Positions 1 through 64,000 of a stretch of DNA of 64,000 nucleotides are shown piece after piece (the stretch's first letter is position 1; the number at the start of each line of letters is the position of its first letter). Under the pieces are notes generated by a model, which worked only from the letters and a program-made list of their open reading frames with translations, was not told the origin of the DNA and made no database searches. The translations under genes were made by a program, and so were the position numbers. The DNA is from Peristeroidobacter soli (GTDB taxonomy: Bacteria; Pseudomonadota; Gammaproteobacteria; Steroidobacterales; Steroidobacteraceae), in assembly GCF_004138485.1 (NCBI RefSeq), contig NZ_RYEV01000004.1, positions 866,803 through 930,802 of the forward strand, written 5' to 3'.

Positions 1-526
1 ACAGCCCGGCCCGCACCAGGTAATTACGCACCATGCGCTCGTTGACGCCGAGCTCGATGGCAATTTGTTCCTGACTCCATTCCTTGAAGCGGTACAGGAT
101 GAAGGCGCGCCGGCAATTCGGCGGCAGCTCGAACAGCGCCCGGCGCAGCAGCCACAGCTGTTGTCGGCCCAACACGTGGCGATCGGGACTGAGCCAATCC
201 ACCGGCGGCGCCGGATCGTCCAGCCGATCGAGCGCGCCCCGCACCCGTCGTTGCCGGGCTCGATTGATGGCGATATTGGCGGCGGTCTTGAACAGATAGG
301 CGCGCAGGAAACCGATCGCGTCGGGTCGGTCGAGCTGCAACAGCTGCACGTAGGCTTCCTGCGCGACTTCCTTCGCCTCCTGCGAATCGCGCACGCGAGT
401 CATGAGGAACGCATGCAGCGCGCGATGGTGCAGCTGAATCAGGTGTTGCACCGTTTGAATGCGCGCATCGTCGTCGCCGCCGGACGGCGTTTCCACGGTC
501 GATGTCAGCTGATACTCCAGCGCCAT
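1..526 (-). CDS. ECF sigma factor (FecI-like), 3' end outside window
   Basis: Reading the minus strand from an ATG at 524-526 gives 175 residues with no stop before the window edge, beginning MALEYQLTSTVETPSG. Region 2 lies around residues 30-90 (HHRALHAFLMTRVRDSQEA, then EVAQEAYVQL) and region 4 around 115-175, with a helix-turn-helix EEQIAIELGVNERMVRNYL-like segment (SQEQIAIELGVNERMVRNY). This is the usual two-domain ECF sigma layout, and the wording fits the FecI group. Such factors direct RNA polymerase to promoters of iron or nutrient TonB receptors and normally have a FecR anti-sigma gene directly downstream, which here would lie off the left edge. A 14-bp palindrome sits about 40 bp upstream of the start. 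Only the last one or two helices of region 4 appear to be missing. Frame and family are clear; the target is unknown. Confidence 0.85.
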   Translation of the reverse strand, partial: MALEYQLTSTVETPSGGDDDARIQTVQHLIQLHHRALHAFLMTRVRDSQEAKEVAQEAYVQLLQLDRPDAIGFLRAYLFKTAANIAINRARQRRVRGALDRLDDPAPPVDWLSPDRHVLGRQQLWLLRRALFELPPNCRRAFILYRFKEWSQEQIAIELGVNERMVRNYLVRAGL

Positions 527-558
527 GCAGAGTTAGACACTCGACGCAGAGTAATCCG

Positions 559-572
559 GCAATTCGAATTGC
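559..572. promoter_or_regulatory. Perfect 14-bp palindrome upstream of sigma gene
   Basis: GCAATTCGAATTGC is perfectly self-complementary. It lies between the divergent sigma gene (start 526) and serine hydrolase gene (start 707), centred about 40 bp upstream of the sigma start codon, a common place for an operator. A dimeric repressor site is the simplest reading, but no regulator can be named. Confidence 0.4.
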
Positions 573-706
573 GGAATCGGCACCGAGTTGAGAGGGTATG
601 CATTCGGGTTATGCGTCACCGAATAAATTTCCCACCCGCTCTGGCGGTTCACCGGGCAACAATGGAATGATCGCGACGTTGCTCGCGGCATAACGAGGGG
701 ATCCAA

Positions 707-2164
707 GTGAAGCGTCTATTAGTCTCGATCGTCTGCACGATCGCCGTCAGTCACGCCTTCGCCTCCGCGCGAGAAAAAAGCGTCGTGGATACCGCCGCGG
801 TCGATGAAATATTCGCGCCGTTCAATGGCGACCGCCCTGGCTGCTCGGTCGGTGTATTCCGCAACGGCGAGACGGCGCTGCTCCGGAATTACGGCCTGGC
901 TGACCTCGCGACCAAAGCGCCGCTGACCGCGGACACCGTGTTCTACATGGCTTCGGTCAGCAAGCAGTTCACCTCGCTCGCGGCGGCCAAGCTGATCGAA
1001 GACGGCAAGCTCGGGCTCGACGACGACATCCGCAAATGGCTGCCGGAGCTGCCGCGCTATCCGACGCCCGTCACCGTGCGTCGCTTGATGAATCACACCA
1101 GCGGCGCGCGCGAAGTGCTCGGCCTGTTCTCGCTGGCCGGCACGCAGAGCTATGAAACCCTGATGCCGCCGGAAGTGTTGCGCATGATGGTTCGCCAGAA
1201 GTCGCTGAACTTCACGCCGGGCGCGCAATATACGTACAGCAACGGCGGTTATTTCCTGTTGGCCCAGGTGGTCGAGCGCGCCGCCGGCGAGCGCTTCGAT
1301 GTGTTCGCGCGCAAACGCATTCTCGAGCCGCTGGGCATGAAGAGCAGTTATTTCCGTTACGGCTCCAATCCGGGCGGCGCCAATCTCGCGCACGGCTATG
1401 TTCGAGACGGCGCCGGCTACTCGGTCCGCGATACCTATCCCGGCTTCAGCGGCTCGGGTGGATTGATGAGCAGCGTGAACGACATGGCGAAGTACGACCA
1501 CGACTTCCATGTCGGTCACAAGATCTGGACTGAGAAGACGCGCGAGATCATGTTGGCGCCGGGCGTGCTCTCCGACGGCAAGCTCATCGATGCCGGCAAC
1601 GGTCTCAGCTACGCCAGCGGTCTGCGCGTCGGCACCTTGCGCGGACAGCCGGTCGTCGAGCACAGCGGCGGTCACGCGGCGTTCACCAGCAACTATGTGA
1701 CTTTCCCCAAGCTCAAGGCGAGCGTGGTTTCCATCTGCAACATCGCGGACAACCCGAGCGCCTACAACCTGCGTGTCGTCGAGGCGCTGTATCCGAAGGC
1801 GTTCACCGGTCCGAAGCCCAAGGCCGAGGAGCGAGTGAAACCGACGGACAATCGGCAACCGATTCCCGCGGACACGCTGACCGCGCTGGGCGTCGGCACG
1901 GCGCTGTATCGTTCGGAAGAGATCGACGCCGACTATCGCTTCATGCGCGACGGCGACAGCCTCGCGGTCGATGTGTTCTCGGATTTCGTCAGCGGCGGCC
2001 GGCCCGAAGGTTTCTCCGGAATCAAGCTCGACTCACCGGACGTGCTGCGCGGTGACTTTGGCAAGCTGCGACTGGAGCGCGGCGCCGACAACACCGTCAC
2101 TGGCTTCGTGCTCGAAACCGGCCGGCTCGAAGGCGGCCTGAAGTTCACGCGAGTGGCACCGTGA
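707..2164 (+). CDS. Secreted serine hydrolase, beta-lactamase/S12 family
   Basis: A 485-residue protein with an N-terminal signal peptide (MKRLLVSIVCTIAVSHAFASA) and the three motifs of class C beta-lactamase/DD-peptidase-fold enzymes: S83-V-S-K86 (nucleophile and general base), Y177-S-N179, and H319-S-G-G322. The catalytic domain covers roughly residues 30-360; about 120 residues follow that resemble the lipocalin-like tail common in this group. Family members hydrolyse D-amino-acid peptides, esters or amides in the periplasm; true beta-lactamase activity is unlikely without closer similarity. The start is GTG at 707, supported by a GAGGGG Shine-Dalgarno about 7 nt upstream. Its TGA overlaps the ATG of the next gene by one base, so the two are translationally coupled. 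Pairing with a D-aminoacylase suggests a role in D-amino-acid peptide breakdown. Confidence 0.85.
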   Translation: MKRLLVSIVCTIAVSHAFASAREKSVVDTAAVDEIFAPFNGDRPGCSVGVFRNGETALLRNYGLADLATKAPLTADTVFYMASVSKQFTSLAAAKLIEDGKLGLDDDIRKWLPELPRYPTPVTVRRLMNHTSGAREVLGLFSLAGTQSYETLMPPEVLRMMVRQKSLNFTPGAQYTYSNGGYFLLAQVVERAAGERFDVFARKRILEPLGMKSSYFRYGSNPGGANLAHGYVRDGAGYSVRDTYPGFSGSGGLMSSVNDMAKYDHDFHVGHKIWTEKTREIMLAPGVLSDGKLIDAGNGLSYASGLRVGTLRGQPVVEHSGGHAAFTSNYVTFPKLKASVVSICNIADNPSAYNLRVVEALYPKAFTGPKPKAEERVKPTDNRQPIPADTLTALGVGTALYRSEEIDADYRFMRDGDSLAVDVFSDFVSGGRPEGFSGIKLDSPDVLRGDFGKLRLERGADNTVTGFVLETGRLEGGLKFTRVAP

Positions 2165-3768
2165 TGAGGTCCGCAATCCTGCGTGCCTGCTGTTTGGCAG
2201 CTGTCATTGGCGCGAGCGCCGGAACGCCCGCACTCGCCAAGGAACGCAGCGACGTCATCATCGCCAATGGCACAGTCCACGACGGCAGTGACGCCGCGTC
2301 CCGGCTCGGCGACGTGGTGATTCGTGGCGATCGAATCCTCTATGTCGGCAGCAACGCACGGGAGAAATACTCCGCCGACAAGATCGTCGATGCCACCGGC
2401 AAGATCGTCGCACCGGGCTTCATCGATCCGCATACGCATCCGGATGAGTTCATTCGTTCGAACGATCCGGCGCAGCGCTTGACGCCCGCCTGGCTGTTTC
2501 AAGGCGCGACCACCTTGATGATCGGCGTCGACGGCTACGGCACGCCCGATATCGACGCGGAAGACGCGCGGATCAAGAAGGACGGCGTCGGCGTCAACTT
2601 GGGCTCGTACGTGGGCTTCGGCCGCGTCCGTCAGAGCGTGCTGAAGCAAGACGCACGCGTCCCCACCGCTCAAGAGTTGCAGCAGATGAAGTCCATGGTC
2701 GCCGACGGCATGTGCCAAGGCGCCTTCGGTCTGTCGACCGGCTTGTTCTACGCGCCGCAGAGCTTTGCGAAGACCGAAGAAGTGATCGAAGTGGCTCGTG
2801 AAGCTGCCACGCGCGGCGGTATCTACGACACTCATCAACGGGATGAGTCGTCGTATTCCATTGGCCTGCTCGGATCCACGCGCGAGGTCTTGCGCATCGG
2901 TCGTGAGGCTGGGATGCCGGTGCACTTCGGACACATCAAGGCACTCGGTGTCGACGTGCACGGCGAAGCAGACGATGTGATCAAGCTCATCGAAGAGGCG
3001 CGCGCCGCCGGGCAAGTCGTCACCGCGGATCAATATCCCTGGCTCGCCTCGGGCACGGGATTGAGCGCGTCGCTGCTGCCTCGCTGGGCCGTCGATGGCG
3101 GGCGCCCCGCTCTGCTGAAGCGTCTGGACGATAAAGAAACCTTGCAGAAGATCCGCACGGAAATGCGCGAGAACCTGCGCCGTCGTGGCGGACCCGACTC
3201 TCTGGTGCTGACCGTGGCCGGCTCACCCTGGCATGGCAAGAAGCTCGGTGAAGTGGCGCGCGAGCGCGGTGAGGACCCCATCGACGCCGCGTTGTTCGTC
3301 ATCCGCGATGGCCGCGACTCGGCGGTCTCGTTCAACATGGACAACGCCGACGTGATTCGTTTCATGCGCCAGCCCTGGGTCGTCACCAGCTCGGACGGCT
3401 CGTCCGGTCATCCGCGCCAGTTCGCCACGTTTCCGCAGAAATATCGCGAGTACGTGCAGAAAGGCGTGATCACGCTGGGCGAGTTCATTCGCAGCTCGAC
3501 GGGACGCACCGCCGATATCTTGAGCCTGAAAGCTCGCGGCTATCTGCGCGAAGGCTACTTCGCCGATGTCGTCGTGTTCGATCCGAAGCAGTACGCGCCG
3601 AAGGCGGACTACTTGCATCCACGCGAGCTGTCCGTAGGCGTGACTCAGTTGCTGGTGAACGGCCAACTGGCCATCGATGGTGGCAAGCTCACCGGCGTTG
3701 CCGCCGGCAAGTTGTTGCGTCATGAGCCCAAAGGCAGTTGCCCGCAGAAAGTCTCGTCGCTCAATTAA
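2164..3768 (+). CDS. N-acyl-D-amino-acid deacylase (amidohydrolase family)
   Basis: A 534-residue exported amidohydrolase. The signal peptide ends near TPALA at residue 25. The metal-binding HxH motif is H90-T-H92 in the segment PGFIDPHTHPDE. Further D-aminoacylase landmarks are a His in HFGHIKALG, the Asp in VVTSSDGSSGHP, and a C-terminal beta-sandwich segment GYLREGYFADVVVFDP typical of composite amidohydrolases. The family removes N-acyl groups from D-amino acids or acts as a dihydroorotase-like hydrolase; the signal peptide puts the reaction in the periplasm. ATG at 2164 overlaps the upstream stop codon (TGATG); an in-frame GTG at 2161 is the alternative. It forms a two-gene operon with the S12 hydrolase. 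Exact substrate is inferred, not shown. Confidence 0.82.
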   Translation: MRSAILRACCLAAVIGASAGTPALAKERSDVIIANGTVHDGSDAASRLGDVVIRGDRILYVGSNAREKYSADKIVDATGKIVAPGFIDPHTHPDEFIRSNDPAQRLTPAWLFQGATTLMIGVDGYGTPDIDAEDARIKKDGVGVNLGSYVGFGRVRQSVLKQDARVPTAQELQQMKSMVADGMCQGAFGLSTGLFYAPQSFAKTEEVIEVAREAATRGGIYDTHQRDESSYSIGLLGSTREVLRIGREAGMPVHFGHIKALGVDVHGEADDVIKLIEEARAAGQVVTADQYPWLASGTGLSASLLPRWAVDGGRPALLKRLDDKETLQKIRTEMRENLRRRGGPDSLVLTVAGSPWHGKKLGEVARERGEDPIDAALFVIRDGRDSAVSFNMDNADVIRFMRQPWVVTSSDGSSGHPRQFATFPQKYREYVQKGVITLGEFIRSSTGRTADILSLKARGYLREGYFADVVVFDPKQYAPKADYLHPRELSVGVTQLLVNGQLAIDGGKLTGVAAGKLLRHEPKGSCPQKVSSLN

Positions 3769-3771
3769 CCG

Positions 3772-4062
3772 GCCAGGGCCGCTAGCGCCTGCTTCGCGGC
3801 CCGGCGTCCTTCGGTGGCGGCCGATGCCCTTGATATCGCGGCGCGCCTCGAAGCCGTAGGCCGCGGGTACGTCGAGCTTGTCCAGATATTTCCAATTCGC
3901 AACCGCGACGTTAGCCACGAGGATGGGCGCATGATGGAACTGCGCGAATGCATCCGTGTAACGGCTCGGAAGATCGCGAACGACTCGTCGCGTGATCCAC
4001 GAACCCGTGCCCATGACGACTGCTTTGGCTCGAACCCGCTGCAGCCGCCCCGAGCGAGGAGC
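3772..4062 (-). pseudogene. Relic of an FAD/NAD(P)-dependent oxidoreductase
   Basis: No intact gene fits this gap, but one minus-strand frame reads LQRVRAKAVVMGTGSW, then VRDLPSRYTDAFAQFHHAP and VANVAVANWKYLDKLDVPA. I recall this pattern (residues leading into a Gly-Ser-Trp turn, then a DLP segment, then HHxPxLVANVA and a W-K/R-Y/F-L motif) from FAD-dependent amine or spermidine dehydrogenase-like oxidoreductases. About 90 residues remain of a protein that would normally have several hundred. It begins right behind the stop of the LysR gene and loses resemblance near 3790, so both ends are missing. It is probably a deletion remnant. Confidence is limited because the family call rests on recalled wording. 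Confidence 0.45.
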
Positions 4063-5010
4063 TCAAGCCGACGGCTTTTGATGCGCGGTCGCCAGACACT
4101 CCGCAAATGCCCGCACCACGCGCGACGGCGCGGGTGAGCGACGGACCACGCTGGCGAAACGACAGACGTAACGAAACCGCTGGGGATGCACGGCGCGCAG
4201 CTGCCCGGCTTTGACGAAGCTATCGGCGTAATGGTCGGGCAGGAAGCCCAGATACGCACCCGACAGCACCAACGTCGCGATCGCCTCCTGATCGAAGCCG
4301 GTCGCGGCCCGCTCCAGCCGCGCCTTGTGACTCGCCACCATGTTGGGCGAGTGATAGCCCAGACCGGCGAACGGCAGTTTGCGGAGCTTGGCCCAGCTCA
4401 AGCCATCGTTGTCGGTACTGAACAGCGGATGTCGCACGCCGCAGTACATCAGCACGGTCTCGCCGAACAGATCGGTGTACGAAAGCGCCTTGGAGCTGCG
4501 GTGAGTGGGAATCACGCCCACGTGATAGGTGCCGTCGAGCAAGCCGCGCTCGATGCCGTTGATCGAGTCGACGTGCACGCTCAAACGCACTTCGGGTGCC
4601 AGGGTGGTGAATCGCTCGACCGCCACGTGGATGCGCGCTTCCGGGTTGCTCACGGTCTTGTCGAACAACGCGATCTCGAGCTGACCGCCCATGCGGCGAT
4701 GGATATCGTCGATGCCGCCACGAAACGCCTCTACCGAGCCGAGCAGCTTCAGGATCTCGCGATAGACCCGGTCGCCCTCCGCGGTGAGCCCGAACCCACC
4801 GCGCCCCCGGCGGCACAGCCGCAAGCCCAGGCGGGTCTCCAGATCCTTGACGTGACGGCTGACCGTCGAGGTGCCGATGTTCAGCTCCAGCTCCGCCGCC
4901 GCCATGCCGCCGCACTCGGCTACCGCCTTGAAAACCCGAAGCAAACGCAGGTCCAGGTCGCTGACCTGGCCGAGGATGGCGCGTTCCCGAGGCTGCCGGC
5001 TTACTTTCAT
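4063..5010 (-). CDS. LysR-family transcriptional regulator
   Basis: A 315-residue protein with the LysR arrangement: a winged helix-turn-helix at residues 10-75 (LDLRLLRVFKAVAECGGM, then GTSTVSRHVKDLETRLGLRL) and a periplasmic-binding-protein-like effector domain from about residue 95 to the end. The ATG at 5008-5010 gives the usual LysR length; the frame stays open further upstream, but those codons would run across the divergent aminotransferase start. It is transcribed divergently from the aminotransferase gene with 66 bp between the start codons, the classical arrangement in which a LysR protein controls the neighbouring operon and itself. A TTGC-N6-GCAA repeat in that gap is a candidate binding site. 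The likely effector is an intermediate of omega-amino-acid or beta-alanine degradation, by context only. Confidence 0.88.
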   Translation of the reverse strand: MKVSRQPRERAILGQVSDLDLRLLRVFKAVAECGGMAAAELELNIGTSTVSRHVKDLETRLGLRLCRRGRGGFGLTAEGDRVYREILKLLGSVEAFRGGIDDIHRRMGGQLEIALFDKTVSNPEARIHVAVERFTTLAPEVRLSVHVDSINGIERGLLDGTYHVGVIPTHRSSKALSYTDLFGETVLMYCGVRHPLFSTDNDGLSWAKLRKLPFAGLGYHSPNMVASHKARLERAATGFDQEAIATLVLSGAYLGFLPDHYADSFVKAGQLRAVHPQRFRYVCRFASVVRRSPAPSRVVRAFAECLATAHQKPSA

Positions 5011-5034
5011 CGATGCGCAACTAAAGAGCGATGT

Positions 5035-5048
5035 TTGCTCATTTGCAA
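5035..5048. promoter_or_regulatory. Candidate LysR operator in divergent promoter
   Basis: TTGC-TCATTT-GCAA is an inverted repeat centred in the 66-bp gap between the LysR gene (start 5010) and the aminotransferase gene (start 5077). LysR-type regulators bind short dyads of the T-Nx-A type in such gaps. The arms are only 4 bp, so the call rests mostly on position. Confidence 0.35.
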
Positions 5049-5076
5049 GAGTACAACTTTTCCCGATGATCCGCCC

Positions 5077-6378
5077 ATGACACTCGACGCCTACTGGATG
5101 CCGTTCACCGGCAATCGCGCTTTCAAGCAGGACCCTCGGATCATCGTCCAGGCCGAGGGCGCTCATTTCATCGATGATCGCGGCCGCCAGATTCTCGACG
5201 GCCTGTCGGGCCTGTGGTGTACCGGGCTGGGCCATTGCCGCCGGGAAATCACTGAAGCGGTGTCACGGCAGATTGCCCGCCTCGACTATTCGCCGGCCTT
5301 TCAATTCGGCCATCCGCTGGCGTTCGAGCTGGCCGAGAAGATCCAGTCTTTCATGCCCCCCGGGCTGAATCGCGTGTTCTTCACCTGCTCCGGCTCCGAA
5401 GCCGCGGACACCTCGCTGAAGATCGCGCGAGCGTATTGGCGCGCGAAGGGACAGGCCAGCAAGACCCGCCTCATCGGCCGCGAGAAGGGCTATCACGGCG
5501 TGAACTTCGGCGGCATCTCGGTGGGCGGCATCGGCGCCAATCGCAAAGTGTTTGGCCCGGCGGTCGAGGCCGATCATCTGCCGCACACCTTGTTATCTGC
5601 GAACGCGTACTCGCGAGGCATGCCGGCCAACGGCGCCGAGCTGGCCGATCGTCTGCTCGATCTGATCGCGCTTCACGACGCGTCCAATATCGCGGCCGTG
5701 ATCGTCGAGCCGTTCTCCGGATCGGCCGGCGTCGTCGTGCCACCGCGCGGCTATCTGCAGCGGCTTCGTGAGATCTGCACCGCCAACAACATCCTGCTGA
5801 TCTTCGACGAAGTCATCACGGCTTTCGGTCGCTGTGGCGCGAAGACCGGTGCCGAAGCGTTCGGCGTCGTTCCGGACATGATCAACATCGCCAAGCAAGT
5901 GACCAACGGCGCGCAACCGCTGGGCGCGGTCATCGCGAACGACGACATTCACAACGCCATCATGGACGCGGGCGGCCCCGACTACGCGATCGAGTTCGCG
6001 CACGGCTACACCTACTCCGCTCACCCCGTGGCCTGCGCCGCCGGCATCGCGGCACTCGACGTGCTTCGACAGGAACAAATGATCGAGCGCGTGCATGAGC
6101 TGGCGCCCTACTTCGAACAGGCCGTGCACAGCTTGAAGGGTTCGCGTCACATCACCGACATCCGCAACTTCGGACTCGCGGCCGGCATCACGCTGGCCTC
6201 GCGGCCCGGCGAACCGGCGCGTCGCCCGATGGAAGCGGCGCTTGCCTGCTGGCAAAAAGGCGTCTATGTAAGATTCGGTGGCGACACCCTGCAGATCGCC
6301 CCTCCCTTCATCATCGAGAGGCCGCAGATCGATCGCCTGATCGACACGGTGCGACAGTCTTTGTCAGAGGTCGAATAA
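5077..6378 (+). CDS. Omega-amino acid (beta-alanine):pyruvate aminotransferase
   Basis: A 433-residue class III PLP-dependent aminotransferase. Landmarks are [18 protein letters not shown] (phosphate-binding region), D244 in [10 protein letters not shown], and the Schiff-base lysine K273 in [17 protein letters not shown]. The N-terminus [14 protein letters not shown] resembles the beta-alanine/omega-amino-acid:pyruvate group (BauA-like, EC 2.6.1.18), which converts beta-alanine or similar amines plus pyruvate to the semialdehyde plus alanine. ATG at 5077 is chosen because it matches the family N-terminus; the frame is open far upstream but that stretch is antisense to the LysR gene. The next gene, a CoA-acylating semialdehyde dehydrogenase, starts one base after this stop, so the pair should convert a beta-amino acid to an acyl-CoA. 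Cytosolic. Control by the divergent LysR protein is likely. Confidence 0.88.
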
Positions 6379-6379
6379 A

Positions 6380-7894
6380 ATGAGCGTGCTTCAACATTGG
6401 ATCGGTGGACGTGAAGTTGCAAGCAGCGGGACGCGAACGCAGCCCGTGTTCAATCCCGCCACCGGGCAACGCATTCGCGACGTGGCGCTGGGAAGTGTTC
6501 AGGACGTGCAGACCGCGGTCGACGCCGCGCTGAAAGCGCAGCAAACGTGGGCCGACACGCCGCCGATTCGTCGCGCCCGTCACCTGCTGAGCTTCCTGCA
6601 ACTGCTGAATCAGCAGCGAGACGCCATTGCCGCGGCGATCACCGAAGAGCACGGCAAAGTGTTGTCGGATGCGCGCGGCGAAGTCATGCGCGGCATCGAG
6701 ATCGTCGAGTTCGCCTGCGGAATCGCGCCCATGCTGAAGGGCGATTTCACCGATCAGGTCGCGACCGGCCTCGACAACTGGACCATCCGCCAGCCGCTCG
6801 GCGTCGTGGCCGGCATCACGCCCTTCAACTTCCCGTGCATGGTGCCGTGCTGGATGTTTCCTATCGCCCTCGCCTGTGGCAACAGCTTCATTCTGAAGCC
6901 CAGCGAGCGCGATCCGTCCGCCTCATTGCTGATGGCGCAGTTGCTGAAGCAGGCCGGCCTTCCCGACGGCGTCTTCAACATCGTCCAGGGCGATGCCACG
7001 GTGGTCAATGCGATCCTGCAGCACCCCGACATCAAGGCCGTGAGTTTCGTCGGCTCGACGCCGGTCGCGAAGCACATCTATACGGAAGGCTCTCGCCACG
7101 GCAAGCGCACACAGGCGTTGGGCGGCGCCAAGAATCACATGGTCGTGATGCCGGATGCGGATCTCGATCAAGCGGTCGACGCGTTGATCGGTTCGGCTTA
7201 CGGCTCTGCCGGCGAGCGTTGCATGGCCATCTCCGTTGCCGTGCTCGTGGGCGATGTCGCCGACAAGATCGTGCCGCGCCTCGCCGAGCGCGCGCGCACG
7301 CTCAAGATTGCCGACGGCACCGTCGAAGACGCCGAGATGGGGCCGATCATTACCCGCGACTCGGTGAAGCGGATCAGCGGCTATATCGAAGAAGGCCGCA
7401 GCGGCGGCGCCTCACTCGTGGTGGACGGCCGCGTCGATCCGACTTCCGGTAAGCCGTTTGCGGTGAAGGGCCGTGAAGACGGCTTCTGGCTGGGCGGCAC
7501 GCTGTTCGATCACGTCAAGCCGGACATGAAGATCTATCGCGAGGAAATCTTCGGCCCGGTGCTCGCCTGCGTGCGCGTGAAGGACTTCGCCGAAGCGGTG
7601 CGCTTGATCAACGCTCACGAGTTCGCCAACGGCGTGTCGTGCTACACGCGCGATGGACACGTCGCGCGTGAGTTCGCGCGACGCATCGAAGTGGGCATGG
7701 TCGGGATCAACGTTCCGATTCCCGTGCCGATGGCCTGGCACGGGTTCGGCGGCTGGAAGAGCAGCCTGTTCGGCGACACGCACGTCTACGGCCAGGAAGG
7801 CATTCGCTTCTACACGCGGCAGAAATCGATCATGCAACGCTGGCCGGAGAGCACGGCGAAGGGATCGGAATTCGTGATCCCTTCGTCGATCTAG
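6380..7894 (+). CDS. mmsA: CoA-acylating methylmalonate/malonate-semialdehyde dehydrogenase
   Basis: A 504-residue aldehyde dehydrogenase. The catalytic cysteine is C281 in [17 protein letters not shown], wording typical of the CoA-acylating MmsA/IolA/BauC branch rather than ordinary hydrolytic ALDHs. [19 protein letters not shown] at about residue 146 is another signature of this branch. It would oxidise methylmalonate or malonate semialdehyde with NAD and CoA to propionyl-CoA or acetyl-CoA, releasing carbon dioxide. The start ATG lies one base beyond the stop of the aminotransferase gene, which implies coupled translation. In that company malonate semialdehyde from beta-alanine is the most likely substrate, with a valine or myo-inositol route as the alternative. 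The next gene converges on it with only six bases between stops and no hairpin there. Confidence 0.88.
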
Positions 7895-7900
7895 CACTTC

Positions 7901-10672
7901 TTAGAACATCACCCGCGCGCCGACGTAGTACTTGCGCCCGATCACGTCGTAGATCGCGCCGTTGGTGGCGGCGTTCGAGATGAAGCTGAGCGGAATGACC
8001 GGCGGGTCTTTGTCCAGCACGTTATCGATGCCGGCGAAGATCCGCACCTGGCCATTGCCGAAGTTCGACAAGTCGTAGTGCGCGGACAGATCCACGTAGG
8101 TCACCGCACCGATGTCGTTCTCGCCGCTCGACAGATCTTCCGGCCCATAAGTGGCGTCGTAAACGCCCGAGCCGATGTAGCGCGCCTGTGCAAAGCCGCC
8201 CCAGTTCTCCAGGTCATAACCGACACTGAGCGTGGCTTTGAAATCGGGGGTGCCGAAGCCGGAACCGGTACCGACCTCGCCGGCGGTATCGAGCGGCAGG
8301 CCGCCCGAGGGCGCGATCTCTTTATGGATGAGGTAGCTGGAGATCAAGCCGATACTGAGATCGCCGTTGCCGAGCGGCTGCGTGTAGCGCAGCTCGGCAT
8401 CGATGCCCTTCAAATCGAAAGCGCCGAGATTGAGGTTCTTGCCGGCCACGACCTCGATGTCGCCGCTGCCATCGGGGTTGAACGTGATCAGGTCGCACAG
8501 GCTGGTGTCGCCATCGAAGCATCGCTGCACGACACTCTGCGGCGAGAGGACACCGATCGTGTCCGTCAAGTCGATGTGATACCAGTCCAGCGAAGCTCGG
8601 AAGCCGCCGGTGGAATACACGACGCCGAACGTCGTCGTCTTGGCGGTCTCCTCCTTCAGATCCGGGTTGCCCATGGTCGGCGTCTCGACGCGATCCGTGG
8701 GCGGGACTTGTGGATTGATGAATGGATTGGAGACGTTGCCGAACAGCAGCACGGTCTTGACGAACGTTTCGCCGATACTGGGCGCGCGGATGTCCTGAGA
8801 GATCGAGCCACGCAAGCGCAGTGACTCGATGGGCGAGTAGACCAGACCCGCCTTCCACGTCGTCACACTACCGACGGTGCTGTAGTCGGTCACGCGAGCC
8901 GCCGCGTTCAGATCCAGCGACTGCTGGTCGGACTTCAACAGCGGCACCGCGAATTCCACGAACCCTTCCTTCGCCGTGAACTCACCGTTCAACGGTTGCG
9001 CGTTGACGATCAGGAACTCTTCATTGGCGTTCGGCGCGTTGACGACGCGATCGAGCCGCTCTTTACGCCATTCGACGCCGAACGTGCCGAGCACCGGGCC
9101 GGCCCAGGCATCGAACAGCTCGCCGCCCACATCGGCCATGAATACGGTCTGCTTGATCTCGGTGTCGGAGGTACCGCGACCGGTGATGTAGTCGAGCGAC
9201 GCGGCGCTCGGCGAGCCCTTGCCGAACAGATTGATGGGCGAGCAACCCGGTGCGCCATTCGCGCCGTTCAGATTGGCGCGGCAGACGATGTTGCCGCTGA
9301 TGGGATCGCGCACGGCATCGGCCGCGAGCAGCAGATTGCCGACCAGCAGATTCTGCGGCTGGACATTCGAGAACTTGGTGCGACCGTACTGGCCCGACGC
9401 ATTCCATTTGAACGAGTTGCCGAAGTCGCCCTTGAGCCCGGCCACGAAGCGCATGTTGTCGTTCTTGGACTCCGAGGTGATCGGCGCGAATTCCTCGAAC
9501 GTGCGAAACAACAAGAACGACTGGTTGAGCGCCGCGACATTGGCGGGCAGGTAAGGATTGTCGGGCGTGATCTCGACATCGCCGAACGAAAACGCGTCGA
9601 CCAGCTTACCGGTGGATTTCGACTGCGCGAAGCTCGCTTCGATGAAGGCCTCGGTCCTGTCGCCGATGTCGTGCTGAAGCGTCGCAAGGACGTTGAAACG
9701 TTCCGTGGGAATGAAGATGGCGCTGCGATCGCCCAGTCTCGAGCCACTGCCGCCGACCATGAAATCGCCCATGACTTCGCCGAGCTGCCGTGTCCGCGCC
9801 GTGCCGTCGGCGAAGAATTCGAGATTGTCCACAGCGGTGCCGGTCAAAGGCAGCGTCACGCCGTTGGGCGAAGCGATGAAGAGCGCCGCATTGTCACGGA
9901 TCAGGTGCTGCGGAATGCCATCGGAAAGGCTGGTGTTAGCCGGGTTGTCGAACAGCGCCGGGCTGCGACGCTGCCAGGCTCGATCCTTTCCCTCGGGGAT
10001 GCCCTCGTTCTTGTTGTAGTCCGCGGCGATCAGGAAATGACCGGCGCCACCGTTGAGCGAAGTCCCCCAGGCGGCGGCGAGCCGGGTGTCCTGGGCGTCG
10101 CCGTGCTCGGACTGCCCGTACTGAGCGTTGAACTTCATCCCTTCGAGCGATTCGTCGTAGATCAGATTGACGACGCCGGAGATGGCGTCCGAGCCCCAGG
10201 CCGCCGAAGCACCGCCGGTCACCACTTCGACCCGACCGATCGCCAGTGACGGCACGGCGTTCAAGTCGACGTTGCCGAACTCATCGAACGGCGTACCGCG
10301 CCGGCCATTCAACAGCACCAGGTTGCGATTGGTGCCGAGGCCGCGAAGGTCGACCGCGTTGATGCCGTTCTGACGGCTGTTCAAGCCGGTGGAGGCCGGT
10401 GTGATGGTGCCGGTGAACGCCGGCATTTCATTGATCACGTTGGCGATATTGGTGGCGCCGCGCTGCTCGACTTGGACCACATCCAGAACCGAAACCGGGG
10501 TAGGCGCCTGGAACCCGCTGTGCTCGATACGCGAGCCGGTGACCGTCAGCTCCTCGAGCGTGTCGCCCGGGTCCGAGGTGCTGGCTTCCTGCGCGAAAGC
10601 ATATTGACCACCCAAAAAACACGCGATGCCGACAGCCGCGCGAACCAGAGAGCGCTTCGAATCGTAAGCCAT
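7901..10672 (-). CDS. TonB-dependent outer-membrane receptor without signalling domain
   Basis: A 923-residue TBDR. A signal peptide (RAAVGIACFLGGQYAFA) is followed by a TonB box LEELTVTGSRIE, a plug domain (PVSVLDVVQVEQRGATNIA, then DLRGLGTNRNLVLLNGRR and VEVVTGGASAAWGSDAISG), and a 22-strand barrel ending in an aromatic-rich strand (GRKYYVGARVMF). There is no N-terminal STN domain and no FecI/FecR pair beside it, unlike the four receptors further right. The ATG at 10672 is preferred to the one at 10678 because GGGGA lies five bases upstream. A sigma70-type promoter and a palindrome lie just upstream. The barrel type (omission of iron motifs, many Asn/Gly loops) resembles receptors for peptides or sugars, but the ligand is unknown. 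It could serve the neighbouring amino-acid pathway. Confidence 0.88.
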   Translation of the reverse strand: MAYDSKRSLVRAAVGIACFLGGQYAFAQEASTSDPGDTLEELTVTGSRIEHSGFQAPTPVSVLDVVQVEQRGATNIANVINEMPAFTGTITPASTGLNSRQNGINAVDLRGLGTNRNLVLLNGRRGTPFDEFGNVDLNAVPSLAIGRVEVVTGGASAAWGSDAISGVVNLIYDESLEGMKFNAQYGQSEHGDAQDTRLAAAWGTSLNGGAGHFLIAADYNKNEGIPEGKDRAWQRRSPALFDNPANTSLSDGIPQHLIRDNAALFIASPNGVTLPLTGTAVDNLEFFADGTARTRQLGEVMGDFMVGGSGSRLGDRSAIFIPTERFNVLATLQHDIGDRTEAFIEASFAQSKSTGKLVDAFSFGDVEITPDNPYLPANVAALNQSFLLFRTFEEFAPITSESKNDNMRFVAGLKGDFGNSFKWNASGQYGRTKFSNVQPQNLLVGNLLLAADAVRDPISGNIVCRANLNGANGAPGCSPINLFGKGSPSAASLDYITGRGTSDTEIKQTVFMADVGGELFDAWAGPVLGTFGVEWRKERLDRVVNAPNANEEFLIVNAQPLNGEFTAKEGFVEFAVPLLKSDQQSLDLNAAARVTDYSTVGSVTTWKAGLVYSPIESLRLRGSISQDIRAPSIGETFVKTVLLFGNVSNPFINPQVPPTDRVETPTMGNPDLKEETAKTTTFGVVYSTGGFRASLDWYHIDLTDTIGVLSPQSVVQRCFDGDTSLCDLITFNPDGSGDIEVVAGKNLNLGAFDLKGIDAELRYTQPLGNGDLSIGLISSYLIHKEIAPSGGLPLDTAGEVGTGSGFGTPDFKATLSVGYDLENWGGFAQARYIGSGVYDATYGPEDLSSGENDIGAVTYVDLSAHYDLSNFGNGQVRIFAGIDNVLDKDPPVIPLSFISNAATNGAIYDVIGRKYYVGARVMF

Positions 10673-10700
10673 GACCATCCCCGAACTCTTGTTTCGAGCT

Positions 10701-10730
10701 AGATTAGGACATGGAAATCCCAATAGTCAA
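10701..10730 (-). promoter_or_regulatory. Sigma70-like promoter of the stand-alone TBDR
   Basis: On the minus strand TTGACT (10725-10730) matches the -35 consensus in five of six positions. An 18-bp spacer leads to TAATCT (10701-10706), a weak -10. The expected transcript start falls about 20 nt before the start codon at 10672. The stretch is clearly AT-richer than its surroundings. Confidence 0.45.
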
Positions 10731-10732
10731 AA

Positions 10733-10752
10733 TTTTCTCCATTTGGAGAAAA
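10733..10752. promoter_or_regulatory. Perfect inverted repeat upstream of TBDR promoter
   Basis: TTTTCTCC-ATTT-GGAGAAAA is a perfect 8-bp dyad with a 4-bp centre, immediately upstream of the -35 box at 10725-10730. It is either an operator for a dimeric regulator of the receptor gene or, read on the minus strand with the following TTTT, a weak terminator for the small gene ending at 10821. Confidence 0.5.
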
Positions 10753-10820
10753 CCCGACCTGAATCCGGGACGGAACAAGAACGCGGCGCGGAGCCTGGGC
10801 TCGCGCACCGCGCTACATCG

Positions 10821-11189
10821 CTAGAACGTCGCGCCAATGCCCCGCAGACTTTCGACGGCATTCCCCGGGGGAGTGTATTCATTGCAGAGACCGGATCCCG
10901 CAATCCCGAACGGTTTGTCCATTGCAATCAGCGACAGCAGCAGCGCATACAGGTTCTTGCCCAGCTCGGTATTCAGCGGCAGCGTGTAGTGCCAGTAAGT
11001 GTTCTGGTGGCAAGGGGTGGTGTTACTCGGTGGCGCCGGATTGACGCGAATGAACAGGACATTACCGGTCGTCGTGCCCATCGTCATTTCAGCGATGGTT
11101 ACGTTCGGCGCATCCCGGTCGGCATGCGCCGGAAGCACGCCACCGAAAAGGCACAAGCACATCGTGGCAATGGAAAAGTAACGACGCAT
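10821..11189 (-). CDS. Small exported protein of unknown function
   Basis: 122 residues with a clear signal peptide (MRRYFSIATMCLCLFGGVLPAHA) and a mature part of about 99 residues holding two cysteines that could form a disulphide (in TTPCHQN and SGLCNEY). The pattern of a beta strand GNVLFIRV, then YWHYTLPLNTELGKNLYALL, then GIAGSGLCNE and a final E-S-L-R-G-I resembles small exported proteins, often unnamed, that pair a C...W..F segment with GK.lyA.LL and a second cysteine; some are compared with toxin B subunits. This is recalled, not searched. The ATG at 11187-11189 is chosen because it begins the signal peptide; the frame is open further upstream. It is expressed alone, between a kinase and a TBDR gene. 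Function not assigned. Confidence 0.65.
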   Translation of the reverse strand: MRRYFSIATMCLCLFGGVLPAHADRDAPNVTIAEMTMGTTTGNVLFIRVNPAPPSNTTPCHQNTYWHYTLPLNTELGKNLYALLLSLIAMDKPFGIAGSGLCNEYTPPGNAVESLRGIGATF

Positions 11190-11445
11190 GTCTCGAGTCC
11201 TCTGGTTGCAATTGTTCTTGATGACCGCAACGACCTGTGACAGTCCCAGAGGAGCGCGACGCCATTCCCTGGATCTGCTACACACACCGCCAGCGAATCG
11301 TTCAGCGGAGTGCGATGATGATCATGCTGCTTACGCAACAGGACACTGTCAACGATCACTTCGCGACCAAGGGAAGAAATCAGGACTTCCCTGAACGCGT
11401 CAACTCAGTAATTGAGCGAGCAATGTTTCGGTCTCAACGTTAGTG

Positions 11446-14046
11446 CTAGCGCCGCTGGGCGGCGATCTCGGTGGCCAGCGCCTTGGTTGATACCGAGCGC
11501 GGATGATCGGGCCCCAACTGCTTGACCAGAATTTCGTACGCAGTGTCGATCTCACGCTGCGCCTCGGCCAGGTTGCCGCGTTGCACGAGCACCCTGGCCA
11601 ATTGACGGCGCGCATTACCTACGCGCCAGTGCTCCGGACCCAGCGCTTTGATCAGCGCATCCACACCGCTGCGTAACGAGCGCTCCGCCTCTTCCTCACG
11701 TCCGAGACGACTCAGTGTCAGCGCCCAGCTGTTGCTGGTGCTGATGGTGTCCGCATTGTCGGGACCCAGGTTGGCGCGCCGATTCTGTACGGCTTGACGG
11801 TAAAACGCTTCCGCCTCCTGCCAGCGGTTCATCGAAATGTAGAGCGCGCCGAGATTGTTATAAGTCGTGCCGAGCTCAACAGCCATCGGCCCGAGCGTGC
11901 GGCGCTGGATCTCCGCAGCCTGCAGATAGACGGTCGCCGCTTCGTCGTACTTCTGCGGAATATCTGAAATCGCGTTGGCAAGATTGTTCAGAGCGACACT
12001 GACCTGTGGATGCTCGTTACCGTAGAGCTGACGGGTCTGGTCCACCAACGAACGCAGCAACGGCTCGGCCGCAGCCGGCTCGCCTTTGATGACAAACGCA
12101 TCGGCCACAGCGCTCTGTGCTTCGAGGGTCATCTCGGCGATCGGTCCGTTGGTCCGCAATTGCTCGCGATATGCCTGTTGTAACGTCTCGAGGCCCTGGT
12201 CCACATGCCCTTGGGCCAAGGCAACTCTGCCGGACAACAACAATGCGTAGCCTCGGGTCGCCTGGGCCTCAGCCGAGGTTCCGGACGTTGCCAACACTTG
12301 ACGAACCAACTCCGCGGCCTCGTCGAACTCACTGCGACGTCGCAGGATGTTCGCCAGTTCGACCTTGGTTTGATTGAGCGCATCGGGATCGCGCCCGGTC
12401 GACACCAATGTCGTCATCGCCTCGCGAGCCAACTCGCTGGCACGAGTAAGATCGCCCTCCTCACGCTTGACCAAGGCCAGATCCAGCAGCGCCTTGGCGT
12501 AGGAGCCCGGCTCGGTTTGAGCATCGCTTCGACGCAGCGCTATCGCTTGTTCGATCAGCTTGGTCGCATCGGGATACGCACCGATGCCGCGATAGGCATT
12601 GCCGGCGGATTCCAACAGCGCCGCTCGAACATCCTGCCGCTGCTGATCCAGCTGCAATTGCAATCGTCGCGCGCCGGCATCCAACAGCTGGCGCGCGGAG
12701 ATATCTTTGGTGCCGCTGATGATGGGATTGGCGAGCTCAAACAATCCCGCGGTGAAATTGGTGACCTTACGTGCCACCGCAGCTTCATTGTTCGCACGGT
12801 CGCGCTCTCGTTGTGCCTGTTGAGCGAGCTGCCTCATCGTGAGCCCGAACAGAATCGCGACCACGAACGCCGTACTCAGTCCCGCGACGGCCCACCGATG
12901 CTGTGACACGAACTTGCGCGCTCGATACAGCGCCGAGCCCTCCCTCGCACGAACCGGCTCGTCGTTCAAATAGCGAACCAGATCTTCACGAAGCGCGGCC
13001 GCCGTCGCGTAACGCTGCTTCGGATCGGGTCGCAACGCCATTTCCAGCACGGCGTCGAGATCGCCGCGCAACGCCTTGGCCCGCGCACCGGTCGCAAACT
13101 GCGACGCGCGCGGTATGCGCCCCTCCAGCGCAGTCTTGATGCGATCGGTACGGCTCGACGCCTTGGGCAACGGATGCTCGCCGGCCAGCAATACATACAA
13201 CAGCATGCCGAGCTGATAAACGTCGGTAGCCGTGCTGGGCAACTCGCCGAGGATCTGTTCCGGCGCCGCATACTCCGGCGTCATCACGACTTCATCGATC
13301 TGGGTGAGCGAGCCGTCCATCTCCCCCTGTTGCTCGCCCAGCAGTTTGGCGATGCCGAAGTCCAGCAACTTCACCGAACCGTCGCGTGCCACGAGCACGT
13401 TCGAAGGCTTCAGGTCGCGGTGAATCACCAACTGACTGTGCGCATAGGCAACCGCCGAAACGGCGTCGAGAAACAATCGCACCCGCTCGCGAATCGACAG
13501 CTCGCCGAGCTCGCAGTGGTCGTCGATGCGTTCGCCATCGACATATTCGAGCACCAGAAACTGCCGGTTGTCCTGGGTCGTGCCGGCGTCGAGCAGACGC
13601 GCGATGTTCGGATGAGCCAGCTTGCCAAGCAGCCGGCCCTCACGCGTAAATCGATCCGCGAGCCGCGATTGAACGATGCTGCTGTCGAGAAACTTCAGTG
13701 CGACTTTGCCGTCGAACCGGCCGTCGCTGCGCGCGGCCAGCCACACTTCTCCCATACCGCCACGACCGATCATTCGCTCGATGGTGTAGGCGCCGACCAC
13801 CTGACCGGTCAGCGACACATTCGCCGCCGCCACCAGTTGCGCCGCCGGGGTTACGTTGAGGAATCCTTCGGCGTTCAACACATCCTGCTCGGCGAGCAAC
13901 TCACGCACGGCCCGGGCGATTTCGGGCTCGCGCAGGTCGAGATCGGCGAGCCAACGCTCGCGCGCCTCGCCTTCCAGATCCAGCACTTCATCCAGATAGG
14001 CTGTCACCCGGCGCCAGGTCGCGGGATCGAGCAAGTGGGCGGTCAT
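11446..14046 (-). CDS. Ser/Thr protein kinase with transmembrane segment and TPR domain
   Basis: An 866-residue Hanks-type kinase. The glycine loop is at residues 94-100 (GRGGMGE), the VALK lysine is K118, the catalytic loop HRDLKPSNVL starts at H209, DFG is at 229-231 and APEQ near 261. About 80 N-terminal residues precede the kinase. One transmembrane helix (about 385-404, AVAGLSTAFVVAILFG) is followed by a long run of tetratricopeptide repeats to the C-terminus (for example ATTYNNLGALYISM-like units), so the TPR part probably lies outside the inner membrane. The gene is divergent from an ECF sigma gene with 149 bp between starts; kinase and this sigma type often occur together, and the kinase may phosphorylate the sigma factor or its partner. 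All catalytic residues are present. The signal sensed is unknown. Confidence 0.9.
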   Translation of the reverse strand: MTAHLLDPATWRRVTAYLDEVLDLEGEARERWLADLDLREPEIARAVRELLAEQDVLNAEGFLNVTPAAQLVAAANVSLTGQVVGAYTIERMIGRGGMGEVWLAARSDGRFDGKVALKFLDSSIVQSRLADRFTREGRLLGKLAHPNIARLLDAGTTQDNRQFLVLEYVDGERIDDHCELGELSIRERVRLFLDAVSAVAYAHSQLVIHRDLKPSNVLVARDGSVKLLDFGIAKLLGEQQGEMDGSLTQIDEVVMTPEYAAPEQILGELPSTATDVYQLGMLLYVLLAGEHPLPKASSRTDRIKTALEGRIPRASQFATGARAKALRGDLDAVLEMALRPDPKQRYATAAALREDLVRYLNDEPVRAREGSALYRARKFVSQHRWAVAGLSTAFVVAILFGLTMRQLAQQAQRERDRANNEAAVARKVTNFTAGLFELANPIISGTKDISARQLLDAGARRLQLQLDQQRQDVRAALLESAGNAYRGIGAYPDATKLIEQAIALRRSDAQTEPGSYAKALLDLALVKREEGDLTRASELAREAMTTLVSTGRDPDALNQTKVELANILRRRSEFDEAAELVRQVLATSGTSAEAQATRGYALLLSGRVALAQGHVDQGLETLQQAYREQLRTNGPIAEMTLEAQSAVADAFVIKGEPAAAEPLLRSLVDQTRQLYGNEHPQVSVALNNLANAISDIPQKYDEAATVYLQAAEIQRRTLGPMAVELGTTYNNLGALYISMNRWQEAEAFYRQAVQNRRANLGPDNADTISTSNSWALTLSRLGREEEAERSLRSGVDALIKALGPEHWRVGNARRQLARVLVQRGNLAEAQREIDTAYEILVKQLGPDHPRSVSTKALATEIAAQRR

Positions 14047-14148
14047 TCGTGCGGCCCCGCTTCGAGTTCGTTCGGCCAATCCTAACCGTAATCGTAAAGC
14101 GGCGGCGCAACCCGACAGGGCAATATCTTCGGCCGGCGGGCGCCGTGT

Positions 14149-14154
14149 TATAAA
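14149..14154 (+). promoter_or_regulatory. Possible -10 box for ECF sigma gene
   Basis: TATAAA occurs in an otherwise very GC-rich 149-bp gap between the divergent kinase and sigma genes, about 40 bp upstream of the TTG start at 14196. No convincing -35 was seen at the right distance. Confidence 0.25.
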
Positions 14155-14195
14155 ATCGGCTCGCCGGTGGGGATGGCCGGCTCGGAGGTCGCGCC

Positions 14196-14762
14196 TTGAG
14201 CCCGCAGCAAGCAACACCAGAATCGCTCGACGCCGCTGCCCGTCAGGAGCTGTTCGTCAGCCTCTACGGCGATCTGCGCCGGATCGCCCAACGTGAATTA
14301 CGCCGCAATGGCGGTGGCGCCCTGACACTCGGGGCGACCACGTTGTTGCATGAAGCCTACTTGAACATCAGCGACCGGCATCGCGCGCTGTTTCCCGATC
14401 GAGCGCATTTCCTGGCCTACGCCTCGCGGGCGATGCGGGGCCTGATCATCGATTACGCCCGCAGCCGCCAGGCCCTGAAGCGCGGCGGCGGATTCGAAAT
14501 CACCTCGCTGCCCACCGACATTCCCGAACAGGCGGCCGATGTCGAAGAGCTGCAACGCCTGAGCGACGCCATCGAACAGCTCGCCGTCGCCGAGCCGCGC
14601 CTGGCCCAGGTGGTGGACCTGAAATATTTCAGCGGTTTCTCCTTTACCGACATCGCCGCGATGTGGGGCATGTCCGAGCGCACCATCCAGCGCGATTGGG
14701 AAAAAGCCCGGCTGTTCCTGCATCGCGCGCTGGCCCACCTGCCCGACCCCCTCCCGTCCTGA
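14196..14762 (+). CDS. ECF sigma factor (TIGR02999-type)
   Basis: A 188-residue sigma factor with wording of the ECF group found with protein kinases (ELFVSLYGDLRRIAQRELRR at the N-terminus, TTLLHEAYLNI, then MRGLIIDYARSRQALKRGG at the end of region 2). Region 4 is at about residues 125-180 (FSFTDIAAMWGMSERTIQR). The start is TTG at 14196: a perfect GGAGGT at 14184-14189 sits six bases upstream and no ATG fits. This group lacks a classical membrane anti-sigma partner and is thought to be controlled by a kinase, consistent with the divergent Ser/Thr kinase gene. It is followed after 90 bp by a large LuxR-type regulator in the same direction. Targets are unknown. Confidence 0.87.
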   Translation: MSPQQATPESLDAAARQELFVSLYGDLRRIAQRELRRNGGGALTLGATTLLHEAYLNISDRHRALFPDRAHFLAYASRAMRGLIIDYARSRQALKRGGGFEITSLPTDIPEQAADVEELQRLSDAIEQLAVAEPRLAQVVDLKYFSGFSFTDIAAMWGMSERTIQRDWEKARLFLHRALAHLPDPLPS

Positions 14763-14852
14763 GCTTTTTTGAGGTCGATGTCGGCTTTGCCCGGCCGATT
14801 TCGATGACCCTGAGGCCAGAACCCTTTTCGCTGGCTTGGGGACATAGCAGTC

Positions 14853-17477
14853 ATGAGCGCGACCAACGTGCAGGCAGCCCGGATGCGCGAAACCGGAGGC
14901 TTCGTCACCGGGCCTTTGCTCGAACGCGAACGTCACCTGCAGGAGCTGGCGCAATGGCTGGCGGCGGCCAGGAACGGCGGTCGGATCGCGCTGGTCGGCG
15001 GTGAAGCGGGCCTGGGCAAAACGTCGCTGATGCAGGAATTTGCCCGGCAACAGCGCAAGACGCGAGTGCTGTGGGGCGCCTGCGATTCGCTGTTCACGCC
15101 TCGCCCGCTGGCGCCATTGCATGACATCGCGAGGCAAGCTCGTGGCGGCCTGCTAACGACGGTCACAAGCGCCACGAATCGCGAGGTCATCTTCAACGCC
15201 GCGCTGGACGAGCTCGAACACGCCGAGACGCTGGTGGTATTTGAAGATGTGCATTGGGCCGATGAGGCCACGCTGGATCTGCTCAAATTCCTCGGTCGTC
15301 GTATTCATCGAACCAAGGCGCTGCTCGCCATCACCTATCGCGACGACGAGGTGCACGCCAGGCATCCACTGTGCTCAGTTCTGGGCGACCTGCCTCGCGC
15401 CGACACTCATCGCATGCTTCTGTCGCCGCTCTCGGAGAGCGCGGTCGCGGACCTGGCCAGACGAGCCGGTCGCGGCACGGAGGATCTGCATCGAATCACC
15501 GGCGGCAATCCGCTGTTCGTTACTGAAGTGCTGGCCGAGCCTTCAGCTTCGGTGCCTGCCACCGTCCGCGACGCTGTGCTTGCACGCGCTTCGCAGTTGT
15601 CCGCAAAGGCGCGCGCCATCGCGGAAGTGGTCAGCGTGATTCCGGCGAGAACCGAAGCGTGGCTGGTCAAACAAGCCGTCGCCGTGGACGATGCCAGCGT
15701 GGAGGAATGTTTGGGGATCGGCATGATTCGCGATGCCGACGGTGCCCTCTCCTTCAGGCACGAACTGACCCGTCGCGCCTTCCAGGACTCGCTCTCCAAA
15801 CTGCGCCAGCTCAGTCTGCACGCCAAGGTGTTTGGAGTACTGGCGCAACGCTCCGGCGTTTCGGCAGCTCGCATCACCCATCATGCGAACGGCGCGGAAA
15901 ACGCCGAGGCCGTGTTGCGTTTCGCGCCGCTGGCAGCCACCCAAGCGGCGTCGGTGAGAGCCCATCGCGAAGCCGCCGCGCACTATCGTACGGCGCTTCG
16001 TTATGAGGAGAAATTGAATCCCGAGCAACGAGCGCGTCTGCTCGAAGCGCTGTCGTACGAGTGCTATCTCACCAATCAGATCGATGAGGCCCTGGCCACG
16101 CGTCGCGAAGCCGCCGCGATCTGGCGAACCCTCGGCAACACACTGAAACAAGGCGATTCGCAGCGCTGGCTGTCGCGACTGAGTTGGTTCGCTGGCGTCG
16201 GCGCCGAGGCCATGAACCACGCCGTCGAAGCCATCGACACCTTGGAACGATTGCCCGCCGGCCCCGAGCTCGCCATGGCGTACAGCAATCGCGCGCAGCT
16301 CGAAATGCTCGCGCAGGAAAGCTCATCGGCAATCGCGTGGGCCGATCGCACGCTCGCCCTCGCCGAGCCCTGGGGCAACTGGGAAATCGTCAGTCACTCG
16401 TTGAACAACCGAGGTTCGGCCAAACTCAATGCCGGCGATGTCACTGGCTACGAGGATCTGGAACGCAGTTTACGGATCGCGTTGGAAGGCAATCTGCAGG
16501 AACACGTGGCGCGCGCATACACGAATCTGACTTCATCGTCCGTCGCCTCTCGCAACTACGAACTGGCGCAGCGTTACGCGGCCGAAGGAATCGCGTATTG
16601 CGAAGAGCACGATCTGGATTCCTGGGTTCTGTACATGACCGCATGGCGCGCGCGCCTGAAGTTCGAACTGTGCGACTGGGACGGCGCCGGCGAGGATGCA
16701 CAGAAGGTGTTGCAGAACTGCTCGACCACCGTCGCGGCACAAGCCCCTGCACTGATCGTGCTGGGTCAGCTACGAACTCGTCGCGGCGATCCGCAAGCAG
16801 CCTCAGCGTTGAATGATGCTCGCACGCTCGTCCAGCTCACAAAGGAACTGCAACGAATCGTGCCGCTGACCGTCGCATCAGCCGAAGCCGCCTGGCTTGC
16901 GGGCGATCCGGCGGCAGCAGTCGCAGAGTTGCTGCCCGTGTATGAGCGCGCGCTGAAGACTCAGGACCATTGGATCAAGAGCGAGTTGGCAGCGTGGTTG
17001 CAAAGGCTCGGCGCGTGGGTCGTTGCTCCTGAGAAGACCATGGGTCCGTATGCGTTGGAGCTCATCGGCAAATGGCAAGAAGCCGCGCGCGCCTGGGAAG
17101 AACTGGGCTGCCGACACGATCAGGCCGAGGTGTTGGCGCGTTATGGCGGTGAGCCCGAGAAGCGGCGCGCGCTCGAAATGTTCGAGGAACTGGGCTCGAC
17201 TCTGTTCGCTCAAGCGCTGCGCCGGCAGATGCGACTGGATGGTGTCCGCCGTATTCCCCGCGGCTCGCGCCGTTCAACGCGCGACAACTCCATGGGACTC
17301 ACTCAACGTGAAGCGCAGATCTTCGATCTGATGTCACAAGGGCTGCGCAACTCCGAGATCGCCACCAGACTGTTCGTGTCGACGCGGACGGTGGATCATC
17401 ACGTCTCGGCCATTCTCACCAAGCTCGGTGTGCCATCGCGCGCGGCGGCGCTCGCGATGGCACACAGGAGTCGTTGA
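14853..17477 (+). CDS. Large ATP-binding LuxR-family regulator (LAL/MalT-like)
   Basis: An 874-residue regulator. An AAA/STAND ATPase module occupies about residues 20-270, with Walker A (GGEAGLGKTS) and Walker B (TLVVFEDVHWAD). A helical TPR-like region fills the middle (about 370-720). The last 62 residues form a LuxR/GerE helix-turn-helix (SMGLTQREAQIFDLMSQGL, then NSEIATRLFVSTRTVDHHVS). Such proteins act as ATP-dependent switches that activate transcription when a ligand or partner binds the TPR part. The ATG at 14853 has only a weak Shine-Dalgarno; an in-frame ATG at 14883 is the alternative. It shares direction with the ECF sigma gene and converges on the amidohydrolase gene with three bases between stops. 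Regulon unknown. Confidence 0.88.
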   Translation: MSATNVQAARMRETGGFVTGPLLERERHLQELAQWLAAARNGGRIALVGGEAGLGKTSLMQEFARQQRKTRVLWGACDSLFTPRPLAPLHDIARQARGGLLTTVTSATNREVIFNAALDELEHAETLVVFEDVHWADEATLDLLKFLGRRIHRTKALLAITYRDDEVHARHPLCSVLGDLPRADTHRMLLSPLSESAVADLARRAGRGTEDLHRITGGNPLFVTEVLAEPSASVPATVRDAVLARASQLSAKARAIAEVVSVIPARTEAWLVKQAVAVDDASVEECLGIGMIRDADGALSFRHELTRRAFQDSLSKLRQLSLHAKVFGVLAQRSGVSAARITHHANGAENAEAVLRFAPLAATQAASVRAHREAAAHYRTALRYEEKLNPEQRARLLEALSYECYLTNQIDEALATRREAAAIWRTLGNTLKQGDSQRWLSRLSWFAGVGAEAMNHAVEAIDTLERLPAGPELAMAYSNRAQLEMLAQESSSAIAWADRTLALAEPWGNWEIVSHSLNNRGSAKLNAGDVTGYEDLERSLRIALEGNLQEHVARAYTNLTSSSVASRNYELAQRYAAEGIAYCEEHDLDSWVLYMTAWRARLKFELCDWDGAGEDAQKVLQNCSTTVAAQAPALIVLGQLRTRRGDPQAASALNDARTLVQLTKELQRIVPLTVASAEAAWLAGDPAAAVAELLPVYERALKTQDHWIKSELAAWLQRLGAWVVAPEKTMGPYALELIGKWQEAARAWEELGCRHDQAEVLARYGGEPEKRRALEMFEELGSTLFAQALRRQMRLDGVRRIPRGSRRSTRDNSMGLTQREAQIFDLMSQGLRNSEIATRLFVSTRTVDHHVSAILTKLGVPSRAAALAMAHRSR

Positions 17478-17480
17478 TCT

Positions 17481-20400
17481 CTAATGCCACCACAGCGGCG
17501 GCGCGGGCCGCCGGGTTGGCCATTGCTCTTCCAAGGTGTCGCCCTGGTAAAGCACGCCGTTCTTCATCACGTACCGAATCGATTCGGTGTGACGAATGTC
17601 GTCGAGCGGATTCTGGTCCAGAATCAGCAGGTCGGCGAGCTTGCCGGGCTCGATGCTGCCGATATCCTGCGAGTATCCCAGCGCTTCGGCGCCACACATC
17701 GTCGCGGCTCGCAAAGCTTCGTGAGCCGTGAGGCCGCCGTCGGCGTAGGCCCAAAGATTCCAGTGATAGCCGAGGCCGGCGAAGTTGCCGTGACTGCCGA
17801 TGCAGACACGGCCGCCCGCGCGATGAATCGCCACCGCCGACTGCGCCAGTTGTGACGTGAACCGCTCATCGGGCGGTATCCATTGCGAACGTCGTTTGCG
17901 AGTCAAACCCTCGGCGGGATAGAAGCGGCGCAGCTTCGCATCGTCGTAGAGCGACGGGTTCTGATACCCCGGGCTCCAGCCCGAAGGCCCGCCATACGTT
18001 TCCAGGATGGCCGGCGTGTAGACGATGCCGGTCCGGCTGAAGAGTTGAATCACGTCGTCATGCACCGTGTAGGGCAACACGTGCTCGTTGCCTTGCATGC
18101 CATCGATCGCGTGCGTGATATCGAGGACGAGATCGCCGCCGCCTTCGGTGGTGAGCATCATGTTCAGCTGCCTGGCCGCTTCGATGATCCATTGGCGTTG
18201 CTGACGATTGCCGATCAGATAGGACTTGATGGTGCGAATGCCATAGTAATCCCGATAGCGACGGACGATTCTCAGGGCGTCGTCGAGCGACTGGATGTCG
18301 TTGGTTGGGAACGCCCCCGGACCGGTCGCGAAAGAACGATAGCCGAGCACTTCACCGGCCTCGATCAGATCTTCATACGCCAGCGGATCGACGGACACCG
18401 TCTGCGGATCGCGCCCCGTGGTGACGCCATATGCCAGGTAGTTCTGGAAAGGCCACGCCTGCATTTCGAATACACCGCGACGAAGCGCGAGCATGTGAGG
18501 ATGCAGATCGACGAACCCCGGGATCAGCGTCTTCCCTGCCACATCCACACGCGCGACCTTCTCTGGAAGCTGCAACGTGCCGCGCGGGCCGATGGCGGAG
18601 ATCCGGTTGTCGACGACCAGCACATCCGCGTCTTCGAGCACTTCGTCCGCCTTCATCGTAATGACTCGGGCACCGCTCAATACGACGGCGCCACGTGGAG
18701 TCGCTCTCGGCTTCTCGATTCGCAGTGCCAATGCATCTGGTTCCGCAGTCGTGACATTCGTCGCAGCACGAAACACCGTGGCGCCGAGCGTCCAGAGCGC
18801 TGTCGTCCCCGCTTTGTTCCAGGCGATGTCGTCGCTGCCGGCCTGATCCAACCGTCGCATGGGGATCTGCGCTGCCGCCACATCGACCACGAGCGGAGCA
18901 ATGCCCGTCCACGTCATGGGCAACACATACACTCGGCCGCGAACGTGCGCGAGAAGCTGCTCACCGTCCGGACTCAGCAGCACCATCGGCTGCATTTCCA
19001 TCGATCCTCCGCCGGAGCCCATCACAGGGACCTTCAACTCCACGACGGACCGACGATCGCTGCCATCGAGACGCATCGAGACCAGCCCCAGCCCCGACGA
19101 CAGATAGACCCGATCGGCCTCGGGCCCGAAATGAGGTCGCATCAAACCAGGCGCCGAGGTGACGACGTGCGTGTCACCGCCGTCCGAAGGCAGCCACGCA
19201 AGATCCATGGCCGCCGAAGCGCCAGGCGATACGCCACTTTCACTGGCCTCCTCCACATGCTCATCGACACCGGCGAGCGACATGTCCGCCGCGCCCCGCG
19301 AGAAATCGCCTTTCGACATGCGCAACGCCAGCACACGCGCGCCATCGGGCGACCACACGGGATCGCGATAATAGGCAGTGTCCTTGGTGAGACGAATGGC
19401 GCGACCCGAGCCCGAAGAACGAATCTTCCACAGCGCGCCGCCCTCGGTGCTGGTCCACGTTGCATAGACGATCCAGCGACCATCGGCCGACCAGGCCGGC
19501 TGATAGCCGCCTGCAGGACCGCTCGTCAACGGCTTCGGCGCGCCGTCGGGCAATGACTTCACATAGAGCTGGCCGAACGCGGTGAACGCGAGCGACTTCC
19601 CATCCGGCGACAGCGTCGGTCGCTGCACGATGCGGGCGACGACGGGTCCCTCCGGCACTCGACTCTGGGTTTGTAACGTCGGCCCGATGTCACGCGACAC
19701 CGACACGCTCATCGGAATGACGCGTGCCTCGCCGCTCGTCACGTCCACACTATGAATCTTGCCGTCGTACGCAGTAATGAGTCGCTTGCCATCGGGCGTG
19801 AACGCATAGCCAGGTAGCAGATCGCGATCCGGCTTCGAGGACTCTTGATCGTCACGTTGCACGCCCGCGATGAGCAGGCGCTCCTCGCCGGTGTGCAGGT
19901 CTCGAACCATCAAATTCGTGGACGCACGATTGCGCGTTCCATAGACCAGGTAGCGATTATCCGGAGACAGTACTGGCCGCAGGCCGCTGCCTGCCGCAGC
20001 CGTGACGTCCACCTCCTCTCCGGTTCTGCGGTCTCGCCGCCGCACCTGCCAGTACGGCATCGCCCTGGGCAGGCCCGCCTCATACGAGAAGTTCGCCAGG
20101 AAGCCGCGCGCAAAGGAGTAATACAGGTAACGGCCATCGCCCGATGCAACGGCGCCCATGGCGTTGTTCCAGGAATCCATCGACATACCCGGCGTGGGCT
20201 GGCTGCGAACGAGGGTCACGCCCTGACCGCCATCGCGATGATAGAGCCACAGCTCAAAGGAGCTCTGATAGGTGAACGGCTTGTGCCGCGAGACCAGGAT
20301 CTCCTTGCCGTTCGCCGCGAACGAGGGCGAAACGAAATGAGTCAGGGTCTCGGACGTCAACTTGCGCGCGTTCGTGCCATCGACATTCATCAACCAGACG

Positions 20401-20702
20401 TTCTCGGCGCCGCTGGCATCGCTGACGAAAACGATCTCCCGGCCATCCGGGGAGAAGCGAGGCTGCATGTCGTAGGGCAGGCCGTGCGTGAGCGCGGTCG
20501 CCTGCCCGCCCTCTATGGGCAAGGTATAGAGATCGCCGAGCAGATCGAAGACGATGGACCGCCCGTCGGGCGAGACATCGAGCGACATCCACGTGCCTTC
20601 CGTGGTCGTGAACGATATTTCACGCGCTTCGGCGTGCGCCGGAGCAAGAGCAACCCACAGGCAAAACGCCCCCCAAATCGCCGCTGGAGCTGAGCGAATC
20701 AT
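17481..20702 (-). CDS. Secreted TolB-propeller/amidohydrolase fusion (module I hydrolase)
   Basis: A 1073-residue exported protein. The signal peptide ends near APAHAEA. Residues 30-640 carry repeated WD40/PD40 (TolB-like) beta-propeller blades with recurring S-P-D-G-R/K turns (LSPDGKSLAFTA, WSADGRWIVYA). The C-terminal 400 residues form a metal-dependent amidohydrolase: H-P-H in GFVDLHPHMLAL, then a His in LDITHAIDGM, GSHGNFAGLGYHWNLW, and the terminal IEPGKLADLLILDQNPLDDI. Such fusions are annotated as imidazolonepropionase-like and probably act as peptidases or amidases outside the cytoplasm; the exact reaction is unknown. The position downstream of FecI-FecR-TBDR is repeated by different hydrolases in the next three modules, which argues that it digests what the receptor imports. 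Start ATG at 20702, with GAGG about eight bases upstream. Confidence 0.85.
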   Translation of the reverse strand: MIRSAPAAIWGAFCLWVALAPAHAEAREISFTTTEGTWMSLDVSPDGRSIVFDLLGDLYTLPIEGGQATALTHGLPYDMQPRFSPDGREIVFVSDASGAENVWLMNVDGTNARKLTSETLTHFVSPSFAANGKEILVSRHKPFTYQSSFELWLYHRDGGQGVTLVRSQPTPGMSMDSWNNAMGAVASGDGRYLYYSFARGFLANFSYEAGLPRAMPYWQVRRRDRRTGEEVDVTAAAGSGLRPVLSPDNRYLVYGTRNRASTNLMVRDLHTGEERLLIAGVQRDDQESSKPDRDLLPGYAFTPDGKRLITAYDGKIHSVDVTSGEARVIPMSVSVSRDIGPTLQTQSRVPEGPVVARIVQRPTLSPDGKSLAFTAFGQLYVKSLPDGAPKPLTSGPAGGYQPAWSADGRWIVYATWTSTEGGALWKIRSSGSGRAIRLTKDTAYYRDPVWSPDGARVLALRMSKGDFSRGAADMSLAGVDEHVEEASESGVSPGASAAMDLAWLPSDGGDTHVVTSAPGLMRPHFGPEADRVYLSSGLGLVSMRLDGSDRRSVVELKVPVMGSGGGSMEMQPMVLLSPDGEQLLAHVRGRVYVLPMTWTGIAPLVVDVAAAQIPMRRLDQAGSDDIAWNKAGTTALWTLGATVFRAATNVTTAEPDALALRIEKPRATPRGAVVLSGARVITMKADEVLEDADVLVVDNRISAIGPRGTLQLPEKVARVDVAGKTLIPGFVDLHPHMLALRRGVFEMQAWPFQNYLAYGVTTGRDPQTVSVDPLAYEDLIEAGEVLGYRSFATGPGAFPTNDIQSLDDALRIVRRYRDYYGIRTIKSYLIGNRQQRQWIIEAARQLNMMLTTEGGGDLVLDITHAIDGMQGNEHVLPYTVHDDVIQLFSRTGIVYTPAILETYGGPSGWSPGYQNPSLYDDAKLRRFYPAEGLTRKRRSQWIPPDERFTSQLAQSAVAIHRAGGRVCIGSHGNFAGLGYHWNLWAYADGGLTAHEALRAATMCGAEALGYSQDIGSIEPGKLADLLILDQNPLDDIRHTESIRYVMKNGVLYQGDTLEEQWPTRRPAPPLWWH

Positions 20703-20710
20703 GCTTGAAC

Positions 20711-20747
20711 CTCGCGTGAGAAGACCGCGAGACCGGGCCCGACCCGG
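20711..20747 (-). terminator. Tandem GC-rich hairpins at TBDR-hydrolase junction, module I
   Basis: Two adjacent inverted repeats: CTCGCG (20711-20716) with CGCGAG (20726-20731), and CCGGG (20733-20737) with CCCGG (20743-20747). They lie between the receptor stop (20786) and the hydrolase start (20702). No T-run follows, so this may be a partial terminator or an RNA-stability element. Confidence 0.35.
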
Positions 20748-20785
20748 CCTCGCCGCTAATTAAGACGATTGAGCCGACACCATCC

Positions 20786-23344
20786 TCACCAATGCCTGGA
20801 AATGCCGAAGCGCACGAAGCGCCCCACTGGCGAGTAATTGGTGGAATCGTAGGGATGGAAAATGGAGCTGCTGGTGTAGATCGAGTCGGGCTGGGCGTCG
20901 AACACGTTTTGCATCGACAGCATCAGTTCGATGTTCCGGAACAGCGAGGGGCCGTCCGGCACCTGATAGCGCGCCGTGAGATCCAGCGTCGTCATCGACG
21001 AAACCTCGCGGCTCGGCGTGATCTGCACGTCCTGCACTCCACCGACATAGTTGACGAAGGAACTGAGCGTCAGCGCGTCCAGCCCCCACACCACGCCGAC
21101 GTTGCCGCGCAGATGCGGTGGATTGAACACCGAACCGGACAGATCGACATACGGCTGCAGGCTGCTGAGCTTCTGCTTGCTGTCCATGTAGCTCGCGTAG
21201 CCCGTGAACGTCAGCGAGCCTCTGGTTTGCAAGTCCCACGAATACGCCACCGTCGCATCGACGCCGCGAATGTTTTGTTCGGCGACATTGGCCGTGCGGT
21301 TGTCGATGATGGCGACCACGTCCGCTGGATCGTAGGGCCGACCGAGCTGATTGAAGAACGTGCCACCGCTCGCCACCGCGGCGGCAATGGCGGCAGCTTT
21401 GTCCCCATCCGAGGGCGAGAGATTCACCAGATCTCGATAGATCGGATCGCTCAGCGAGCGCGCGGAATACGTGATGGGCGCGAGAATGCGATCGGTGTAG
21501 TCGATGTTGAAGTAACTCAACTCCACCTGCAGATTGCTGATGGCGCGCGGATGCAAGTCCAGCGTCGCCGACCAGGTCTTCGCGCGCTCGGGTTTCAATT
21601 CACGACCGCCGACCAGCATGTACAGCGCGCTGGCATTGGCCGGGTAGCCAGTGCCACCGTAAATCGAGGCGGGACGCACGACGATGTTGGCCTGGACGTA
21701 AGTCTGATAGATGCTCGGCGCACGAAACGAGCGGCCCCACGATGCCTTGAGATCGAAATCCGGCGTGGGTGAATAGATCAGGCCGAGTTTGGGCGTCGTA
21801 ACGTCGCCGATGTCCGGGTAGTCTTCATAGCGAACCGCGGCGCTCGCACTGAGCGTCTGGAACAACGGCAGATTCAACTCGGCGAACGCGAAGTAAGTCT
21901 CCTGCTCCTTTGCCTTGGCGAAGGTGTTGGTCTGCCGCATCGCCTGCTCGCGATAACCGCCACCCACCGCCGCCCGCACCATGCCCGCCGGCAGCGCGAA
22001 CAGCGGGCCATCGGCGTTGATCTCGACCGACGCTGTCTTGTTGTTGAAGCCAATCGTCGCCGCAGAAATGATGGCGTTGTTGAGATAGGCTTCCTGATAG
22101 AAGTCGGCGTAGTCGTGACCAACCATGGTCGACAGCGACGTTCGCCAATCACCGCCCAGCTCCAGCTTCAGCGAGGGCGCGAGCACGAAAGACTCGGCCT
22201 GCGAATCCTGATTGCCGCCGTTCAATAGATAACTGCCACGCAGATCGTTCGCGTAGGTGTAGTAGCTCGTGCGCTCGGCATAGAAGCCGTCGAACTCGAA
22301 CGACAGGTTCGATGCCAGCTGCTGGTGACCGCTGACCAGCACGCTCTGGTTCTCGAGCTCCGGCATCAGGCCCAGACCGGGCGCCCGGTACTTCGCATAA
22401 CTGCGCTGACTGGCCTCGATGGCGTTGGTGTTCTGATACTCGGCCGCGACCAGGATGCCGCCGCCAGCCCACGTCGTGCCGGACGTGAGTCCGTACTGTT
22501 GTTGCTCGTTGCCGCCCTCAGTCGAGACGCCGAAGCGAGCGCTCGCATCCAGGCCGTCGTAGTCCCGCTTCAGGATGATATTGGCGACACCCACGACCGC
22601 GTCGGCACCGTACAGCGCGGAGCTGCCATCGGCGACGATCTCGATGCGCTCGACGGCGCCGAAGGGAATCGAAGAAATATCGACGGAGTTGCTGCTGGAG
22701 GCATAAGCGAGGCGATGGCCATTCAACAGCGTCAAGGTCGCTTGATTGCCGACACCGCGCAGGTTCAGCGTCGATGCGCCGGTGAGATTGCCCGAACCGG
22801 CCGCCGTCGAACCCAAGCCAAAGCCCGTGCCGGGATTCTGGCCGCCGCTGAAATTCTGCGGAATCGTGCGTAACACTTCGCGCAAGGAATTCTGGCCGGC
22901 ATCCAGCATTTGTTCCTGCGTGCGCTTGACGACAGGCGAAGAGCTCTCGGCGCCGCGAATGTGGCTGCCGGTGACGACGATCTCCTGAAGCTCGATCGGT
23001 GCGCTGTCGCCGCGCGGTGAATCCGTTGCAGGAGCGGACGGCGGCACGATGGTGACGGTCTTCTCGTCCAGATACATGTACGTGAGCCCGGTGCCGCTGA
23101 GAATCTTCTGCAGAGCTTCGTCAGCGGTGACATCGCCTGACACGCCTTCGCTCAAACGCTGACCGACGATCTCGGTGCGATAGACCACCTGCAGATCGCA
23201 GACTCTGGCGAGCGCCTGGAGCGCGGGCTCCAGCGGTTGCGCCGGAATATGAGTCTGCTTGCGAATCGCCGCGCGCACTTCCTGCGCGACCGAAAGACTC
23301 ACCAGGGAAACACAGATCGCTGTAGCAACCGCCGTCACGCGCAT
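20786..23344 (-). CDS. TonB-dependent transducer-receptor with STN domain (module I)
   Basis: An 852-residue receptor. After the signal peptide (MRVTAVATAICVSLVSLSVA) comes an STN domain at about 25-105 (IPAQPLEPALQALARV, then GDVTADEALQKILSGTGL), the part that contacts FecR in the periplasm. The TonB box is LQEIVVTGSHIRG. The plug carries LRGVGNQATLTLLNGHRLA and VEIVADGSSALYGADAVVGV, and the barrel ends in VGRFVRFGISRHW. The ATG at 23344 is preferred over an in-frame ATG at 23407 because GGGGAG sits five bases upstream. It stands 100 bp downstream of FecR and 83 bp upstream of the amidohydrolase. The ligand is unknown; the neighbouring hydrolase suggests a peptide or other amide compound. 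Confidence 0.9.
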   Translation of the reverse strand: MRVTAVATAICVSLVSLSVAQEVRAAIRKQTHIPAQPLEPALQALARVCDLQVVYRTEIVGQRLSEGVSGDVTADEALQKILSGTGLTYMYLDEKTVTIVPPSAPATDSPRGDSAPIELQEIVVTGSHIRGAESSSPVVKRTQEQMLDAGQNSLREVLRTIPQNFSGGQNPGTGFGLGSTAAGSGNLTGASTLNLRGVGNQATLTLLNGHRLAYASSSNSVDISSIPFGAVERIEIVADGSSALYGADAVVGVANIILKRDYDGLDASARFGVSTEGGNEQQQYGLTSGTTWAGGGILVAAEYQNTNAIEASQRSYAKYRAPGLGLMPELENQSVLVSGHQQLASNLSFEFDGFYAERTSYYTYANDLRGSYLLNGGNQDSQAESFVLAPSLKLELGGDWRTSLSTMVGHDYADFYQEAYLNNAIISAATIGFNNKTASVEINADGPLFALPAGMVRAAVGGGYREQAMRQTNTFAKAKEQETYFAFAELNLPLFQTLSASAAVRYEDYPDIGDVTTPKLGLIYSPTPDFDLKASWGRSFRAPSIYQTYVQANIVVRPASIYGGTGYPANASALYMLVGGRELKPERAKTWSATLDLHPRAISNLQVELSYFNIDYTDRILAPITYSARSLSDPIYRDLVNLSPSDGDKAAAIAAAVASGGTFFNQLGRPYDPADVVAIIDNRTANVAEQNIRGVDATVAYSWDLQTRGSLTFTGYASYMDSKQKLSSLQPYVDLSGSVFNPPHLRGNVGVVWGLDALTLSSFVNYVGGVQDVQITPSREVSSMTTLDLTARYQVPDGPSLFRNIELMLSMQNVFDAQPDSIYTSSSIFHPYDSTNYSPVGRFVRFGISRHW

Positions 23345-23444
23345 GAAAACTCCCCAGCCTTGTATCAGGCTTGCAAGTGCCGTCGAGCGAGATGCTGACG
23401 ACTTCATGCACGGGTAGAGCAGGCGTGAACGAAAAGTGGTCACT

Positions 23445-24497
23445 TCAGTGGGAGAAAATCTCGATGCCGGAGGCCGATTCTTCGACGCGCAGATCCAGTT
23501 GCGCGCGCAGGAACCGCACCAGCGAGGCAGGATCGGTCGATGAGAACGTGCCGCTCACCAGAAAGCTGTCGAGCCGGGTATCGCGAACCAGCAGACGTCG
23601 TTCGTTATAGCGATTGAACTGTTCCGCCACGACCGTCAGCGGTGTCCCGCTGAAAACCAGACGCCGCTCGCGCCATGCCGTGGCATCTTCGACATTTACG
23701 GGTAACGCGCGCGGACGAGCGCTTTCGCGGACGATGGTTTGCTCACCGGCGGAAACAAACGTTCCGGACGTAGGCTCCAGCACCGGAGTAAGCGTCGTGG
23801 AAACATCCTGCGTCGGATCGGCGATCACGGCAACGCGACCTTCGAGCACCGTGACGACGGTGCCACGACGACTCCGGTCGACGTCGAACTGCGTACCAAC
23901 GGCACGAATGCGCGTATCGCCGCTGTACACGACGAAAGGCCGGGCGGCGTCCTTCTCGACTTTGAACAGCGCCTGTCCTTCGAGCAGGATCACATCCCGC
24001 CGCGCTTCGGCGTAGCGCACGCGCACGCGCGAACGGGCGTTGATCTCGACAATCGAGCCATCGGGCAACGAGATCGCGCGCTGCTCTCCCACGCCGGTTT
24101 CGTAGGTCATGCCGCGGGTGGCCTGCAACCACACGAATGCCCCGATCACAAAGACCAGCAGCGCCGCGGCCGCCGCGATGAGCCACGGCCTGCCCTGCTT
24201 CACTGGCCGGACACGATCGATCCTTCGCTCCAACGGCACGACATTGCCGCCGGCCCGGGCGAGCTCGATCAACGCATCGGCGCTCGTGGCCTGAGCCGCA
24301 TCGACTTTCGATGCGTCCTGCCACAGCGGAAACATCTCCAGATAGGCGCGCACGTGCTCCGGTGACTTGCGCAGCCAGGCATCGAACGCACGTCGCGCAT
24401 TCCGATCGTCGTCGCCACAACTGAATTCGACGAACCACTGCGCGGCCTCATCGATGATCTGCGCATTGCGTCCCGCCACTGGGTCCTGCTTGCTCAT
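23445..24497 (-). CDS. FecR-family anti-sigma regulator (module I)
   Basis: A 350-residue FecR protein. A cytoplasmic DUF4880 helical domain (about 12-65, ARRAFDAWLRKSPEHVRAYLE) binds the sigma factor. One membrane helix lies at about 104-124 (PWLIAAAAALLVFVIGAF). The periplasmic FecR domain follows (YETGVGEQRAISLPDGSIVE, then FVVYSGDTRIRAVGTQFDV), and a C-terminal DUF4974/STN-like segment (VVAEQFNRYNERRLLVRD) closes the protein. It is expected to hold the adjacent sigma factor until the module I receptor reports bound ligand. The ATG at 24497 has TAAGGA upstream and lies eight bases after the sigma stop codon. It is less similar to the FecR proteins of modules II and III than those two are to each other. 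Confidence 0.9.
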   Translation of the reverse strand: MSKQDPVAGRNAQIIDEAAQWFVEFSCGDDDRNARRAFDAWLRKSPEHVRAYLEMFPLWQDASKVDAAQATSADALIELARAGGNVVPLERRIDRVRPVKQGRPWLIAAAAALLVFVIGAFVWLQATRGMTYETGVGEQRAISLPDGSIVEINARSRVRVRYAEARRDVILLEGQALFKVEKDAARPFVVYSGDTRIRAVGTQFDVDRSRRGTVVTVLEGRVAVIADPTQDVSTTLTPVLEPTSGTFVSAGEQTIVRESARPRALPVNVEDATAWRERRLVFSGTPLTVVAEQFNRYNERRLLVRDTRLDSFLVSGTFSSTDPASLVRFLRAQLDLRVEESASGIEIFSH

Positions 24498-24505
24498 GGG
24501 TTTCC

Positions 24506-25030
24506 TTACTCCTGCGCCGGCATGCGCTGTCGGCAATGGGACAGCGCCTGGGCCAGATATTTCTTGGCCATGCCGCGCGACATCCCGAGGTGCGAGGCGA
24601 TCTCCTCGAGCGAGAAGCCGTCGCGACGATGCAGCACCAGCACCGAGCGCGCCTTGGGAGAGAGTTGCCTCATCGCCTGCTCCAGCTGAGCGACACGTTG
24701 CTGGGTCTCGAGCTGCATCGCCGGGTCTTCGACGGCGGACTGCATCTCGAACAGCGCGTCCAGCATTTCGGTGGGCTCCGGATTGGCGGCTTGGCGCAGG
24801 GCATGCTGATGCAAGACATGGCTCGCGATGGTGATCAGGTAGGCCTGGGGATTGCGGATGGTTTCGTGCTGCTCGACGCGCAACAGGCGCAGGAACACCT
24901 CCTGAACCAGATCGGGAAGATCGGCGGCCGCGTTACGCAGCCGCGAGGCGAGATAGCGACGCAGGTTCTGGCCGTGCTGCTTTTCGACGGCAGTGACGAA
25001 AACCTGCTTATCGGACGTGGACAAGGGCAC
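24506..25030 (-). CDS. FecI-type ECF sigma factor (module I)
   Basis: A 174-residue ECF sigma factor. Region 2 covers about residues 20-85 (LRRYLASRLRNAAADLPDLVQE, FLRLLRVEQHETIRNPQAYL), and region 4 about 115-168 with a helix-turn-helix (FSLEEIASHLGMSRGMAKKYL). It should transcribe the receptor gene two genes downstream once released by FecR. The only plausible start is GTG at 25028-25030, with no good Shine-Dalgarno. That codon lies inside one arm of an 11-bp inverted repeat whose other arm is upstream in the leader, which may limit translation. Transcription is probably also driven by an iron or general promoter not recognised here. Confidence 0.88.
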   Translation of the reverse strand: MPLSTSDKQVFVTAVEKQHGQNLRRYLASRLRNAAADLPDLVQEVFLRLLRVEQHETIRNPQAYLITIASHVLHQHALRQAANPEPTEMLDALFEMQSAVEDPAMQLETQQRVAQLEQAMRQLSPKARSVLVLHRRDGFSLEEIASHLGMSRGMAKKYLAQALSHCRQRMPAQE

Positions 25031-25110
25031 TCAACTTGGCTGTGGCTCGTCCCAGTAGAGCGTGGACCGGAACAAAATGGCCACCTGATTTTTTGCCGGG
25101 TTGAGTGCCC
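25025..25110. promoter_or_regulatory. 11-bp inverted repeat spanning the module I FecI leader
   Basis: GGGCACTCAAC (25025-25035) is exactly complementary to GTTGAGTGCCC (25100-25110), with 64 bases between. In the minus-strand transcript the downstream arm contains the GTG start codon of the sigma gene (25028-25030). It could close a large stem-loop that hides the start, or serve as two half-sites for a looping regulator. Confidence 0.5.
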
Positions 25111-25131
25111 CTGAAAAGTGCGGGGATCGCC

Positions 25132-28100
25132 TCAGGGCGACGCGGTCACCTCGACCGCAATGGTCCCCACGGCCGCGGGCCCTTGGATCTTCTGGGACGC
25201 ATCCGGATTGTAGTCGGCCAGCGGTGGGCTGCCAGGATAGCGAGCGGCGGCGCGAATCTGATCGCTGCCGATGAGGATCGCTCCATAGGCTTCGCGCCCC
25301 TCCGGCAAAGCCTGCGCCAGCCAGACGTTCGCGGACGCCGTCCAGTGCGCGCCTATTGCACGCTCAACCGGCGCGTCGGTGACTGCGATGGTCCCGTACC
25401 GGGGGTTGAAGATCACGTCGCTGTACTTGTATTCGGCCCCACCCGAGGCAATGCGTGCGCCGTCAATGATCGCCTTCCACCGCCCTGCCCTGGGCAGGTT
25501 CACGACCACCGCTTCATTGCCCGCCTGATTGAGGCTGCTTCGCGCCGGCGCGCAGGTATCCCCGGTGCAATCGAAGAGATACAGATCCACGTCGGCCGCC
25601 GGCCCCGCATCGACATCCACACGCAATTGGGTCGAGCCGGCGGGAACGTCGATCTCATGGACCTGCTGTTCGCGATCGCGAATCGTCGCCGTCTTTCGGC
25701 TGACGCCGCCCATCGGGCCCGTCAGCAAGCCGCCCGTGAAACTGGCGCCGCGATTGACCATATTCAACTCACGCGTGATCGACTTGCCGGGCAGCAGCGG
25801 CCCCAGATTCACGCTCATCCTGTCCGCGCCGGCATTCAACAGCGACGCAGTGATCGTCGTCGGCGTGGGTGGTGCCGGCTGCGCCAAGCCCGGCGAGAAC
25901 TTTCTCATGTCGCTGGTTTCACTGAGCAACACTTCCCACACGCCCGACGCCGGCCGGTCGACGATGTAGTCGGACGCTTGTACGAAAGCGAACCGGTTGT
26001 CGGGCGTGAACACCAGCTTCATGACCCCTTCCGGCACCTTGAAATCGAGCTTCAGCGTGGCGGCGCCGGCGGGCACATGCACAAAGAAACTATGCTTGCC
26101 CGGACGCGGCAGATCGGTTTTGTGCGTCAGTGTGTATGCGTTGGACGCATCCAGCGACGAGGCGGCCACCACCGTGTTCATCACTCGATACGCATGACCC
26201 GGAATCGATTCGTGATCCAGCGACAGCAGCGCGCTGTGCGTGCCCTCCGCCTTGGTCGAGATCTGTACCGGGAATGCGACCGGCTGGTTGAGTGGCAGAA
26301 CCACTTCCGCCGCACTCTTGTATGTTTCAACATCGCCTTGCCAGGACACGCGGAACGTCATCGGGCGTGCGGGACCACCGGTGCGCTTGAAGGTGATGAT
26401 TCGCTCAGCAGCATCGCCGGGCTTCCATCCTTCCCGCTCGAAGATACCGACGCCCTGATCCGGGGTTTCGAGCCATCCGCTCAGCGCGGTCTTCACCGGC
26501 GCGGAGCTGACAATGTTGACTGGCAGCGCCGATGTATCGAGTGTCTGCAGCAGGTCCCATGCCGCCTTGGCTTGCAGCAGCCCATTGCCCTGCTGATGCG
26601 TTTCGATGTCGCTCATGTACCGGCTGCTCATCGTGAGCGCATGACGCAATCGTGGCGCGTCGTATTTCACGCCACGCTGTTTGGCGGCACTGATCAGCAA
26701 CGCCGCTGTGCCAGTCGCCACCGGCGTCGCACACGAGGTACCGCTGCAGAACATGTAACCCGGCGGCAACTGAAACAGGCCCTGGACGTTTCGCATCGGG
26801 TCATCCTTGAAGATGCCACTGAGCGAGATGATGGACGTCGGAGCGACCACGTCCGGCAGGATGGCGCCGTTGCCCGCGGGACCATAAGAGCCGACCCAAT
26901 GCAGATTGTCCTTGTTGCGGGTCACGATGCCATTGCTGTTGAGATAGTTCGCCTGGCTCTGGTACGCACCGATCGCGAGCGCCGCGCCCGAGACCCCGTA
27001 GTCCGTCGCGCGATTCAATCCAGGCATATTGTCGCCGGGCACTAGAAACAACTTGTTGTACTTGTCGATCAGGCGCGCGATCACGAGGGTCGGCGTGAAC
27101 CGGCCATCCTTCAGCCGATAGGACTGGTCGATGAACAACGATTGCTCGAACAGCACCACGTCGACGCGGCGATCCTTGAACGCGGCGATCAATCCTTCGA
27201 CCACGCCGCCCGTGCTGAAACCGTAATCGATGGAGATCAGCTGTGCGTTGGGCGCGATCCCCGAGACGCGGCCGTCTGGAACCGCTTTACCATTCGCGGT
27301 CGCGGCGCCGGCAACGGCGCTGCTGTGACCACCGAACGCGCACAGAATGGCAACGAACTTATTGCGCTTGTCGACCTGGACGGTGAAACCCACGGTCTCG
27401 CGGATGGCCGTATTCGGGTCGTCCTTGCCGAACACGCCCACGTCGCGGGCAATCGCGAACTCGCGCATGGCTTTTTCATCGTTGAAGTCGCCGTCCTGAT
27501 CGGTGTCGACCCAGACAGTGCCGGTCTTCTCCTCCCACAGGACGCCGAACAAACGACTGCTGCCCTCGGGATCGCCGTCGCGATTCACATCGAAGCGCGT
27601 CGGCCGGGGATAGAACTCGCCCTCATCGAACATGCCGACCCGGAACGTGCCGTCTTTCGGCGCACTGAACCGCTTGCCGTTGAACTCGAAGCTGCGACCG
27701 CGCACCGACACCTGCGTCTTCATCGCCACCCAGGGGCGAATGTTGGAGGTGTCGTCCTGCTCCAGCGGATCGCTCGCGGTCAGATAGTCGAGCACTTTCG
27801 GCACCGGCTTGCCATCGAGGCTCAGCGCCTGCTGAAACTCCGGCCGCAGCAGATCGACGAATCCCTCGACATGACCGATGACCACGCCTCGGCCGTCGAA
27901 CGTGGGCGACTCAGCCAGCAACCGGGTGATGTCGAGGTCGTCGTACGCCGAGTACGGCTTCGAGATCGGATAGTCGCTGACCTTCGGCAGCCATTGCACC
28001 TCGGTCGCAGGCGGACTCGATGGATCGTCGGCAGTGGGCAGTTGAATGTCGGCGCGGAGATCGCTGTTGGATTGAATATCGGCGGCTTGAACCTGCGGAA

Positions 28101-28395
28101 ACGCAACCAGCGCCTCGACCGCGTCCGGCGCGATTGCCACTCGCAGATAGTCGACCGAATCTTCTCGATAGCGCACCTCGCCGCCGAGCCGGCGCGCCTC
28201 TTCTGCCACCCGCGCGTTCATTCCTTTCGCGGAGGCGATGATCAACGAGATCTTGCGCTTGTCGTTGGCGCGCGCATCGGCCAATTCGCCGCGACTGTCC
28301 TTGAACAGGAACGAGCGCTTTGGCTCGGCGTTGGCCGCCAGACACACCATCGACAAACTCAAGACGCAAGCGAACCCCGCAAGCACTGGTCTCAT
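25132..28395 (-). CDS. Secreted S8 subtilisin-like peptidase (module II hydrolase)
   Basis: A 1087-residue exported protease. The signal peptide is MRPVLAGFACVLSLSMVCLAANA. A propeptide-like part precedes the S8 domain (about 165-600). The catalytic His is H357 (FGGHSSAVAGAATANG), and the Ser is S554 in CSGTSCATPVATG. APNAQLISIDYG lies between them as in subtilases, and the oxyanion Asn region is around LVPGDNMPG. At the place of the catalytic Asp the sequence reads GVVIGHVEGFVDLLRPEF, with E177 aligned to the usual Asp, a conservative but notable change. The remaining 480 residues look like beta-sandwich domains. Start ATG at 28395, with GGAG six bases upstream. It probably cuts extracellular or periplasmic proteins into peptides for the module II receptor. 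Resembles TPPII-like or PPC-containing subtilases. Confidence 0.85.
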   Translation of the reverse strand: MRPVLAGFACVLSLSMVCLAANAEPKRSFLFKDSRGELADARANDKRKISLIIASAKGMNARVAEEARRLGGEVRYREDSVDYLRVAIAPDAVEALVAFPQVQAADIQSNSDLRADIQLPTADDPSSPPATEVQWLPKVSDYPISKPYSAYDDLDITRLLAESPTFDGRGVVIGHVEGFVDLLRPEFQQALSLDGKPVPKVLDYLTASDPLEQDDTSNIRPWVAMKTQVSVRGRSFEFNGKRFSAPKDGTFRVGMFDEGEFYPRPTRFDVNRDGDPEGSSRLFGVLWEEKTGTVWVDTDQDGDFNDEKAMREFAIARDVGVFGKDDPNTAIRETVGFTVQVDKRNKFVAILCAFGGHSSAVAGAATANGKAVPDGRVSGIAPNAQLISIDYGFSTGGVVEGLIAAFKDRRVDVVLFEQSLFIDQSYRLKDGRFTPTLVIARLIDKYNKLFLVPGDNMPGLNRATDYGVSGAALAIGAYQSQANYLNSNGIVTRNKDNLHWVGSYGPAGNGAILPDVVAPTSIISLSGIFKDDPMRNVQGLFQLPPGYMFCSGTSCATPVATGTAALLISAAKQRGVKYDAPRLRHALTMSSRYMSDIETHQQGNGLLQAKAAWDLLQTLDTSALPVNIVSSAPVKTALSGWLETPDQGVGIFEREGWKPGDAAERIITFKRTGGPARPMTFRVSWQGDVETYKSAAEVVLPLNQPVAFPVQISTKAEGTHSALLSLDHESIPGHAYRVMNTVVAASSLDASNAYTLTHKTDLPRPGKHSFFVHVPAGAATLKLDFKVPEGVMKLVFTPDNRFAFVQASDYIVDRPASGVWEVLLSETSDMRKFSPGLAQPAPPTPTTITASLLNAGADRMSVNLGPLLPGKSITRELNMVNRGASFTGGLLTGPMGGVSRKTATIRDREQQVHEIDVPAGSTQLRVDVDAGPAADVDLYLFDCTGDTCAPARSSLNQAGNEAVVVNLPRAGRWKAIIDGARIASGGAEYKYSDVIFNPRYGTIAVTDAPVERAIGAHWTASANVWLAQALPEGREAYGAILIGSDQIRAAARYPGSPPLADYNPDASQKIQGPAAVGTIAVEVTASP

Positions 28396-28426
28396 GTCAG
28401 CTCCGAAGCAGAGGATGGAAAAGCAA

Positions 28427-28451
28427 GGGGCGCGGCATCACGCCGCGCCCC
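28427..28451 (-). terminator. Rho-independent-type terminator after module II receptor
   Basis: GGGGCGCGGC (28427-28436) and GCCGCGCCCC (28442-28451) form a perfect 10-bp stem with a 5-nt loop. On the minus strand the stem is followed by TTGCTTTTCC. It lies 12 bp past the receptor stop (28464) and before the protease start (28395), so it should stop or reduce transcription from receptor into protease. Confidence 0.7.
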
Positions 28452-28463
28452 GATCGAATCGGG

Positions 28464-31109
28464 CTACTGCAGCAGCCCTTTGGTGAATCTCAGGATCACG
28501 AACCGGCCGAGCGGACTGGCATTGGTGCTGTCGAAGTTCAACCCGTCCACGGTATTCGCATACGGCGGATCTTTGTCGAACAGATTCTGCACCGTCAGGC
28601 TCAGGCGAGTCCGGTCGAGCCAATCGTTGCGGTGATTGTTCGTGTCGCCATAACTCAACGTCAGGTCGACCGTGGTCCAGCTCGCGATGCCGACCGGGTG
28701 CATCGGATCGCTCAATGTATCGGTGTAGTTGTCGATGTAGTTGAGCGCCGTGAACACGGTGAAGTCCGCCTGACTCCATGCCACCGTGCCGCGCGCCTTG
28801 AACTCGACCGGCCGATAGATCTGATCGACTCCTTCGACGGGTGCGGCCTGCGGCGACAAGGCGGTTTTGTAATCCATCAGCAACGAGCCGTTGAAGCCGA
28901 AGCTCCACCGACCGAACGAGGTGTCCAGGCTGTACTTCGCGCTCAGATCCATGCCGCGCACGTCCACGATCGAGAGATTGCGCGTGCCCGTGTCGAAGAA
29001 CACCTGTACGTCCGAGGCGACCACCGGCAATTGATTGCCGTTGATGTCGAACACGCCCGAATAGAACAGCAGAGAGTCATCCGTCATGGCGCGGTCGATC
29101 AGACTCTGGATGTACGCCGGATCGGGTGAGCGGTCGATCAAGTTCTCGTAAGCAGGATTGCCCGCGGCCAGATCCGGCGAAACGAATTGAATCCGATCTT
29201 TATAGCTCACTTCGAAGTACGACAGCTCCGCGCTCAATCCCGGCAGCGAGCGCGGCTCGAACGTCAAACCCAGCGTGACGCTGTCCGCCGTCTCCTCGGT
29301 CAAGCCGTCGAGACTGTTGGCTCCGTAAATCGCCGCCGCATAGACCGTCCCGGGCGCCAGGCGAGGATCCGGCGTGCCGGTGTAGAGCGGATCGCGCATG
29401 CCGAGGATCGCCAGCTGCGGACGATTGCCTATGCTATAGAGCGGCGGTGCGCGAAAGGACTCGGAGTACGAAGCGCGAACGCCCAAACCCTCAACCGGCT
29501 CCCAAAACAAACCATAGCGCGGATTGAACGTCGTGCCGAAATCGCTGTACTCCTCGTAGCGCCCGGCGACACTCAGCTGCAATTGCCGAACGAACGGCAC
29601 CTCGTTGTCCACGCCGACGAACGGCACCATGACTTCGCCGTACGCTGCCTTCACACGACGCGTGATGTCGGGATCGAACCGCCCGTTCGGCGGACTGGCA
29701 TCGCGATAGCCCTCTTCGCGGTAGGAAGCCCCGAGCGCGACGCTGACCTTGCCGCCGTAAATATCGAACAGCTTGCCGCTCACCCGCCCTTCGAGCGTGA
29801 GAATGTCGTTCTCGAACAGAAACAGGTTGAAGTTCTGTCCGGTGTTGAGCACGCGGTTCTGGCTCTCCTCCAGCGAGTTGGCGCCATAGTCGGCATACAC
29901 GCCGACGTTCCAATCGTCCGTGAGGTCGCTGTTGAGCTGCGCCGTGACGAAGTAGTTGTCGATGCTGAAGACGCGATGCTGGACGCGGTTGTACATGGAC
30001 GTGGTGGACGTGTGATCCCGTTGCGTATACAGCGCATCGATGGTGAACGACGTACGCTCGCCCAGGTCCTGGGCAATCGACGCGTAGCCGCTCCACAATT
30101 CTTCGTCGGGGAGAATGTCGCCGCCGGCCAGCGTGCCGTAGTCGCTCTGGCCGATGAACGGACGGTCCGCCATCGCCAGCTTGCCGGTATCGGTGTAGCC
30201 GAGGTTGAGCACGGCGCTGCCCGACCCCCAGCCGAAGCCGCCGACGATGTTTCCTTGATAGTCCTGCTTGCCGCCCGAGGTGACCGAGCCCGCGCTACCG
30301 CTCACTTCGAGCCCGGTGAAGTCCCGGCGAGTGACGAAGTTGATCACGCCGCCGATGGCATCCGAGCCGTAAATGGCCGAAGCGCCGTCGGTCTGCACGT
30401 CGATGCGATCGATGATGGCCAGCGGCAGCGTCGACACGTCGACGAACTGCCCGGTCTCGGTGGCGGGAATGCGCCGGCCGTTCAACAACGTGAGCGTCGA
30501 GCCGGCACCGAGACCGCGCAGATCGACGCCCGAGCTGCCGCTGTTGTTGGTGACCGACTTGAACGGATTGATGGCGCGTCCACTGTAGAGCGAAGAGTTG
30601 CCGGCAAAGTTCTGTGGGATGGTCTGCAGGAAATCCTGCGCGGTTCGCGAGCCGGAGTATTCGATGTCCGAGCGATCGTATTGAATGATCGGCACGGTCG
30701 GATTGGACACGCCGCGAATGTTGGTGCCGGTCACGACGATCTCATCGATCTGACCGCGCAAGGAACTCGTCGTATCTTCGTGCTCCGGGCCGCTCGAGCT
30801 ACGCGGCGTAATCAGAATCGCACCTGACTCGGGGTCACGGCGCACGGTCAGCGGCGTGCCCTCGAGCAATTTGATCACCGCTTCATTGGCGGACAGCTCG
30901 CCGCTCACGCCTTTGGTCTTCAGACCCTTGACCTGCTCGTCCTGATACACCAGATCGACGTTGGCCTGCTTCGCCAATGTTTCCAGCGCACCGAGCAAAC
31001 TGCCGGCTGGAATATCCAATCGCTGCGCATCCGCCAGCGCGGCGCCGGCCAGCGACGCCGACACCAGTAATGCAGCGATCGTTGATTTCAACTTCGAGGT
31101 CTTCAGCAC
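28464..31109 (-). CDS. TonB-dependent transducer-receptor with STN domain (module II)
   Basis: An 881-residue receptor. The signal peptide is KSTIAALLVSASLAGAALA; the STN domain covers about 28-105 (LDIPAGSLLGALETLAKQ, then GVSGELSANEAVIKLLEG). The TonB box is IDEIVVTGTNIRG. The plug includes VDLRGLGAGSTLTLLNGRR and IDVQTDGASAIYGSDAIGG. The barrel ends FVILRFTKGLL. The start is set at GTG 31107-31109 because GGGGAG lies seven bases upstream and the predicted signal peptide then begins MLKTSKLKS, matching the module III receptor start (MLKS). An in-frame ATG at 31145 has no such site. It closely resembles the module III receptor in order and wording. A strong terminator lies just after it. Ligand unknown, probably a peptide. 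Confidence 0.9.
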   Translation of the reverse strand: MLKTSKLKSTIAALLVSASLAGAALADAQRLDIPAGSLLGALETLAKQANVDLVYQDEQVKGLKTKGVSGELSANEAVIKLLEGTPLTVRRDPESGAILITPRSSSGPEHEDTTSSLRGQIDEIVVTGTNIRGVSNPTVPIIQYDRSDIEYSGSRTAQDFLQTIPQNFAGNSSLYSGRAINPFKSVTNNSGSSGVDLRGLGAGSTLTLLNGRRIPATETGQFVDVSTLPLAIIDRIDVQTDGASAIYGSDAIGGVINFVTRRDFTGLEVSGSAGSVTSGGKQDYQGNIVGGFGWGSGSAVLNLGYTDTGKLAMADRPFIGQSDYGTLAGGDILPDEELWSGYASIAQDLGERTSFTIDALYTQRDHTSTTSMYNRVQHRVFSIDNYFVTAQLNSDLTDDWNVGVYADYGANSLEESQNRVLNTGQNFNLFLFENDILTLEGRVSGKLFDIYGGKVSVALGASYREEGYRDASPPNGRFDPDITRRVKAAYGEVMVPFVGVDNEVPFVRQLQLSVAGRYEEYSDFGTTFNPRYGLFWEPVEGLGVRASYSESFRAPPLYSIGNRPQLAILGMRDPLYTGTPDPRLAPGTVYAAAIYGANSLDGLTEETADSVTLGLTFEPRSLPGLSAELSYFEVSYKDRIQFVSPDLAAGNPAYENLIDRSPDPAYIQSLIDRAMTDDSLLFYSGVFDINGNQLPVVASDVQVFFDTGTRNLSIVDVRGMDLSAKYSLDTSFGRWSFGFNGSLLMDYKTALSPQAAPVEGVDQIYRPVEFKARGTVAWSQADFTVFTALNYIDNYTDTLSDPMHPVGIASWTTVDLTLSYGDTNNHRNDWLDRTRLSLTVQNLFDKDPPYANTVDGLNFDSTNASPLGRFVILRFTKGLLQ

Positions 31110-31191
31110 TTCACGACTCCCCAGTGGCTCTATGTGTGTGGCCATCGGGGTACCGTGACGACCCGGACAACAAAATCCCTGAGTGTCGCGA

Positions 31192-32238
31192 CTATTGCGG
31201 ATGACGACTGCTCACCAGCACGATGCGATCGTCGGCACGCTCGGCGCGCACCGGAAAGCCCTGTTCCAGCAACCGCACGAAGGCATCGAACTGGGTCGAG
31301 CGGAACTTGCCGCTCAAGCGGATGGTCGCAACCGCCGGATCGTCGATGACGAGCTTGCGATCGGTGTAGCGATTGAACTCCGCGACGGCATCGGCCAGCG
31401 CCACGTCGCGAAAGATCAAGTAGCCGGTGCGCCAGCTCAAGTCGCTTTCGATCTCGGGAACCGGTTTGTCCTGCACGAGCACGCCGTCGTCGGTGGCGCG
31501 CGCGACGCTGCCGGCGGCCAGCGTCAACAGCTTTTCGTCGACGCCTCCCTTCACCGGCTGACGCTCATTCGCGTCCTCGATGCGCACGCGGCCTTCGGTG
31601 ATTGCGACCTGCACGTCGTTGCCGTTACGACGGACCGAGAAAGCCGTACCCACCGCGATGACTCGCTTGCCGCCGGCGGTGACGACGAAGGGTCGACTCG
31701 GGTCTTTCGCGACTTCGAAGAATGCCTCGCCCCGCTGCAGCTCCACGCCTCGCTCGGTCTCGGTGACAGCGATGCGGATCTGACTGTCCGTATTGAGCGT
31801 CACCTTCGAGCCATCGCTCATTGGCACCGACGCGACGCCTCCCACCGGCGTGCTGTGATCGGGGCGAACGGCGCTGACGTACCAGACGATGGCACCCACG
31901 ACGGCCAGCAGCACGCTCGCCGCCACTCGCATCAACAGTCGTCCTTGGCCGCGCGCTGGAGATCGCGGCCGCTGCTCGATCATCCCGCCCTTGTCGAAGA
32001 ATCGAGTGAGCTGCCACTGCTCCGGCGCGGGTACTTCACCCGGCGGCACGCCGTTGCTCAATGCCTTGAGCCGCTTCGCCTGTTTCCAGGCAGCTTCCAG
32101 ACGCACGAACGCCACCAGATGCGCGGTGGATCGATTCAACCACGCCTGCAGCTCCGCCTGGTTGCCATCGCTCCAGTCGGCACCGTCGCGTCGAGCCAGC
32201 CACTGGCTGGCCAGCTCTTCAATCTGCCTGCTGTCCAT
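31192..32238 (-). CDS. FecR-family anti-sigma regulator (module II)
   Basis: A 348-residue FecR protein: DUF4880 at about 4-60 (IEELASQWLARRDGADWSD, VAFVRLEAAWKQAKRLKAL), membrane helix at about 103-122, periplasmic FecR domain from about 128 (TPVGGVASVPMSDGSKVTL, then FVVTAGGKRVIAVGTAFSV), and a C-terminal STN-like segment (AVAEFNRYTDRKLVIDDP). ATG at 32238 starts 20 bp inside the sigma gene, so the two are translationally coupled. Its FecR domain matches module III nearly word for word (TPVGGVARVPIADGSNVTL there), which marks these two as recent duplicates. It should control the sigma factor encoded upstream and respond to the receptor encoded downstream. Confidence 0.9.
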   Translation of the reverse strand: MDSRQIEELASQWLARRDGADWSDGNQAELQAWLNRSTAHLVAFVRLEAAWKQAKRLKALSNGVPPGEVPAPEQWQLTRFFDKGGMIEQRPRSPARGQGRLLMRVAASVLLAVVGAIVWYVSAVRPDHSTPVGGVASVPMSDGSKVTLNTDSQIRIAVTETERGVELQRGEAFFEVAKDPSRPFVVTAGGKRVIAVGTAFSVRRNGNDVQVAITEGRVRIEDANERQPVKGGVDEKLLTLAAGSVARATDDGVLVQDKPVPEIESDLSWRTGYLIFRDVALADAVAEFNRYTDRKLVIDDPAVATIRLSGKFRSTQFDAFVRLLEQGFPVRAERADDRIVLVSSRHPQ

Positions 32239-32830
32239 GCGCGGAGTCCTCTTCGATATCGATAGCCTCATTGCCATCCGTTTGTTTGTTACGTGTCTTC
32301 CGGCTGAACAGCGCATCGGCCAGCAGTCGCGTGCCCTTCATCACGTGACTCTCGACCGTCTTCTCGCTGATGCTCAAGCGGCTCGCCACTTCCTTCTGCG
32401 ACAGCTCATCCACCCGCCGCAGCCACACCACTTCGCGACACTTCGGCGGCAGGATGCTGAAGGCACGCGCCAGTTGCATGAGCTCCTGGCGGGCGTTCAA
32501 GCGTTGCTCGGGGGAAGCCTCCGCAATCGGGACGTTTAATGTGTCCAGATCCCCGACTGCCTCCATGGAAACGATCCGGCCCCGGCGCAGCCGGTCGGCC
32601 ATCAAGTGTCGAGCCGTCGTGAACAGGAAGGACTTCGCGGCATAGGGCAACGCCTTCTGCGCGGCCTCGTACACCCGAATGTAGGTCTCCTGGCGCAGGT
32701 CGTGGATCTCGTCGCGATTCGGCCAGGTCCGGCTGAGATAACGCACGAGGGCGGCCTCGTGCACCAGAATCTCGCGGGCGAACCAGTCATTGAGCGCTTC
32801 GTTCACGCCCGCAAGATACCTGTAACCCAT
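32219..32830 (-). CDS. FecI-type ECF sigma factor (module II)
   Basis: A 203-residue ECF sigma factor. Region 2 is at about 15-90 (DWFAREILVHEAALVRYLSR, then IHDLRQETYIRVYEAA), and region 4 at about 125-180 (LPPKCREVVWLRRVDELSQ, then EVASRLSISEKTVESHVM). The C-terminal 25 residues are an acidic extension. The same landmarks (WFAREILVHE, HDLRQ, FLFTTAR, RRGRIVS, LPPKCREVVWLRRV) recur in module III at matching positions. The gene overlaps FecR by 20 bp. A perfect 12-bp palindrome lies about 40 bp upstream of the ATG at 32830. It is expected to drive the module II receptor. Confidence 0.9.
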   Translation of the reverse strand: MGYRYLAGVNEALNDWFAREILVHEAALVRYLSRTWPNRDEIHDLRQETYIRVYEAAQKALPYAAKSFLFTTARHLMADRLRRGRIVSMEAVGDLDTLNVPIAEASPEQRLNARQELMQLARAFSILPPKCREVVWLRRVDELSQKEVASRLSISEKTVESHVMKGTRLLADALFSRKTRNKQTDGNEAIDIEEDSAHGQQAD

Positions 32831-32864
32831 CCTGGAAATACAGGCAGTTGGCGTCGGATGGACG

Positions 32865-32876
32865 AATCCATGGATT
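32865..32876. promoter_or_regulatory. Perfect 12-bp palindrome upstream of module II FecI
   Basis: AATCCATGGATT is fully self-complementary and centred about 40 bp upstream of the sigma start at 32830, the same distance as the palindrome at 559-572 ahead of another sigma gene. It is a candidate operator; the binding protein is unknown. Confidence 0.4.
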
Positions 32877-32948
32877 TTGGTCGCGTCACTCAGGGATCGG
32901 CGCGGCTCGTTCGTCTAGATACGATTGACCCGTCAAAAGCCGGCACTG

Positions 32949-35261
32949 TCAGTGCGCACGCCCCGCCCCAATCCGCGCGTCGTACCACTCGAATACCCGG
33001 CGCCACTTGTCTCGAATGTTCTCCGGGTTGAACAGCAGATGGCCTTCGCCCCAATAGCGGACGAACACCGCCGGCTTGTTCAAGCGGTACAGCGCCGTGA
33101 ACAGTTCCTCCGACTGGGCGATGTTCGTGATCGGGTCGAGATCACCGTGCACTATCATCACCGGCGTTTCGATACGCGCCACGCCCAGTAACGGACTGTT
33201 GCGAAGGTAACGCTCCGGGGCGGTCCATGGCAGCTCACCGACGCCCGCCTGTCCGAGTTCCAACCAGGCGGCGCCGTTCAAAGCGGGGCCTTCGGCTTCG
33301 GCACTCACCGTCTCGGCAGCGTTGAACTTGCCATAAGCGCTGAAGAGATCGTAAATCCCGGCTTGCGCCACGGCGGCCTTGAAGCGATTCGTCTGTGTGA
33401 GGATGGTCACCGTGGCGAAGCCGCCATTGCTCTGGCCTTGAACGGCGATGTTGTCGCCATCGATATAGCCTGTGGCCACTGCCGCGTCGACCGCGCTCAT
33501 CAACAGTGCCGCCAGGCCCTCCGCCGGCTCTCTTCGTCCTTCGGTGCCACTGAGCGGCATCCCCGGATACAGCACGGCGTAACCGTGCGAGGCGAGCATG
33601 TAGCCGTTCAGATCGTTGCGATCTGCGATGCTCGGCCCGACGGTGAAGTTCGTTTGATTGTTCCGGCTGGGATAAACATCGCAGACCATGGGCACCGGAC
33701 GCCGCTTGTCCGCTGACGGCGGCAACAGCAGCCACGAAGCCAGCGCCGCGCCGTTGGGGCCACGATGTTCCAATCGAATCAGCGGGCCTCGATCGATCTC
33801 GGCCAGAGGTCGGTTCACGGTGGCCAATGTCACTGGCGGCTGCGACGGCCTCATCAGGGTGAGTGTTCCCACGCCGGATGTCTCCTGCGCGAGAGTCAAC
33901 TGCGCGCGTGTGTCCAACGCTGCGATCACGTTGCCTGTGGACGCGGCAGTCGCAGCGGCCAGCACCGCCGTTCTCGTGGCCGGCGCAATCTCACTTCCTG
34001 AGGGAGGCGGCACCTCCTTGGCGACACGATCCCCCACCAGATACCAGCGCTCCTCATTCGATGAAGCCGACGTTCCGAGCGCCGCAATCTCCTCGCCTCT
34101 CCACGCCCACTTGGGCCCGAGCGGAAAGGCGTTCGTGTGCATGGACAACTTCAAGTCACGAGTCGCAACCTGCCGTGTGACACCGGTCTTGCCATCGAAG
34201 CTCCAGATCCCAGCTTCCCGCCAGCTCGCGTTGGCAGATCGTGCGACGAAGCCAATCCGCCGTCCGCTCGCCGACCATGCCACGCCGGTCGGAGCGACAT
34301 CGCCGCATGCATCGCAGAGGGAACGTGCCTGAGCCGAGCGCACGTCGTAGAGCATCAGCTGCTTGTTGGAACCGCGGGCGAACGTGTGTTCATCGATGGG
34401 AATGGCCGCGTCGAGCGACGCCGGTTGGATTCGAACTGCAGCGACGGCGGTACGATCGGGCGAGAGAAACCAGGAAACGAAATTTCCCTCGGCCAGCGTC
34501 CGCATGTGCCCGGTCAGCACGTCCACCAGGACCAGCTGACCTTTGTTTCTCGGCTGATCGTGGATCGACTTGTAACTCCCGCTGCCGAGCACGCTGACGG
34601 TTGCATCCAGGCCCGTGTGCGACGTCTGCCACGAACGCTGCAGCTCGCCCGGTGGAAGCGCGCGCCCGGAACAGGACGCCGATTGCCGTCCGTCCGGACT
34701 CAGCGCATAGACAGCTTCGCGCGGTGACACCCACACCGGCCGCTGCGGGGCATGCGTGAAATGGCAGTCGGGTGTGCCTCGAAACTCTCGACGCTGTCCC
34801 GACGCGACTTCCAATGCGCCATAGGTCAACCGGTCCGCCGAAGACCGGGCATACAGGATGAAGGCGCCATCCGGCGAGATGCCTCGAAGCGAATAGCCAT
34901 CCGATCCCGTCGCTTCGAACAGCGGTCGCGGTTGCCCGCCGTTCTCCACGTCGTAGAGGAACAGCTTCGACTGTTCCTCGCCGTGTGAATTGACTCGACC
35001 GCGGCCGGCGGGGTCGCTTCGCGGCGGCAGATATTCATAAACGACATACCGGCCGAGCGGATCGAACTGCGCGCTTCGAATCGCTTCGATGCCCAGCAGA
35101 TCGTCAATGGTGAAGGCGCGCCCGCCTTCCGCGTGCGCGAGCATCGCGGCCAGGCCAATCCACAAACCAAACGCACGCAGCAGCGCCGGAGCGATGCGAG
35201 ACTGCGCGCGCTTCGTCCTCACGCCGGCGGGTCGAAGCAAGCTCACCAGAATGGATTTCAT
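32949..35261 (-). CDS. S9-like prolyl-oligopeptidase-family hydrolase (module III hydrolase)
   Basis: A 770-residue exported protein. A hydrophobic leader (LRAFGLWIGLAAMLAHAEG) is preceded by about 27 basic residues. A beta-propeller region covers roughly 50-480 (RGISPDGAFILYA, YALSPDGRQSA). The alpha/beta hydrolase domain follows, with nucleophile S611 in VQGQSNGGFAT, acid D709 in VHGDLDPITNIAQSEELF, and H741 in YWGEGHLLFNPENIRDKW. This is the S9 layout: the propeller restricts access so that short peptides are cleaved. Lasso-peptide isopeptidases (AtxE2 type) share the layout and also occur beside FecI/FecR/TBDR genes, so that is an alternative; no lasso biosynthesis genes are seen in the window. 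It lies 68 bp after the module III receptor. Start ATG at 35261; weak Shine-Dalgarno. Confidence 0.85.
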   Translation of the reverse strand: MKSILVSLLRPAGVRTKRAQSRIAPALLRAFGLWIGLAAMLAHAEGGRAFTIDDLLGIEAIRSAQFDPLGRYVVYEYLPPRSDPAGRGRVNSHGEEQSKLFLYDVENGGQPRPLFEATGSDGYSLRGISPDGAFILYARSSADRLTYGALEVASGQRREFRGTPDCHFTHAPQRPVWVSPREAVYALSPDGRQSASCSGRALPPGELQRSWQTSHTGLDATVSVLGSGSYKSIHDQPRNKGQLVLVDVLTGHMRTLAEGNFVSWFLSPDRTAVAAVRIQPASLDAAIPIDEHTFARGSNKQLMLYDVRSAQARSLCDACGDVAPTGVAWSASGRRIGFVARSANASWREAGIWSFDGKTGVTRQVATRDLKLSMHTNAFPLGPKWAWRGEEIAALGTSASSNEERWYLVGDRVAKEVPPPSGSEIAPATRTAVLAAATAASTGNVIAALDTRAQLTLAQETSGVGTLTLMRPSQPPVTLATVNRPLAEIDRGPLIRLEHRGPNGAALASWLLLPPSADKRRPVPMVCDVYPSRNNQTNFTVGPSIADRNDLNGYMLASHGYAVLYPGMPLSGTEGRREPAEGLAALLMSAVDAAVATGYIDGDNIAVQGQSNGGFATVTILTQTNRFKAAVAQAGIYDLFSAYGKFNAAETVSAEAEGPALNGAAWLELGQAGVGELPWTAPERYLRNSPLLGVARIETPVMIVHGDLDPITNIAQSEELFTALYRLNKPAVFVRYWGEGHLLFNPENIRDKWRRVFEWYDARIGAGRAH

Positions 35262-35287
35262 GACGACGTCCGGGTTGATTCAGACCA

Positions 35288-35305
35288 CGCGGCATCGTTG
35301 CCGCG
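35288..35305 (-). terminator. GC-rich hairpin at TBDR-hydrolase junction, module III
   Basis: CGCGGCA (35288-35294) and TGCCGCG (35299-35305) form a perfect 7-bp stem with a 4-nt loop between the receptor stop (35330) and the peptidase start (35261). No T-run follows, so it is a weak terminator at most, or a processing or stability element. Confidence 0.4.
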
Positions 35306-35329
35306 CGAGCCCGAGGTTCGAATCGACGG

Positions 35330-37942
35330 TTACTTGAAACGCTTGGTCAGCTCGACCGCGATGAAGCGATTGCGAGGCGACGCGTTGGCGGGATCGAACC
35401 CATAGATGCCGAAGCCCACATTGCTCAGGGTCTTGGGCGGGTTCTTGTCGAGCAGATTGAAGGCCGACAGGCGCAGTCCCAGGGTATCCATGTCGTACGC
35501 GAGGTTCAGATCGATCGTGGTCCACGAGCTGATGTGCGCCGAACCCGCCGTGTCGTCGATGCGATAGTCGTCCTGATAGTTCAAGTACAGATTGGCGGTC
35601 ACCGCGGCGACGCGATATCCCACCCGCCCCCGCAATTTCAGATCGATCGGGTTGTAGAGCGAGTTCATTTTGTTGACCAGCGGCGTGTTGGACGCGGCGC
35701 GCTGGTCGTACGTCAGCAAGTAAGTGGCATCGAGCCCGAGCGACAAGTAGCCCGCGCCGGCATCGGCGCCATAGTTCACCACGAAATCCAGGCCGCTGAC
35801 GTAGGTCTCGCTCAAGTTACGCAGCACGCCGGCCACGTTGATGATCTGCGCCTGGTACGGATCGGCCAACTGATTCAACGAGTACAGGCTGGCCAGCAGA
35901 TCGGCGATCTGACCCTGCGAGGGATTGAAGATCACCGTGCCCGATGGAAACAGACTGGGATTGTTGAACGCCTGATTCGGCGCGTCGTACGCGTTGTTGG
36001 TCACCGGCACCGGCGTGGTCGCGAGTCGGTTGGAAAACTCGATGTCGAACCAGTTGACCGAGAACGACACGTCGTGACGGCCCCAGCGATCGTTGAAATC
36101 CAGCCCCGCGGTCCAGGCCTTGGAGGTCTCCGCTTCGAGATCCTTGCCAGTGCCGAACACAGTCAATGCAACGACATCCGCGATGGACGGATCGCCCGGC
36201 GTGAGATTGAATATGCCGTTCGTGTAGGAAGTCCGCGCCGACAAGGCGCCGAGGTCCACCGCGCCCACGCGGCCCAACGGCGGCGGATTGAATGAGGTGC
36301 TGTAAGAGCCGCGCAGTTTCAGCGATTCCACCGGTTGCCACAGCACACCGACTTTCTCGTTGGTGGTCGAGCCAAAGTCGTCGTAGTCATCGCGGCGGCC
36401 CGAGACATTCAGTTCCAGGCGTTGCACGCCCGGCAGCGCGTTGGCGGGACCGATCACCGGCACCAATGCTTCGCCATAGAACGCGTTGGCTCGACGATCG
36501 GCATCCCGATCCGTCACACCGCTGATGACGTTGGTGTTGCTGAAGCCTTCTTCGCGATAGTGACCGCCCAACGCCAGCATCAACTGGCCGCCCGGCAAGG
36601 TGAGCACGGGGCCCGAGGCTCTGAGATCCGTGGTCCAGATATCGGATTCGATCTTGCGCTTGCGTGGCCCCGTCGTGCCGGTCGTGTCCGTCTCGCCATT
36701 CACGTAGCTGTAGGCGCCGGACAGATCCACGTACCACGAACCGCCCACGCGCCAGGACAGATCGATCGAGCTGTTCAAGTTCTCCGAGGTCGGCTCGGAG
36801 TGAAATCGATTCGCCGCCGGGTTGTAGAAGTTCTGGACGGCTTTGCGTTCGGAATAGACGATGCTGCTCGATAGTTTCAGATCGTCGGTCAGCTGCTGGG
36901 CGCCCGACGCGAGCACGCTGTTACGTCGCTGTGCCGGCATCAGGTCGTTCGGCAGAGGCGCGCCACGCGAGAAATCGCGATCCGCCGCGCTCAATGCGCC
37001 CTGATCGAAATACTCATACACGAGCAATGCGTTGCCGCTGTCCCAGCTCGTACCCGCCGTGATGCTGGCGCGATATTCGTCCTGATCGCCCTCGGTCACG
37101 GTGCCATAGCGCAGGCTGGCTTCGATGCCGTCGTATTTATCACGCAGGATGAAGTTCACGACGCCGGAAACGGCATCACCGCCATAGATTGACGAGGCGC
37201 CATCGGAGAGCACTTCCACTCGCTCGATTGCCGAGGCCGGAATCATCGAGATATCGACGAAGTCACCGATGCCTGACGATGGTGCGATTCGCTGACCGTT
37301 GAGCAACACCAGTGTGCTGCCCGAGCCCAGGCCACGCAGATTCACGCCTGTGCCGGCAGTGCCGGAGGTCGCGCCATTGAAGCTTGCGTTGTCGTCGCCG
37401 GGCGCGCCCCATGAGAGTGTTTCCGTGGAGCCGCCACCGAAATTCTGCGGCAAGCGATTGACGAATTCCTGAGCGGTCGACGCGCCCGAGGCGATGATGT
37501 CTTCGCGGCCATAGATTCGCACCGGCGAGCTTTCGGCCGCCGCGCCACGAATGTTCGATCCGGTGACGACGATCTCATCGAGAACGACCGGCCGGTCGCC
37601 GAGCGCGGCGGTCGGCTCCTTTGGCGTCGTTTGTTCGCGCACCGGGGCGATCAACATGGCGCCGGTCTCATCGATGCTCAACTTGAGCGGCGTGCCTTCG
37701 AGCAGCCTGGTCACCGCGTCCTGCAGGGACAGATTGCCGTGGATGCCCCGGGTGCTGAAACCTTTCAGCTGCTCCGGGTTGTACATGAGCTCGGCACCGG
37801 ATTGCTTGGCGAGCGCTTCGAGCGCTGTAACCAACTCACCCGCGGGAATGTCGAGACGCCCCGGCTCGGCGGCGTGCGCGCTCAACACGGTGGAACAGGC
37901 AAGGAACAGCGCGATGGATCGTGGCAGTACGGACTTCAACAT
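35330..37942 (-). CDS. TonB-dependent transducer-receptor with STN domain (module III)
   Basis: An 870-residue receptor. Signal peptide: RSIALFLACSTVLSAHA. STN at about 27-105 (LDIPAGELVTALEALAKQ, GIHGNLSLQDAVTRLLEG). TonB box: LDEIVVTGSNIRG. The plug has VNLRGLGSGSTLVLLNGQR and VEVLSDGASSIYGGDAVSG; the barrel ends RNRFIAVELTKRFK. The ATG at 37942 has a strong GGGGAGGA five bases upstream. It shares with module II the STN wording (LDIPAG, ALAKQ, LLEGTPL), the EIVVTG-NIRG box and the C-terminal line (NASPLGRFV or NASPRNRFI), consistent with duplication. Found directly downstream of FecR and upstream of the S9-like peptidase. Ligand unknown; a peptide is likely. Confidence 0.9.
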   Translation of the reverse strand: MLKSVLPRSIALFLACSTVLSAHAAEPGRLDIPAGELVTALEALAKQSGAELMYNPEQLKGFSTRGIHGNLSLQDAVTRLLEGTPLKLSIDETGAMLIAPVREQTTPKEPTAALGDRPVVLDEIVVTGSNIRGAAAESSPVRIYGREDIIASGASTAQEFVNRLPQNFGGGSTETLSWGAPGDDNASFNGATSGTAGTGVNLRGLGSGSTLVLLNGQRIAPSSGIGDFVDISMIPASAIERVEVLSDGASSIYGGDAVSGVVNFILRDKYDGIEASLRYGTVTEGDQDEYRASITAGTSWDSGNALLVYEYFDQGALSAADRDFSRGAPLPNDLMPAQRRNSVLASGAQQLTDDLKLSSSIVYSERKAVQNFYNPAANRFHSEPTSENLNSSIDLSWRVGGSWYVDLSGAYSYVNGETDTTGTTGPRKRKIESDIWTTDLRASGPVLTLPGGQLMLALGGHYREEGFSNTNVISGVTDRDADRRANAFYGEALVPVIGPANALPGVQRLELNVSGRRDDYDDFGSTTNEKVGVLWQPVESLKLRGSYSTSFNPPPLGRVGAVDLGALSARTSYTNGIFNLTPGDPSIADVVALTVFGTGKDLEAETSKAWTAGLDFNDRWGRHDVSFSVNWFDIEFSNRLATTPVPVTNNAYDAPNQAFNNPSLFPSGTVIFNPSQGQIADLLASLYSLNQLADPYQAQIINVAGVLRNLSETYVSGLDFVVNYGADAGAGYLSLGLDATYLLTYDQRAASNTPLVNKMNSLYNPIDLKLRGRVGYRVAAVTANLYLNYQDDYRIDDTAGSAHISSWTTIDLNLAYDMDTLGLRLSAFNLLDKNPPKTLSNVGFGIYGFDPANASPRNRFIAVELTKRFK

Positions 37943-38029
37943 TTCATCCTCCCCAGGGCGGCTCTGATAGGTCGGCCGCTATCTACCGGGACGAATGAAT
38001 TCGACAAAGCCACCGGTGCGCGTCGTCGA

Positions 38030-39103
38030 TCAATGCGCTTCGGGCTCGATCGACAACACGTCGTCGCGTCGCTCGATACGAACCGGATAGCCCTGTTCCA
38101 GCAACCGTGCGAAGCCATCGACATTGGTGGCTCGGAAGTTGCCACCGATGCGCAAGGTTGCCAGCGAAGGATCGCCGATCACGAGTTGTCGTGTGTTGTA
38201 ACGATTGAATTCGGTGACGGCCTCGGCCAGCGCACGATCTCTAAAGACCAGATAGCCGGAGCGCCAGCTCAGATATTCCTCAGCCTCCGGCAGGGGCTTC
38301 TGTTGTACCAGGACGCCGGCGGGGCTCGCCGTCGCGACGTTGCCAGCGGCGAGCTGTGTCGGTGGCGCCGAAGCCGCGCGATTGTCTTCGACACGCACGC
38401 GCCCTTCCGTGACGACCACATGAACATCGTCGCCCTCACGTCGCACTGAGAATTTAGTGCCGACCGCAATGACCCGCTTGTTGCCGGCGCTGACGACGAA
38501 CGGCCGGGTCGCGTCCTTCGCGACTTCGAAGAACGCTTCGCCGCGCTCGATATCCACGTGGCGTTCGGTATCGGAGAGGACGATTCGAATGCGGCTGTCG
38601 GTATTGAGCGTGACGTTCGAGCCGTCCGCTATCGGCACGCGCGCGACGCCGCCGACCGGCGTGTGATACGACGGGCCGGCGGGCCAAAGAAACCAGCCAA
38701 TCGTCAGCACGCTCAGCAGCGCGCATGCCGCCATCGCCTGCCAACGCGGCGCTCGGCTTCGCCTCGCCGCTGGAGCAGATTGACCCGAGCCGCTCGCATC
38801 GGCTGTCGGCCGCACCGGCGACGCATCGCTCGCCGCCGCTGCCGTCGACGCGGCATCGAAAAACGGCGTCAACTGCCACTCTCCGGTCCCCGGCACCGTC
38901 CCACTCGGCAAGCCCGCCCCCAACGCCTTCAGTCGCCCCGCCTCCTGCCAGGCTGCATTGACTCGAATGAACGCCACACGATTCCGCGTCGACGCCTGCA
39001 ACCATTCGTTGAACGACGACTCATCGGCGTCGGTCCAGCCTTCGCCGACGCGCCTCGCGAGCCAAACCGCCGCGGTTTTTTCACTATCGTTATTGCTGTC
39101 CAT
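38030..39103 (-). CDS. FecR-family anti-sigma regulator (module III)
   Basis: A 357-residue FecR protein: DUF4880 at about 8-62 (AAVWLARRVGEGWTDADESS, VAFIRVNAAWQEAGRLKAL), a proline/alanine-rich spacer, a membrane helix at about 121-140 (WQAMAACALLSVLTIGWFLW), the FecR domain (TPVGGVARVPIADGSNVTL, FVVSAGNKRVIAVGTKFSV), and the C-terminal segment (AVTEFNRYNTRQLVIGDP). ATG at 39103 overlaps the sigma gene by 14 bp. The cytoplasmic spacer between DUF4880 and the membrane helix is about 20 residues longer than in module II and is rich in Ala, Ser and Pro. It should link the module III receptor to its sigma factor. Confidence 0.9.
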   Translation of the reverse strand: MDSNNDSEKTAAVWLARRVGEGWTDADESSFNEWLQASTRNRVAFIRVNAAWQEAGRLKALGAGLPSGTVPGTGEWQLTPFFDAASTAAAASDASPVRPTADASGSGQSAPAARRSRAPRWQAMAACALLSVLTIGWFLWPAGPSYHTPVGGVARVPIADGSNVTLNTDSRIRIVLSDTERHVDIERGEAFFEVAKDATRPFVVSAGNKRVIAVGTKFSVRREGDDVHVVVTEGRVRVEDNRAASAPPTQLAAGNVATASPAGVLVQQKPLPEAEEYLSWRSGYLVFRDRALAEAVTEFNRYNTRQLVIGDPSLATLRIGGNFRATNVDGFARLLEQGYPVRIERRDDVLSIEPEAH

Positions 39104-39674
39104 GCTCGTACTCACGCTGCTTCGACTCGTCCTCCGGTGGCTTGGTCGGGGCGCTCCGGCCCTGCATGCCGCCAAACAGAAAGTTCGCGAGCAGTTCCAT
39201 GCCGCGTGCCAGATGTTTCTCGATGGTGCCGTGATTGACGCCCATGCGGTCGGCCGTGTCGCGCGTCGAGAGCTCTTCGACCCGGCGCAGCCAGACGACC
39301 TCGCGGCACTTCGGCGGCAAAGAGTCGAATGCATGCGCCATCCGCTGCAACTCCTGGCGGGCGCCGGTGCGGCGTTCGGGAGAGGCTTCATCGACGAGCA
39401 GGTTCAAGGCGTCGATATCGCCGGTGGCCTCGATGGAGACGATGCGTCCCCGGCGCACCCGATCCGTCATGAGATTGCGGGCGGTCGTGAACAGGAAGGC
39501 TTTGGGTGCCGCCGGCCGCGCTCTCAGGGCCGACTCATAAACGCGCACATAGATGTCCTGGCGGAGGTCGTGGACCTCATCCGGCTTGGGCCAGGAGCGC
39601 GCCAGGTAGCGCACCAATGACTCCTCGTGCACGAGAATCTCGCGCGCGAACCAAGTGTCCAGGGAGTCATCCAT
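39090..39674 (-). CDS. FecI-type ECF sigma factor (module III)
   Basis: A 194-residue ECF sigma factor, region 2 at about 5-85 (DTWFAREILVHEESLVRYLA, VHDLRQDIYVRVYES) and region 4 at about 115-172 (LPPKCREVVWLRRVEELST, then DTADRMGVNHGTIEKHLARG). It is the clear paralogue of the module II sigma factor, but the recognition helix differs (NHGTIEKHL against SEKTVESHV), so the two may prefer different promoters. The start is ATG at 39674; GGGG is only a base away and forms part of a 9-bp inverted repeat in the leader. It overlaps FecR by 14 bp. Confidence 0.9.
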   Translation of the reverse strand: MDDSLDTWFAREILVHEESLVRYLARSWPKPDEVHDLRQDIYVRVYESALRARPAAPKAFLFTTARNLMTDRVRRGRIVSIEATGDIDALNLLVDEASPERRTGARQELQRMAHAFDSLPPKCREVVWLRRVEELSTRDTADRMGVNHGTIEKHLARGMELLANFLFGGMQGRSAPTKPPEDESKQREYEHGQQ

Positions 39675-39675
39675 A

Positions 39676-39708
39676 CCCCGGTGACATTACAACCAATGCT
39701 CACCGGGG
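39676..39708. promoter_or_regulatory. 9-bp inverted repeat in module III FecI leader
   Basis: CCCCGGTGA (39676-39684) and TCACCGGGG (39700-39708) are perfectly complementary, 15 bases apart, ending two bases before the sigma start codon at 39674. In the transcript it makes a strong stem-loop that would cover the ribosome entry region; as DNA it could be an operator. Confidence 0.5.
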
Positions 39709-39760
39709 GCAGGACTTTATTTTCGCGGGGAGACTGGGGGGACGGGGCGCCCCGCTCGTC

Positions 39761-41809
39761 TCACCAGATCTTCACGCGCTGGTCGGGCGGCAGGTACAGC
39801 TTGTCCGTGGGCTTGATGTCGAACGCCTGGTACCACTCATCCATGTTACGCACCGCTCCGTTCACGCGGAACTTCGAGGGGCTGTGTGGATCCGACAACA
39901 CCTGCACACGCAGCGCCTCGTCGCGGTACTTGGCACGCCAGATCTGCGCCCACGACAGGAAGAAGCGTTGCTCGCCCGTGAGCCCGTCGATGACCGGTGC
40001 CGGCTTGCCGTGCAACGACAGCTTGTACGCATGCAAGGACATGCTGAGCCCGCCCAGATCGCCGATGTTCTCGCCGATGGTGATCGCACCGTTGACGTTC
40101 AATCCCGGCAGCGCTTCGAACGACGAATACTGCGCGATCAGCTTCTTGGTCTGTTCGGTAAACGCGGCGGCGTCCGCCTCGGTCCACCAGTCCTCGAGAC
40201 TGCCGTCGGCGGCGAACTTGCGGCCCTGGTCGTCGAAGCCGTGGCCGATCTCGTGTCCGATCACCGCACCGATGCCACCGTAATTCACCGCGTCGTCCGC
40301 GTTCGGATCGAAGAACGGCGGCTGCAGGATGGCGGCCGGGAAGACGATCTCGTTGTTCAGCGGATTGTAGTAAGCGTTCACCCGCTGCGGCGTCATGTAC
40401 CACTCATTGCGATCGACAGGCTGATCGAGCCGCGCGATGTCCCGCCGCCAATCCCACAGCTGCGCACGCTTGATGTTGCCGATCACGTCGCCGCGACGGA
40501 CCTCGAGACCTGAGTAGTCCTTCCATTCATCGGGATAACCGATCTTGGTCACGAACGTGCCGAGCTTCTCGAGCGCACGCTTGCGGGTGTCGTCGCCGAG
40601 CCAGCTCGACTGCTCCAATCGCTCTTTCAACGACGCGCGCAGGTTCGCGACCAGCGCCTGCATCTTCGCTTTCGACTCGGGCGGAAAGTGTTTCTCGACG
40701 TACATGCGCCCGACCAGCTCACCGACGCCTTTGTTCGCCTCGGCGATCGCGCGCTTCCAACGATCGCGCTGTACCGGCTGGCCTCTGACGACCTTGCCGT
40801 TGAACGCGAACTGCGCGTCGTCGAATCGCTTGGGCAGATAGGCGGCCTGATTGTTCAGCGTGTGAAACGTGAGGTAGGCCTGCAACGTATCCAGCGAAGC
40901 GCGATTGACGAGTTGAGCCGCGTCGCGAATGGCGGTCGTGGGGCCCAACACGAAGTTCTCACGCGTCGGGATTTCCTTCGCTTGCAAATAAGCCTGCCAA
41001 TCGAAGCCCGGCGCATAGGCCAGCAGCTGCGCCTTGGTGTAAGGATTGTAGGTGGCGTCCGCGTCGCGCAGCCGCTCGATGGGCCAGTAAACCTGAGCGA
41101 GCGATGTTTCGAATGCGAGGATCGCCTTGGCCTTGGCCGCCGCATCGCTCACGCCGCCGAGCGTCAGCATCTGTTCGATATAGGCGAGATACTGCCCGCG
41201 CACTTCCTTCAGCTTGGCATCGTCCTTCAAATAATAGTCGCGATTGGGCAAGCCCAGACCCGACTGGCCGATCTCCAGCGAATACTTGTCGGGACGCTTC
41301 GCATCGGGTGTGGCGAAGATCTTGAACACCGACGGCATGCCCGTGGTGCCGAACAAAGTGGCGATGTCCTTCTTGTCCTTCGCGGCCTGGATGCGCGACA
41401 GATCCGCCGCGATGGGCTCGAGCCCCGCCTTCTCGATGCCGGCCTCATCCATGAAGCTCGCGTAATAGTCCCCCACCTGCTGAGACGCCGAACCTTGCGC
41501 GCCGGGCGCGGCGACGGCGGCCTCGATCAACGAGCGCAACTGAACTTCGATGTCGTCGGCGATTTTCACGAACGGGCCGTAGGACGTGCGGTCCTCCGGA
41601 ATCTGGAAGCTCGACAGCCATTTGCCGCCGGCATGGGCGAAGAAATCGTCGCCGGCCGGCACGGCCGGATCGGCCGCCGAGCGGTCCAGACCGAACGCAC
41701 CGATGGCGGGCTTGGGCGCGGACTGGTTGGGACCCTCGCTGACACCACAGGCGGCAACGAGAACGGCGGCGGGCAGCAGTGCCAGCCAGTGCTTGCTGAT
41801 CTGAACCAT
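39761..41809 (-). CDS. M13-family metallopeptidase lipoprotein (neprilysin/PepO-like, module IV hydrolase)
   Basis: A 682-residue zinc endopeptidase. A lipoprotein signal (LALLPAAVLVAACGVSEG, with lipobox cysteine C21) anchors it to a membrane facing the periplasm. The zinc motif is H519-E-I-G-H523 in AVIGHEIGHGFDDQGR; the third ligand is E580 in ITIGENIGDLGG. NAYYNPLNNEIVFPAAIL is the substrate-binding segment of the family, and the protein ends VKIW like many M13 enzymes. The length is normal for the family, which cleaves peptides of up to about 40 residues on the amino side of hydrophobic residues. It lies 235 bp after the module IV receptor, separated by two hairpins. In this position it should trim peptides taken in by that receptor. 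No missing active-site residue was seen. Confidence 0.92.
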   Translation of the reverse strand: MVQISKHWLALLPAAVLVAACGVSEGPNQSAPKPAIGAFGLDRSAADPAVPAGDDFFAHAGGKWLSSFQIPEDRTSYGPFVKIADDIEVQLRSLIEAAVAAPGAQGSASQQVGDYYASFMDEAGIEKAGLEPIAADLSRIQAAKDKKDIATLFGTTGMPSVFKIFATPDAKRPDKYSLEIGQSGLGLPNRDYYLKDDAKLKEVRGQYLAYIEQMLTLGGVSDAAAKAKAILAFETSLAQVYWPIERLRDADATYNPYTKAQLLAYAPGFDWQAYLQAKEIPTRENFVLGPTTAIRDAAQLVNRASLDTLQAYLTFHTLNNQAAYLPKRFDDAQFAFNGKVVRGQPVQRDRWKRAIAEANKGVGELVGRMYVEKHFPPESKAKMQALVANLRASLKERLEQSSWLGDDTRKRALEKLGTFVTKIGYPDEWKDYSGLEVRRGDVIGNIKRAQLWDWRRDIARLDQPVDRNEWYMTPQRVNAYYNPLNNEIVFPAAILQPPFFDPNADDAVNYGGIGAVIGHEIGHGFDDQGRKFAADGSLEDWWTEADAAAFTEQTKKLIAQYSSFEALPGLNVNGAITIGENIGDLGGLSMSLHAYKLSLHGKPAPVIDGLTGEQRFFLSWAQIWRAKYRDEALRVQVLSDPHSPSKFRVNGAVRNMDEWYQAFDIKPTDKLYLPPDQRVKIW

Positions 41810-41853
41810 CGAGGCTATGGATCCTTTCGAGGAGGAAGGGCGGGTTTGAGCAA

Positions 41854-41907
41854 GGCGGCGTCCCTGCCGCCCGTGCTACAGGCCGGGCCGTCGCAGCGGC
41901 CCGGCCT
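41854..41907 (-). terminator. Two hairpins between module IV receptor and M13 peptidase
   Basis: GGCGGC (41854-41859) pairs with GCCGCC (41866-41871), followed on the minus strand by TTGCTC. AGGCCGGGCC (41880-41889) pairs with GGCCCGGCCT (41898-41907), a perfect 10-bp stem, followed on the plus strand by TTGTC. They lie downstream of the receptor stop (42045) and upstream of the peptidase start (41809). This is probably a terminator or attenuator. Confidence 0.55.
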
Positions 41908-42044
41908 TTGTCGGTCGCGGAGGGGGAAACCAACGCGATGACGACGACTGGTAAGACGATCCACGCCCCAAAACCCCTACCCAGCGCGCGAATCGACTTC
42001 GCTCTATAGAGCGGCTGGCGCGCGAAAATGGTTACCCGCGAGGC

Positions 42045-45000
42045 TCAAAAATTCTTCTTGACGCTGAGCCAGTAACGCGCCAGACGCGCGTCGCCAAAGG
42101 TGCTGTAGTAGCCGACGGTGAACAGATTGGCGTCGAACGGCGGTTCCTGGTCGAACAGATTCTTCACGCCCAGCGTGATCTGGGTGCCGTCGAGCAGCGA
42201 CGATCGAGCGGCGAAGCGATAGGCGGCGAACACATCGTGATACATCTGGCTCGACACGCGCCCGCCCCGTCCCTGCCGCTGATTGACCGCAGCAGTGGTG
42301 CCAGCCGTGTATGAATCGAAGTAACGAGCGGTCCACCCGGCGGACCAGTTGCCCAGGCTCCAGTTGACGCCGCCATTGGCCTTCAACTTGGGTGGATTCG
42401 AGCTGGTGACGCCGACATAGTCGAGCATCGCGCCCTGCGGCGTGAACTGCTGCAGAAAGTGGGTCTGCCGCGTGGCCAGGATGAAAGGCGCGAAGCGGCC
42501 GAACGCGCTGTCGAACTCATAGTCGATCTGCAAGTCGTACGCTTCCACTTCGGCCTTCGCGACGTTGAGCAACGTCGCATCGATGGCGGTGATCGGCCCG
42601 GCCCAGCCCGCCGGATCGTCGGGCAGATTCGGGCCACGCGTCACCCGCTCCGGAAAGAAGTTGAGAATCGTGTCGGTCGACGGCGCGGAGATGTTGTTGG
42701 TCTTGCGAATCTTGGTGTAGTCGAGCGACAGGCGCAGGCCGGGCACGAAGGCCGGCGTGAAAATCGCACCCAATGACCAGCTCTCGGAATCTTCCGGCTT
42801 CAGGTCGGGATTGCCGCCCGACGTATAAATAAGTGTGCCCGCGACGGTATTCCCCCGCAGCGGATCGACACCGCCGGAACTCACGATCGGCGCCGAGGGA
42901 ACCACCTGCCCCACGCCTGGTGGCAAGAACCCCGTGCCGTAGCTCATGCGCAGCGTGAGATCGTGAAGTGGCTGATACAACAGCGCGATCGTGGGATCGG
43001 TCGATGCCACGTCGTTGGTATGGCGCACGATCGGTGCGGTAGGCATGCCGTCGGCGCCCAACGCGACTCGCGCCGTCGAACCGCGAATCGTGTAATCGTC
43101 ACGGCGCACCGCCAGCTGCAACTCCAGCGCTTCGATGCCGGTCATTCGATTGCGCGACGAGACCCAAGGCAGACGCAACTCGGCATACGCACTACGCACC
43201 GACTGCGAGCGGCTTGGATACAAAAATGCAGTGAACGTACCGCCCACTCCGGCAGCATTGAGACCGTTTCCCAGCAGTTCCTCTCGATACTCGCCGAGTA
43301 CCGTCAGCTGCATGTTGCCGCCGGGCAGCTCCCACAACGGCCCCGCGAAACGCAGACTGGTGTCACGCAAAGTCACATCGTAATGCCCCGTGCCCGGCGG
43401 CCCGTCGTACAAGTACGAGGCGACGTTGATGCCGGCATCGCGAAACACGTCGATGGTGCCGGCATTCACTGCCGCCGCGAGCGTCGTGGGCAGCCCGGCA
43501 AAGACATTCAGAAAGTCGAGCTCGGAGCGGGCCCAGGTGTAATCGAGCCCGGCCACCCAGTTGCGCGGCAGTTTATAAATCAAGCCGCCGGACAGACCGC
43601 GCGTCTCGGTTTCGGATCTCAAGGTGAGCAACTTCGACGTGAGCGGCACCTGCACCAGGATGTCTTGTTGAAACGGATTCGCAGGCGCGGCCGCCGGCAG
43701 CCTGAAACTGGTCAGCGTCTGGCCGACCGTGGCATCCATCAGGAATGTCGCGACACTCTGCGAAGCACTCGCCTGAGCGAACAAGCTCAGGTGGTCGGTC
43801 ACTTCCTGCCGCACCGTCAACGACAGCGATTTGAGCTGCGGGTCCTGTCCCATGCGAGTCTCGTTGCCGCCGATCGTATGCACGGTGTCAGGCGGCGCGA
43901 TGTTATAGCTACCGGCCTGTGCGGCGAGCGCCGCGCCACCGTCGGAAGCAACTCCTGCATAGCCGACGGGAACATGGGTGATCGACGAGTTGAGCGGGGT
44001 GCCGTTGTCGAGCACCAGACTGGAGCCATTGGCGCTGCGAATGTTCGTGGTCGAACCGAGCACCGGCACACCGCTCGCGTCCAGCGCGCCGTAGTTATTG
44101 TTTGTGTTGGCGAGAATGGCCGCGCGGCCGCGTTCCCAATAACGATACTCGCCGTAGCGCGGCTGCTCGCCTTCCATGTAGCTGCCCGCGATCAGCACGT
44201 TGGTCTTGCCATTCATCAAGTTGAAGCCAGCGGCGGCATCCACTCGTTGATTGGGTGCGTCGGCGGAAAAGCTGTCTTCGTACTTCACGCCGATCTCGGC
44301 GCCTTGGTAATCACGACGCATGATCACGTTGATGACACCGCCGGTCGCGCTGCCGCCGTAGATGCCGGACGCCGTCGTGGGCAGCACTTCGATACGCTCG
44401 ATGGCCGCGAGCGGAATGCCGTTGAGATCGGATTGCGCCGAGTCGCCAAAGTTGGGAAAGCCCGGCTGACGGCGGCCATCGACCAGAATCAGCGTCTGCG
44501 AAGCGCCCAGGCCACGCAGGTTGATCTGCGAATTGTTGGCGAAGGAGCCCAGCGCCGACTGACTGAGGGTCGCGGCCTGCGAGTTCATGGTCAGGCGCGA
44601 TTTGAGAAAGTCCTCGACGCTGCCCGCGCCCGAATGCTCGATCTGACTCTGATCGAAAATCGTATAGGGCTGCGGATCGTCGCGGCTGCGCCGGATGTCC
44701 ATGTTCAGCACGCGCGAGCCGGTGACGAGCACTTCGGGAATGCCTCTCACGTCCGCGCCGGTGCGCTCTGCAAACACCATCACGGTGCGCTCGTCGATGA
44801 AGCGCAGCTTCAATCCGGTGCCCGTCAGCAGGCGCTCGAACGCTGCCTGCGTGGTGAATTCGCCCTTGATCGCCGGAGCGTTGAGTCCCTCGACCAGCGG
44901 CGGATCGAACAGAACATTGATGCTCGCCTGGCTGCCTACGCTACGAAGCGAGACGGCGAGCGATTGTGACGGCAGATCGAATTGTGTCGTCGCCTGAGCT

Positions 45001-45071
45001 TCCGCGGCGGACGCATTCAAACAAATGACTTGCGCCGCGAGCGCGGCGCCCCACCAGAATCGTTGTTGCAT
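42045..45071 (-). CDS. TonB-dependent transducer-receptor with STN domain (module IV)
   Basis: A 1008-residue receptor, the largest of the five. Signal peptide ends near NASAAEA. STN is at about 28-105 (FDLPSQSLAVSLRSVGSQ, KGEFTTQAAFERLLTGTGL). The TonB box reads IPEVLVTGSRVLN. The plug includes INLRGLGASQTLILVDGRR and IEVLPTTASGIYGGSATGG, and the barrel ends ARYWLSVKKNF. Plug wording differs from the other modules (VDGRR rather than LNGRR), so this receptor is from another branch and not a recent copy of II or III. ATG at 45071 with no strong Shine-Dalgarno. It lies 70 bp after FecR. Ligand unknown; the M13 neighbour suggests oligopeptides. Confidence 0.9.
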   Translation of the reverse strand: MQQRFWWGAALAAQVICLNASAAEAQATTQFDLPSQSLAVSLRSVGSQASINVLFDPPLVEGLNAPAIKGEFTTQAAFERLLTGTGLKLRFIDERTVMVFAERTGADVRGIPEVLVTGSRVLNMDIRRSRDDPQPYTIFDQSQIEHSGAGSVEDFLKSRLTMNSQAATLSQSALGSFANNSQINLRGLGASQTLILVDGRRQPGFPNFGDSAQSDLNGIPLAAIERIEVLPTTASGIYGGSATGGVINVIMRRDYQGAEIGVKYEDSFSADAPNQRVDAAAGFNLMNGKTNVLIAGSYMEGEQPRYGEYRYWERGRAAILANTNNNYGALDASGVPVLGSTTNIRSANGSSLVLDNGTPLNSSITHVPVGYAGVASDGGAALAAQAGSYNIAPPDTVHTIGGNETRMGQDPQLKSLSLTVRQEVTDHLSLFAQASASQSVATFLMDATVGQTLTSFRLPAAAPANPFQQDILVQVPLTSKLLTLRSETETRGLSGGLIYKLPRNWVAGLDYTWARSELDFLNVFAGLPTTLAAAVNAGTIDVFRDAGINVASYLYDGPPGTGHYDVTLRDTSLRFAGPLWELPGGNMQLTVLGEYREELLGNGLNAAGVGGTFTAFLYPSRSQSVRSAYAELRLPWVSSRNRMTGIEALELQLAVRRDDYTIRGSTARVALGADGMPTAPIVRHTNDVASTDPTIALLYQPLHDLTLRMSYGTGFLPPGVGQVVPSAPIVSSGGVDPLRGNTVAGTLIYTSGGNPDLKPEDSESWSLGAIFTPAFVPGLRLSLDYTKIRKTNNISAPSTDTILNFFPERVTRGPNLPDDPAGWAGPITAIDATLLNVAKAEVEAYDLQIDYEFDSAFGRFAPFILATRQTHFLQQFTPQGAMLDYVGVTSSNPPKLKANGGVNWSLGNWSAGWTARYFDSYTAGTTAAVNQRQGRGGRVSSQMYHDVFAAYRFAARSSLLDGTQITLGVKNLFDQEPPFDANLFTVGYYSTFGDARLARYWLSVKKNF

Positions 45072-45141
45072 CTTGATTTCGCCAGTGATCCTACGCGCCC
45101 CATACGCGAGGTTCTTGGCTTTTTAGACGCGACGATTCCAC

Positions 45142-46128
45142 TCAATCCTCATCAGAAACTTTCGCGGCCGCTGCGATCACGATACGACGCGACTCATTGA
45201 TCACGTGCAACCGGTACACCTCACCGACCGCGCGCGCGAAGCTTGCCGAATCTCCGGCACGGAAGATGCCGCTGATCGGGATGCCCGCGACCCTCTCATC
45301 GTCGATGACCAGCTCGATCGCACTGTATCGATTCATCTCCGCCACCGCATCGCCGAGCCGGGTCTTGTCCAGAATCACTTCGCCCCGTCGCCACGCGGTC
45401 ACCGCTTCGATCGGCGGCTGATCGAGCCGCGGCGTTTCCGCCTTCGCGACTCTGAGGCGTTGACCTGGCATCAACACCGTCTTCTCCCTGGGGCCGGCGG
45501 TCTCAACGGCCGGCGTCACCGCGACCTTGCCTTCGATCAAGGTCACCGTCACCTGTTGCTCCTGGCGCCGAACGACAAAGGAGGTGCCCAGTGCGACCAC
45601 CTGCTGATCGCCCGCCGTCACGATGAAGGGCCGCTCCGGATTCCTGGCGACATCGAACAGCGCCTCGCCGCTGTCCAGCCGGACGCGGCGCTCGGTGACA
45701 CTCTCATCCACGCGCAGTCGCGTACTCGTGTTCAACAGGATTCTGGAACCATCCTCCAGGGTCAGCAGTCGCTGCTCGCCCACGCTGGTCGTGACCGCCG
45801 GGCTCCACAGGTAGGCGAACACGCCAGCGATCAACATCACCATCGCAGCTGCCGCAGCCACGCCTGACCAGACGAATCGGCGTCGCGGTCGCGCGTCGAA
45901 ACGATCCACTCGCCGTGGCGAAGCGGCCGCAAAGACACTGCCACCAATGTCCCAAGCCTCGGTGGCCAACTCGAAAGCACGCGCATTGACGGGATCGGCC
46001 GCCAGCCAGCGCCGCAAGCCCGCCTGCAACTCTTGTGACTGACTCGCGCCGTGCAGCCTCGCCACCCACGCCGCAGCCTCCGCTCGCACGGCAGCCGGCA
46101 TTGGCGCTTGCGATGATTCCGTGTTCAT
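45142..46128 (-). CDS. FecR-family anti-sigma regulator (module IV)
   Basis: A 328-residue FecR protein: DUF4880 at about 12-60 (EAAAWVARLHGASQSQELQ, NARAFELATEAWDIGG), membrane helix at about 86-108 (WSGVAAAAAMVMLIAGVFAY), FecR domain (TSVGEQRLLTLEDGSRILL, FIVTAGDQQVVALGTSFVV), and a short C-terminal segment (AVAEMNRYSAIELVIDDERV). Its start overlaps the sigma stop by four bases (ATGA), the tightest coupling in the four modules. It should restrain the module IV sigma factor until the receptor is occupied. The FecR domain wording (VGEQR) is nearer to module I than to II and III. Confidence 0.9.
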   Translation of the reverse strand: MNTESSQAPMPAAVRAEAAAWVARLHGASQSQELQAGLRRWLAADPVNARAFELATEAWDIGGSVFAAASPRRVDRFDARPRRRFVWSGVAAAAAMVMLIAGVFAYLWSPAVTTSVGEQRLLTLEDGSRILLNTSTRLRVDESVTERRVRLDSGEALFDVARNPERPFIVTAGDQQVVALGTSFVVRRQEQQVTVTLIEGKVAVTPAVETAGPREKTVLMPGQRLRVAKAETPRLDQPPIEAVTAWRRGEVILDKTRLGDAVAEMNRYSAIELVIDDERVAGIPISGIFRAGDSASFARAVGEVYRLHVINESRRIVIAAAAKVSDED

Positions 46129-46619
46129 AACCGTTCCATTGCATCCATGATCGAAAGCACCGCTCTGGCGATGTGTTTTTCCACCGCGCTCACACTGATC
46201 TCGAAGTGCGCGGCGATGTAAGCGCAGCTGTAACCCTCGACCCGGTGCATGTAGAAGATCTCGCGCGTTCTCGGGCCCAGCTCATCCAACACCGTCGATA
46301 CCTTTGCCAGGCGCTGCGCGGCCGCCAGCTCCTGCTCCGGCGAAGGGCGCAGATCGACCAGCACCAGATTGTCGATCGACTCGTCCGCGTACAGCTCGCG
46401 GTGCTCCTTGCGATGCAGGTCGATCGACAGATTGAGCACGGTGCGACTGAGGAAAGCGCTGCGCTTCTGCACCTCCTCGTTCTGGCAATACACGTGCAGC
46501 CGGAGGAACGCCTCTTGAATCAGATCGTCGGCATCGTCACGGTTGCGCCCCTGCCGCCGCAGGAGACTGCGCAGCTGACGGATGCATTGCTTGAAGCCTT
46601 CCATGCCGCCAAGATGCAT
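46125..46619 (-). CDS. FecI-type ECF sigma factor (module IV)
   Basis: A 164-residue ECF sigma factor: region 2 at about 10-75 (LRSLLRRQGRNRDDADDLIQ, FLRLHVYCQNEEVQKRSAFL) and region 4 at about 105-160 (LGPRTREIFYMHRVEGYS, then YIAAHFEISVSAVEKHIARA). The start is uncertain: ATG at 46619 is used here, while an in-frame GTG at 46643 and an ATG at 46604 are alternatives, none with a good Shine-Dalgarno. The gene overlaps FecR by four bases. The region upstream (46690-46725) is rich in GGCC-type inverted repeats, and the divergent small gene starts at 46791. Confidence 0.87.
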   Translation of the reverse strand: MHLGGMEGFKQCIRQLRSLLRRQGRNRDDADDLIQEAFLRLHVYCQNEEVQKRSAFLSRTVLNLSIDLHRKEHRELYADESIDNLVLVDLRPSPEQELAAAQRLAKVSTVLDELGPRTREIFYMHRVEGYSCAYIAAHFEISVSAVEKHIARAVLSIMDAMERL

Positions 46620-46790
46620 GGAAATCGCCGGTTTTACCAGCACTTACGAGTTGCTGAGGATTTGCGCCCGCGGCCCGTCTAACCCATCCGGCCTAAGTCC
46701 TTGGGCCTGGGCCGAAGGGCCCTACAAACAAATGCGACGAGGTTGGCGCCTACAATAAAGAAACATTCAGTCTACAAAACGGATCATTTC

Positions 46791-47072
46791 ATGACTGCCC
46801 GGCACGCGCGCTCACGAACCTTTGTTTCTTCATCGATCCTGCTGTCGCTGACGCTGTGCCCGCTCAACACCGGTGAGACGGTCGGCGTATGCATGGCGAC
46901 CGCGACGGGCGAAGCGCCCATTGGCGCGGTCTTCACACCGACCAATGCTTATCTCACCACGAACGATGTATACATCCGACGCTGTCCGATCCGTGCGGAT
47001 GGCACGCTGGACCCGTGTATCGACACGACGGATCCGCATTTCAATTCGACGTACGGCATCACTCTGCAGTGA
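46791..47072 (+). CDS. Small exported protein of unknown function
   Basis: 93 residues starting MTARHARSRTF, followed by a hydrophobic stretch (VSSSILLSLTLCPL) that looks like a signal peptide, then a short mature part containing two Cys (IRRCPI and DPCIDT) that could pair. No family was recognised. An AT-rich stretch (46755-46790) precedes the ATG and could hold its promoter; an in-frame ATG at 46701 is possible but would remove the signal peptide from the N-terminus. It lies between the divergent module IV sigma gene and a converging response-regulator gene (10 bp between stops). Gene-likeness rests on signal peptide and position, so it is moderate. Confidence 0.5.
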   Translation: MTARHARSRTFVSSSILLSLTLCPLNTGETVGVCMATATGEAPIGAVFTPTNAYLTTNDVYIRRCPIRADGTLDPCIDTTDPHFNSTYGITLQ

Positions 47073-47081
47073 CGCGCCATC

Positions 47082-47894
47082 CTAGCGGCTCGGAATCTCC
47101 ACGCTGGCGTGGCGCGAGCCCGCATCGCTCATCCAGCCGCGCAGCAGCTCGGCCCGATTCGAGCTCCACTGCTGTGCCGGCGCGCCGCCGACACGCTGGC
47201 GCAGGTGAGCGACCAGCCGGTTGCGCGTCGGCATCTGCATCATTCGCAACAGGCCGGAGACATAGTTCTTCACCGTACCCACGCTCAATTGCAGCCGGAT
47301 CGCGATTTCCTTGTTGGAGGCGCCGCCCGCGAGTAGATCGAGAATTGCCTGCTGACGCCCGGTGAGCTCGCCCGGCGAACGCTTCGCGGTCGATTCCGGC
47401 TCGCCGGCGGCCGCGCGCCCGTTCAGCAGCGTTGCGAATTGCGGCGGCAGATAGACGCCACCCGCTATCATCAACTCGATGGCGATCGCGACGATCGATA
47501 GGGGTGTCCGGCGTGGAATCACCCCGGCCGCGCCTCGCTCGAGCGCATCACACAGCAATCGCGGAGAGTTGCCCACCGACAGCAGGCCCAGCGGCACTTC
47601 GGGAAAGCGCTGGCGCAGACAGTCGATGTTCTCACACGGCCCGCCGTTGACACTGCCACTGAGGCGCACGTCGATCAGGATCAGGCCCATCCTGGCATCA
47701 GTCACCGTGAGCGCCGCTTCGACGCTTTCGATCGTCACGAACTCGAAACGCGAGCCGACGTTTTCCCGCAGCCCGACCGTCAAACCGACCTTGATCAGTT
47801 CGTCGTCCTCGACCAGCAGAATCCGTTCCGATCCTGTCGATTCCGTTGGCGGATCCCGAGCGACCGTCGAGGAGTTGTCCGTACCATCCATCAT
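47082..47894 (-). CDS. LuxR-type response regulator
   Basis: A 270-residue NarL/LuxR-type regulator. The receiver domain is at about 25-150 (ERILLVEDDELIKVGLTV, with phospho-acceptor Asp in LILIDVRL), and the GerE/LuxR helix-turn-helix at about 190-245 (LTGRQQAILDLLAGGASNKE, IRLQLSVGTVKNYVSG). The lysine usually conserved near the end of the receiver is replaced by Arg (AAGVIPRRTPLS), which may alter phosphorylation response. The ATG at 47894 (second ATG at 47891) follows GAGG and gives the same 24-residue lead as the paralogue at 48118-48846; the frame is open further upstream. No histidine kinase lies nearby. Paralogous to the next regulator in domain order and HTH wording. Confidence 0.85.
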   Translation of the reverse strand: MMDGTDNSSTVARDPPTESTGSERILLVEDDELIKVGLTVGLRENVGSRFEFVTIESVEAALTVTDARMGLILIDVRLSGSVNGGPCENIDCLRQRFPEVPLGLLSVGNSPRLLCDALERGAAGVIPRRTPLSIVAIAIELMIAGGVYLPPQFATLLNGRAAAGEPESTAKRSPGELTGRQQAILDLLAGGASNKEIAIRLQLSVGTVKNYVSGLLRMMQMPTRNRLVAHLRQRVGGAPAQQWSSNRAELLRGWMSDAGSRHASVEIPSR

Positions 47895-48117
47895 TGCCTC
47901 GCGTCTGGAACGAATCAGTTTGCCCGGCGCAGTTAAGTACATTACGGCAACAACGTGCGTCCGAATTTTCCGCATCGCCCAAACGCTAATTCCCGCGGAG
48001 CGCACTGCAGTACGTAGCAAACATACAAATGTTACTTCTGGCACGTGACGAATGACGCAGGGCTGACGGGCTGCGGCAGACCGGTCATCAATGAATGAGC
48101 CTGAGATCTGCGCGAAT

Positions 48118-48846
48118 CTAATGACTCTCGCGCGATATTTTGGGGTCACGCCGCTGCAAGGCTTGCAATCTTCCGCGCGTGGTCGCGTGTGCAAGCTTTA
48201 GCAATCCAGAAACATAATTCTTCACCGTCCCCACGCGCAGGCCCAGGCGCACGGCGATGTCCTTGTTGGACGCGCCCATCAACAATTGTTCCAACACCGC
48301 GCGTTGCCGGACAGTGAGCTCCGTATCCGCAAGCGCTGCCAAGGGAGTTCCGCTCGAATACGGGCTACCGGCGGCACCGCCCAGCGTGGCAATCAGGCTC
48401 GGAGGCAGGTACAGACCGCCATGACGCATCAGGTCGATAGCGGCCAGCAACAGCTTGGGCGACGTGCGTTTGCTGATGAATCCGGCGGCGCCCGCGGCGA
48501 TGGCTTGCAGTACTGCGCTATCCGATTCGTCGGCTGAGAAGATACCGACCGGCACGTCCGGCGCTTCGCGTTTCAACGATTCCAGCGCATCCTGGCAAGC
48601 CTCGGGGCCGCCACCCGCCGCCGCCAGCTGCGCATCCAATAACACCAGTTCGACCCGCCGATCGAGCATGCCGAGCGCCTCCCGCAACGAGCGCGCGAAC
48701 GACAGCTCATACGTGGCCATCCTCGCGCTGGTGCTCACCGCCCAGCGCAAGCCGGCGACGATGGTTTCGTGATCTTCGATCACCAGGACCTGGCCGTACT
48801 CGCCAGGGCCCGTCGAATCCTCCTCTGGGTCGCTCAGTTCACGCAT
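48118..48846 (-). CDS. LuxR-type response regulator (paralogue)
   Basis: A 242-residue regulator: receiver at about 18-140 (QVLVIEDHETIVAGLRWA; acceptor Asp in LVLLDAQL; Lys in AAGFISKRTSP) and LuxR-type helix-turn-helix at about 170-225 (LTVRQRAVLEQLLMGASNKD, VRLGLRVGTVKNYVSG). The motifs GLYLPP and ASNKxIAxRLxLxVGTVKNYVSGLL are shared with the regulator at 47082-47894, so the two are duplicates. The ATG at 48844-48846 is chosen by alignment to that paralogue; the frame is open to 49002. It is divergent from the chaperone and autotransporter genes, with a cluster of ATGAC/GTCAT half-sites between. It may control them. Confidence 0.85.
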   Translation of the reverse strand: MRELSDPEEDSTGPGEYGQVLVIEDHETIVAGLRWAVSTSARMATYELSFARSLREALGMLDRRVELVLLDAQLAAAGGGPEACQDALESLKREAPDVPVGIFSADESDSAVLQAIAAGAAGFISKRTSPKLLLAAIDLMRHGGLYLPPSLIATLGGAAGSPYSSGTPLAALADTELTVRQRAVLEQLLMGASNKDIAVRLGLRVGTVKNYVSGLLKLAHATTRGRLQALQRRDPKISRESH

Positions 48847-48974
48847 GTTGGCGCAGAAGAAACCATGCCGCGCGATCGAGTCATAGATCTCTCTTGGCAC
48901 TTCTCTTTCGATGGCCTCATGCCCGAAGGCACGGGATCTACCTAGGTTGCGGTGAGTTTCCTGGGCATCGCACC

Positions 48975-49015
48975 GCATGACCAAAGTCATGCGCGATGAC
49001 ACGCCGCCGTCATGC
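48975..49015. promoter_or_regulatory. Cluster of four ATGAC/GTCAT half-sites
   Basis: GCATGAC (48975-48981) and GTCATGC (48986-48992) form a perfect 7-bp dyad around CAAA. GATGAC (95-100 of the same line, 48995-49000) and GTCATGC (49009-49015) form a second, wider dyad. All four half-sites lie in 41 bp between the divergent regulator (start 48846) and the chaperone gene (start 49108). LuxR/NarL-type regulators often bind paired sites like these. Confidence 0.5.
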
Positions 49016-49107
49016 CCGCAGGCCCAAAGACATCTGTTCCGAGGTTGCCTTGCGCCCTAGGGTGCCAAACGAATGTTTGCTATCGCCGAATGCGCAAAGG
49101 AGCCGTG

Positions 49108-49734
49108 ATGTATAAGTCCCTGTGTCATTTCCCGTACGTGCTCACCCTCAGTCTGGTCTCGACCGCGGTGCTGGCAGCCGATCCCGCTCCAGCAATCTCC
49201 GCCACCGCCACGCCCGAAGGACTCGGCGGCCCGGCCATTCCAGGGGCCTGCCTGCTGTCGCGCGAAGCGGTACTCACCAACGCGAAAGTCGGCCAGGCGG
49301 CCACCGCCCGCTTGCAGGAGCTCACCAATCAAGCTCAGGAACAAGTCAACGCCGAGCGCCAGCCCATCGACAAGGAGATCGAAGCGCTGAAAGTGCAAGC
49401 GAAGAAACTGAGCGCCGACGAGGCCCGCAACCGCGAGCAGTCGCTGGCCGCGAAGCTCGAACCGATTCGCGTGCGCGCCGATCAGCTGTCCCGTGAGATC
49501 GAAGCCACGCGCGTCAAGGTCGTGGAACGCATCAGCATGGAAGCGCAACCCATCATCGCCACTGTCTACAAGGAAAAAGGCTGCGGTCTGCTGATCGATC
49601 GCAATATCGTGCTCGGGGGCAATTTCTCCAACGATCTCACCGCGGCCATCGTCAGCAAGCTGGATCAGAAGATCACCACCATCAGTTTCGATCGCGAAGT
49701 GCTGCCGGCGAAGACCGCCAGCGCCACGCCCTGA
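49108..49734 (+). CDS. OmpH/Skp-family periplasmic chaperone-like protein
   Basis: 208 residues with a signal peptide (VLTLSLVSTAVLA). The mature part has a short beta segment (GACLLSREAVLTNAKVGQAA), a long charged coiled-coil region at about 80-160 (LQELTNQAQEQVNAERQPID, LSREIEATRVKVVERIS) and a closing beta segment (KEKGCGLLIDRNIVL), the Skp/OmpH plan of a small trimer core with helical arms. Two cysteines sit in the two beta segments. Skp-type proteins hold unfolded outer-membrane proteins and autotransporters in the periplasm. ATG at 49108 has AGGAG six bases upstream. The next gene, 117 bp further on in the same direction, encodes a giant autotransporter, so a dedicated chaperone role is plausible but inferred. 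Confidence 0.82.
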   Translation: MYKSLCHFPYVLTLSLVSTAVLAADPAPAISATATPEGLGGPAIPGACLLSREAVLTNAKVGQAATARLQELTNQAQEQVNAERQPIDKEIEALKVQAKKLSADEARNREQSLAAKLEPIRVRADQLSREIEATRVKVVERISMEAQPIIATVYKEKGCGLLIDRNIVLGGNFSNDLTAAIVSKLDQKITTISFDREVLPAKTASATP

Positions 49735-49851
49735 CCAAGGTCATCGTGCAACTGCGAATGTGCCCCATGTCACTCTCCATCCGGCATCTGTTGCTGTCTA
49801 TCAAAACAGCTTTAGCTGCCGTCGAGGACGGAGGATGGAGGTCGAGGAGCG

Positions 49852-52800
49852 ATGAAGAGTCAGATCATCCGGCGCGTGGTATGCCAGCGGTTGCAGCGTC
49901 AATGGGCCATCGTTCCCTGGCTGGGCATGTTGATCGTCATGCCCGGCCAGGCCCAGCAAGTCACGCCCACGGGCGACAACGGTCGCCTGACACCCCCGTC
50001 CGATTGCACAGTCTCGCCCGACCCGCTGCCGCTCACGTGCGGCACGATCGTCAATTTTCCGCCGCAAACCGCGACCACGCTGTCGACCACCGACTACATT
50101 CTGGTCGGCGCGGGCGCGGGTGACGGAACGACGGCAGGGACTGGCACGCTCACATTGAATGGTGTGACCAACGGCTCGCTCGGCGGGCTTCTGGTCGGAC
50201 TCGCAGCGGGCTCGGACGGCACTGTCACGCTCACCAATGCATCGACCCTCAATGGTGGAGCGCAGGCTCATATCGGTGGTCGGGGACAGGCGTTGCTGGA
50301 CATCCAGGGTGGCTCCGTCTTCAGCGCCAACACGGTGACCATCGGGCGCGGCAACGGCTCGGTCGGTCGGGTACACGTCTCGGGCACCGGATCTCAGCTC
50401 AACATACTCAATACCGGAACGATCGATCCAGGCACGTTGTATGTAGGACGCGATGGCAGCGGACAGCTCATCGTGGAGAACGGCGCGACGGCCAGCGTTC
50501 CGAACTACATTTACGCCGGCCGCTCGGCAGGCAGCACCGGCGAGATCATCGTTCGTGGCGCGAACTCCACGCTCACCGCCGGACAAACCGTTTACATAGG
50601 CTATGAAGGCACGGGCTCGCTGCTCGTGCAGAACGGCGCGGCCACGACGGCCACCACGCTCGTGCTCGGCTCACGAGCGGGAGGCTCGGGTTCGCTCACT
50701 GTCGACGGTGTAAATGGCGGCACCGCGTCTCGACTCACGTTGAGTGGCGTCCTGCGTATCGGCGATGCCGGCGACGGCACAGGGCATATCACCAACGGCG
50801 GCAGCGTGCAGGCGGACAAGACCTGGGTGGGCTCCGGCACCACAGGATCGGGCACGTTGACCATCGACGGCACCGGCAGCTCGTTATCATCCACGACGAA
50901 TCTCTATGTCGGCTCCGTCAACCAAGGCGCACTCACCGTCCGGAACGGCGGCACGTTGACGACCCCCGGCACGAGCTACATCGGCTTCGACCGGGGCAGC
51001 ACAGGAACCCTGACCGTGACCGGCAGCGGCACGACCTGGACCGGTCGGCTGCTCGACGTCGGCGAATCCGGGACGGGCACGTTGAACGTTCTCAACGGCG
51101 GGCAAGTAACGCTCGGCGGCATACGGCCGCGGCTCATCGTCGGAGCACTTGCTGGCGGCACCGGCGCGATCACCGTGTCCGGGACCGGCTCGACGTTGAC
51201 TGCGCCGCTCGGCACCGACACCGTCGCTGGCGACTTCATCGTCGGAGAATTGGGAAACGGCTCACTGACCGTCGACAGTGGCGGCACCGTCAACGCCTAC
51301 TGGCTTGGCGTCGGCCGAGGCGCCTCGGGCACGCTCGTGCTCCGAGGCACCGGCACTACGGTCAACACGACCTATAACGCCAACGGCTCGCTGGTCGTCG
51401 GGAACCAGGCTCGCGGCACGATTTCCGTCGAGGACGGCGCCGTGCTGAATGTCGCCGGCTTCGCGCATCTCGGCGGAGCGGCACGCTTCACCGCGCCCAA
51501 CTCGGGTGGCCAGACCATCGTCACCGTCACCGGGACCGGCTCGACGTTCAATGCCGCCACACTGTATGTCGGCGAGTACAACCGAGCCGAGTTGAACGTC
51601 CTCAACGGCGGCAAAGTCGTCGTCTCGGGCCCGACCAGCCTGGGCGTCACATATACCAGCTCCGGCAGCAGCACCGGCGACGGCACCGTCACCGTTTCCG
51701 GCGCTGGATCGCAGCTGACCACCAGCAATATTCTGGTGGGCAACAGCTATGCAGGTTCCCTGTCGATCACCAACGGCGGTGTCGTCACCGCCACCACCGG
51801 GAGCGTCGTGATCGGCTACGGCACCACAGCCACCGGTAATGCGCTCATCGACGGTACGGGATCGCGCCTGACGGTAGGGACCTTCCTCAATGTCGGCTCA
51901 GCCGGCAGCGGCAATCTCGCGGTCAGAAACGGCGGCACTCTTCAGACTGGCACGAGCTCGAGCGTGGTGGGGCTCAGCTCCGGCAGCTCCGGCACCCTCT
52001 CCCTCTCCGGCTCCGGAAGCACCTGGACCGCGACCGGCTTGATCGAGGTCGGTCGCAGCGGCACCGGCCTGCTGTCGATTTCCGATGGCGCAGTCGTAAC
52101 TGCCAACGCGAGCGGCACAGCGTTACTCAGCGCCAGCACATCGACGTCCACCGCACGCGTGCTCATTTCGAATGGCGGCCGCTTGACGCTCGCAAGCAGC
52201 CTACGCGTCGGCGATTCCGGCACTGCATCGTTCGACGTTGTCGACGGCGGAACCGTGCAGGCGGGAAGCGCCAGCTATATCGGCTACCTCGCCTCCGGCA
52301 GCGGAACGCTCACTCTGCGTGGCACCGGCTCGGCGGCCGCATTCAACGCCGCGAGCGGCGTCGGCCTGACGCTCGGCGCATCGGGCACCGGCACAATGAA
52401 CGTTCTCGCCGGAGCCACCGTGACCGTGCCGACGAGCTCCCTCTGGGTCGGCAGCGGAACGACCGGCAACGGTGCTCTGATGATCAGCGACCCGGGCTCC
52501 TCGGTCACAGTGAGCGGCGCGAGCAGCCTGGTCAATATCGGCTCCAGCGCCACAGGCGTGGTGACCGTTGCGAATGGCGGCACACTCGCCGCGCAGCTCC
52601 AGATCTCCACGGGTGCTGGCACCGGCAACGGCACATTGAACATCGGTGGCGCCGCGGGCAGTCCCGCGACCGCGCCCGGCATCGTCAATACACCGTTGAT
52701 ATCGATGGCCGCCGGAACGTCCATCATCAACTTCAACCACACCAGCGGCGCCTACACCTTCGCGCCCGCGATCTCGAAGAGCACCGGCACCGGCACGATC

Positions 52801-55800
52801 AATCAAAGCGGCCCGGGCACGACCATTCTGACCGGTGCGAGCAGCGCGTTCGGTGCCGGCACCGTCAATGTCACCAATGGCCGGTTGGTAGTAAACAATG
52901 TCCTCGGCTCGACCACCTCGACCGTGAATGTTTCGAACGGCGCCGCACTCGGCGGCGCCGGCACGCTCGCCGGCACAGTGAACGTGGCCGGTGGCGCGCG
53001 CATCAGCCCGGGCGCCGGCACCGGCAGCGCCGGCACGCTGACGGTGCGCAATCTGGTGCTCGCCGACACTTCGATTTTGAACTTCGATCTCGCCAATCCC
53101 GCCACCATCGGCGGCGGCGTCAACGACCTGCTGACGGTGACCGGCAATCTGACCCTGGACGGCCGGCTGAATGTCTATTCCGCGGGCGCCTTCGGTGCCG
53201 GCACCTATCGCCTGATCAACTACAGCGGCACGCTCACGAACAACACGCTCGATCTCGGCTCGCAGCCCGCCGGCACGACGAGCACGATACAAACATCGGT
53301 CGCGAACCAGGTGAACCTGGTCACGACCCAAGGCAACGCCCTCGCCTACTGGAAGACCGGCGGCACGCAGGTCTGGCAAGGCGCCACCGGCAATCTCAAC
53401 TGGAGCGATCAGACCGGCACGCCGACGCTGGCGTGGACCGACAACGCATTCGCGGTGTTTCAATCGGCTGGCAGCGCGCTCACGGTGGATACGACCGGCG
53501 GTCCGATCAATGTAACCGGCCTGCAGTTCGCCACCGACGGCTATTCGTTGACCGGCGGCGCGCTGACACTCGTCGCAGGAATGAACACCGTGCGTGTCGG
53601 CGACGGCACGGCCGGCGGAGCCTCCTATCGTGCAACGTTATATACGCCGCTCACCGGTACGGGCGGCATCAACAAAACGGATTTGGGAACATTGGTGCTC
53701 GCCGGCGCGAATACATACACCGGCGGTACAACTGTCTCCAGCGGTACATTGCAGCTCGGCGATACCACCGTGGAGGGCACTGTTGTCGGAGACATCGCGA
53801 ACAACGCGACGTTGGCATTCGGCGGCGCTGGAACGTCGACGTATGCAAACGTGATCTCCGGCAACGGTGCTGTCGTTCAACGCGGCACCGGCACGACCAT
53901 CCTGACCGGCACCAACACCTACGTCGGCGGCACGACCATCGAGAGCGGCCGACTGCAACTCGGCAACAGCTCGACGGCCGGTTCCATCATCGGCAATGTG
54001 AGCAACGCGGGCACGCTGGCGTTCTCGCAGGCCACCGCGATGACCTTCGGAGGCGCCATCTCCGGCGCCGGCAATGTGATTCAGGACGGCACCGGTGTCA
54101 CGACCCTGACCGGCTCGAGCACATACACAGGAAACACCCGCGTTGCCGCCGGTACCCTGCAGATCGGCGACGGCACGGCCAACGGCTCCATCTCGGGCGG
54201 GGTCACCGTCGATTCCGGCGCGACACTTGCGTTCAATCGCTCCGACAATGTTTCCTACGCCGGCGTGATCACCGGCGCCGGCCGGGTCACCAAGGTCGGC
54301 ACCGGCGAGCTCACATTCAGCGGCGCGAATACCTACACCGGCGGCACGCAGGTCAACAATGGACGGCTGCTTCTCAATGGCGATCAAAGCGGCGCGACCG
54401 GCGCAATCACCGTCGCATCGGCAGCGATTCTGGGCGGCACCGGCACGACCGCCGCAGCGGTGAATGTGAGCGATGGCGGCATCATTGCAGCCGGCCTCAC
54501 GGGCGTCGCCGGCACGCTGACGACCGGCGCGCTGACGCTCGCACCGAACGCCGTGCTCAATTATCACTTCGGCGAGGGCCATGTCACCGGCAGCGGCGTC
54601 GCGGGCGGCACATTCAACGATCTGGTGCACGTAAACGGCAATCTCACGCTCGACGGCACGATCAACGTCACTCGCAATGGAACATTCGGTCTCGGCGTGT
54701 ATCGGGTGTTCGAATACACCGGCTCGTTGACCAACAACGGCCTGGTCGTCGGCACCGCGCCGACCAGCACGTACTACGTGCAGACCTCGACCCCCGGGCA
54801 AGTCAACCTGGTCAACATCGGCACTCGCACGACTCAATTGTGGGACGCAACGGATGCTCGTCACAACGGCATCGTCAACGGCGGCACCGGCGTGTGGCAG
54901 GCCTGGGCGGGCAACGACAACTGGTCGGACGGCGCGGGCGGGCTCAATGCGGGATACATATCGGCGGTGGCCGGCGCCGCCACCACCATCATCACCGCAT
55001 TCGACGGTCCCGCGGGCACAGTGACGATCGATACCAGTCAAGGCGCGGTAACGACGAACAACCTCGATTTCCGCTCCGACGGTTACGTCATCGGCGGCGG
55101 CCCACTCACCGTGGTCGAGCGCACCGTCAGCGGCACAAGCTCCGCCGGCGCCGTCAACGTCGCGACCGGTGCAACCGCGACCATTCAGTCCGACTTGATC
55201 GGCACCGGCGGCTTGACCAAGACCGGCAACGGCACGCTCATTCTCTCCGGCACCGGCTCCTACGCCATGGCCACCGCCGTCAACACGGGCGAACTGGTCG
55301 TCAACGGCAATCTCAGCGGCCTGGCCGCCACGACCAGCATCGCCACCACCGGAACGCTCTCGGGCACCGGCTCGATCAACGCCACTTCGTTGGGCGGCAC
55401 TCTCGCGCCGGGCCGCGACGGCGCTGTCGGCACGTTCACGACCGGCAATCTCTCCATGCTCAGCACCGCGAAGCTGTCCATGGATCTCGGCGCAGCGGGA
55501 ACGCCCGGCGGCGCGCTCAACGATCTGCTCGTGGTGAACGGCAATCTCACTCTCGATGGCACGTTGAACGTGAACGTGCCGACCGGCGGTACGTTCGGCG
55601 TCGGCGTCTATCGCCTGATCAACTACACCGGCACGCTCACCAACAATGTGATCAACCTGGGCACGATGCCCACGGGCGCGACCGGCTTCATACAAACCTC
55701 CGTCGCCAACCAGGTGAACCTGGTGAACAGCGGCAATCTGCCGGTGACGTTCTGGGACGGCCCCGGCGCCATCAACGACGGCACGATCGGCGGCGGCGGC

Positions 55801-58800
55801 GGCACGTGGTCGCCCACCAACGACAACTGGACCACCGCCGACGGTACGTTGAACTCGGGCTGGCAAGCGAACGGTTTCGCTGTGTTCCAAGGCGCGCCGG
55901 GCATCGTCAACCTCAGCAGCGCGCAGACGGTCGGCGGCTTGCAGTTCGCGGTCGACGGTTATCAGATCACCGGCGGGACGACACTCACGCTGGCGTCCTC
56001 CGGCTCCAGAATCATCCGCGTGGGAGACGGCACGGATGCCGGCGCCAACTACGTCGCGACCCTGCGCATGGGCTGGGGCGGATCCAACAGCTGGACCAAG
56101 ACCGACCTCGGCACGTTGATCATCGCCACCGACATCTCGACCTCACCCACCACCATCGCCGAAGGCACGTTGCAGATCGGCGATGGCGGCACGACCGGTT
56201 CCATCGGCGGCGCGATCACCAACAACTCACGCCTGGCCTACAACCGCTCCAATTCGCTGGTCCAGTCGTCGGTCATCTCCGGCTCCGGCAGCGTGGAGCA
56301 GAACGGGACCGGCTCGCTGACGCTCGCAAGAGCCAATACCTACACCGGCGACACGATCATCAACCATGGCTCGGTGCAGACCTCCATCGCCAATGCGCTG
56401 CCGAGCGGCACCGATGTGATCATGGCCTCCGGCACGACGCTCAATCTGGGCAACTATGCGCAAACCATCGGCTCGTTGTCCGGTGCCGGCAACGTCACCT
56501 TGGGCAGCGCCACGCTCACCACGGGCGGCAACAACACCGACTCGACGTTCTCAGGCGTGATCTCCGGCACTGGCGATGTCACGGTCGCCGGCACCGGTAC
56601 GTTCACGCTGACCGGGACCAACACCTACAGCGGCACCACGAATATTTCGAGCGGCACACTGCAGTTGGGCGACGGCGGCACGACTGGCTCGCTGGCCGGC
56701 AACGTCACCAACTCCGGTGGCACCATTGCCATCGCTCGCACCGGCGACGTCGCGCTCAGCACAATCGTCGGCGGCACGATCAGTGGCGCAGGCGGTCTCA
56801 CTTATCGAGGCGACGGCACGCTGGTCGTCGACACACAGCAAACATATACAGGCCCCACGAACATCGAGACCGGCACGTTGCAAGCGGGCCTCGCGAATGC
56901 GCTGTCGCCGAACACCGCCGTGACGGTCGGTCCACACGGCACCTTCGATCTCAACGATTTCGCACAGATCATCGGCTCGCTCTCCGGCTCCGGCACCGTC
57001 GATCTCGGCAACGCGGTGCTCACCACCGGCGGTGACAACACCGATACGACCTACGCCGGCACGATCGCGGGCACGGGCGGTCTGGTCTTCAACGGCACCG
57101 GCACGCTCACGCTGACGGGCACGAATACCTACACCGGCGGCACCACGATCCAGCAGGGGTCGTTGCAGCTCGGCGATGGCGGCGAGACCGGTTCGATCGT
57201 CGGTCCCATCCAGCTGGTCGCTGCGGATTCAGCGCTCGCCATCAATCGTTCCAACCCCGTCGTGATCGAGGGCCTGATCACCGGCAACGGCAGCGTCGGC
57301 GTAGTCGGCACCGGCACGCTGGTGCTGACGGCCGAGAACACCTATACCGGCGGCACCAACATCGCGAGCGGCGCCACGCTGCAACTCGGCAACGGTACGA
57401 CCACCGGCTCCATCGTCGGCCCCGTGGCCAACGAAGGCACGGTCGCGGTCGATCGCAGTGACAATGTGAATCTGAGCGATGTCATCGCCGGCTCGATGAC
57501 CGGCACGGGCGGGCTGACACAGCAAGGCAGCGGCACGCTCACCATCGATACACAACAAACCTATACCGGCCCGACGACCATCTCGAGCGGTACCTTGCAA
57601 GCCGGCGTCGCCAATGCGCTCTCCCCGCAAACCTCGGTGGTCGTCGCCGGTGGCGCGACGTTCGACTTGAACGATCTGCCGCAAACCATCGGCTCGCTCT
57701 CCGGCGCAGGCTCCGTCGATCTCGGCACGGCGACGCTCACTACCGGCGGCAACAATGAGAGTTCGAGTTTCTCCGGCAGCCTGAGTGGCAGCGGCGATCT
57801 GGTGAAAGTCGGCACCGGCGAATTGATCCTGAGCGGTTCGAGTCCCAATTTCACCGGCGAGGCGCGCTCCGAAGGCGGCGGCAACATCACGGTGGGTTCG
57901 AGCGACGCGCTCGGCACCGGCACCCTCGTGGTCAGCGCGCCGGGTGCGTCCATCGGTCTGAGCGAAGGAACGAACGCTTCCAACAATGTCCGTGTCGAAG
58001 CGGACACCGGCGTCAGCGTCGATCAGGGCACGGCCACGCAGGCCGGCGTCATCTCCGGCAGCGGCGGCATCGAGAAGACCGGCGGCGGCACGCTCATCCT
58101 CGCCGGCGACAACACCTACAGCGGCGGCACCACGGTCACCGGCGGCACCTTGCAGATCGGCAACGGCATGTCCGGCTCGATCGCCGGCGACATCGTGAAC
58201 AACGGCATCGTCGCCATCGATCGCGACACCGATCTGAATCTGAGCGATGTGGTCGGTGGCACGATCTCAGGTCCCGGCGGTTTCGTGAAACTGGGCAACA
58301 ACACGCTCACCGTCGACACACCGCAGACTTACACGGGCACGACCGACATCGGTTCCGGAACATTGCAAGCGGGTATCGAGAACGCGCTCTCGCCCTCCTC
58401 TGCCGTCAACGTAGGTGCGAGCGCGATCTTCGATCTGAACGATTTCAATCAAACCATCGGCGGTCTGAGCGGCGCCGGCAATGTGAGTCTCGGTAGCGCC
58501 ACGCTCACCACCGGCGGCACCGGTCACAGCACGTTGAGCGGAATCATCTCGGGCACCGGCTCGCTGGTGCAAACCGGAACCGGCACGCTCGTGCTGACCG
58601 GCGACAACACCTACACCGGCAGCACGACCGTGCAGGCCGACAGCACGCTGCAACTCGGCGACGGTGGCACCACCGGGTCCATCGCGGGCAATCTCACCGC
58701 CGACGGCACGGTCGTCTTCAATCGCGTCAACGATGTGACTTTCGCCGGCTTGATCGGCGGCAGCGGCACGCTGCGCCAGAGCGGCACGGGTATGCTGAGC

Positions 58801-60402
58801 TTGAGTGGCGACAGCAGCGGCTTCACTGGAGAGACCTGGATCGAACACGGCGTGCTCGCGGTGAATGGCAGCCTGGGCGGCACGGTGCGCACACTGACGA
58901 GCGGGCGCCTGCAAGGCACGGGCACCGTGGGCAATCTCATCGTCGAAGACGGCGGCACCGCGGCGCCGGGCAATTCCATTGGCACGTTGCATGTCAGCGG
59001 CGATGTCACATTCCAGGCCGGTTCGGTGTACGAACTGGAAGTGAACACCGCCGGCCAATCCGATCAGATCACGGCGCAAGGACGCGCCCTGGTCGAAGGC
59101 GGCACGCTGCGCGTGTTGGCTGCGGCCGGCGACTATACGCCTTACACCCGCTACACCATCATCACTGCGAACGGCGGCGTCTCCGGCGACGGCTTCGATC
59201 TGCTCGACGCCAACTTCGCCTTCCTCACGCCCGTACTCGAATACGGCGCCAATGACGTGACGATGATCCTGAACCGTAACGGCGTCGAGTTCGGCGACAT
59301 CTCCGGCACGCCCAACCAATTCAACACCGCAACCGCTGTGGAAAGCCTCGGCGCCGGCAACGCGCTCTATGACGGCGTCGTCGAACTGGAAGAGTCCGTC
59401 GCGCGTAACGCCTTCGACCAACTCTCCGGCGCGCTGCACGCCTCATTACGAACGGTGGCGCTCGAAGACAGCCGCATCGTTCGCAATCTTGCGAACGAAC
59501 GCACGCGAGCTGCGTTGGGTGGACCGGTCACCGACAGCGGCGCCGCTCTCGCCTATCAGGACGACAGCGAAGGCGGCATCTGGGCGCACGCCGTCGCGGT
59601 GGGCTCGTGGGGATCGTTCGAGGATGGTGACGACAACGCGTCCAAAGTCGACCGCGATCTCTCCGGCATCCTGTTCGGCCTGGATCGTCGCTTCGGCTCG
59701 GCACAGCTCGGCGTGCTGGCGGGCTTCACCACCTCCGACATGGACGATCAACTGCGTTCGAGTGCCCGCAACGAGAGCTACCACTTCGGCATCTACGGCG
59801 GCACCCAGCTGGATGCCATCGGTCTGCGCGGCGGTGTGACCTACTCCAATGCCAAGATCGAATCCCATCGCAATGTGAGTTTCGGCGATTTCGCCGATCG
59901 CCTGAACGCCGACTATGACGGCAATGTGCTCCAGGCATTCGCCGAAGCCGACTATCGCGCACAACTGGGACGATTCTCGCTCGAACCATTCATCGGCTTC
60001 ACCTACGCGAAAGCGGACATGGACGGCTTCACCGAACATGGCGGCCCCGCGGCGCTGACCGTTCGCGGCTCGGACTTCGATATCACCTACTCTTCCGCCG
60101 GCGCCCGCGGCTCAACTCAATTGTGGTCGAACGAGCAGGCGAAGCGCGCCATCACGGCCAGCGCCTCGGTCGCGTGGCGACACGTCTTCAGCGACGACCC
60201 GCCGGAGATCACAAACTCATTCGGCGCAACGACTCCGTTCAAGGTCGGCGGCGTGCCGATGGCGAAGGACTCCGCAGCGGTCGACGTCGGACTCGATGCA
60301 AGCTTCGGCACCGACGCCTCCGCCGGCATCTTCTATTCAGGTCAGCTCGGCAGCGACGTCTCGGACCACGGGGTCTCGGCACGCTTCAGCTGGAGGTTCT
60401 GA
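49852..60402 (+). CDS. Giant autotransporter (type Va secretion) with repeat-built passenger
   Basis: A 3516-residue protein. A signal peptide (RQWAIVPWLGMLIVMPGQAQQ) is followed by a passenger of beta-helix type. About residues 85-950 are T5SS/PEP-CTERM-type repeats (VG-x-x-G-x-G-x-L-x-V-x-NGG alternating with G-TVTGSGST). Three larger units follow, each with NDLL-V-NGNLTLDGxxNV, GxYRLINYxGTLTNN and QTS-NQVNLV (near 53116, 54616 and 55515) and then a Trp-rich segment. About 17 autotransporter-associated beta-strand repeats (GTGTLTLTGTNTYTGGTT-like) lie from roughly residue 1280 to 3000. An AC-like stretch (AAPGNSIGTLHVSGDV), a helical linker (about 3150-3230) and a C-terminal beta-barrel (about 3242-3516, ending FSWRF) complete it. 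GAGGAG precedes the ATG. Adhesin or matrix function is likely. Confidence 0.93.
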   Translation: MKSQIIRRVVCQRLQRQWAIVPWLGMLIVMPGQAQQVTPTGDNGRLTPPSDCTVSPDPLPLTCGTIVNFPPQTATTLSTTDYILVGAGAGDGTTAGTGTLTLNGVTNGSLGGLLVGLAAGSDGTVTLTNASTLNGGAQAHIGGRGQALLDIQGGSVFSANTVTIGRGNGSVGRVHVSGTGSQLNILNTGTIDPGTLYVGRDGSGQLIVENGATASVPNYIYAGRSAGSTGEIIVRGANSTLTAGQTVYIGYEGTGSLLVQNGAATTATTLVLGSRAGGSGSLTVDGVNGGTASRLTLSGVLRIGDAGDGTGHITNGGSVQADKTWVGSGTTGSGTLTIDGTGSSLSSTTNLYVGSVNQGALTVRNGGTLTTPGTSYIGFDRGSTGTLTVTGSGTTWTGRLLDVGESGTGTLNVLNGGQVTLGGIRPRLIVGALAGGTGAITVSGTGSTLTAPLGTDTVAGDFIVGELGNGSLTVDSGGTVNAYWLGVGRGASGTLVLRGTGTTVNTTYNANGSLVVGNQARGTISVEDGAVLNVAGFAHLGGAARFTAPNSGGQTIVTVTGTGSTFNAATLYVGEYNRAELNVLNGGKVVVSGPTSLGVTYTSSGSSTGDGTVTVSGAGSQLTTSNILVGNSYAGSLSITNGGVVTATTGSVVIGYGTTATGNALIDGTGSRLTVGTFLNVGSAGSGNLAVRNGGTLQTGTSSSVVGLSSGSSGTLSLSGSGSTWTATGLIEVGRSGTGLLSISDGAVVTANASGTALLSASTSTSTARVLISNGGRLTLASSLRVGDSGTASFDVVDGGTVQAGSASYIGYLASGSGTLTLRGTGSAAAFNAASGVGLTLGASGTGTMNVLAGATVTVPTSSLWVGSGTTGNGALMISDPGSSVTVSGASSLVNIGSSATGVVTVANGGTLAAQLQISTGAGTGNGTLNIGGAAGSPATAPGIVNTPLISMAAGTSIINFNHTSGAYTFAPAISKSTGTGTINQSGPGTTILTGASSAFGAGTVNVTNGRLVVNNVLGSTTSTVNVSNGAALGGAGTLAGTVNVAGGARISPGAGTGSAGTLTVRNLVLADTSILNFDLANPATIGGGVNDLLTVTGNLTLDGRLNVYSAGAFGAGTYRLINYSGTLTNNTLDLGSQPAGTTSTIQTSVANQVNLVTTQGNALAYWKTGGTQVWQGATGNLNWSDQTGTPTLAWTDNAFAVFQSAGSALTVDTTGGPINVTGLQFATDGYSLTGGALTLVAGMNTVRVGDGTAGGASYRATLYTPLTGTGGINKTDLGTLVLAGANTYTGGTTVSSGTLQLGDTTVEGTVVGDIANNATLAFGGAGTSTYANVISGNGAVVQRGTGTTILTGTNTYVGGTTIESGRLQLGNSSTAGSIIGNVSNAGTLAFSQATAMTFGGAISGAGNVIQDGTGVTTLTGSSTYTGNTRVAAGTLQIGDGTANGSISGGVTVDSGATLAFNRSDNVSYAGVITGAGRVTKVGTGELTFSGANTYTGGTQVNNGRLLLNGDQSGATGAITVASAAILGGTGTTAAAVNVSDGGIIAAGLTGVAGTLTTGALTLAPNAVLNYHFGEGHVTGSGVAGGTFNDLVHVNGNLTLDGTINVTRNGTFGLGVYRVFEYTGSLTNNGLVVGTAPTSTYYVQTSTPGQVNLVNIGTRTTQLWDATDARHNGIVNGGTGVWQAWAGNDNWSDGAGGLNAGYISAVAGAATTIITAFDGPAGTVTIDTSQGAVTTNNLDFRSDGYVIGGGPLTVVERTVSGTSSAGAVNVATGATATIQSDLIGTGGLTKTGNGTLILSGTGSYAMATAVNTGELVVNGNLSGLAATTSIATTGTLSGTGSINATSLGGTLAPGRDGAVGTFTTGNLSMLSTAKLSMDLGAAGTPGGALNDLLVVNGNLTLDGTLNVNVPTGGTFGVGVYRLINYTGTLTNNVINLGTMPTGATGFIQTSVANQVNLVNSGNLPVTFWDGPGAINDGTIGGGGGTWSPTNDNWTTADGTLNSGWQANGFAVFQGAPGIVNLSSAQTVGGLQFAVDGYQITGGTTLTLASSGSRIIRVGDGTDAGANYVATLRMGWGGSNSWTKTDLGTLIIATDISTSPTTIAEGTLQIGDGGTTGSIGGAITNNSRLAYNRSNSLVQSSVISGSGSVEQNGTGSLTLARANTYTGDTIINHGSVQTSIANALPSGTDVIMASGTTLNLGNYAQTIGSLSGAGNVTLGSATLTTGGNNTDSTFSGVISGTGDVTVAGTGTFTLTGTNTYSGTTNISSGTLQLGDGGTTGSLAGNVTNSGGTIAIARTGDVALSTIVGGTISGAGGLTYRGDGTLVVDTQQTYTGPTNIETGTLQAGLANALSPNTAVTVGPHGTFDLNDFAQIIGSLSGSGTVDLGNAVLTTGGDNTDTTYAGTIAGTGGLVFNGTGTLTLTGTNTYTGGTTIQQGSLQLGDGGETGSIVGPIQLVAADSALAINRSNPVVIEGLITGNGSVGVVGTGTLVLTAENTYTGGTNIASGATLQLGNGTTTGSIVGPVANEGTVAVDRSDNVNLSDVIAGSMTGTGGLTQQGSGTLTIDTQQTYTGPTTISSGTLQAGVANALSPQTSVVVAGGATFDLNDLPQTIGSLSGAGSVDLGTATLTTGGNNESSSFSGSLSGSGDLVKVGTGELILSGSSPNFTGEARSEGGGNITVGSSDALGTGTLVVSAPGASIGLSEGTNASNNVRVEADTGVSVDQGTATQAGVISGSGGIEKTGGGTLILAGDNTYSGGTTVTGGTLQIGNGMSGSIAGDIVNNGIVAIDRDTDLNLSDVVGGTISGPGGFVKLGNNTLTVDTPQTYTGTTDIGSGTLQAGIENALSPSSAVNVGASAIFDLNDFNQTIGGLSGAGNVSLGSATLTTGGTGHSTLSGIISGTGSLVQTGTGTLVLTGDNTYTGSTTVQADSTLQLGDGGTTGSIAGNLTADGTVVFNRVNDVTFAGLIGGSGTLRQSGTGMLSLSGDSSGFTGETWIEHGVLAVNGSLGGTVRTLTSGRLQGTGTVGNLIVEDGGTAAPGNSIGTLHVSGDVTFQAGSVYELEVNTAGQSDQITAQGRALVEGGTLRVLAAAGDYTPYTRYTIITANGGVSGDGFDLLDANFAFLTPVLEYGANDVTMILNRNGVEFGDISGTPNQFNTATAVESLGAGNALYDGVVELEESVARNAFDQLSGALHASLRTVALEDSRIVRNLANERTRAALGGPVTDSGAALAYQDDSEGGIWAHAVAVGSWGSFEDGDDNASKVDRDLSGILFGLDRRFGSAQLGVLAGFTTSDMDDQLRSSARNESYHFGIYGGTQLDAIGLRGGVTYSNAKIESHRNVSFGDFADRLNADYDGNVLQAFAEADYRAQLGRFSLEPFIGFTYAKADMDGFTEHGGPAALTVRGSDFDITYSSAGARGSTQLWSNEQAKRAITASASVAWRHVFSDDPPEITNSFGATTPFKVGGVPMAKDSAAVDVGLDASFGTDASAGIFYSGQLGSDVSDHGVSARFSWRF
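50110..52620 (+). repeat. Passenger repeats, T5SS/PEP-CTERM type
   Basis: About 25 degenerate coding repeats of 35-45 codons. Each has a core VG/IG-x-x-G-x-G-x-L-x-V-NGG and a following TGTLTVTGSGST-like strand. Nucleotide identity is low, so they are old repeats under protein-level selection. Confidence 0.8.
53690..58860 (+). repeat. Autotransporter-associated beta-strand repeats and larger supra-repeats
   Basis: About 17 units of the kind K-x-GTGTLTLTG-x-NTYTGGT-x-I-x-SGTLQLGD, counted by eye. From about 56340 four larger copies add ANALSP-x-T-x-V, a FDLND-x-QTIGSLSGAG segment and LG-x-ATLTTGG-x-N; they start near 56340, 56840, 57550 and 58320. Confidence 0.8.
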
Positions 60403-60440
60403 TCGGATAACCCGGTTTACTCACAGCGGACGAGATTCAT

Positions 60441-63400
60441 ATGCGTGCGGCCATTCGAGACGACGCGGCTTCCCGGAGAAAGAAACATTCGACGGGCGTC
60501 GCTCGGCTGCATGCTGCCAGCGCCCTCTCGTTGGCCATCAAACTGGCATTGGGTACCGCCGCGTGGGCCGAGCTGCCCACCGGCGCCAACGTCATCAGCG
60601 GAGCCGCGAGCTTTCAGGAGCAGGCGAATCAGCTGACGATCACGCAGAGCACCGCGAAGCTCAACACGCAGTGGGAAACATTCAACATCGGCGCCGGCCA
60701 GCGCGTGCAGTTCGTGCAGCCCGGCACCGACAGCGTCGCGCTCAACCGGGTCGTCGGTAACAGCGCATCGAGCATCTTCGGGGCGCTGGACGCGAACGGC
60801 AAAGTCTTCCTAGTCAATCCGAACGGGATCGTGTTCGGTCAGAGCGCGCAGGTGAACGTCGGCGGACTCGTCGCCTCGACGCTCGACATTCGCGACAGCG
60901 ATTTTGAAGCAGCCAACTATCGGTTCGAACTGAACAACGGCGCGCGCAACGGCGTCGCGAACTCCGGCGACATCACTGCCGGCAGCGTCGTGCTGATCGG
61001 CCCCTCGATCAGCAACACAGGAAACATTGCCACGCCCGGCGGCAACACCACGCTGGCCGCCGGCGAAAGTGTCACGGTCAGCCTGCTCTCCAATGGGCTC
61101 GTGACTGCACAGGTGAACCGCGGCGTCATCAATGGCCGCATCGACCACTCAGGCTCCATCGCCGCGGATGGCGGCGAGATCTCGCTGCAAGCGGGCACGG
61201 CCGATGCGATTCTCGACACCATCATCAACACCGAAGGCGTGTTGCAAGCCCGCACCGTCGAGACTCGCAACGGTCGCGTGTTGCTGAGCTCAGGCGCGGG
61301 CGGCACCACTTACGTCGGCGGCACGATCGATACCTCCGGCACCGCGAGCGGCGACACTGCCGGCAACGTCACCGCACTTGGTAAGAATGTCGCGGTCGTG
61401 ACCAACACGACAATCAACGCGTCCGGTCCCGCAGGCGGTGGCACCGTGCTCATCGGCGGCAACTGGCAAGGCCGCGGTCCGGAATACAACGCTGATGCCG
61501 TCGTCATGGATTCCACCGCGACCATCGATGCGAGCGCCACCGAGCAAGGCAACGGTGGCACGGTCGTGTTGTGGTCGGATGAGTACACCAACTTCAAGGG
61601 CAACATCGCCGTGCGAGCTGGGGATCTCGCCGGCGATGGAGGTCGCGTGGAAACTTCGAGCGCGGTCAACCTGCAAGTCAACGGCCTGGTCGATGCCCGG
61701 TCCCCGCTCGGCATCAACGGCGAATGGTTGCTCGATCCCGCCGACATCAACATCACCACCAGCACCAGTGGTGGCAGCTTCTCCGGCGGCGATCCAACCG
61801 TCTTCACTGCCACGGGCGGCAGCGCCAACGTGCTCAACACCGACATCAACGCGGCGCTGAACCTCGGCACGAACGTGACGATCACCACGACGAGCCCGGG
61901 TGGCAATCCCGGTTCCATCAGCGTCTTGAGCCCGATCACGAAGTCGAGCGGCGCCCGCTCCACACTGCGGTTGAATGCACACGCCTACATCGGCGTCTCC
62001 GCCGCCATCACATCGAGTTCCGCGTCGAGCCCCCTCGATGTCGTACTGAACGCACGTCAGACCGACGGAGCGACGGGCAACATCGACGTAGCGGCCGCAA
62101 TCACTACGCGAGGCGGCAACATCACCATCGGCGGTGGCAGCGCGACTGGCGATGGTTACGCCGTCGGCAGCGGCCGTGGCATCAACATCATGGCTGCCTC
62201 TGTGCTCGACGCCGGCGGCGGCGACATCACTTTGCGCGGCAGAGCCAACACGGGCAACGGCATCGAGTTCTCGAGCGGTGCGGAATTGAGAACCAGCGGC
62301 ACCGGCAACATCACGCTCGACGGTGTCGCGGCCGCGGGCGGCACGCACGGCGTGTTCATGACGGCCAATAACAAACTCACGACGGACGCCGGCAACATCA
62401 CCGTCACCGGCAACTCCGCCAGCAGCACTGCCGGCAGCGCCGCCGGCATCGGCTGGACTTACGGCACATTCACGACCGGCACCGGCAGCATCAACTTCAC
62501 CGGCACCGCGACCGCTGCAGGTGTGGGCCTGGTTCGCGAAAGCTCCCCGACCAATGCCACGACGTTCGTTTCCACCGGCGGAGGAAACATTTCTCTCACC
62601 GGCCGGGCGACCGCGGGGACCGGCTATCAAGGGATTCAGTTCGTCGATGTCGGCGCGGTGAGTATCACGACCAATGGTGCCGGCAGTGTCACTCTCACCG
62701 GTCAAGGCGGCTCGGCGTCGTACCTCGGGCAGCAGTCGGCAATCTCGACGTACAACGGCACCGTGTACGCCCCCGTCACGCTGAGCAGCGGCACCGGCGG
62801 CACCCTCGTGACCGGCACCGGCAGCACCAATGCCAGAAGCCTCACTATCAACAACACCAGCAATTTCAATTCGACCGGCGATGTGACCATCAACGGCAAC
62901 TACGACATGAGCACGCTGCCCAATGTCAACGCGGGCGGCAATGTCGTCGTGGCGACGACCGCCGGCGTGATCTATGGCACGGCATCGAGCGTTACAGCGA
63001 ATGGCAACGTCACCATGACGTCGGGGCCGACCAATGGGCTCTACACGCCGGCCATCACCAAGGACGGCGCCGGCACCATCACTCTCACCGGCGGCACGAT
63101 CCTGTACATCAACGGTGCGATCACCAAAACCGGTGTCGCCGACGCGACCTTGCTGGCGCGGGCCGGCACCAACATCGATTTCTCGGGCGGTGGCAGCATC
63201 GTCACCGGCCCGACCGCGGGCCAGCTGGATGTCACGATCAACAGCCGCTATCAGGACTACGTGGCCGGCTATGTCCGCCTCGGCAACATCAGCACTAACG
63301 GCGGCGACGTGATCGTCGTCGGCGGCTCCAGTGGCAACGGCTATGCCATCAACTCCAACGGGCACAGCGTCTTCTTCTCGGCCAACAACAACCTCATCGA

Positions 63401-64000
63401 CGCCGGTGGCGGCAACATTCTCATCAAAGGGGCCGCGACCGCCAGTTACGCAGGCATCAACACCGTTTACAGCAATGTCGAGGTGCGCACCTCCGGCACT
63501 GGAAACATCACCCTCGACGGCACCACCAACGCCGGCACCAGCTACGGAGTTCTCCTGACCAATACTCCGAAGCTCACGGCCGCTGCGGGTAACATCACAA
63601 TTACCGGCGCGACCACGGCTGCGACCGACGGCTACGCCGTGAGCCTCTCCGGCGCAACGATCACGACCACGACTGGCGGCATCTCGATCACCGGCACCGC
63701 GGCTGGCGTCGCCGGAGGTATCACTGCAGCGACCACGACCATCACTTCCACCAGCGGCGACATCGCAATCACCGGTCGCGCCGCGAGCACGGGTTATCAA
63801 GGCATCGTCACGACTGGCACCGGTGCGGTCAACGTAACCACAGGCGGCGCCGGCAGAGTCACGCTGACTGGCGAAGGCGGCGCGGTCGCCGGCACGCCAG
63901 GCATCAAGGCGCCGATCGTCTTCAAGAGCTCCGGTGGAACGGTCACGCCAGTGACGATCACCAGCGGTACCGGCGGTATCGGCGTCACTGCGACCGGCGT
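60441..64000 (+). CDS. FhaB-like two-partner-secretion exoprotein, 3' end outside window
   Basis: An open frame from ATG at 60441 to the window edge (1186 codons, no stop), starting MRAAIRDDAASRRKKHSTGV. A long basic leader and hydrophobic stretch end at AWA (residues 41-43). A TPS domain (about 44-290) follows with LPTGANVISGAASFQEQ, WETFNIGAGQRVQFVQP, and the NPNGI motif in VFLVNPNGIVFGQS, the signature for export through a TpsB pore. Next come a GEWLLDPADINITTS segment typical of filamentous-haemagglutinin-like proteins and glycine/threonine-rich beta-helix repeats with a period near 397 codons. It starts 38 bp after the autotransporter stop with no terminator between, so co-transcription is possible. 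No TpsB gene lies in the window; it may follow on the right. Adhesin role inferred from family. Confidence 0.9.
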   Translation, partial: MRAAIRDDAASRRKKHSTGVARLHAASALSLAIKLALGTAAWAELPTGANVISGAASFQEQANQLTITQSTAKLNTQWETFNIGAGQRVQFVQPGTDSVALNRVVGNSASSIFGALDANGKVFLVNPNGIVFGQSAQVNVGGLVASTLDIRDSDFEAANYRFELNNGARNGVANSGDITAGSVVLIGPSISNTGNIATPGGNTTLAAGESVTVSLLSNGLVTAQVNRGVINGRIDHSGSIAADGGEISLQAGTADAILDTIINTEGVLQARTVETRNGRVLLSSGAGGTTYVGGTIDTSGTASGDTAGNVTALGKNVAVVTNTTINASGPAGGGTVLIGGNWQGRGPEYNADAVVMDSTATIDASATEQGNGGTVVLWSDEYTNFKGNIAVRAGDLAGDGGRVETSSAVNLQVNGLVDARSPLGINGEWLLDPADINITTSTSGGSFSGGDPTVFTATGGSANVLNTDINAALNLGTNVTITTTSPGGNPGSISVLSPITKSSGARSTLRLNAHAYIGVSAAITSSSASSPLDVVLNARQTDGATGNIDVAAAITTRGGNITIGGGSATGDGYAVGSGRGINIMAASVLDAGGGDITLRGRANTGNGIEFSSGAELRTSGTGNITLDGVAAAGGTHGVFMTANNKLTTDAGNITVTGNSASSTAGSAAGIGWTYGTFTTGTGSINFTGTATAAGVGLVRESSPTNATTFVSTGGGNISLTGRATAGTGYQGIQFVDVGAVSITTNGAGSVTLTGQGGSASYLGQQSAISTYNGTVYAPVTLSSGTGGTLVTGTGSTNARSLTINNTSNFNSTGDVTINGNYDMSTLPNVNAGGNVVVATTAGVIYGTASSVTANGNVTMTSGPTNGLYTPAITKDGAGTITLTGGTILYINGAITKTGVADATLLARAGTNIDFSGGGSIVTGPTAGQLDVTINSRYQDYVAGYVRLGNISTNGGDVIVVGGSSGNGYAINSNGHSVFFSANNNLIDAGGGNILIKGAATASYAGINTVYSNVEVRTSGTGNITLDGTTNAGTSYGVLLTNTPKLTAAAGNITITGATTAATDGYAVSLSGATITTTTGGISITGTAAGVAGGITAATTTITSTSGDIAITGRAASTGYQGIVTTGTGAVNVTTGGAGRVTLTGEGGAVAGTPGIKAPIVFKSSGGTVTPVTITSGTGGIGVTATG
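62096..64000 (+). repeat. About 1.19-kb coding repeat in TPS exoprotein, second copy cut by window edge
   Basis: Segments in the first copy recur about 1.17-1.20 kb later in the same order: LDAGGGDITLRGRA then LIDAGGGNILIKGAA; RTSGTGNITLDG in both; ATAGTGYQGI (near 62610) then AASTGYQGI (near 63780); NGAGSVTLTGQGG then GGAGRVTLTGEGG. The first copy runs about 62096-63287, the second from 63288 beyond the edge. Confidence 0.7.

What the first reader, a model, noticed from the sequence alone, without database searches (positions are those of the whole stretch)
17481..46619. Four tandem FecI-FecR-TBDR-hydrolase modules, each with a different hydrolase class
The sequence shows the order sigma, anti-sigma, STN-bearing receptor, exported hydrolase four times in a row on one strand with little else between. 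The hydrolases are unrelated: amidohydrolase with TolB propeller, S8 subtilase, S9-like oligopeptidase, M13 metallopeptidase. Family knowledge says STN receptors signal through FecR to FecI on ligand binding. Inference: this is a peptide-utilisation array in which each receptor senses and imports a different peptide class and the paired enzyme digests it, much as SusC/D loci do for glycans. A four-copy array with one-for-one hydrolase pairing may not have been described as a unit.
Basis: partly seen in the sequence, partly recalled or inferred. Interest (0 to 1): 0.85.

Follow-up and report, generated by a model that had tools for sequence, protein, structure and literature searches.

The report
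Swappable sensor, receptor and peptidase modules
Four neighbouring gene sets in a soil bacterium each appear to sense a molecule, pull it in and cut it up, and comparison with many sister sets suggests that the sensing half and the receptor half have been swapped again and again at one point inside the receptor gene, which would let evolution rewire sensing like plug-in parts.

Summary
Observation confirmed: on the minus strand, 46643..17481, stand four head-to-tail modules FecI–FecR–STN TonB receptor–hydrolase, with M13, S9, S8 and TolB/amidohydrolase enzymes. They are no special four-part unit: the genome (genus of Steroidobacter) has 90 STN hits; 66 rows are tandem FecI–FecR–TBDR, 17 divergent, and 49 of the 66 have a hydrolase behind. 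"One receptor, one peptide class, one co-adapted enzyme" is partly supported: close receptors often carry other enzyme classes, and the M13 stands behind a FecIR receptor in 0 of 109 other loci. New: modules consist of three exchangeable blocks, [FecI–FecR–STN], [TonB box–plug–barrel], [hydrolase]. STN similarity follows FecI/FecR (r 0.45/0.42), not its own plug or barrel (0.03); genome G008 repeats this. Two cross-genome locus pairs show swaps in opposite directions, DNA similarity beginning at the TonB box or ending at the STN end; module A matches another locus over 44749..42054 only. Whole-module inheritance also occurs. Ligands are probably peptides (inferred); a related module has an orphan AtxE2-like lasso isopeptidase.

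The parts
46125..46643 (-). Module A FecI-like ECF sigma factor
   Evidence: Pfam Sigma70_r2 and Sigma70_r4_2
45142..46128 (-). Module A FecR anti-sigma, TM-like peak 89-107
   Evidence: FecR + DUF4880; hydropathy
42045..45071 (-). Module A STN-plug-barrel TonB receptor
   Evidence: STN, Plug, TonB_dep_Rec
44718..44735 (-). TonB box EVLVTG of module A, the inferred exchange point: DNA similarity to the C1:1622624 locus covers 44749..42054 only (71.3% over 2743 bp)
   Evidence: box position counted from the translation
39761..41809 (-). Module A M13 metallopeptidase; HEIGH, NAYY and GENIGD motifs; lipobox-like N-terminus
   Evidence: Peptidase_M13_N and Peptidase_M13; motifs
39090..39674 (-). 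Module B FecI (70.5% DNA identity over 387 bp to module C FecI)
38030..39103 (-). Module B FecR (70.7% DNA identity over 627 bp to module C FecR)
35330..37942 (-). Module B STN TonB receptor
32949..35261 (-). Module B S9 prolyl-oligopeptidase-family enzyme, GQSNGG motif; AtxE2 not among its 9 PDB matches at E<=0.001
32219..32830 (-). Module C FecI
31192..32238 (-). Module C FecR
28464..31145 (-). Module C STN TonB receptor
28427..28451 (-). Hairpin with an 11 bp stem between the module C receptor and S8 genes, terminator-like
   Evidence: consensus scan; not evidence of function
25132..28395 (-). Module C S8 subtilase, GTSCATP serine motif
24506..25030 (-). Module D FecI
23445..24536 (-). Module D FecR
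20786..23443 (-). Module D STN TonB receptor, 50% identical to the receptor of an orphan AtxE2-like isopeptidase module (C5:645252)
17481..20702 (-). Module D TolB-propeller + amidohydrolase; HPH present, the usual GTD position reads GSH
   Evidence: PD40, Amidohydro_1; alignment

Best explanation
Each module is a cell-surface-signalling (CSS) unit that senses an outside ligand, imports it and hydrolyses it. The receptor binds and imports the ligand; its periplasmic STN domain signals to the FecR partner, which frees or activates the FecI partner; FecI switches on the receptor and the exported enzyme behind it (all inferred from family knowledge). The array is one of many such sets in a Steroidobacter-genus genome. 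Its main feature is modular assembly: [FecI-FecR-STN] behaves as one inherited sensor cassette, [TonB box-plug-barrel] as a second block, the hydrolase as a third, and the blocks have been exchanged between modules at two junctions, the STN/TonB-box linker and the gap between receptor and enzyme (supported by sequence; the recombination mechanism is not known). Exchange of the sensor cassette would change the regulatory wiring of a receptor without touching its ligand binding; exchange of the enzyme would change what is done with the ligand. Ligands are most likely peptides or peptide-like compounds (inferred: peptidase families dominate, and receptors of the same clade stand in a lasso-peptide cluster and beside an orphan lasso isopeptidase).
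For: Block structure: over 81 modules of the genome, pairwise identity correlates sig-FecR 0.62, sig-STN 0.45, FecR-STN 0.42 (p 0.001), plug-barrel 0.83, but STN-plug 0.029 (p 0.18) and STN-barrel 0.027 (p 0.15). Of 23 barrel pairs over 42% identity 20 have unrelated regulators and 3 keep them; of 43 sigma pairs over 50%, 38 have barrels under 30% and 3 over 42%. FastTree clades at 95 or more: 32 for regulators, 41 for plug-barrel, 2 shared, 30 of 32 contradicted. AU test rejects joining the regulators of module A and of its barrel sister, p 8.6e-10, in a 22-module subset. Replicate in G008, 39 modules: STN-plug -0.035, STN-barrel -0.034, FecR-STN 0.478, plug-barrel 0.885. Swaps between genomes: G008:C258 against G000:C3:1008-1021 kb, 86% DNA over 6297 bp beginning at the TonB box (DEVVVTG) and running through S9 into S8, while STN is 46%, sigma 28%, FecR 30% and FecIR is tandem in one, divergent in the other; reverse case G008:C172 against G000:C4:962 kb, sigma 89%, FecR up to 70%, 72.6% DNA over 1976 bp from FecI to about the STN end, then no match, and a different enzyme class. 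Enzyme class is linked to the barrel, not to the regulator: the label peptidase/other needs 11 changes on the plug-barrel tree (21.6 +- 2.0 in 200 shuffles, minimum 17) and 23 on the regulator tree (21.7 +- 2.0). The laboratory PupB/PupA chimera, joined after the first 86 residues, sensed through the barrel and signalled through the grafted domain (Koster 1994 as told in PMC9249621, passages).
Against: No expression, binding or enzyme data. S9 enzyme distances do not follow receptor distances within the S9 set (r 0.058, p 0.18, n 25); amidohydrolase labels do not follow the barrel tree (11 changes against 11.2 +- 0.9). Identity rises at the TonB box in 9 swapped pairs from 42% to 74%, but the 2 pairs that keep their regulators rise there too (28% to 80%), because the linker is variable and the plug conserved, so the step alone proves nothing. 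Whole-module inheritance is real: of 6 G008 modules whose barrel matches G000 at 75% or more, 5 keep regulators and enzyme and 1 is swapped. In ten other genomes of the class, pooled with orthologs, STN-barrel r is 0.60, and 6 of 6 pairs at 70% or more keep their regulators. G228 (n 8): STN-barrel r 0.36 (p 0.18) and sigma-barrel 0.50 (p 0.014), which does not separate the blocks; G178 (n 8): no close barrel pairs. G008 is a 940-contig assembly, so single junctions there could be misjoined. Several partners are not peptidases (11 beta-lactamase-fold, 2 FAD oxidoreductases, VIT1, PhoD). The D amidohydrolase may lack a metal ligand.
Confidence: 0.78

Rival explanations
1. One reading: each receptor is specific for one peptide class and is stably paired with the enzyme that digests it, like a PUL for peptides.
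For: A hydrolase stands behind 49 of 66 tandem modules (recount, leaving out 2 FAD oxidoreductases and 1 sulfatase-modifying gene); barrel clades predict peptidase or not; 5 G008 modules match G000 modules in all blocks, enzyme included.
Against: Close receptors carry different enzymes (5 of 17 same class); the A and D pairings were not seen elsewhere in 30 and 20 loci. Enzymes that stand in separate modules here have kin that are direct neighbours elsewhere: M13-S8 in G001, G010, G011 and G000:C1; S9-S8 at G000:C3:1008646 and G008:C258; M13-S9 at G000:C8:343 kb, which hints at a shared substrate rather than four.
Confidence: 0.2
2. Scavenging of foreign peptide natural products: receptors import lasso peptides and similar compounds made by neighbours, and the enzymes open or digest them.
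For: The C2:1049533 module (TBDR-S9, AtxE2 E 4.3e-63) abuts lasso C (Asn_synthase) and B (Transglut_core3) genes. The C5:645252 module has an AtxE2-like enzyme (E 2e-128) with no lasso genes in the 12.6 kb fetched; the genome has only two Transglut_core3 places, both on C2. Its receptor (50%) and sigma (61%) are the nearest kin of module D. B, C and D receptors share a supported 18-row clade with both lasso-linked receptors (FastTree); module A regulators share a 100% five-row set with those of the lasso module. Known isopeptidase lasso clusters carry a TonB transporter and a sigma/anti-sigma pair (PMC9266682, passages).
Against: The module B S9 is not AtxE2-like (20% to the lasso-locus enzyme); I know of no role of M13, S8 or amidohydrolase on lasso peptides; no lasso B gene in the window.
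Confidence: 0.3
3. No exchange: whole modules were duplicated and FecI, FecR and STN then diverged fast together to avoid cross-talk.
For: Selection for insulation is plausible, and FecI, FecR and STN do co-vary; the linker is variable in any case.
Against: Close barrel pairs have regulators near background identity (sigma 0.286 against 0.263; FecR 0.322 against 0.303; STN 0.295 against 0.268) whose nearest kin sit on other barrels; the reverse case keeps regulators and changes the barrel; DNA similarity stops at the junction between loci 86% identical beyond it; FecIR orientation differs between these loci.
Confidence: 0.06
4. Ordinary iron/siderophore CSS systems with chance neighbours.
For: FecI/FecR/STN anatomy is classic for siderophores (PMC9249621, passages).
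Against: A hydrolase is the next gene in 49 of 66 tandem modules.
Confidence: 0.08

Closest known systems
FecI/FecR/FecA-type cell-surface signalling (CSS) systems
   Same: Sigma, anti-sigma and STN receptor, overlapping fecI-fecR, receptor behind.
   Different: A hydrolase gene follows where the classic fec locus has an iron ABC transporter (recalled); 83 of 90 STN rows of one genome have FecIR beside them; the sensor cassette appears to have been exchanged at the TonB box.
Isopeptidase-type lasso peptide clusters (astexin, sphingopyxin, benenodin, rubrinodin)
   Same: FecI-FecR-TBDR beside an S9-family enzyme; two such enzymes in this genome match AtxE2.
   Different: No lasso B gene in the window and the module B enzyme is not AtxE2-like.
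ECF-sigma/anti-sigma controlled Sus/PUL loci of Bacteroidota
   Same: Receptor with STN signalling to an anti-sigma factor (PMC7782687, passages), next to degradative enzymes (recalled).
   Different: No SusD match among the 16 array genes; the enzymes are peptidase or amidohydrolase families.
PupB/PupA laboratory chimera (Koster 1994, via PMC9249621, passages)
   Same: Signalling domain of one receptor placed on the barrel of another keeps the barrel's ligand and the donor's wiring.
   Different: Man-made; here the same kind of join is seen in natural paralogs.

Membership tests
CSS (FecI-FecR-FecA type) | ECF sigma with regions 2 and 4 | tested here: met
   All four FecI
CSS (FecI-FecR-FecA type) | Anti-sigma with FecR domain and a TM helix | tested here: met
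   Pfam; best hydropathy peak 1.74-2.73 in each
CSS (FecI-FecR-FecA type) | Receptor with STN, plug, barrel and TonB box | tested here: met
   B and C STN just under the cut-off, over it; box seen in the sequences
CSS (FecI-FecR-FecA type) | Ligand-dependent induction | not testable with these tools
   needs expression data
Lasso isopeptidase locus | AtxE2-like S9 enzyme | tested here: not met
   Window S9: AtxE2 not among 9 PDB matches
Lasso isopeptidase locus | Lasso B (Transglut_core3) nearby | tested here: not met
   Two places in the genome, both on C2; the window is on C3
Sus/PUL | SusD-like lipoprotein beside the receptor | tested here: not met
   No such Pfam match in the 16 genes
M13 peptidase | HExxH, ExxxD, NAxY motifs | tested here: met
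   HEIGH 519, GENIGD 580 region, NAYY 478; motif roles recalled
S9 peptidase | Ser-Asp-His triad | tested here: met
   GQSNGG 609, HGDLDP, GEGH by motif; Pfam
S8 subtilase | Asp-His-Ser triad | tested here: inconclusive
   Ser in GTSCATP; His probably in GGHSSAVAG; Asp not fixed, Pfam match starts at profile 53
Amidohydrolase | Metal ligands HxH, H, H, D | tested here: inconclusive
   HPH present, GTD position reads GSH

The most novel reading that the evidence does not exclude
FecI-FecR-STN is a transferable sensor cassette with a natural splice point at the TonB box, and tandem arrays such as this one are where new sensor/receptor/enzyme combinations arise by unequal exchange between neighbours, giving these soil bacteria a fast-changing repertoire for detecting and eating other organisms' peptide natural products.
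Probability: 0.25. Interest if true: 0.9.

Novelty: new variant of a known kind. Interest (0 to 1): 0.72.

Why it matters
CSS receptors are usually treated as fixed sigma/anti-sigma/receptor trios. If the sensor half is naturally exchanged at the TonB box, kinship of the regulator says little about the ligand, whereas the barrel does. The exchange point also suggests a design rule, in line with the PupB/PupA chimera, for wiring a receptor to another FecI/FecR pair. And it offers a large testable set of unknown ligands: some 80 modules in one genome, most with an enzyme that hints at the ligand.

Tried and rejected
Rejected: a special four-part peptide array (many more modules and other arrays in the genome). 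Thought unlikely: an iron-only reading (hydrolase partners). Rejected for the window S9: lasso isopeptidase. Led nowhere: a genome-contig scan with the S8 (30 pattern hits, no relative); sigma-70 promoter scans (0 and 1 sites, against shuffle means of 2.9 and 2.5) and terminator-like sites (11 against 12.4 +- 4.2; 16 against 9.7 +- 3.1), so transcript boundaries were not resolved; library searches touching on evolution or exchange of the signalling domain showed no paper on natural exchange at this junction in the titles and abstract starts listed, but the library holds only open-licence papers, several lists were cut, and only seven papers were opened, each in passages.

Limits of the counts: 44 of the 77 same-strand downstream genes were scanned with Pfam (40, the four window enzymes); the rest carry the label of their sequence cluster. 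Genes come from a simple codon-usage caller of mine, so starts and some small genes may be wrong. The 81-module set leaves out 9 of the 90 STN rows: 7 without an adjacent FecIR pair, 2 with receptor pieces under 500 aa. G008: 46 contigs read, 39 modules with a FecIR pair; its 150 STN hits are those scored of 218 candidates. Ten genomes of the class: 45 STN receptors found in 50 loci, 35 with FecIR. Breakpoint profile: 11 of 23 close pairs had a TonB box found by the pattern in both (61 of 81 receptors).


Full report
What is there. The window holds four head-to-tail modules on the minus strand, each FecI, FecR, STN-bearing TonB receptor and a hydrolase, from 46643 down to 17481. Enzymes in order of transcription are M13, S9 (prolyl oligopeptidase family), S8 subtilase and a TolB-propeller amidohydrolase. 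FecI and FecR overlap; the receptor-enzyme gap is 68-235 bp and the next FecI starts 86-118 bp behind each enzyme. M13 and S9 active-site motifs are present; S8 and amidohydrolase are less certain. The organism belongs to the genus group of Steroidobacter: genome G010 of that group has a contig of the same length (516591) as a Steroidobacter gossypii contig that carries the same M13 locus.

How unusual is it. The genome has 90 STN hits. In my gene of 90 rows have tandem sigma-FecR-TBDR, 17 a divergent FecIR and 7 neither; 77 of 90 have a same-strand gene within 400 bp downstream that is neither regulator nor receptor. Labels over the 90 rows: S9 26, beta-lactamase-fold 11, amidohydrolase 7, TolB-amidohydrolase 5, esterase 5, S8 3, GGT 2, sulfatase or sulfatase-modifying 2, FAD oxidoreductase 2, M13, M19, PhoD and tricorn-like S41 one each, none 23. 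Same-strand runs are commoner than in random placement (20 pairs against 4.3).

Are receptor and enzyme a fixed pair. No. In the receptor tree module A is sister to a receptor followed by an S9 and module D to one followed by an AtxE2-like S9; B and C are sisters although one is followed by S9 and the other by S8. The plug-barrel tree does carry information on enzyme class (peptidase or not: 11 changes against 21.6 +- 2.0 in 200 shuffles), the regulator tree carries none (23 against 21.7 +- 2.0); the amidohydrolase label follows neither. The M13 has FecIR-TBDR directly upstream only in the window among 110 locus records (7 others had under 600 bp upstream). In three other genomes of the genus and at G000:C1:1.518 Mb the M13 is followed by an S8 relative with no receptor next to it; the best S8 match of module C follows an S9 in a TBDR-S9-S8 row; and the closest M13 (78%) at G000:C8:343 kb is followed by an S9 near a divergent FecIR-TBDR set. 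So kin of enzymes that are neighbours elsewhere stand here in separate modules, each with its own receptor. Modules B and C also share FecI and FecR at about 70% DNA identity, which would fit a FecIR-TBDR unit duplicated between an S9 and an S8 gene (inference).

The main result: exchange at the TonB box. I split each of 81 modules into sigma, FecR, STN, plug and barrel and compared pairwise identities. FecI, FecR and STN go together; plug and barrel go together; STN and the plug of the same protein do not (r 0.029, p 0.18). Of 23 close barrel pairs 20 have unrelated regulators and 3 keep them. Pair alignments rise from 20-40% to 60-90% identity at the TonB box, but the two profiled pairs that keep their regulators rise there too, so I do not rest the case on that step. 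In the first cross-genome case the box reads DEVVVTG, the same letters as the Ton box given for Bt1763 (PMC7782687, passages). The block pattern is repeated in G008 (39 modules). As a control, 35 modules from ten other genomes of the class: pairs at 70% or more barrel identity keep their regulators in 6 of 6; of 7 pairs at 43-62% one keeps them, four have unrelated ones and two lie between. So the method sees inherited modules when they exist, and exchange may not be confined to this genus. G228 and G178, 8 modules each, are too small to decide, and in G228 sigma does follow the barrel (r 0.50, p 0.014).

Cases between genomes. G008:C258 and G000:C3:1008-1021 kb align at 86% DNA over 6297 bp, from the TonB box through S9 and into S8; before the box nothing aligns, and FecIR is tandem in one and divergent in the other. 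G008:C172 and G000:C4:962 kb share FecI-FecR-STN at 72.6% DNA over 1976 bp, and nothing after it. Against these, five G008 modules match G000 modules in all blocks. In the window, module A aligns with C1:1622624 only from 44749 to 42054, that is from five codons before the TonB box to just before the end of the receptor gene. The regulators of these two modules are rejected as sisters (AU p 8.6e-10). Module D and C5:645252 align in FecI, part of FecR and the receptor but not in the enzyme, an exchange at the other junction.

Ligands. The genome has two lasso B-type genes, both on C2. One lies with a lasso C gene beside a FecI-FecR-TBDR-S9 module whose S9 matches AtxE2. The module at C5:645252 has a stronger AtxE2 match (E 2e-128) and no lasso genes beside it (ABC-2 transporter and SGL genes instead); its receptor and sigma are the nearest kin of module D. 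This makes peptide natural products a serious alternative to protein digests, but the window S9 is not AtxE2-like.

What is known. FecR-STN signalling, proteolysis of FecR and the PupB/PupA chimera are described in PMC9249621 (passages) and the STN/anti-sigma contact in PMC11637429 (passages); lasso isopeptidase loci in PMC9266682 (passages); PMC11006600 repeats the siderophore-like hypothesis (passages). PMC11444679 treats FpvA regions but not exchange of the signalling domain in the passages seen. PMC5006271 reports a 5.99 Mb uncultured genome with 90 sigma genes (abstract start and passages), a reminder that large ECF sets occur elsewhere. Searches listed no paper on natural exchange at this junction; that is a statement about those listings only.

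Verdict. Ordinary parts, confirmed observation, partly supported interpretation, and an unexpected evolutionary pattern that is well supported by sequence in two genomes and open to direct test.

Noticed in passing
G000:C2:1045695-1058341 (L022): Lasso-type cluster: FecI-FecR-TBDR-S9 (AtxE2-like) facing lasso C and B genes; a 30-aa ORF at L022:11513-11605 upstream of B might be the precursor (by eye only).
   Followed up: partly
G000:C2:1398055 (L339): Second Asn_synthase + Transglut_core3 pair; nearest STN hit about 70 kb away.
   Followed up: no
G000:C5:641405-654057 (L061): FecI-FecR-TBDR module with a strongly AtxE2-like enzyme and no lasso biosynthesis genes in the stretch.
   Followed up: partly
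window 11446-14762: Ser/Thr kinase with TPR repeats divergent from an ECF sigma factor (Sigma70_ECF).
   Followed up: no
window 2-526: FecI-like gene at the left edge, by position the sigma of the neighbouring module at C3:862789, whose receptor is followed by an FAD oxidoreductase.
   Followed up: no
window 49852-60402 and 60531-63998: 3516-aa protein with PATR repeats (11 stretches, autotransporter-like) followed by a gene with a TPS secretion domain that runs to the window's edge.
   Followed up: no
G023 (same family, about 4.0 Mb): 216 and 324 first-look receptor candidates in two searches, of which only 22 and 27 were scored; many fetched loci have FecR upstream.
   Followed up: partly
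G000:C3:1245326 to about 1248330: Receptor gene in 138 and 860 aa pieces with two STN hits 0.5 kb apart; left as is.
   Followed up: no
G228:C6:1190000-1282000 (L319-L323): Another array of FecI-FecR-TBDR sets, in a genome of the same phylum but another class.
   Followed up: partly
window 28427-28451: 11 bp hairpin with a T-rich tail between the module C receptor and its S8 gene, which might limit read-through into the enzyme gene.
   Followed up: no
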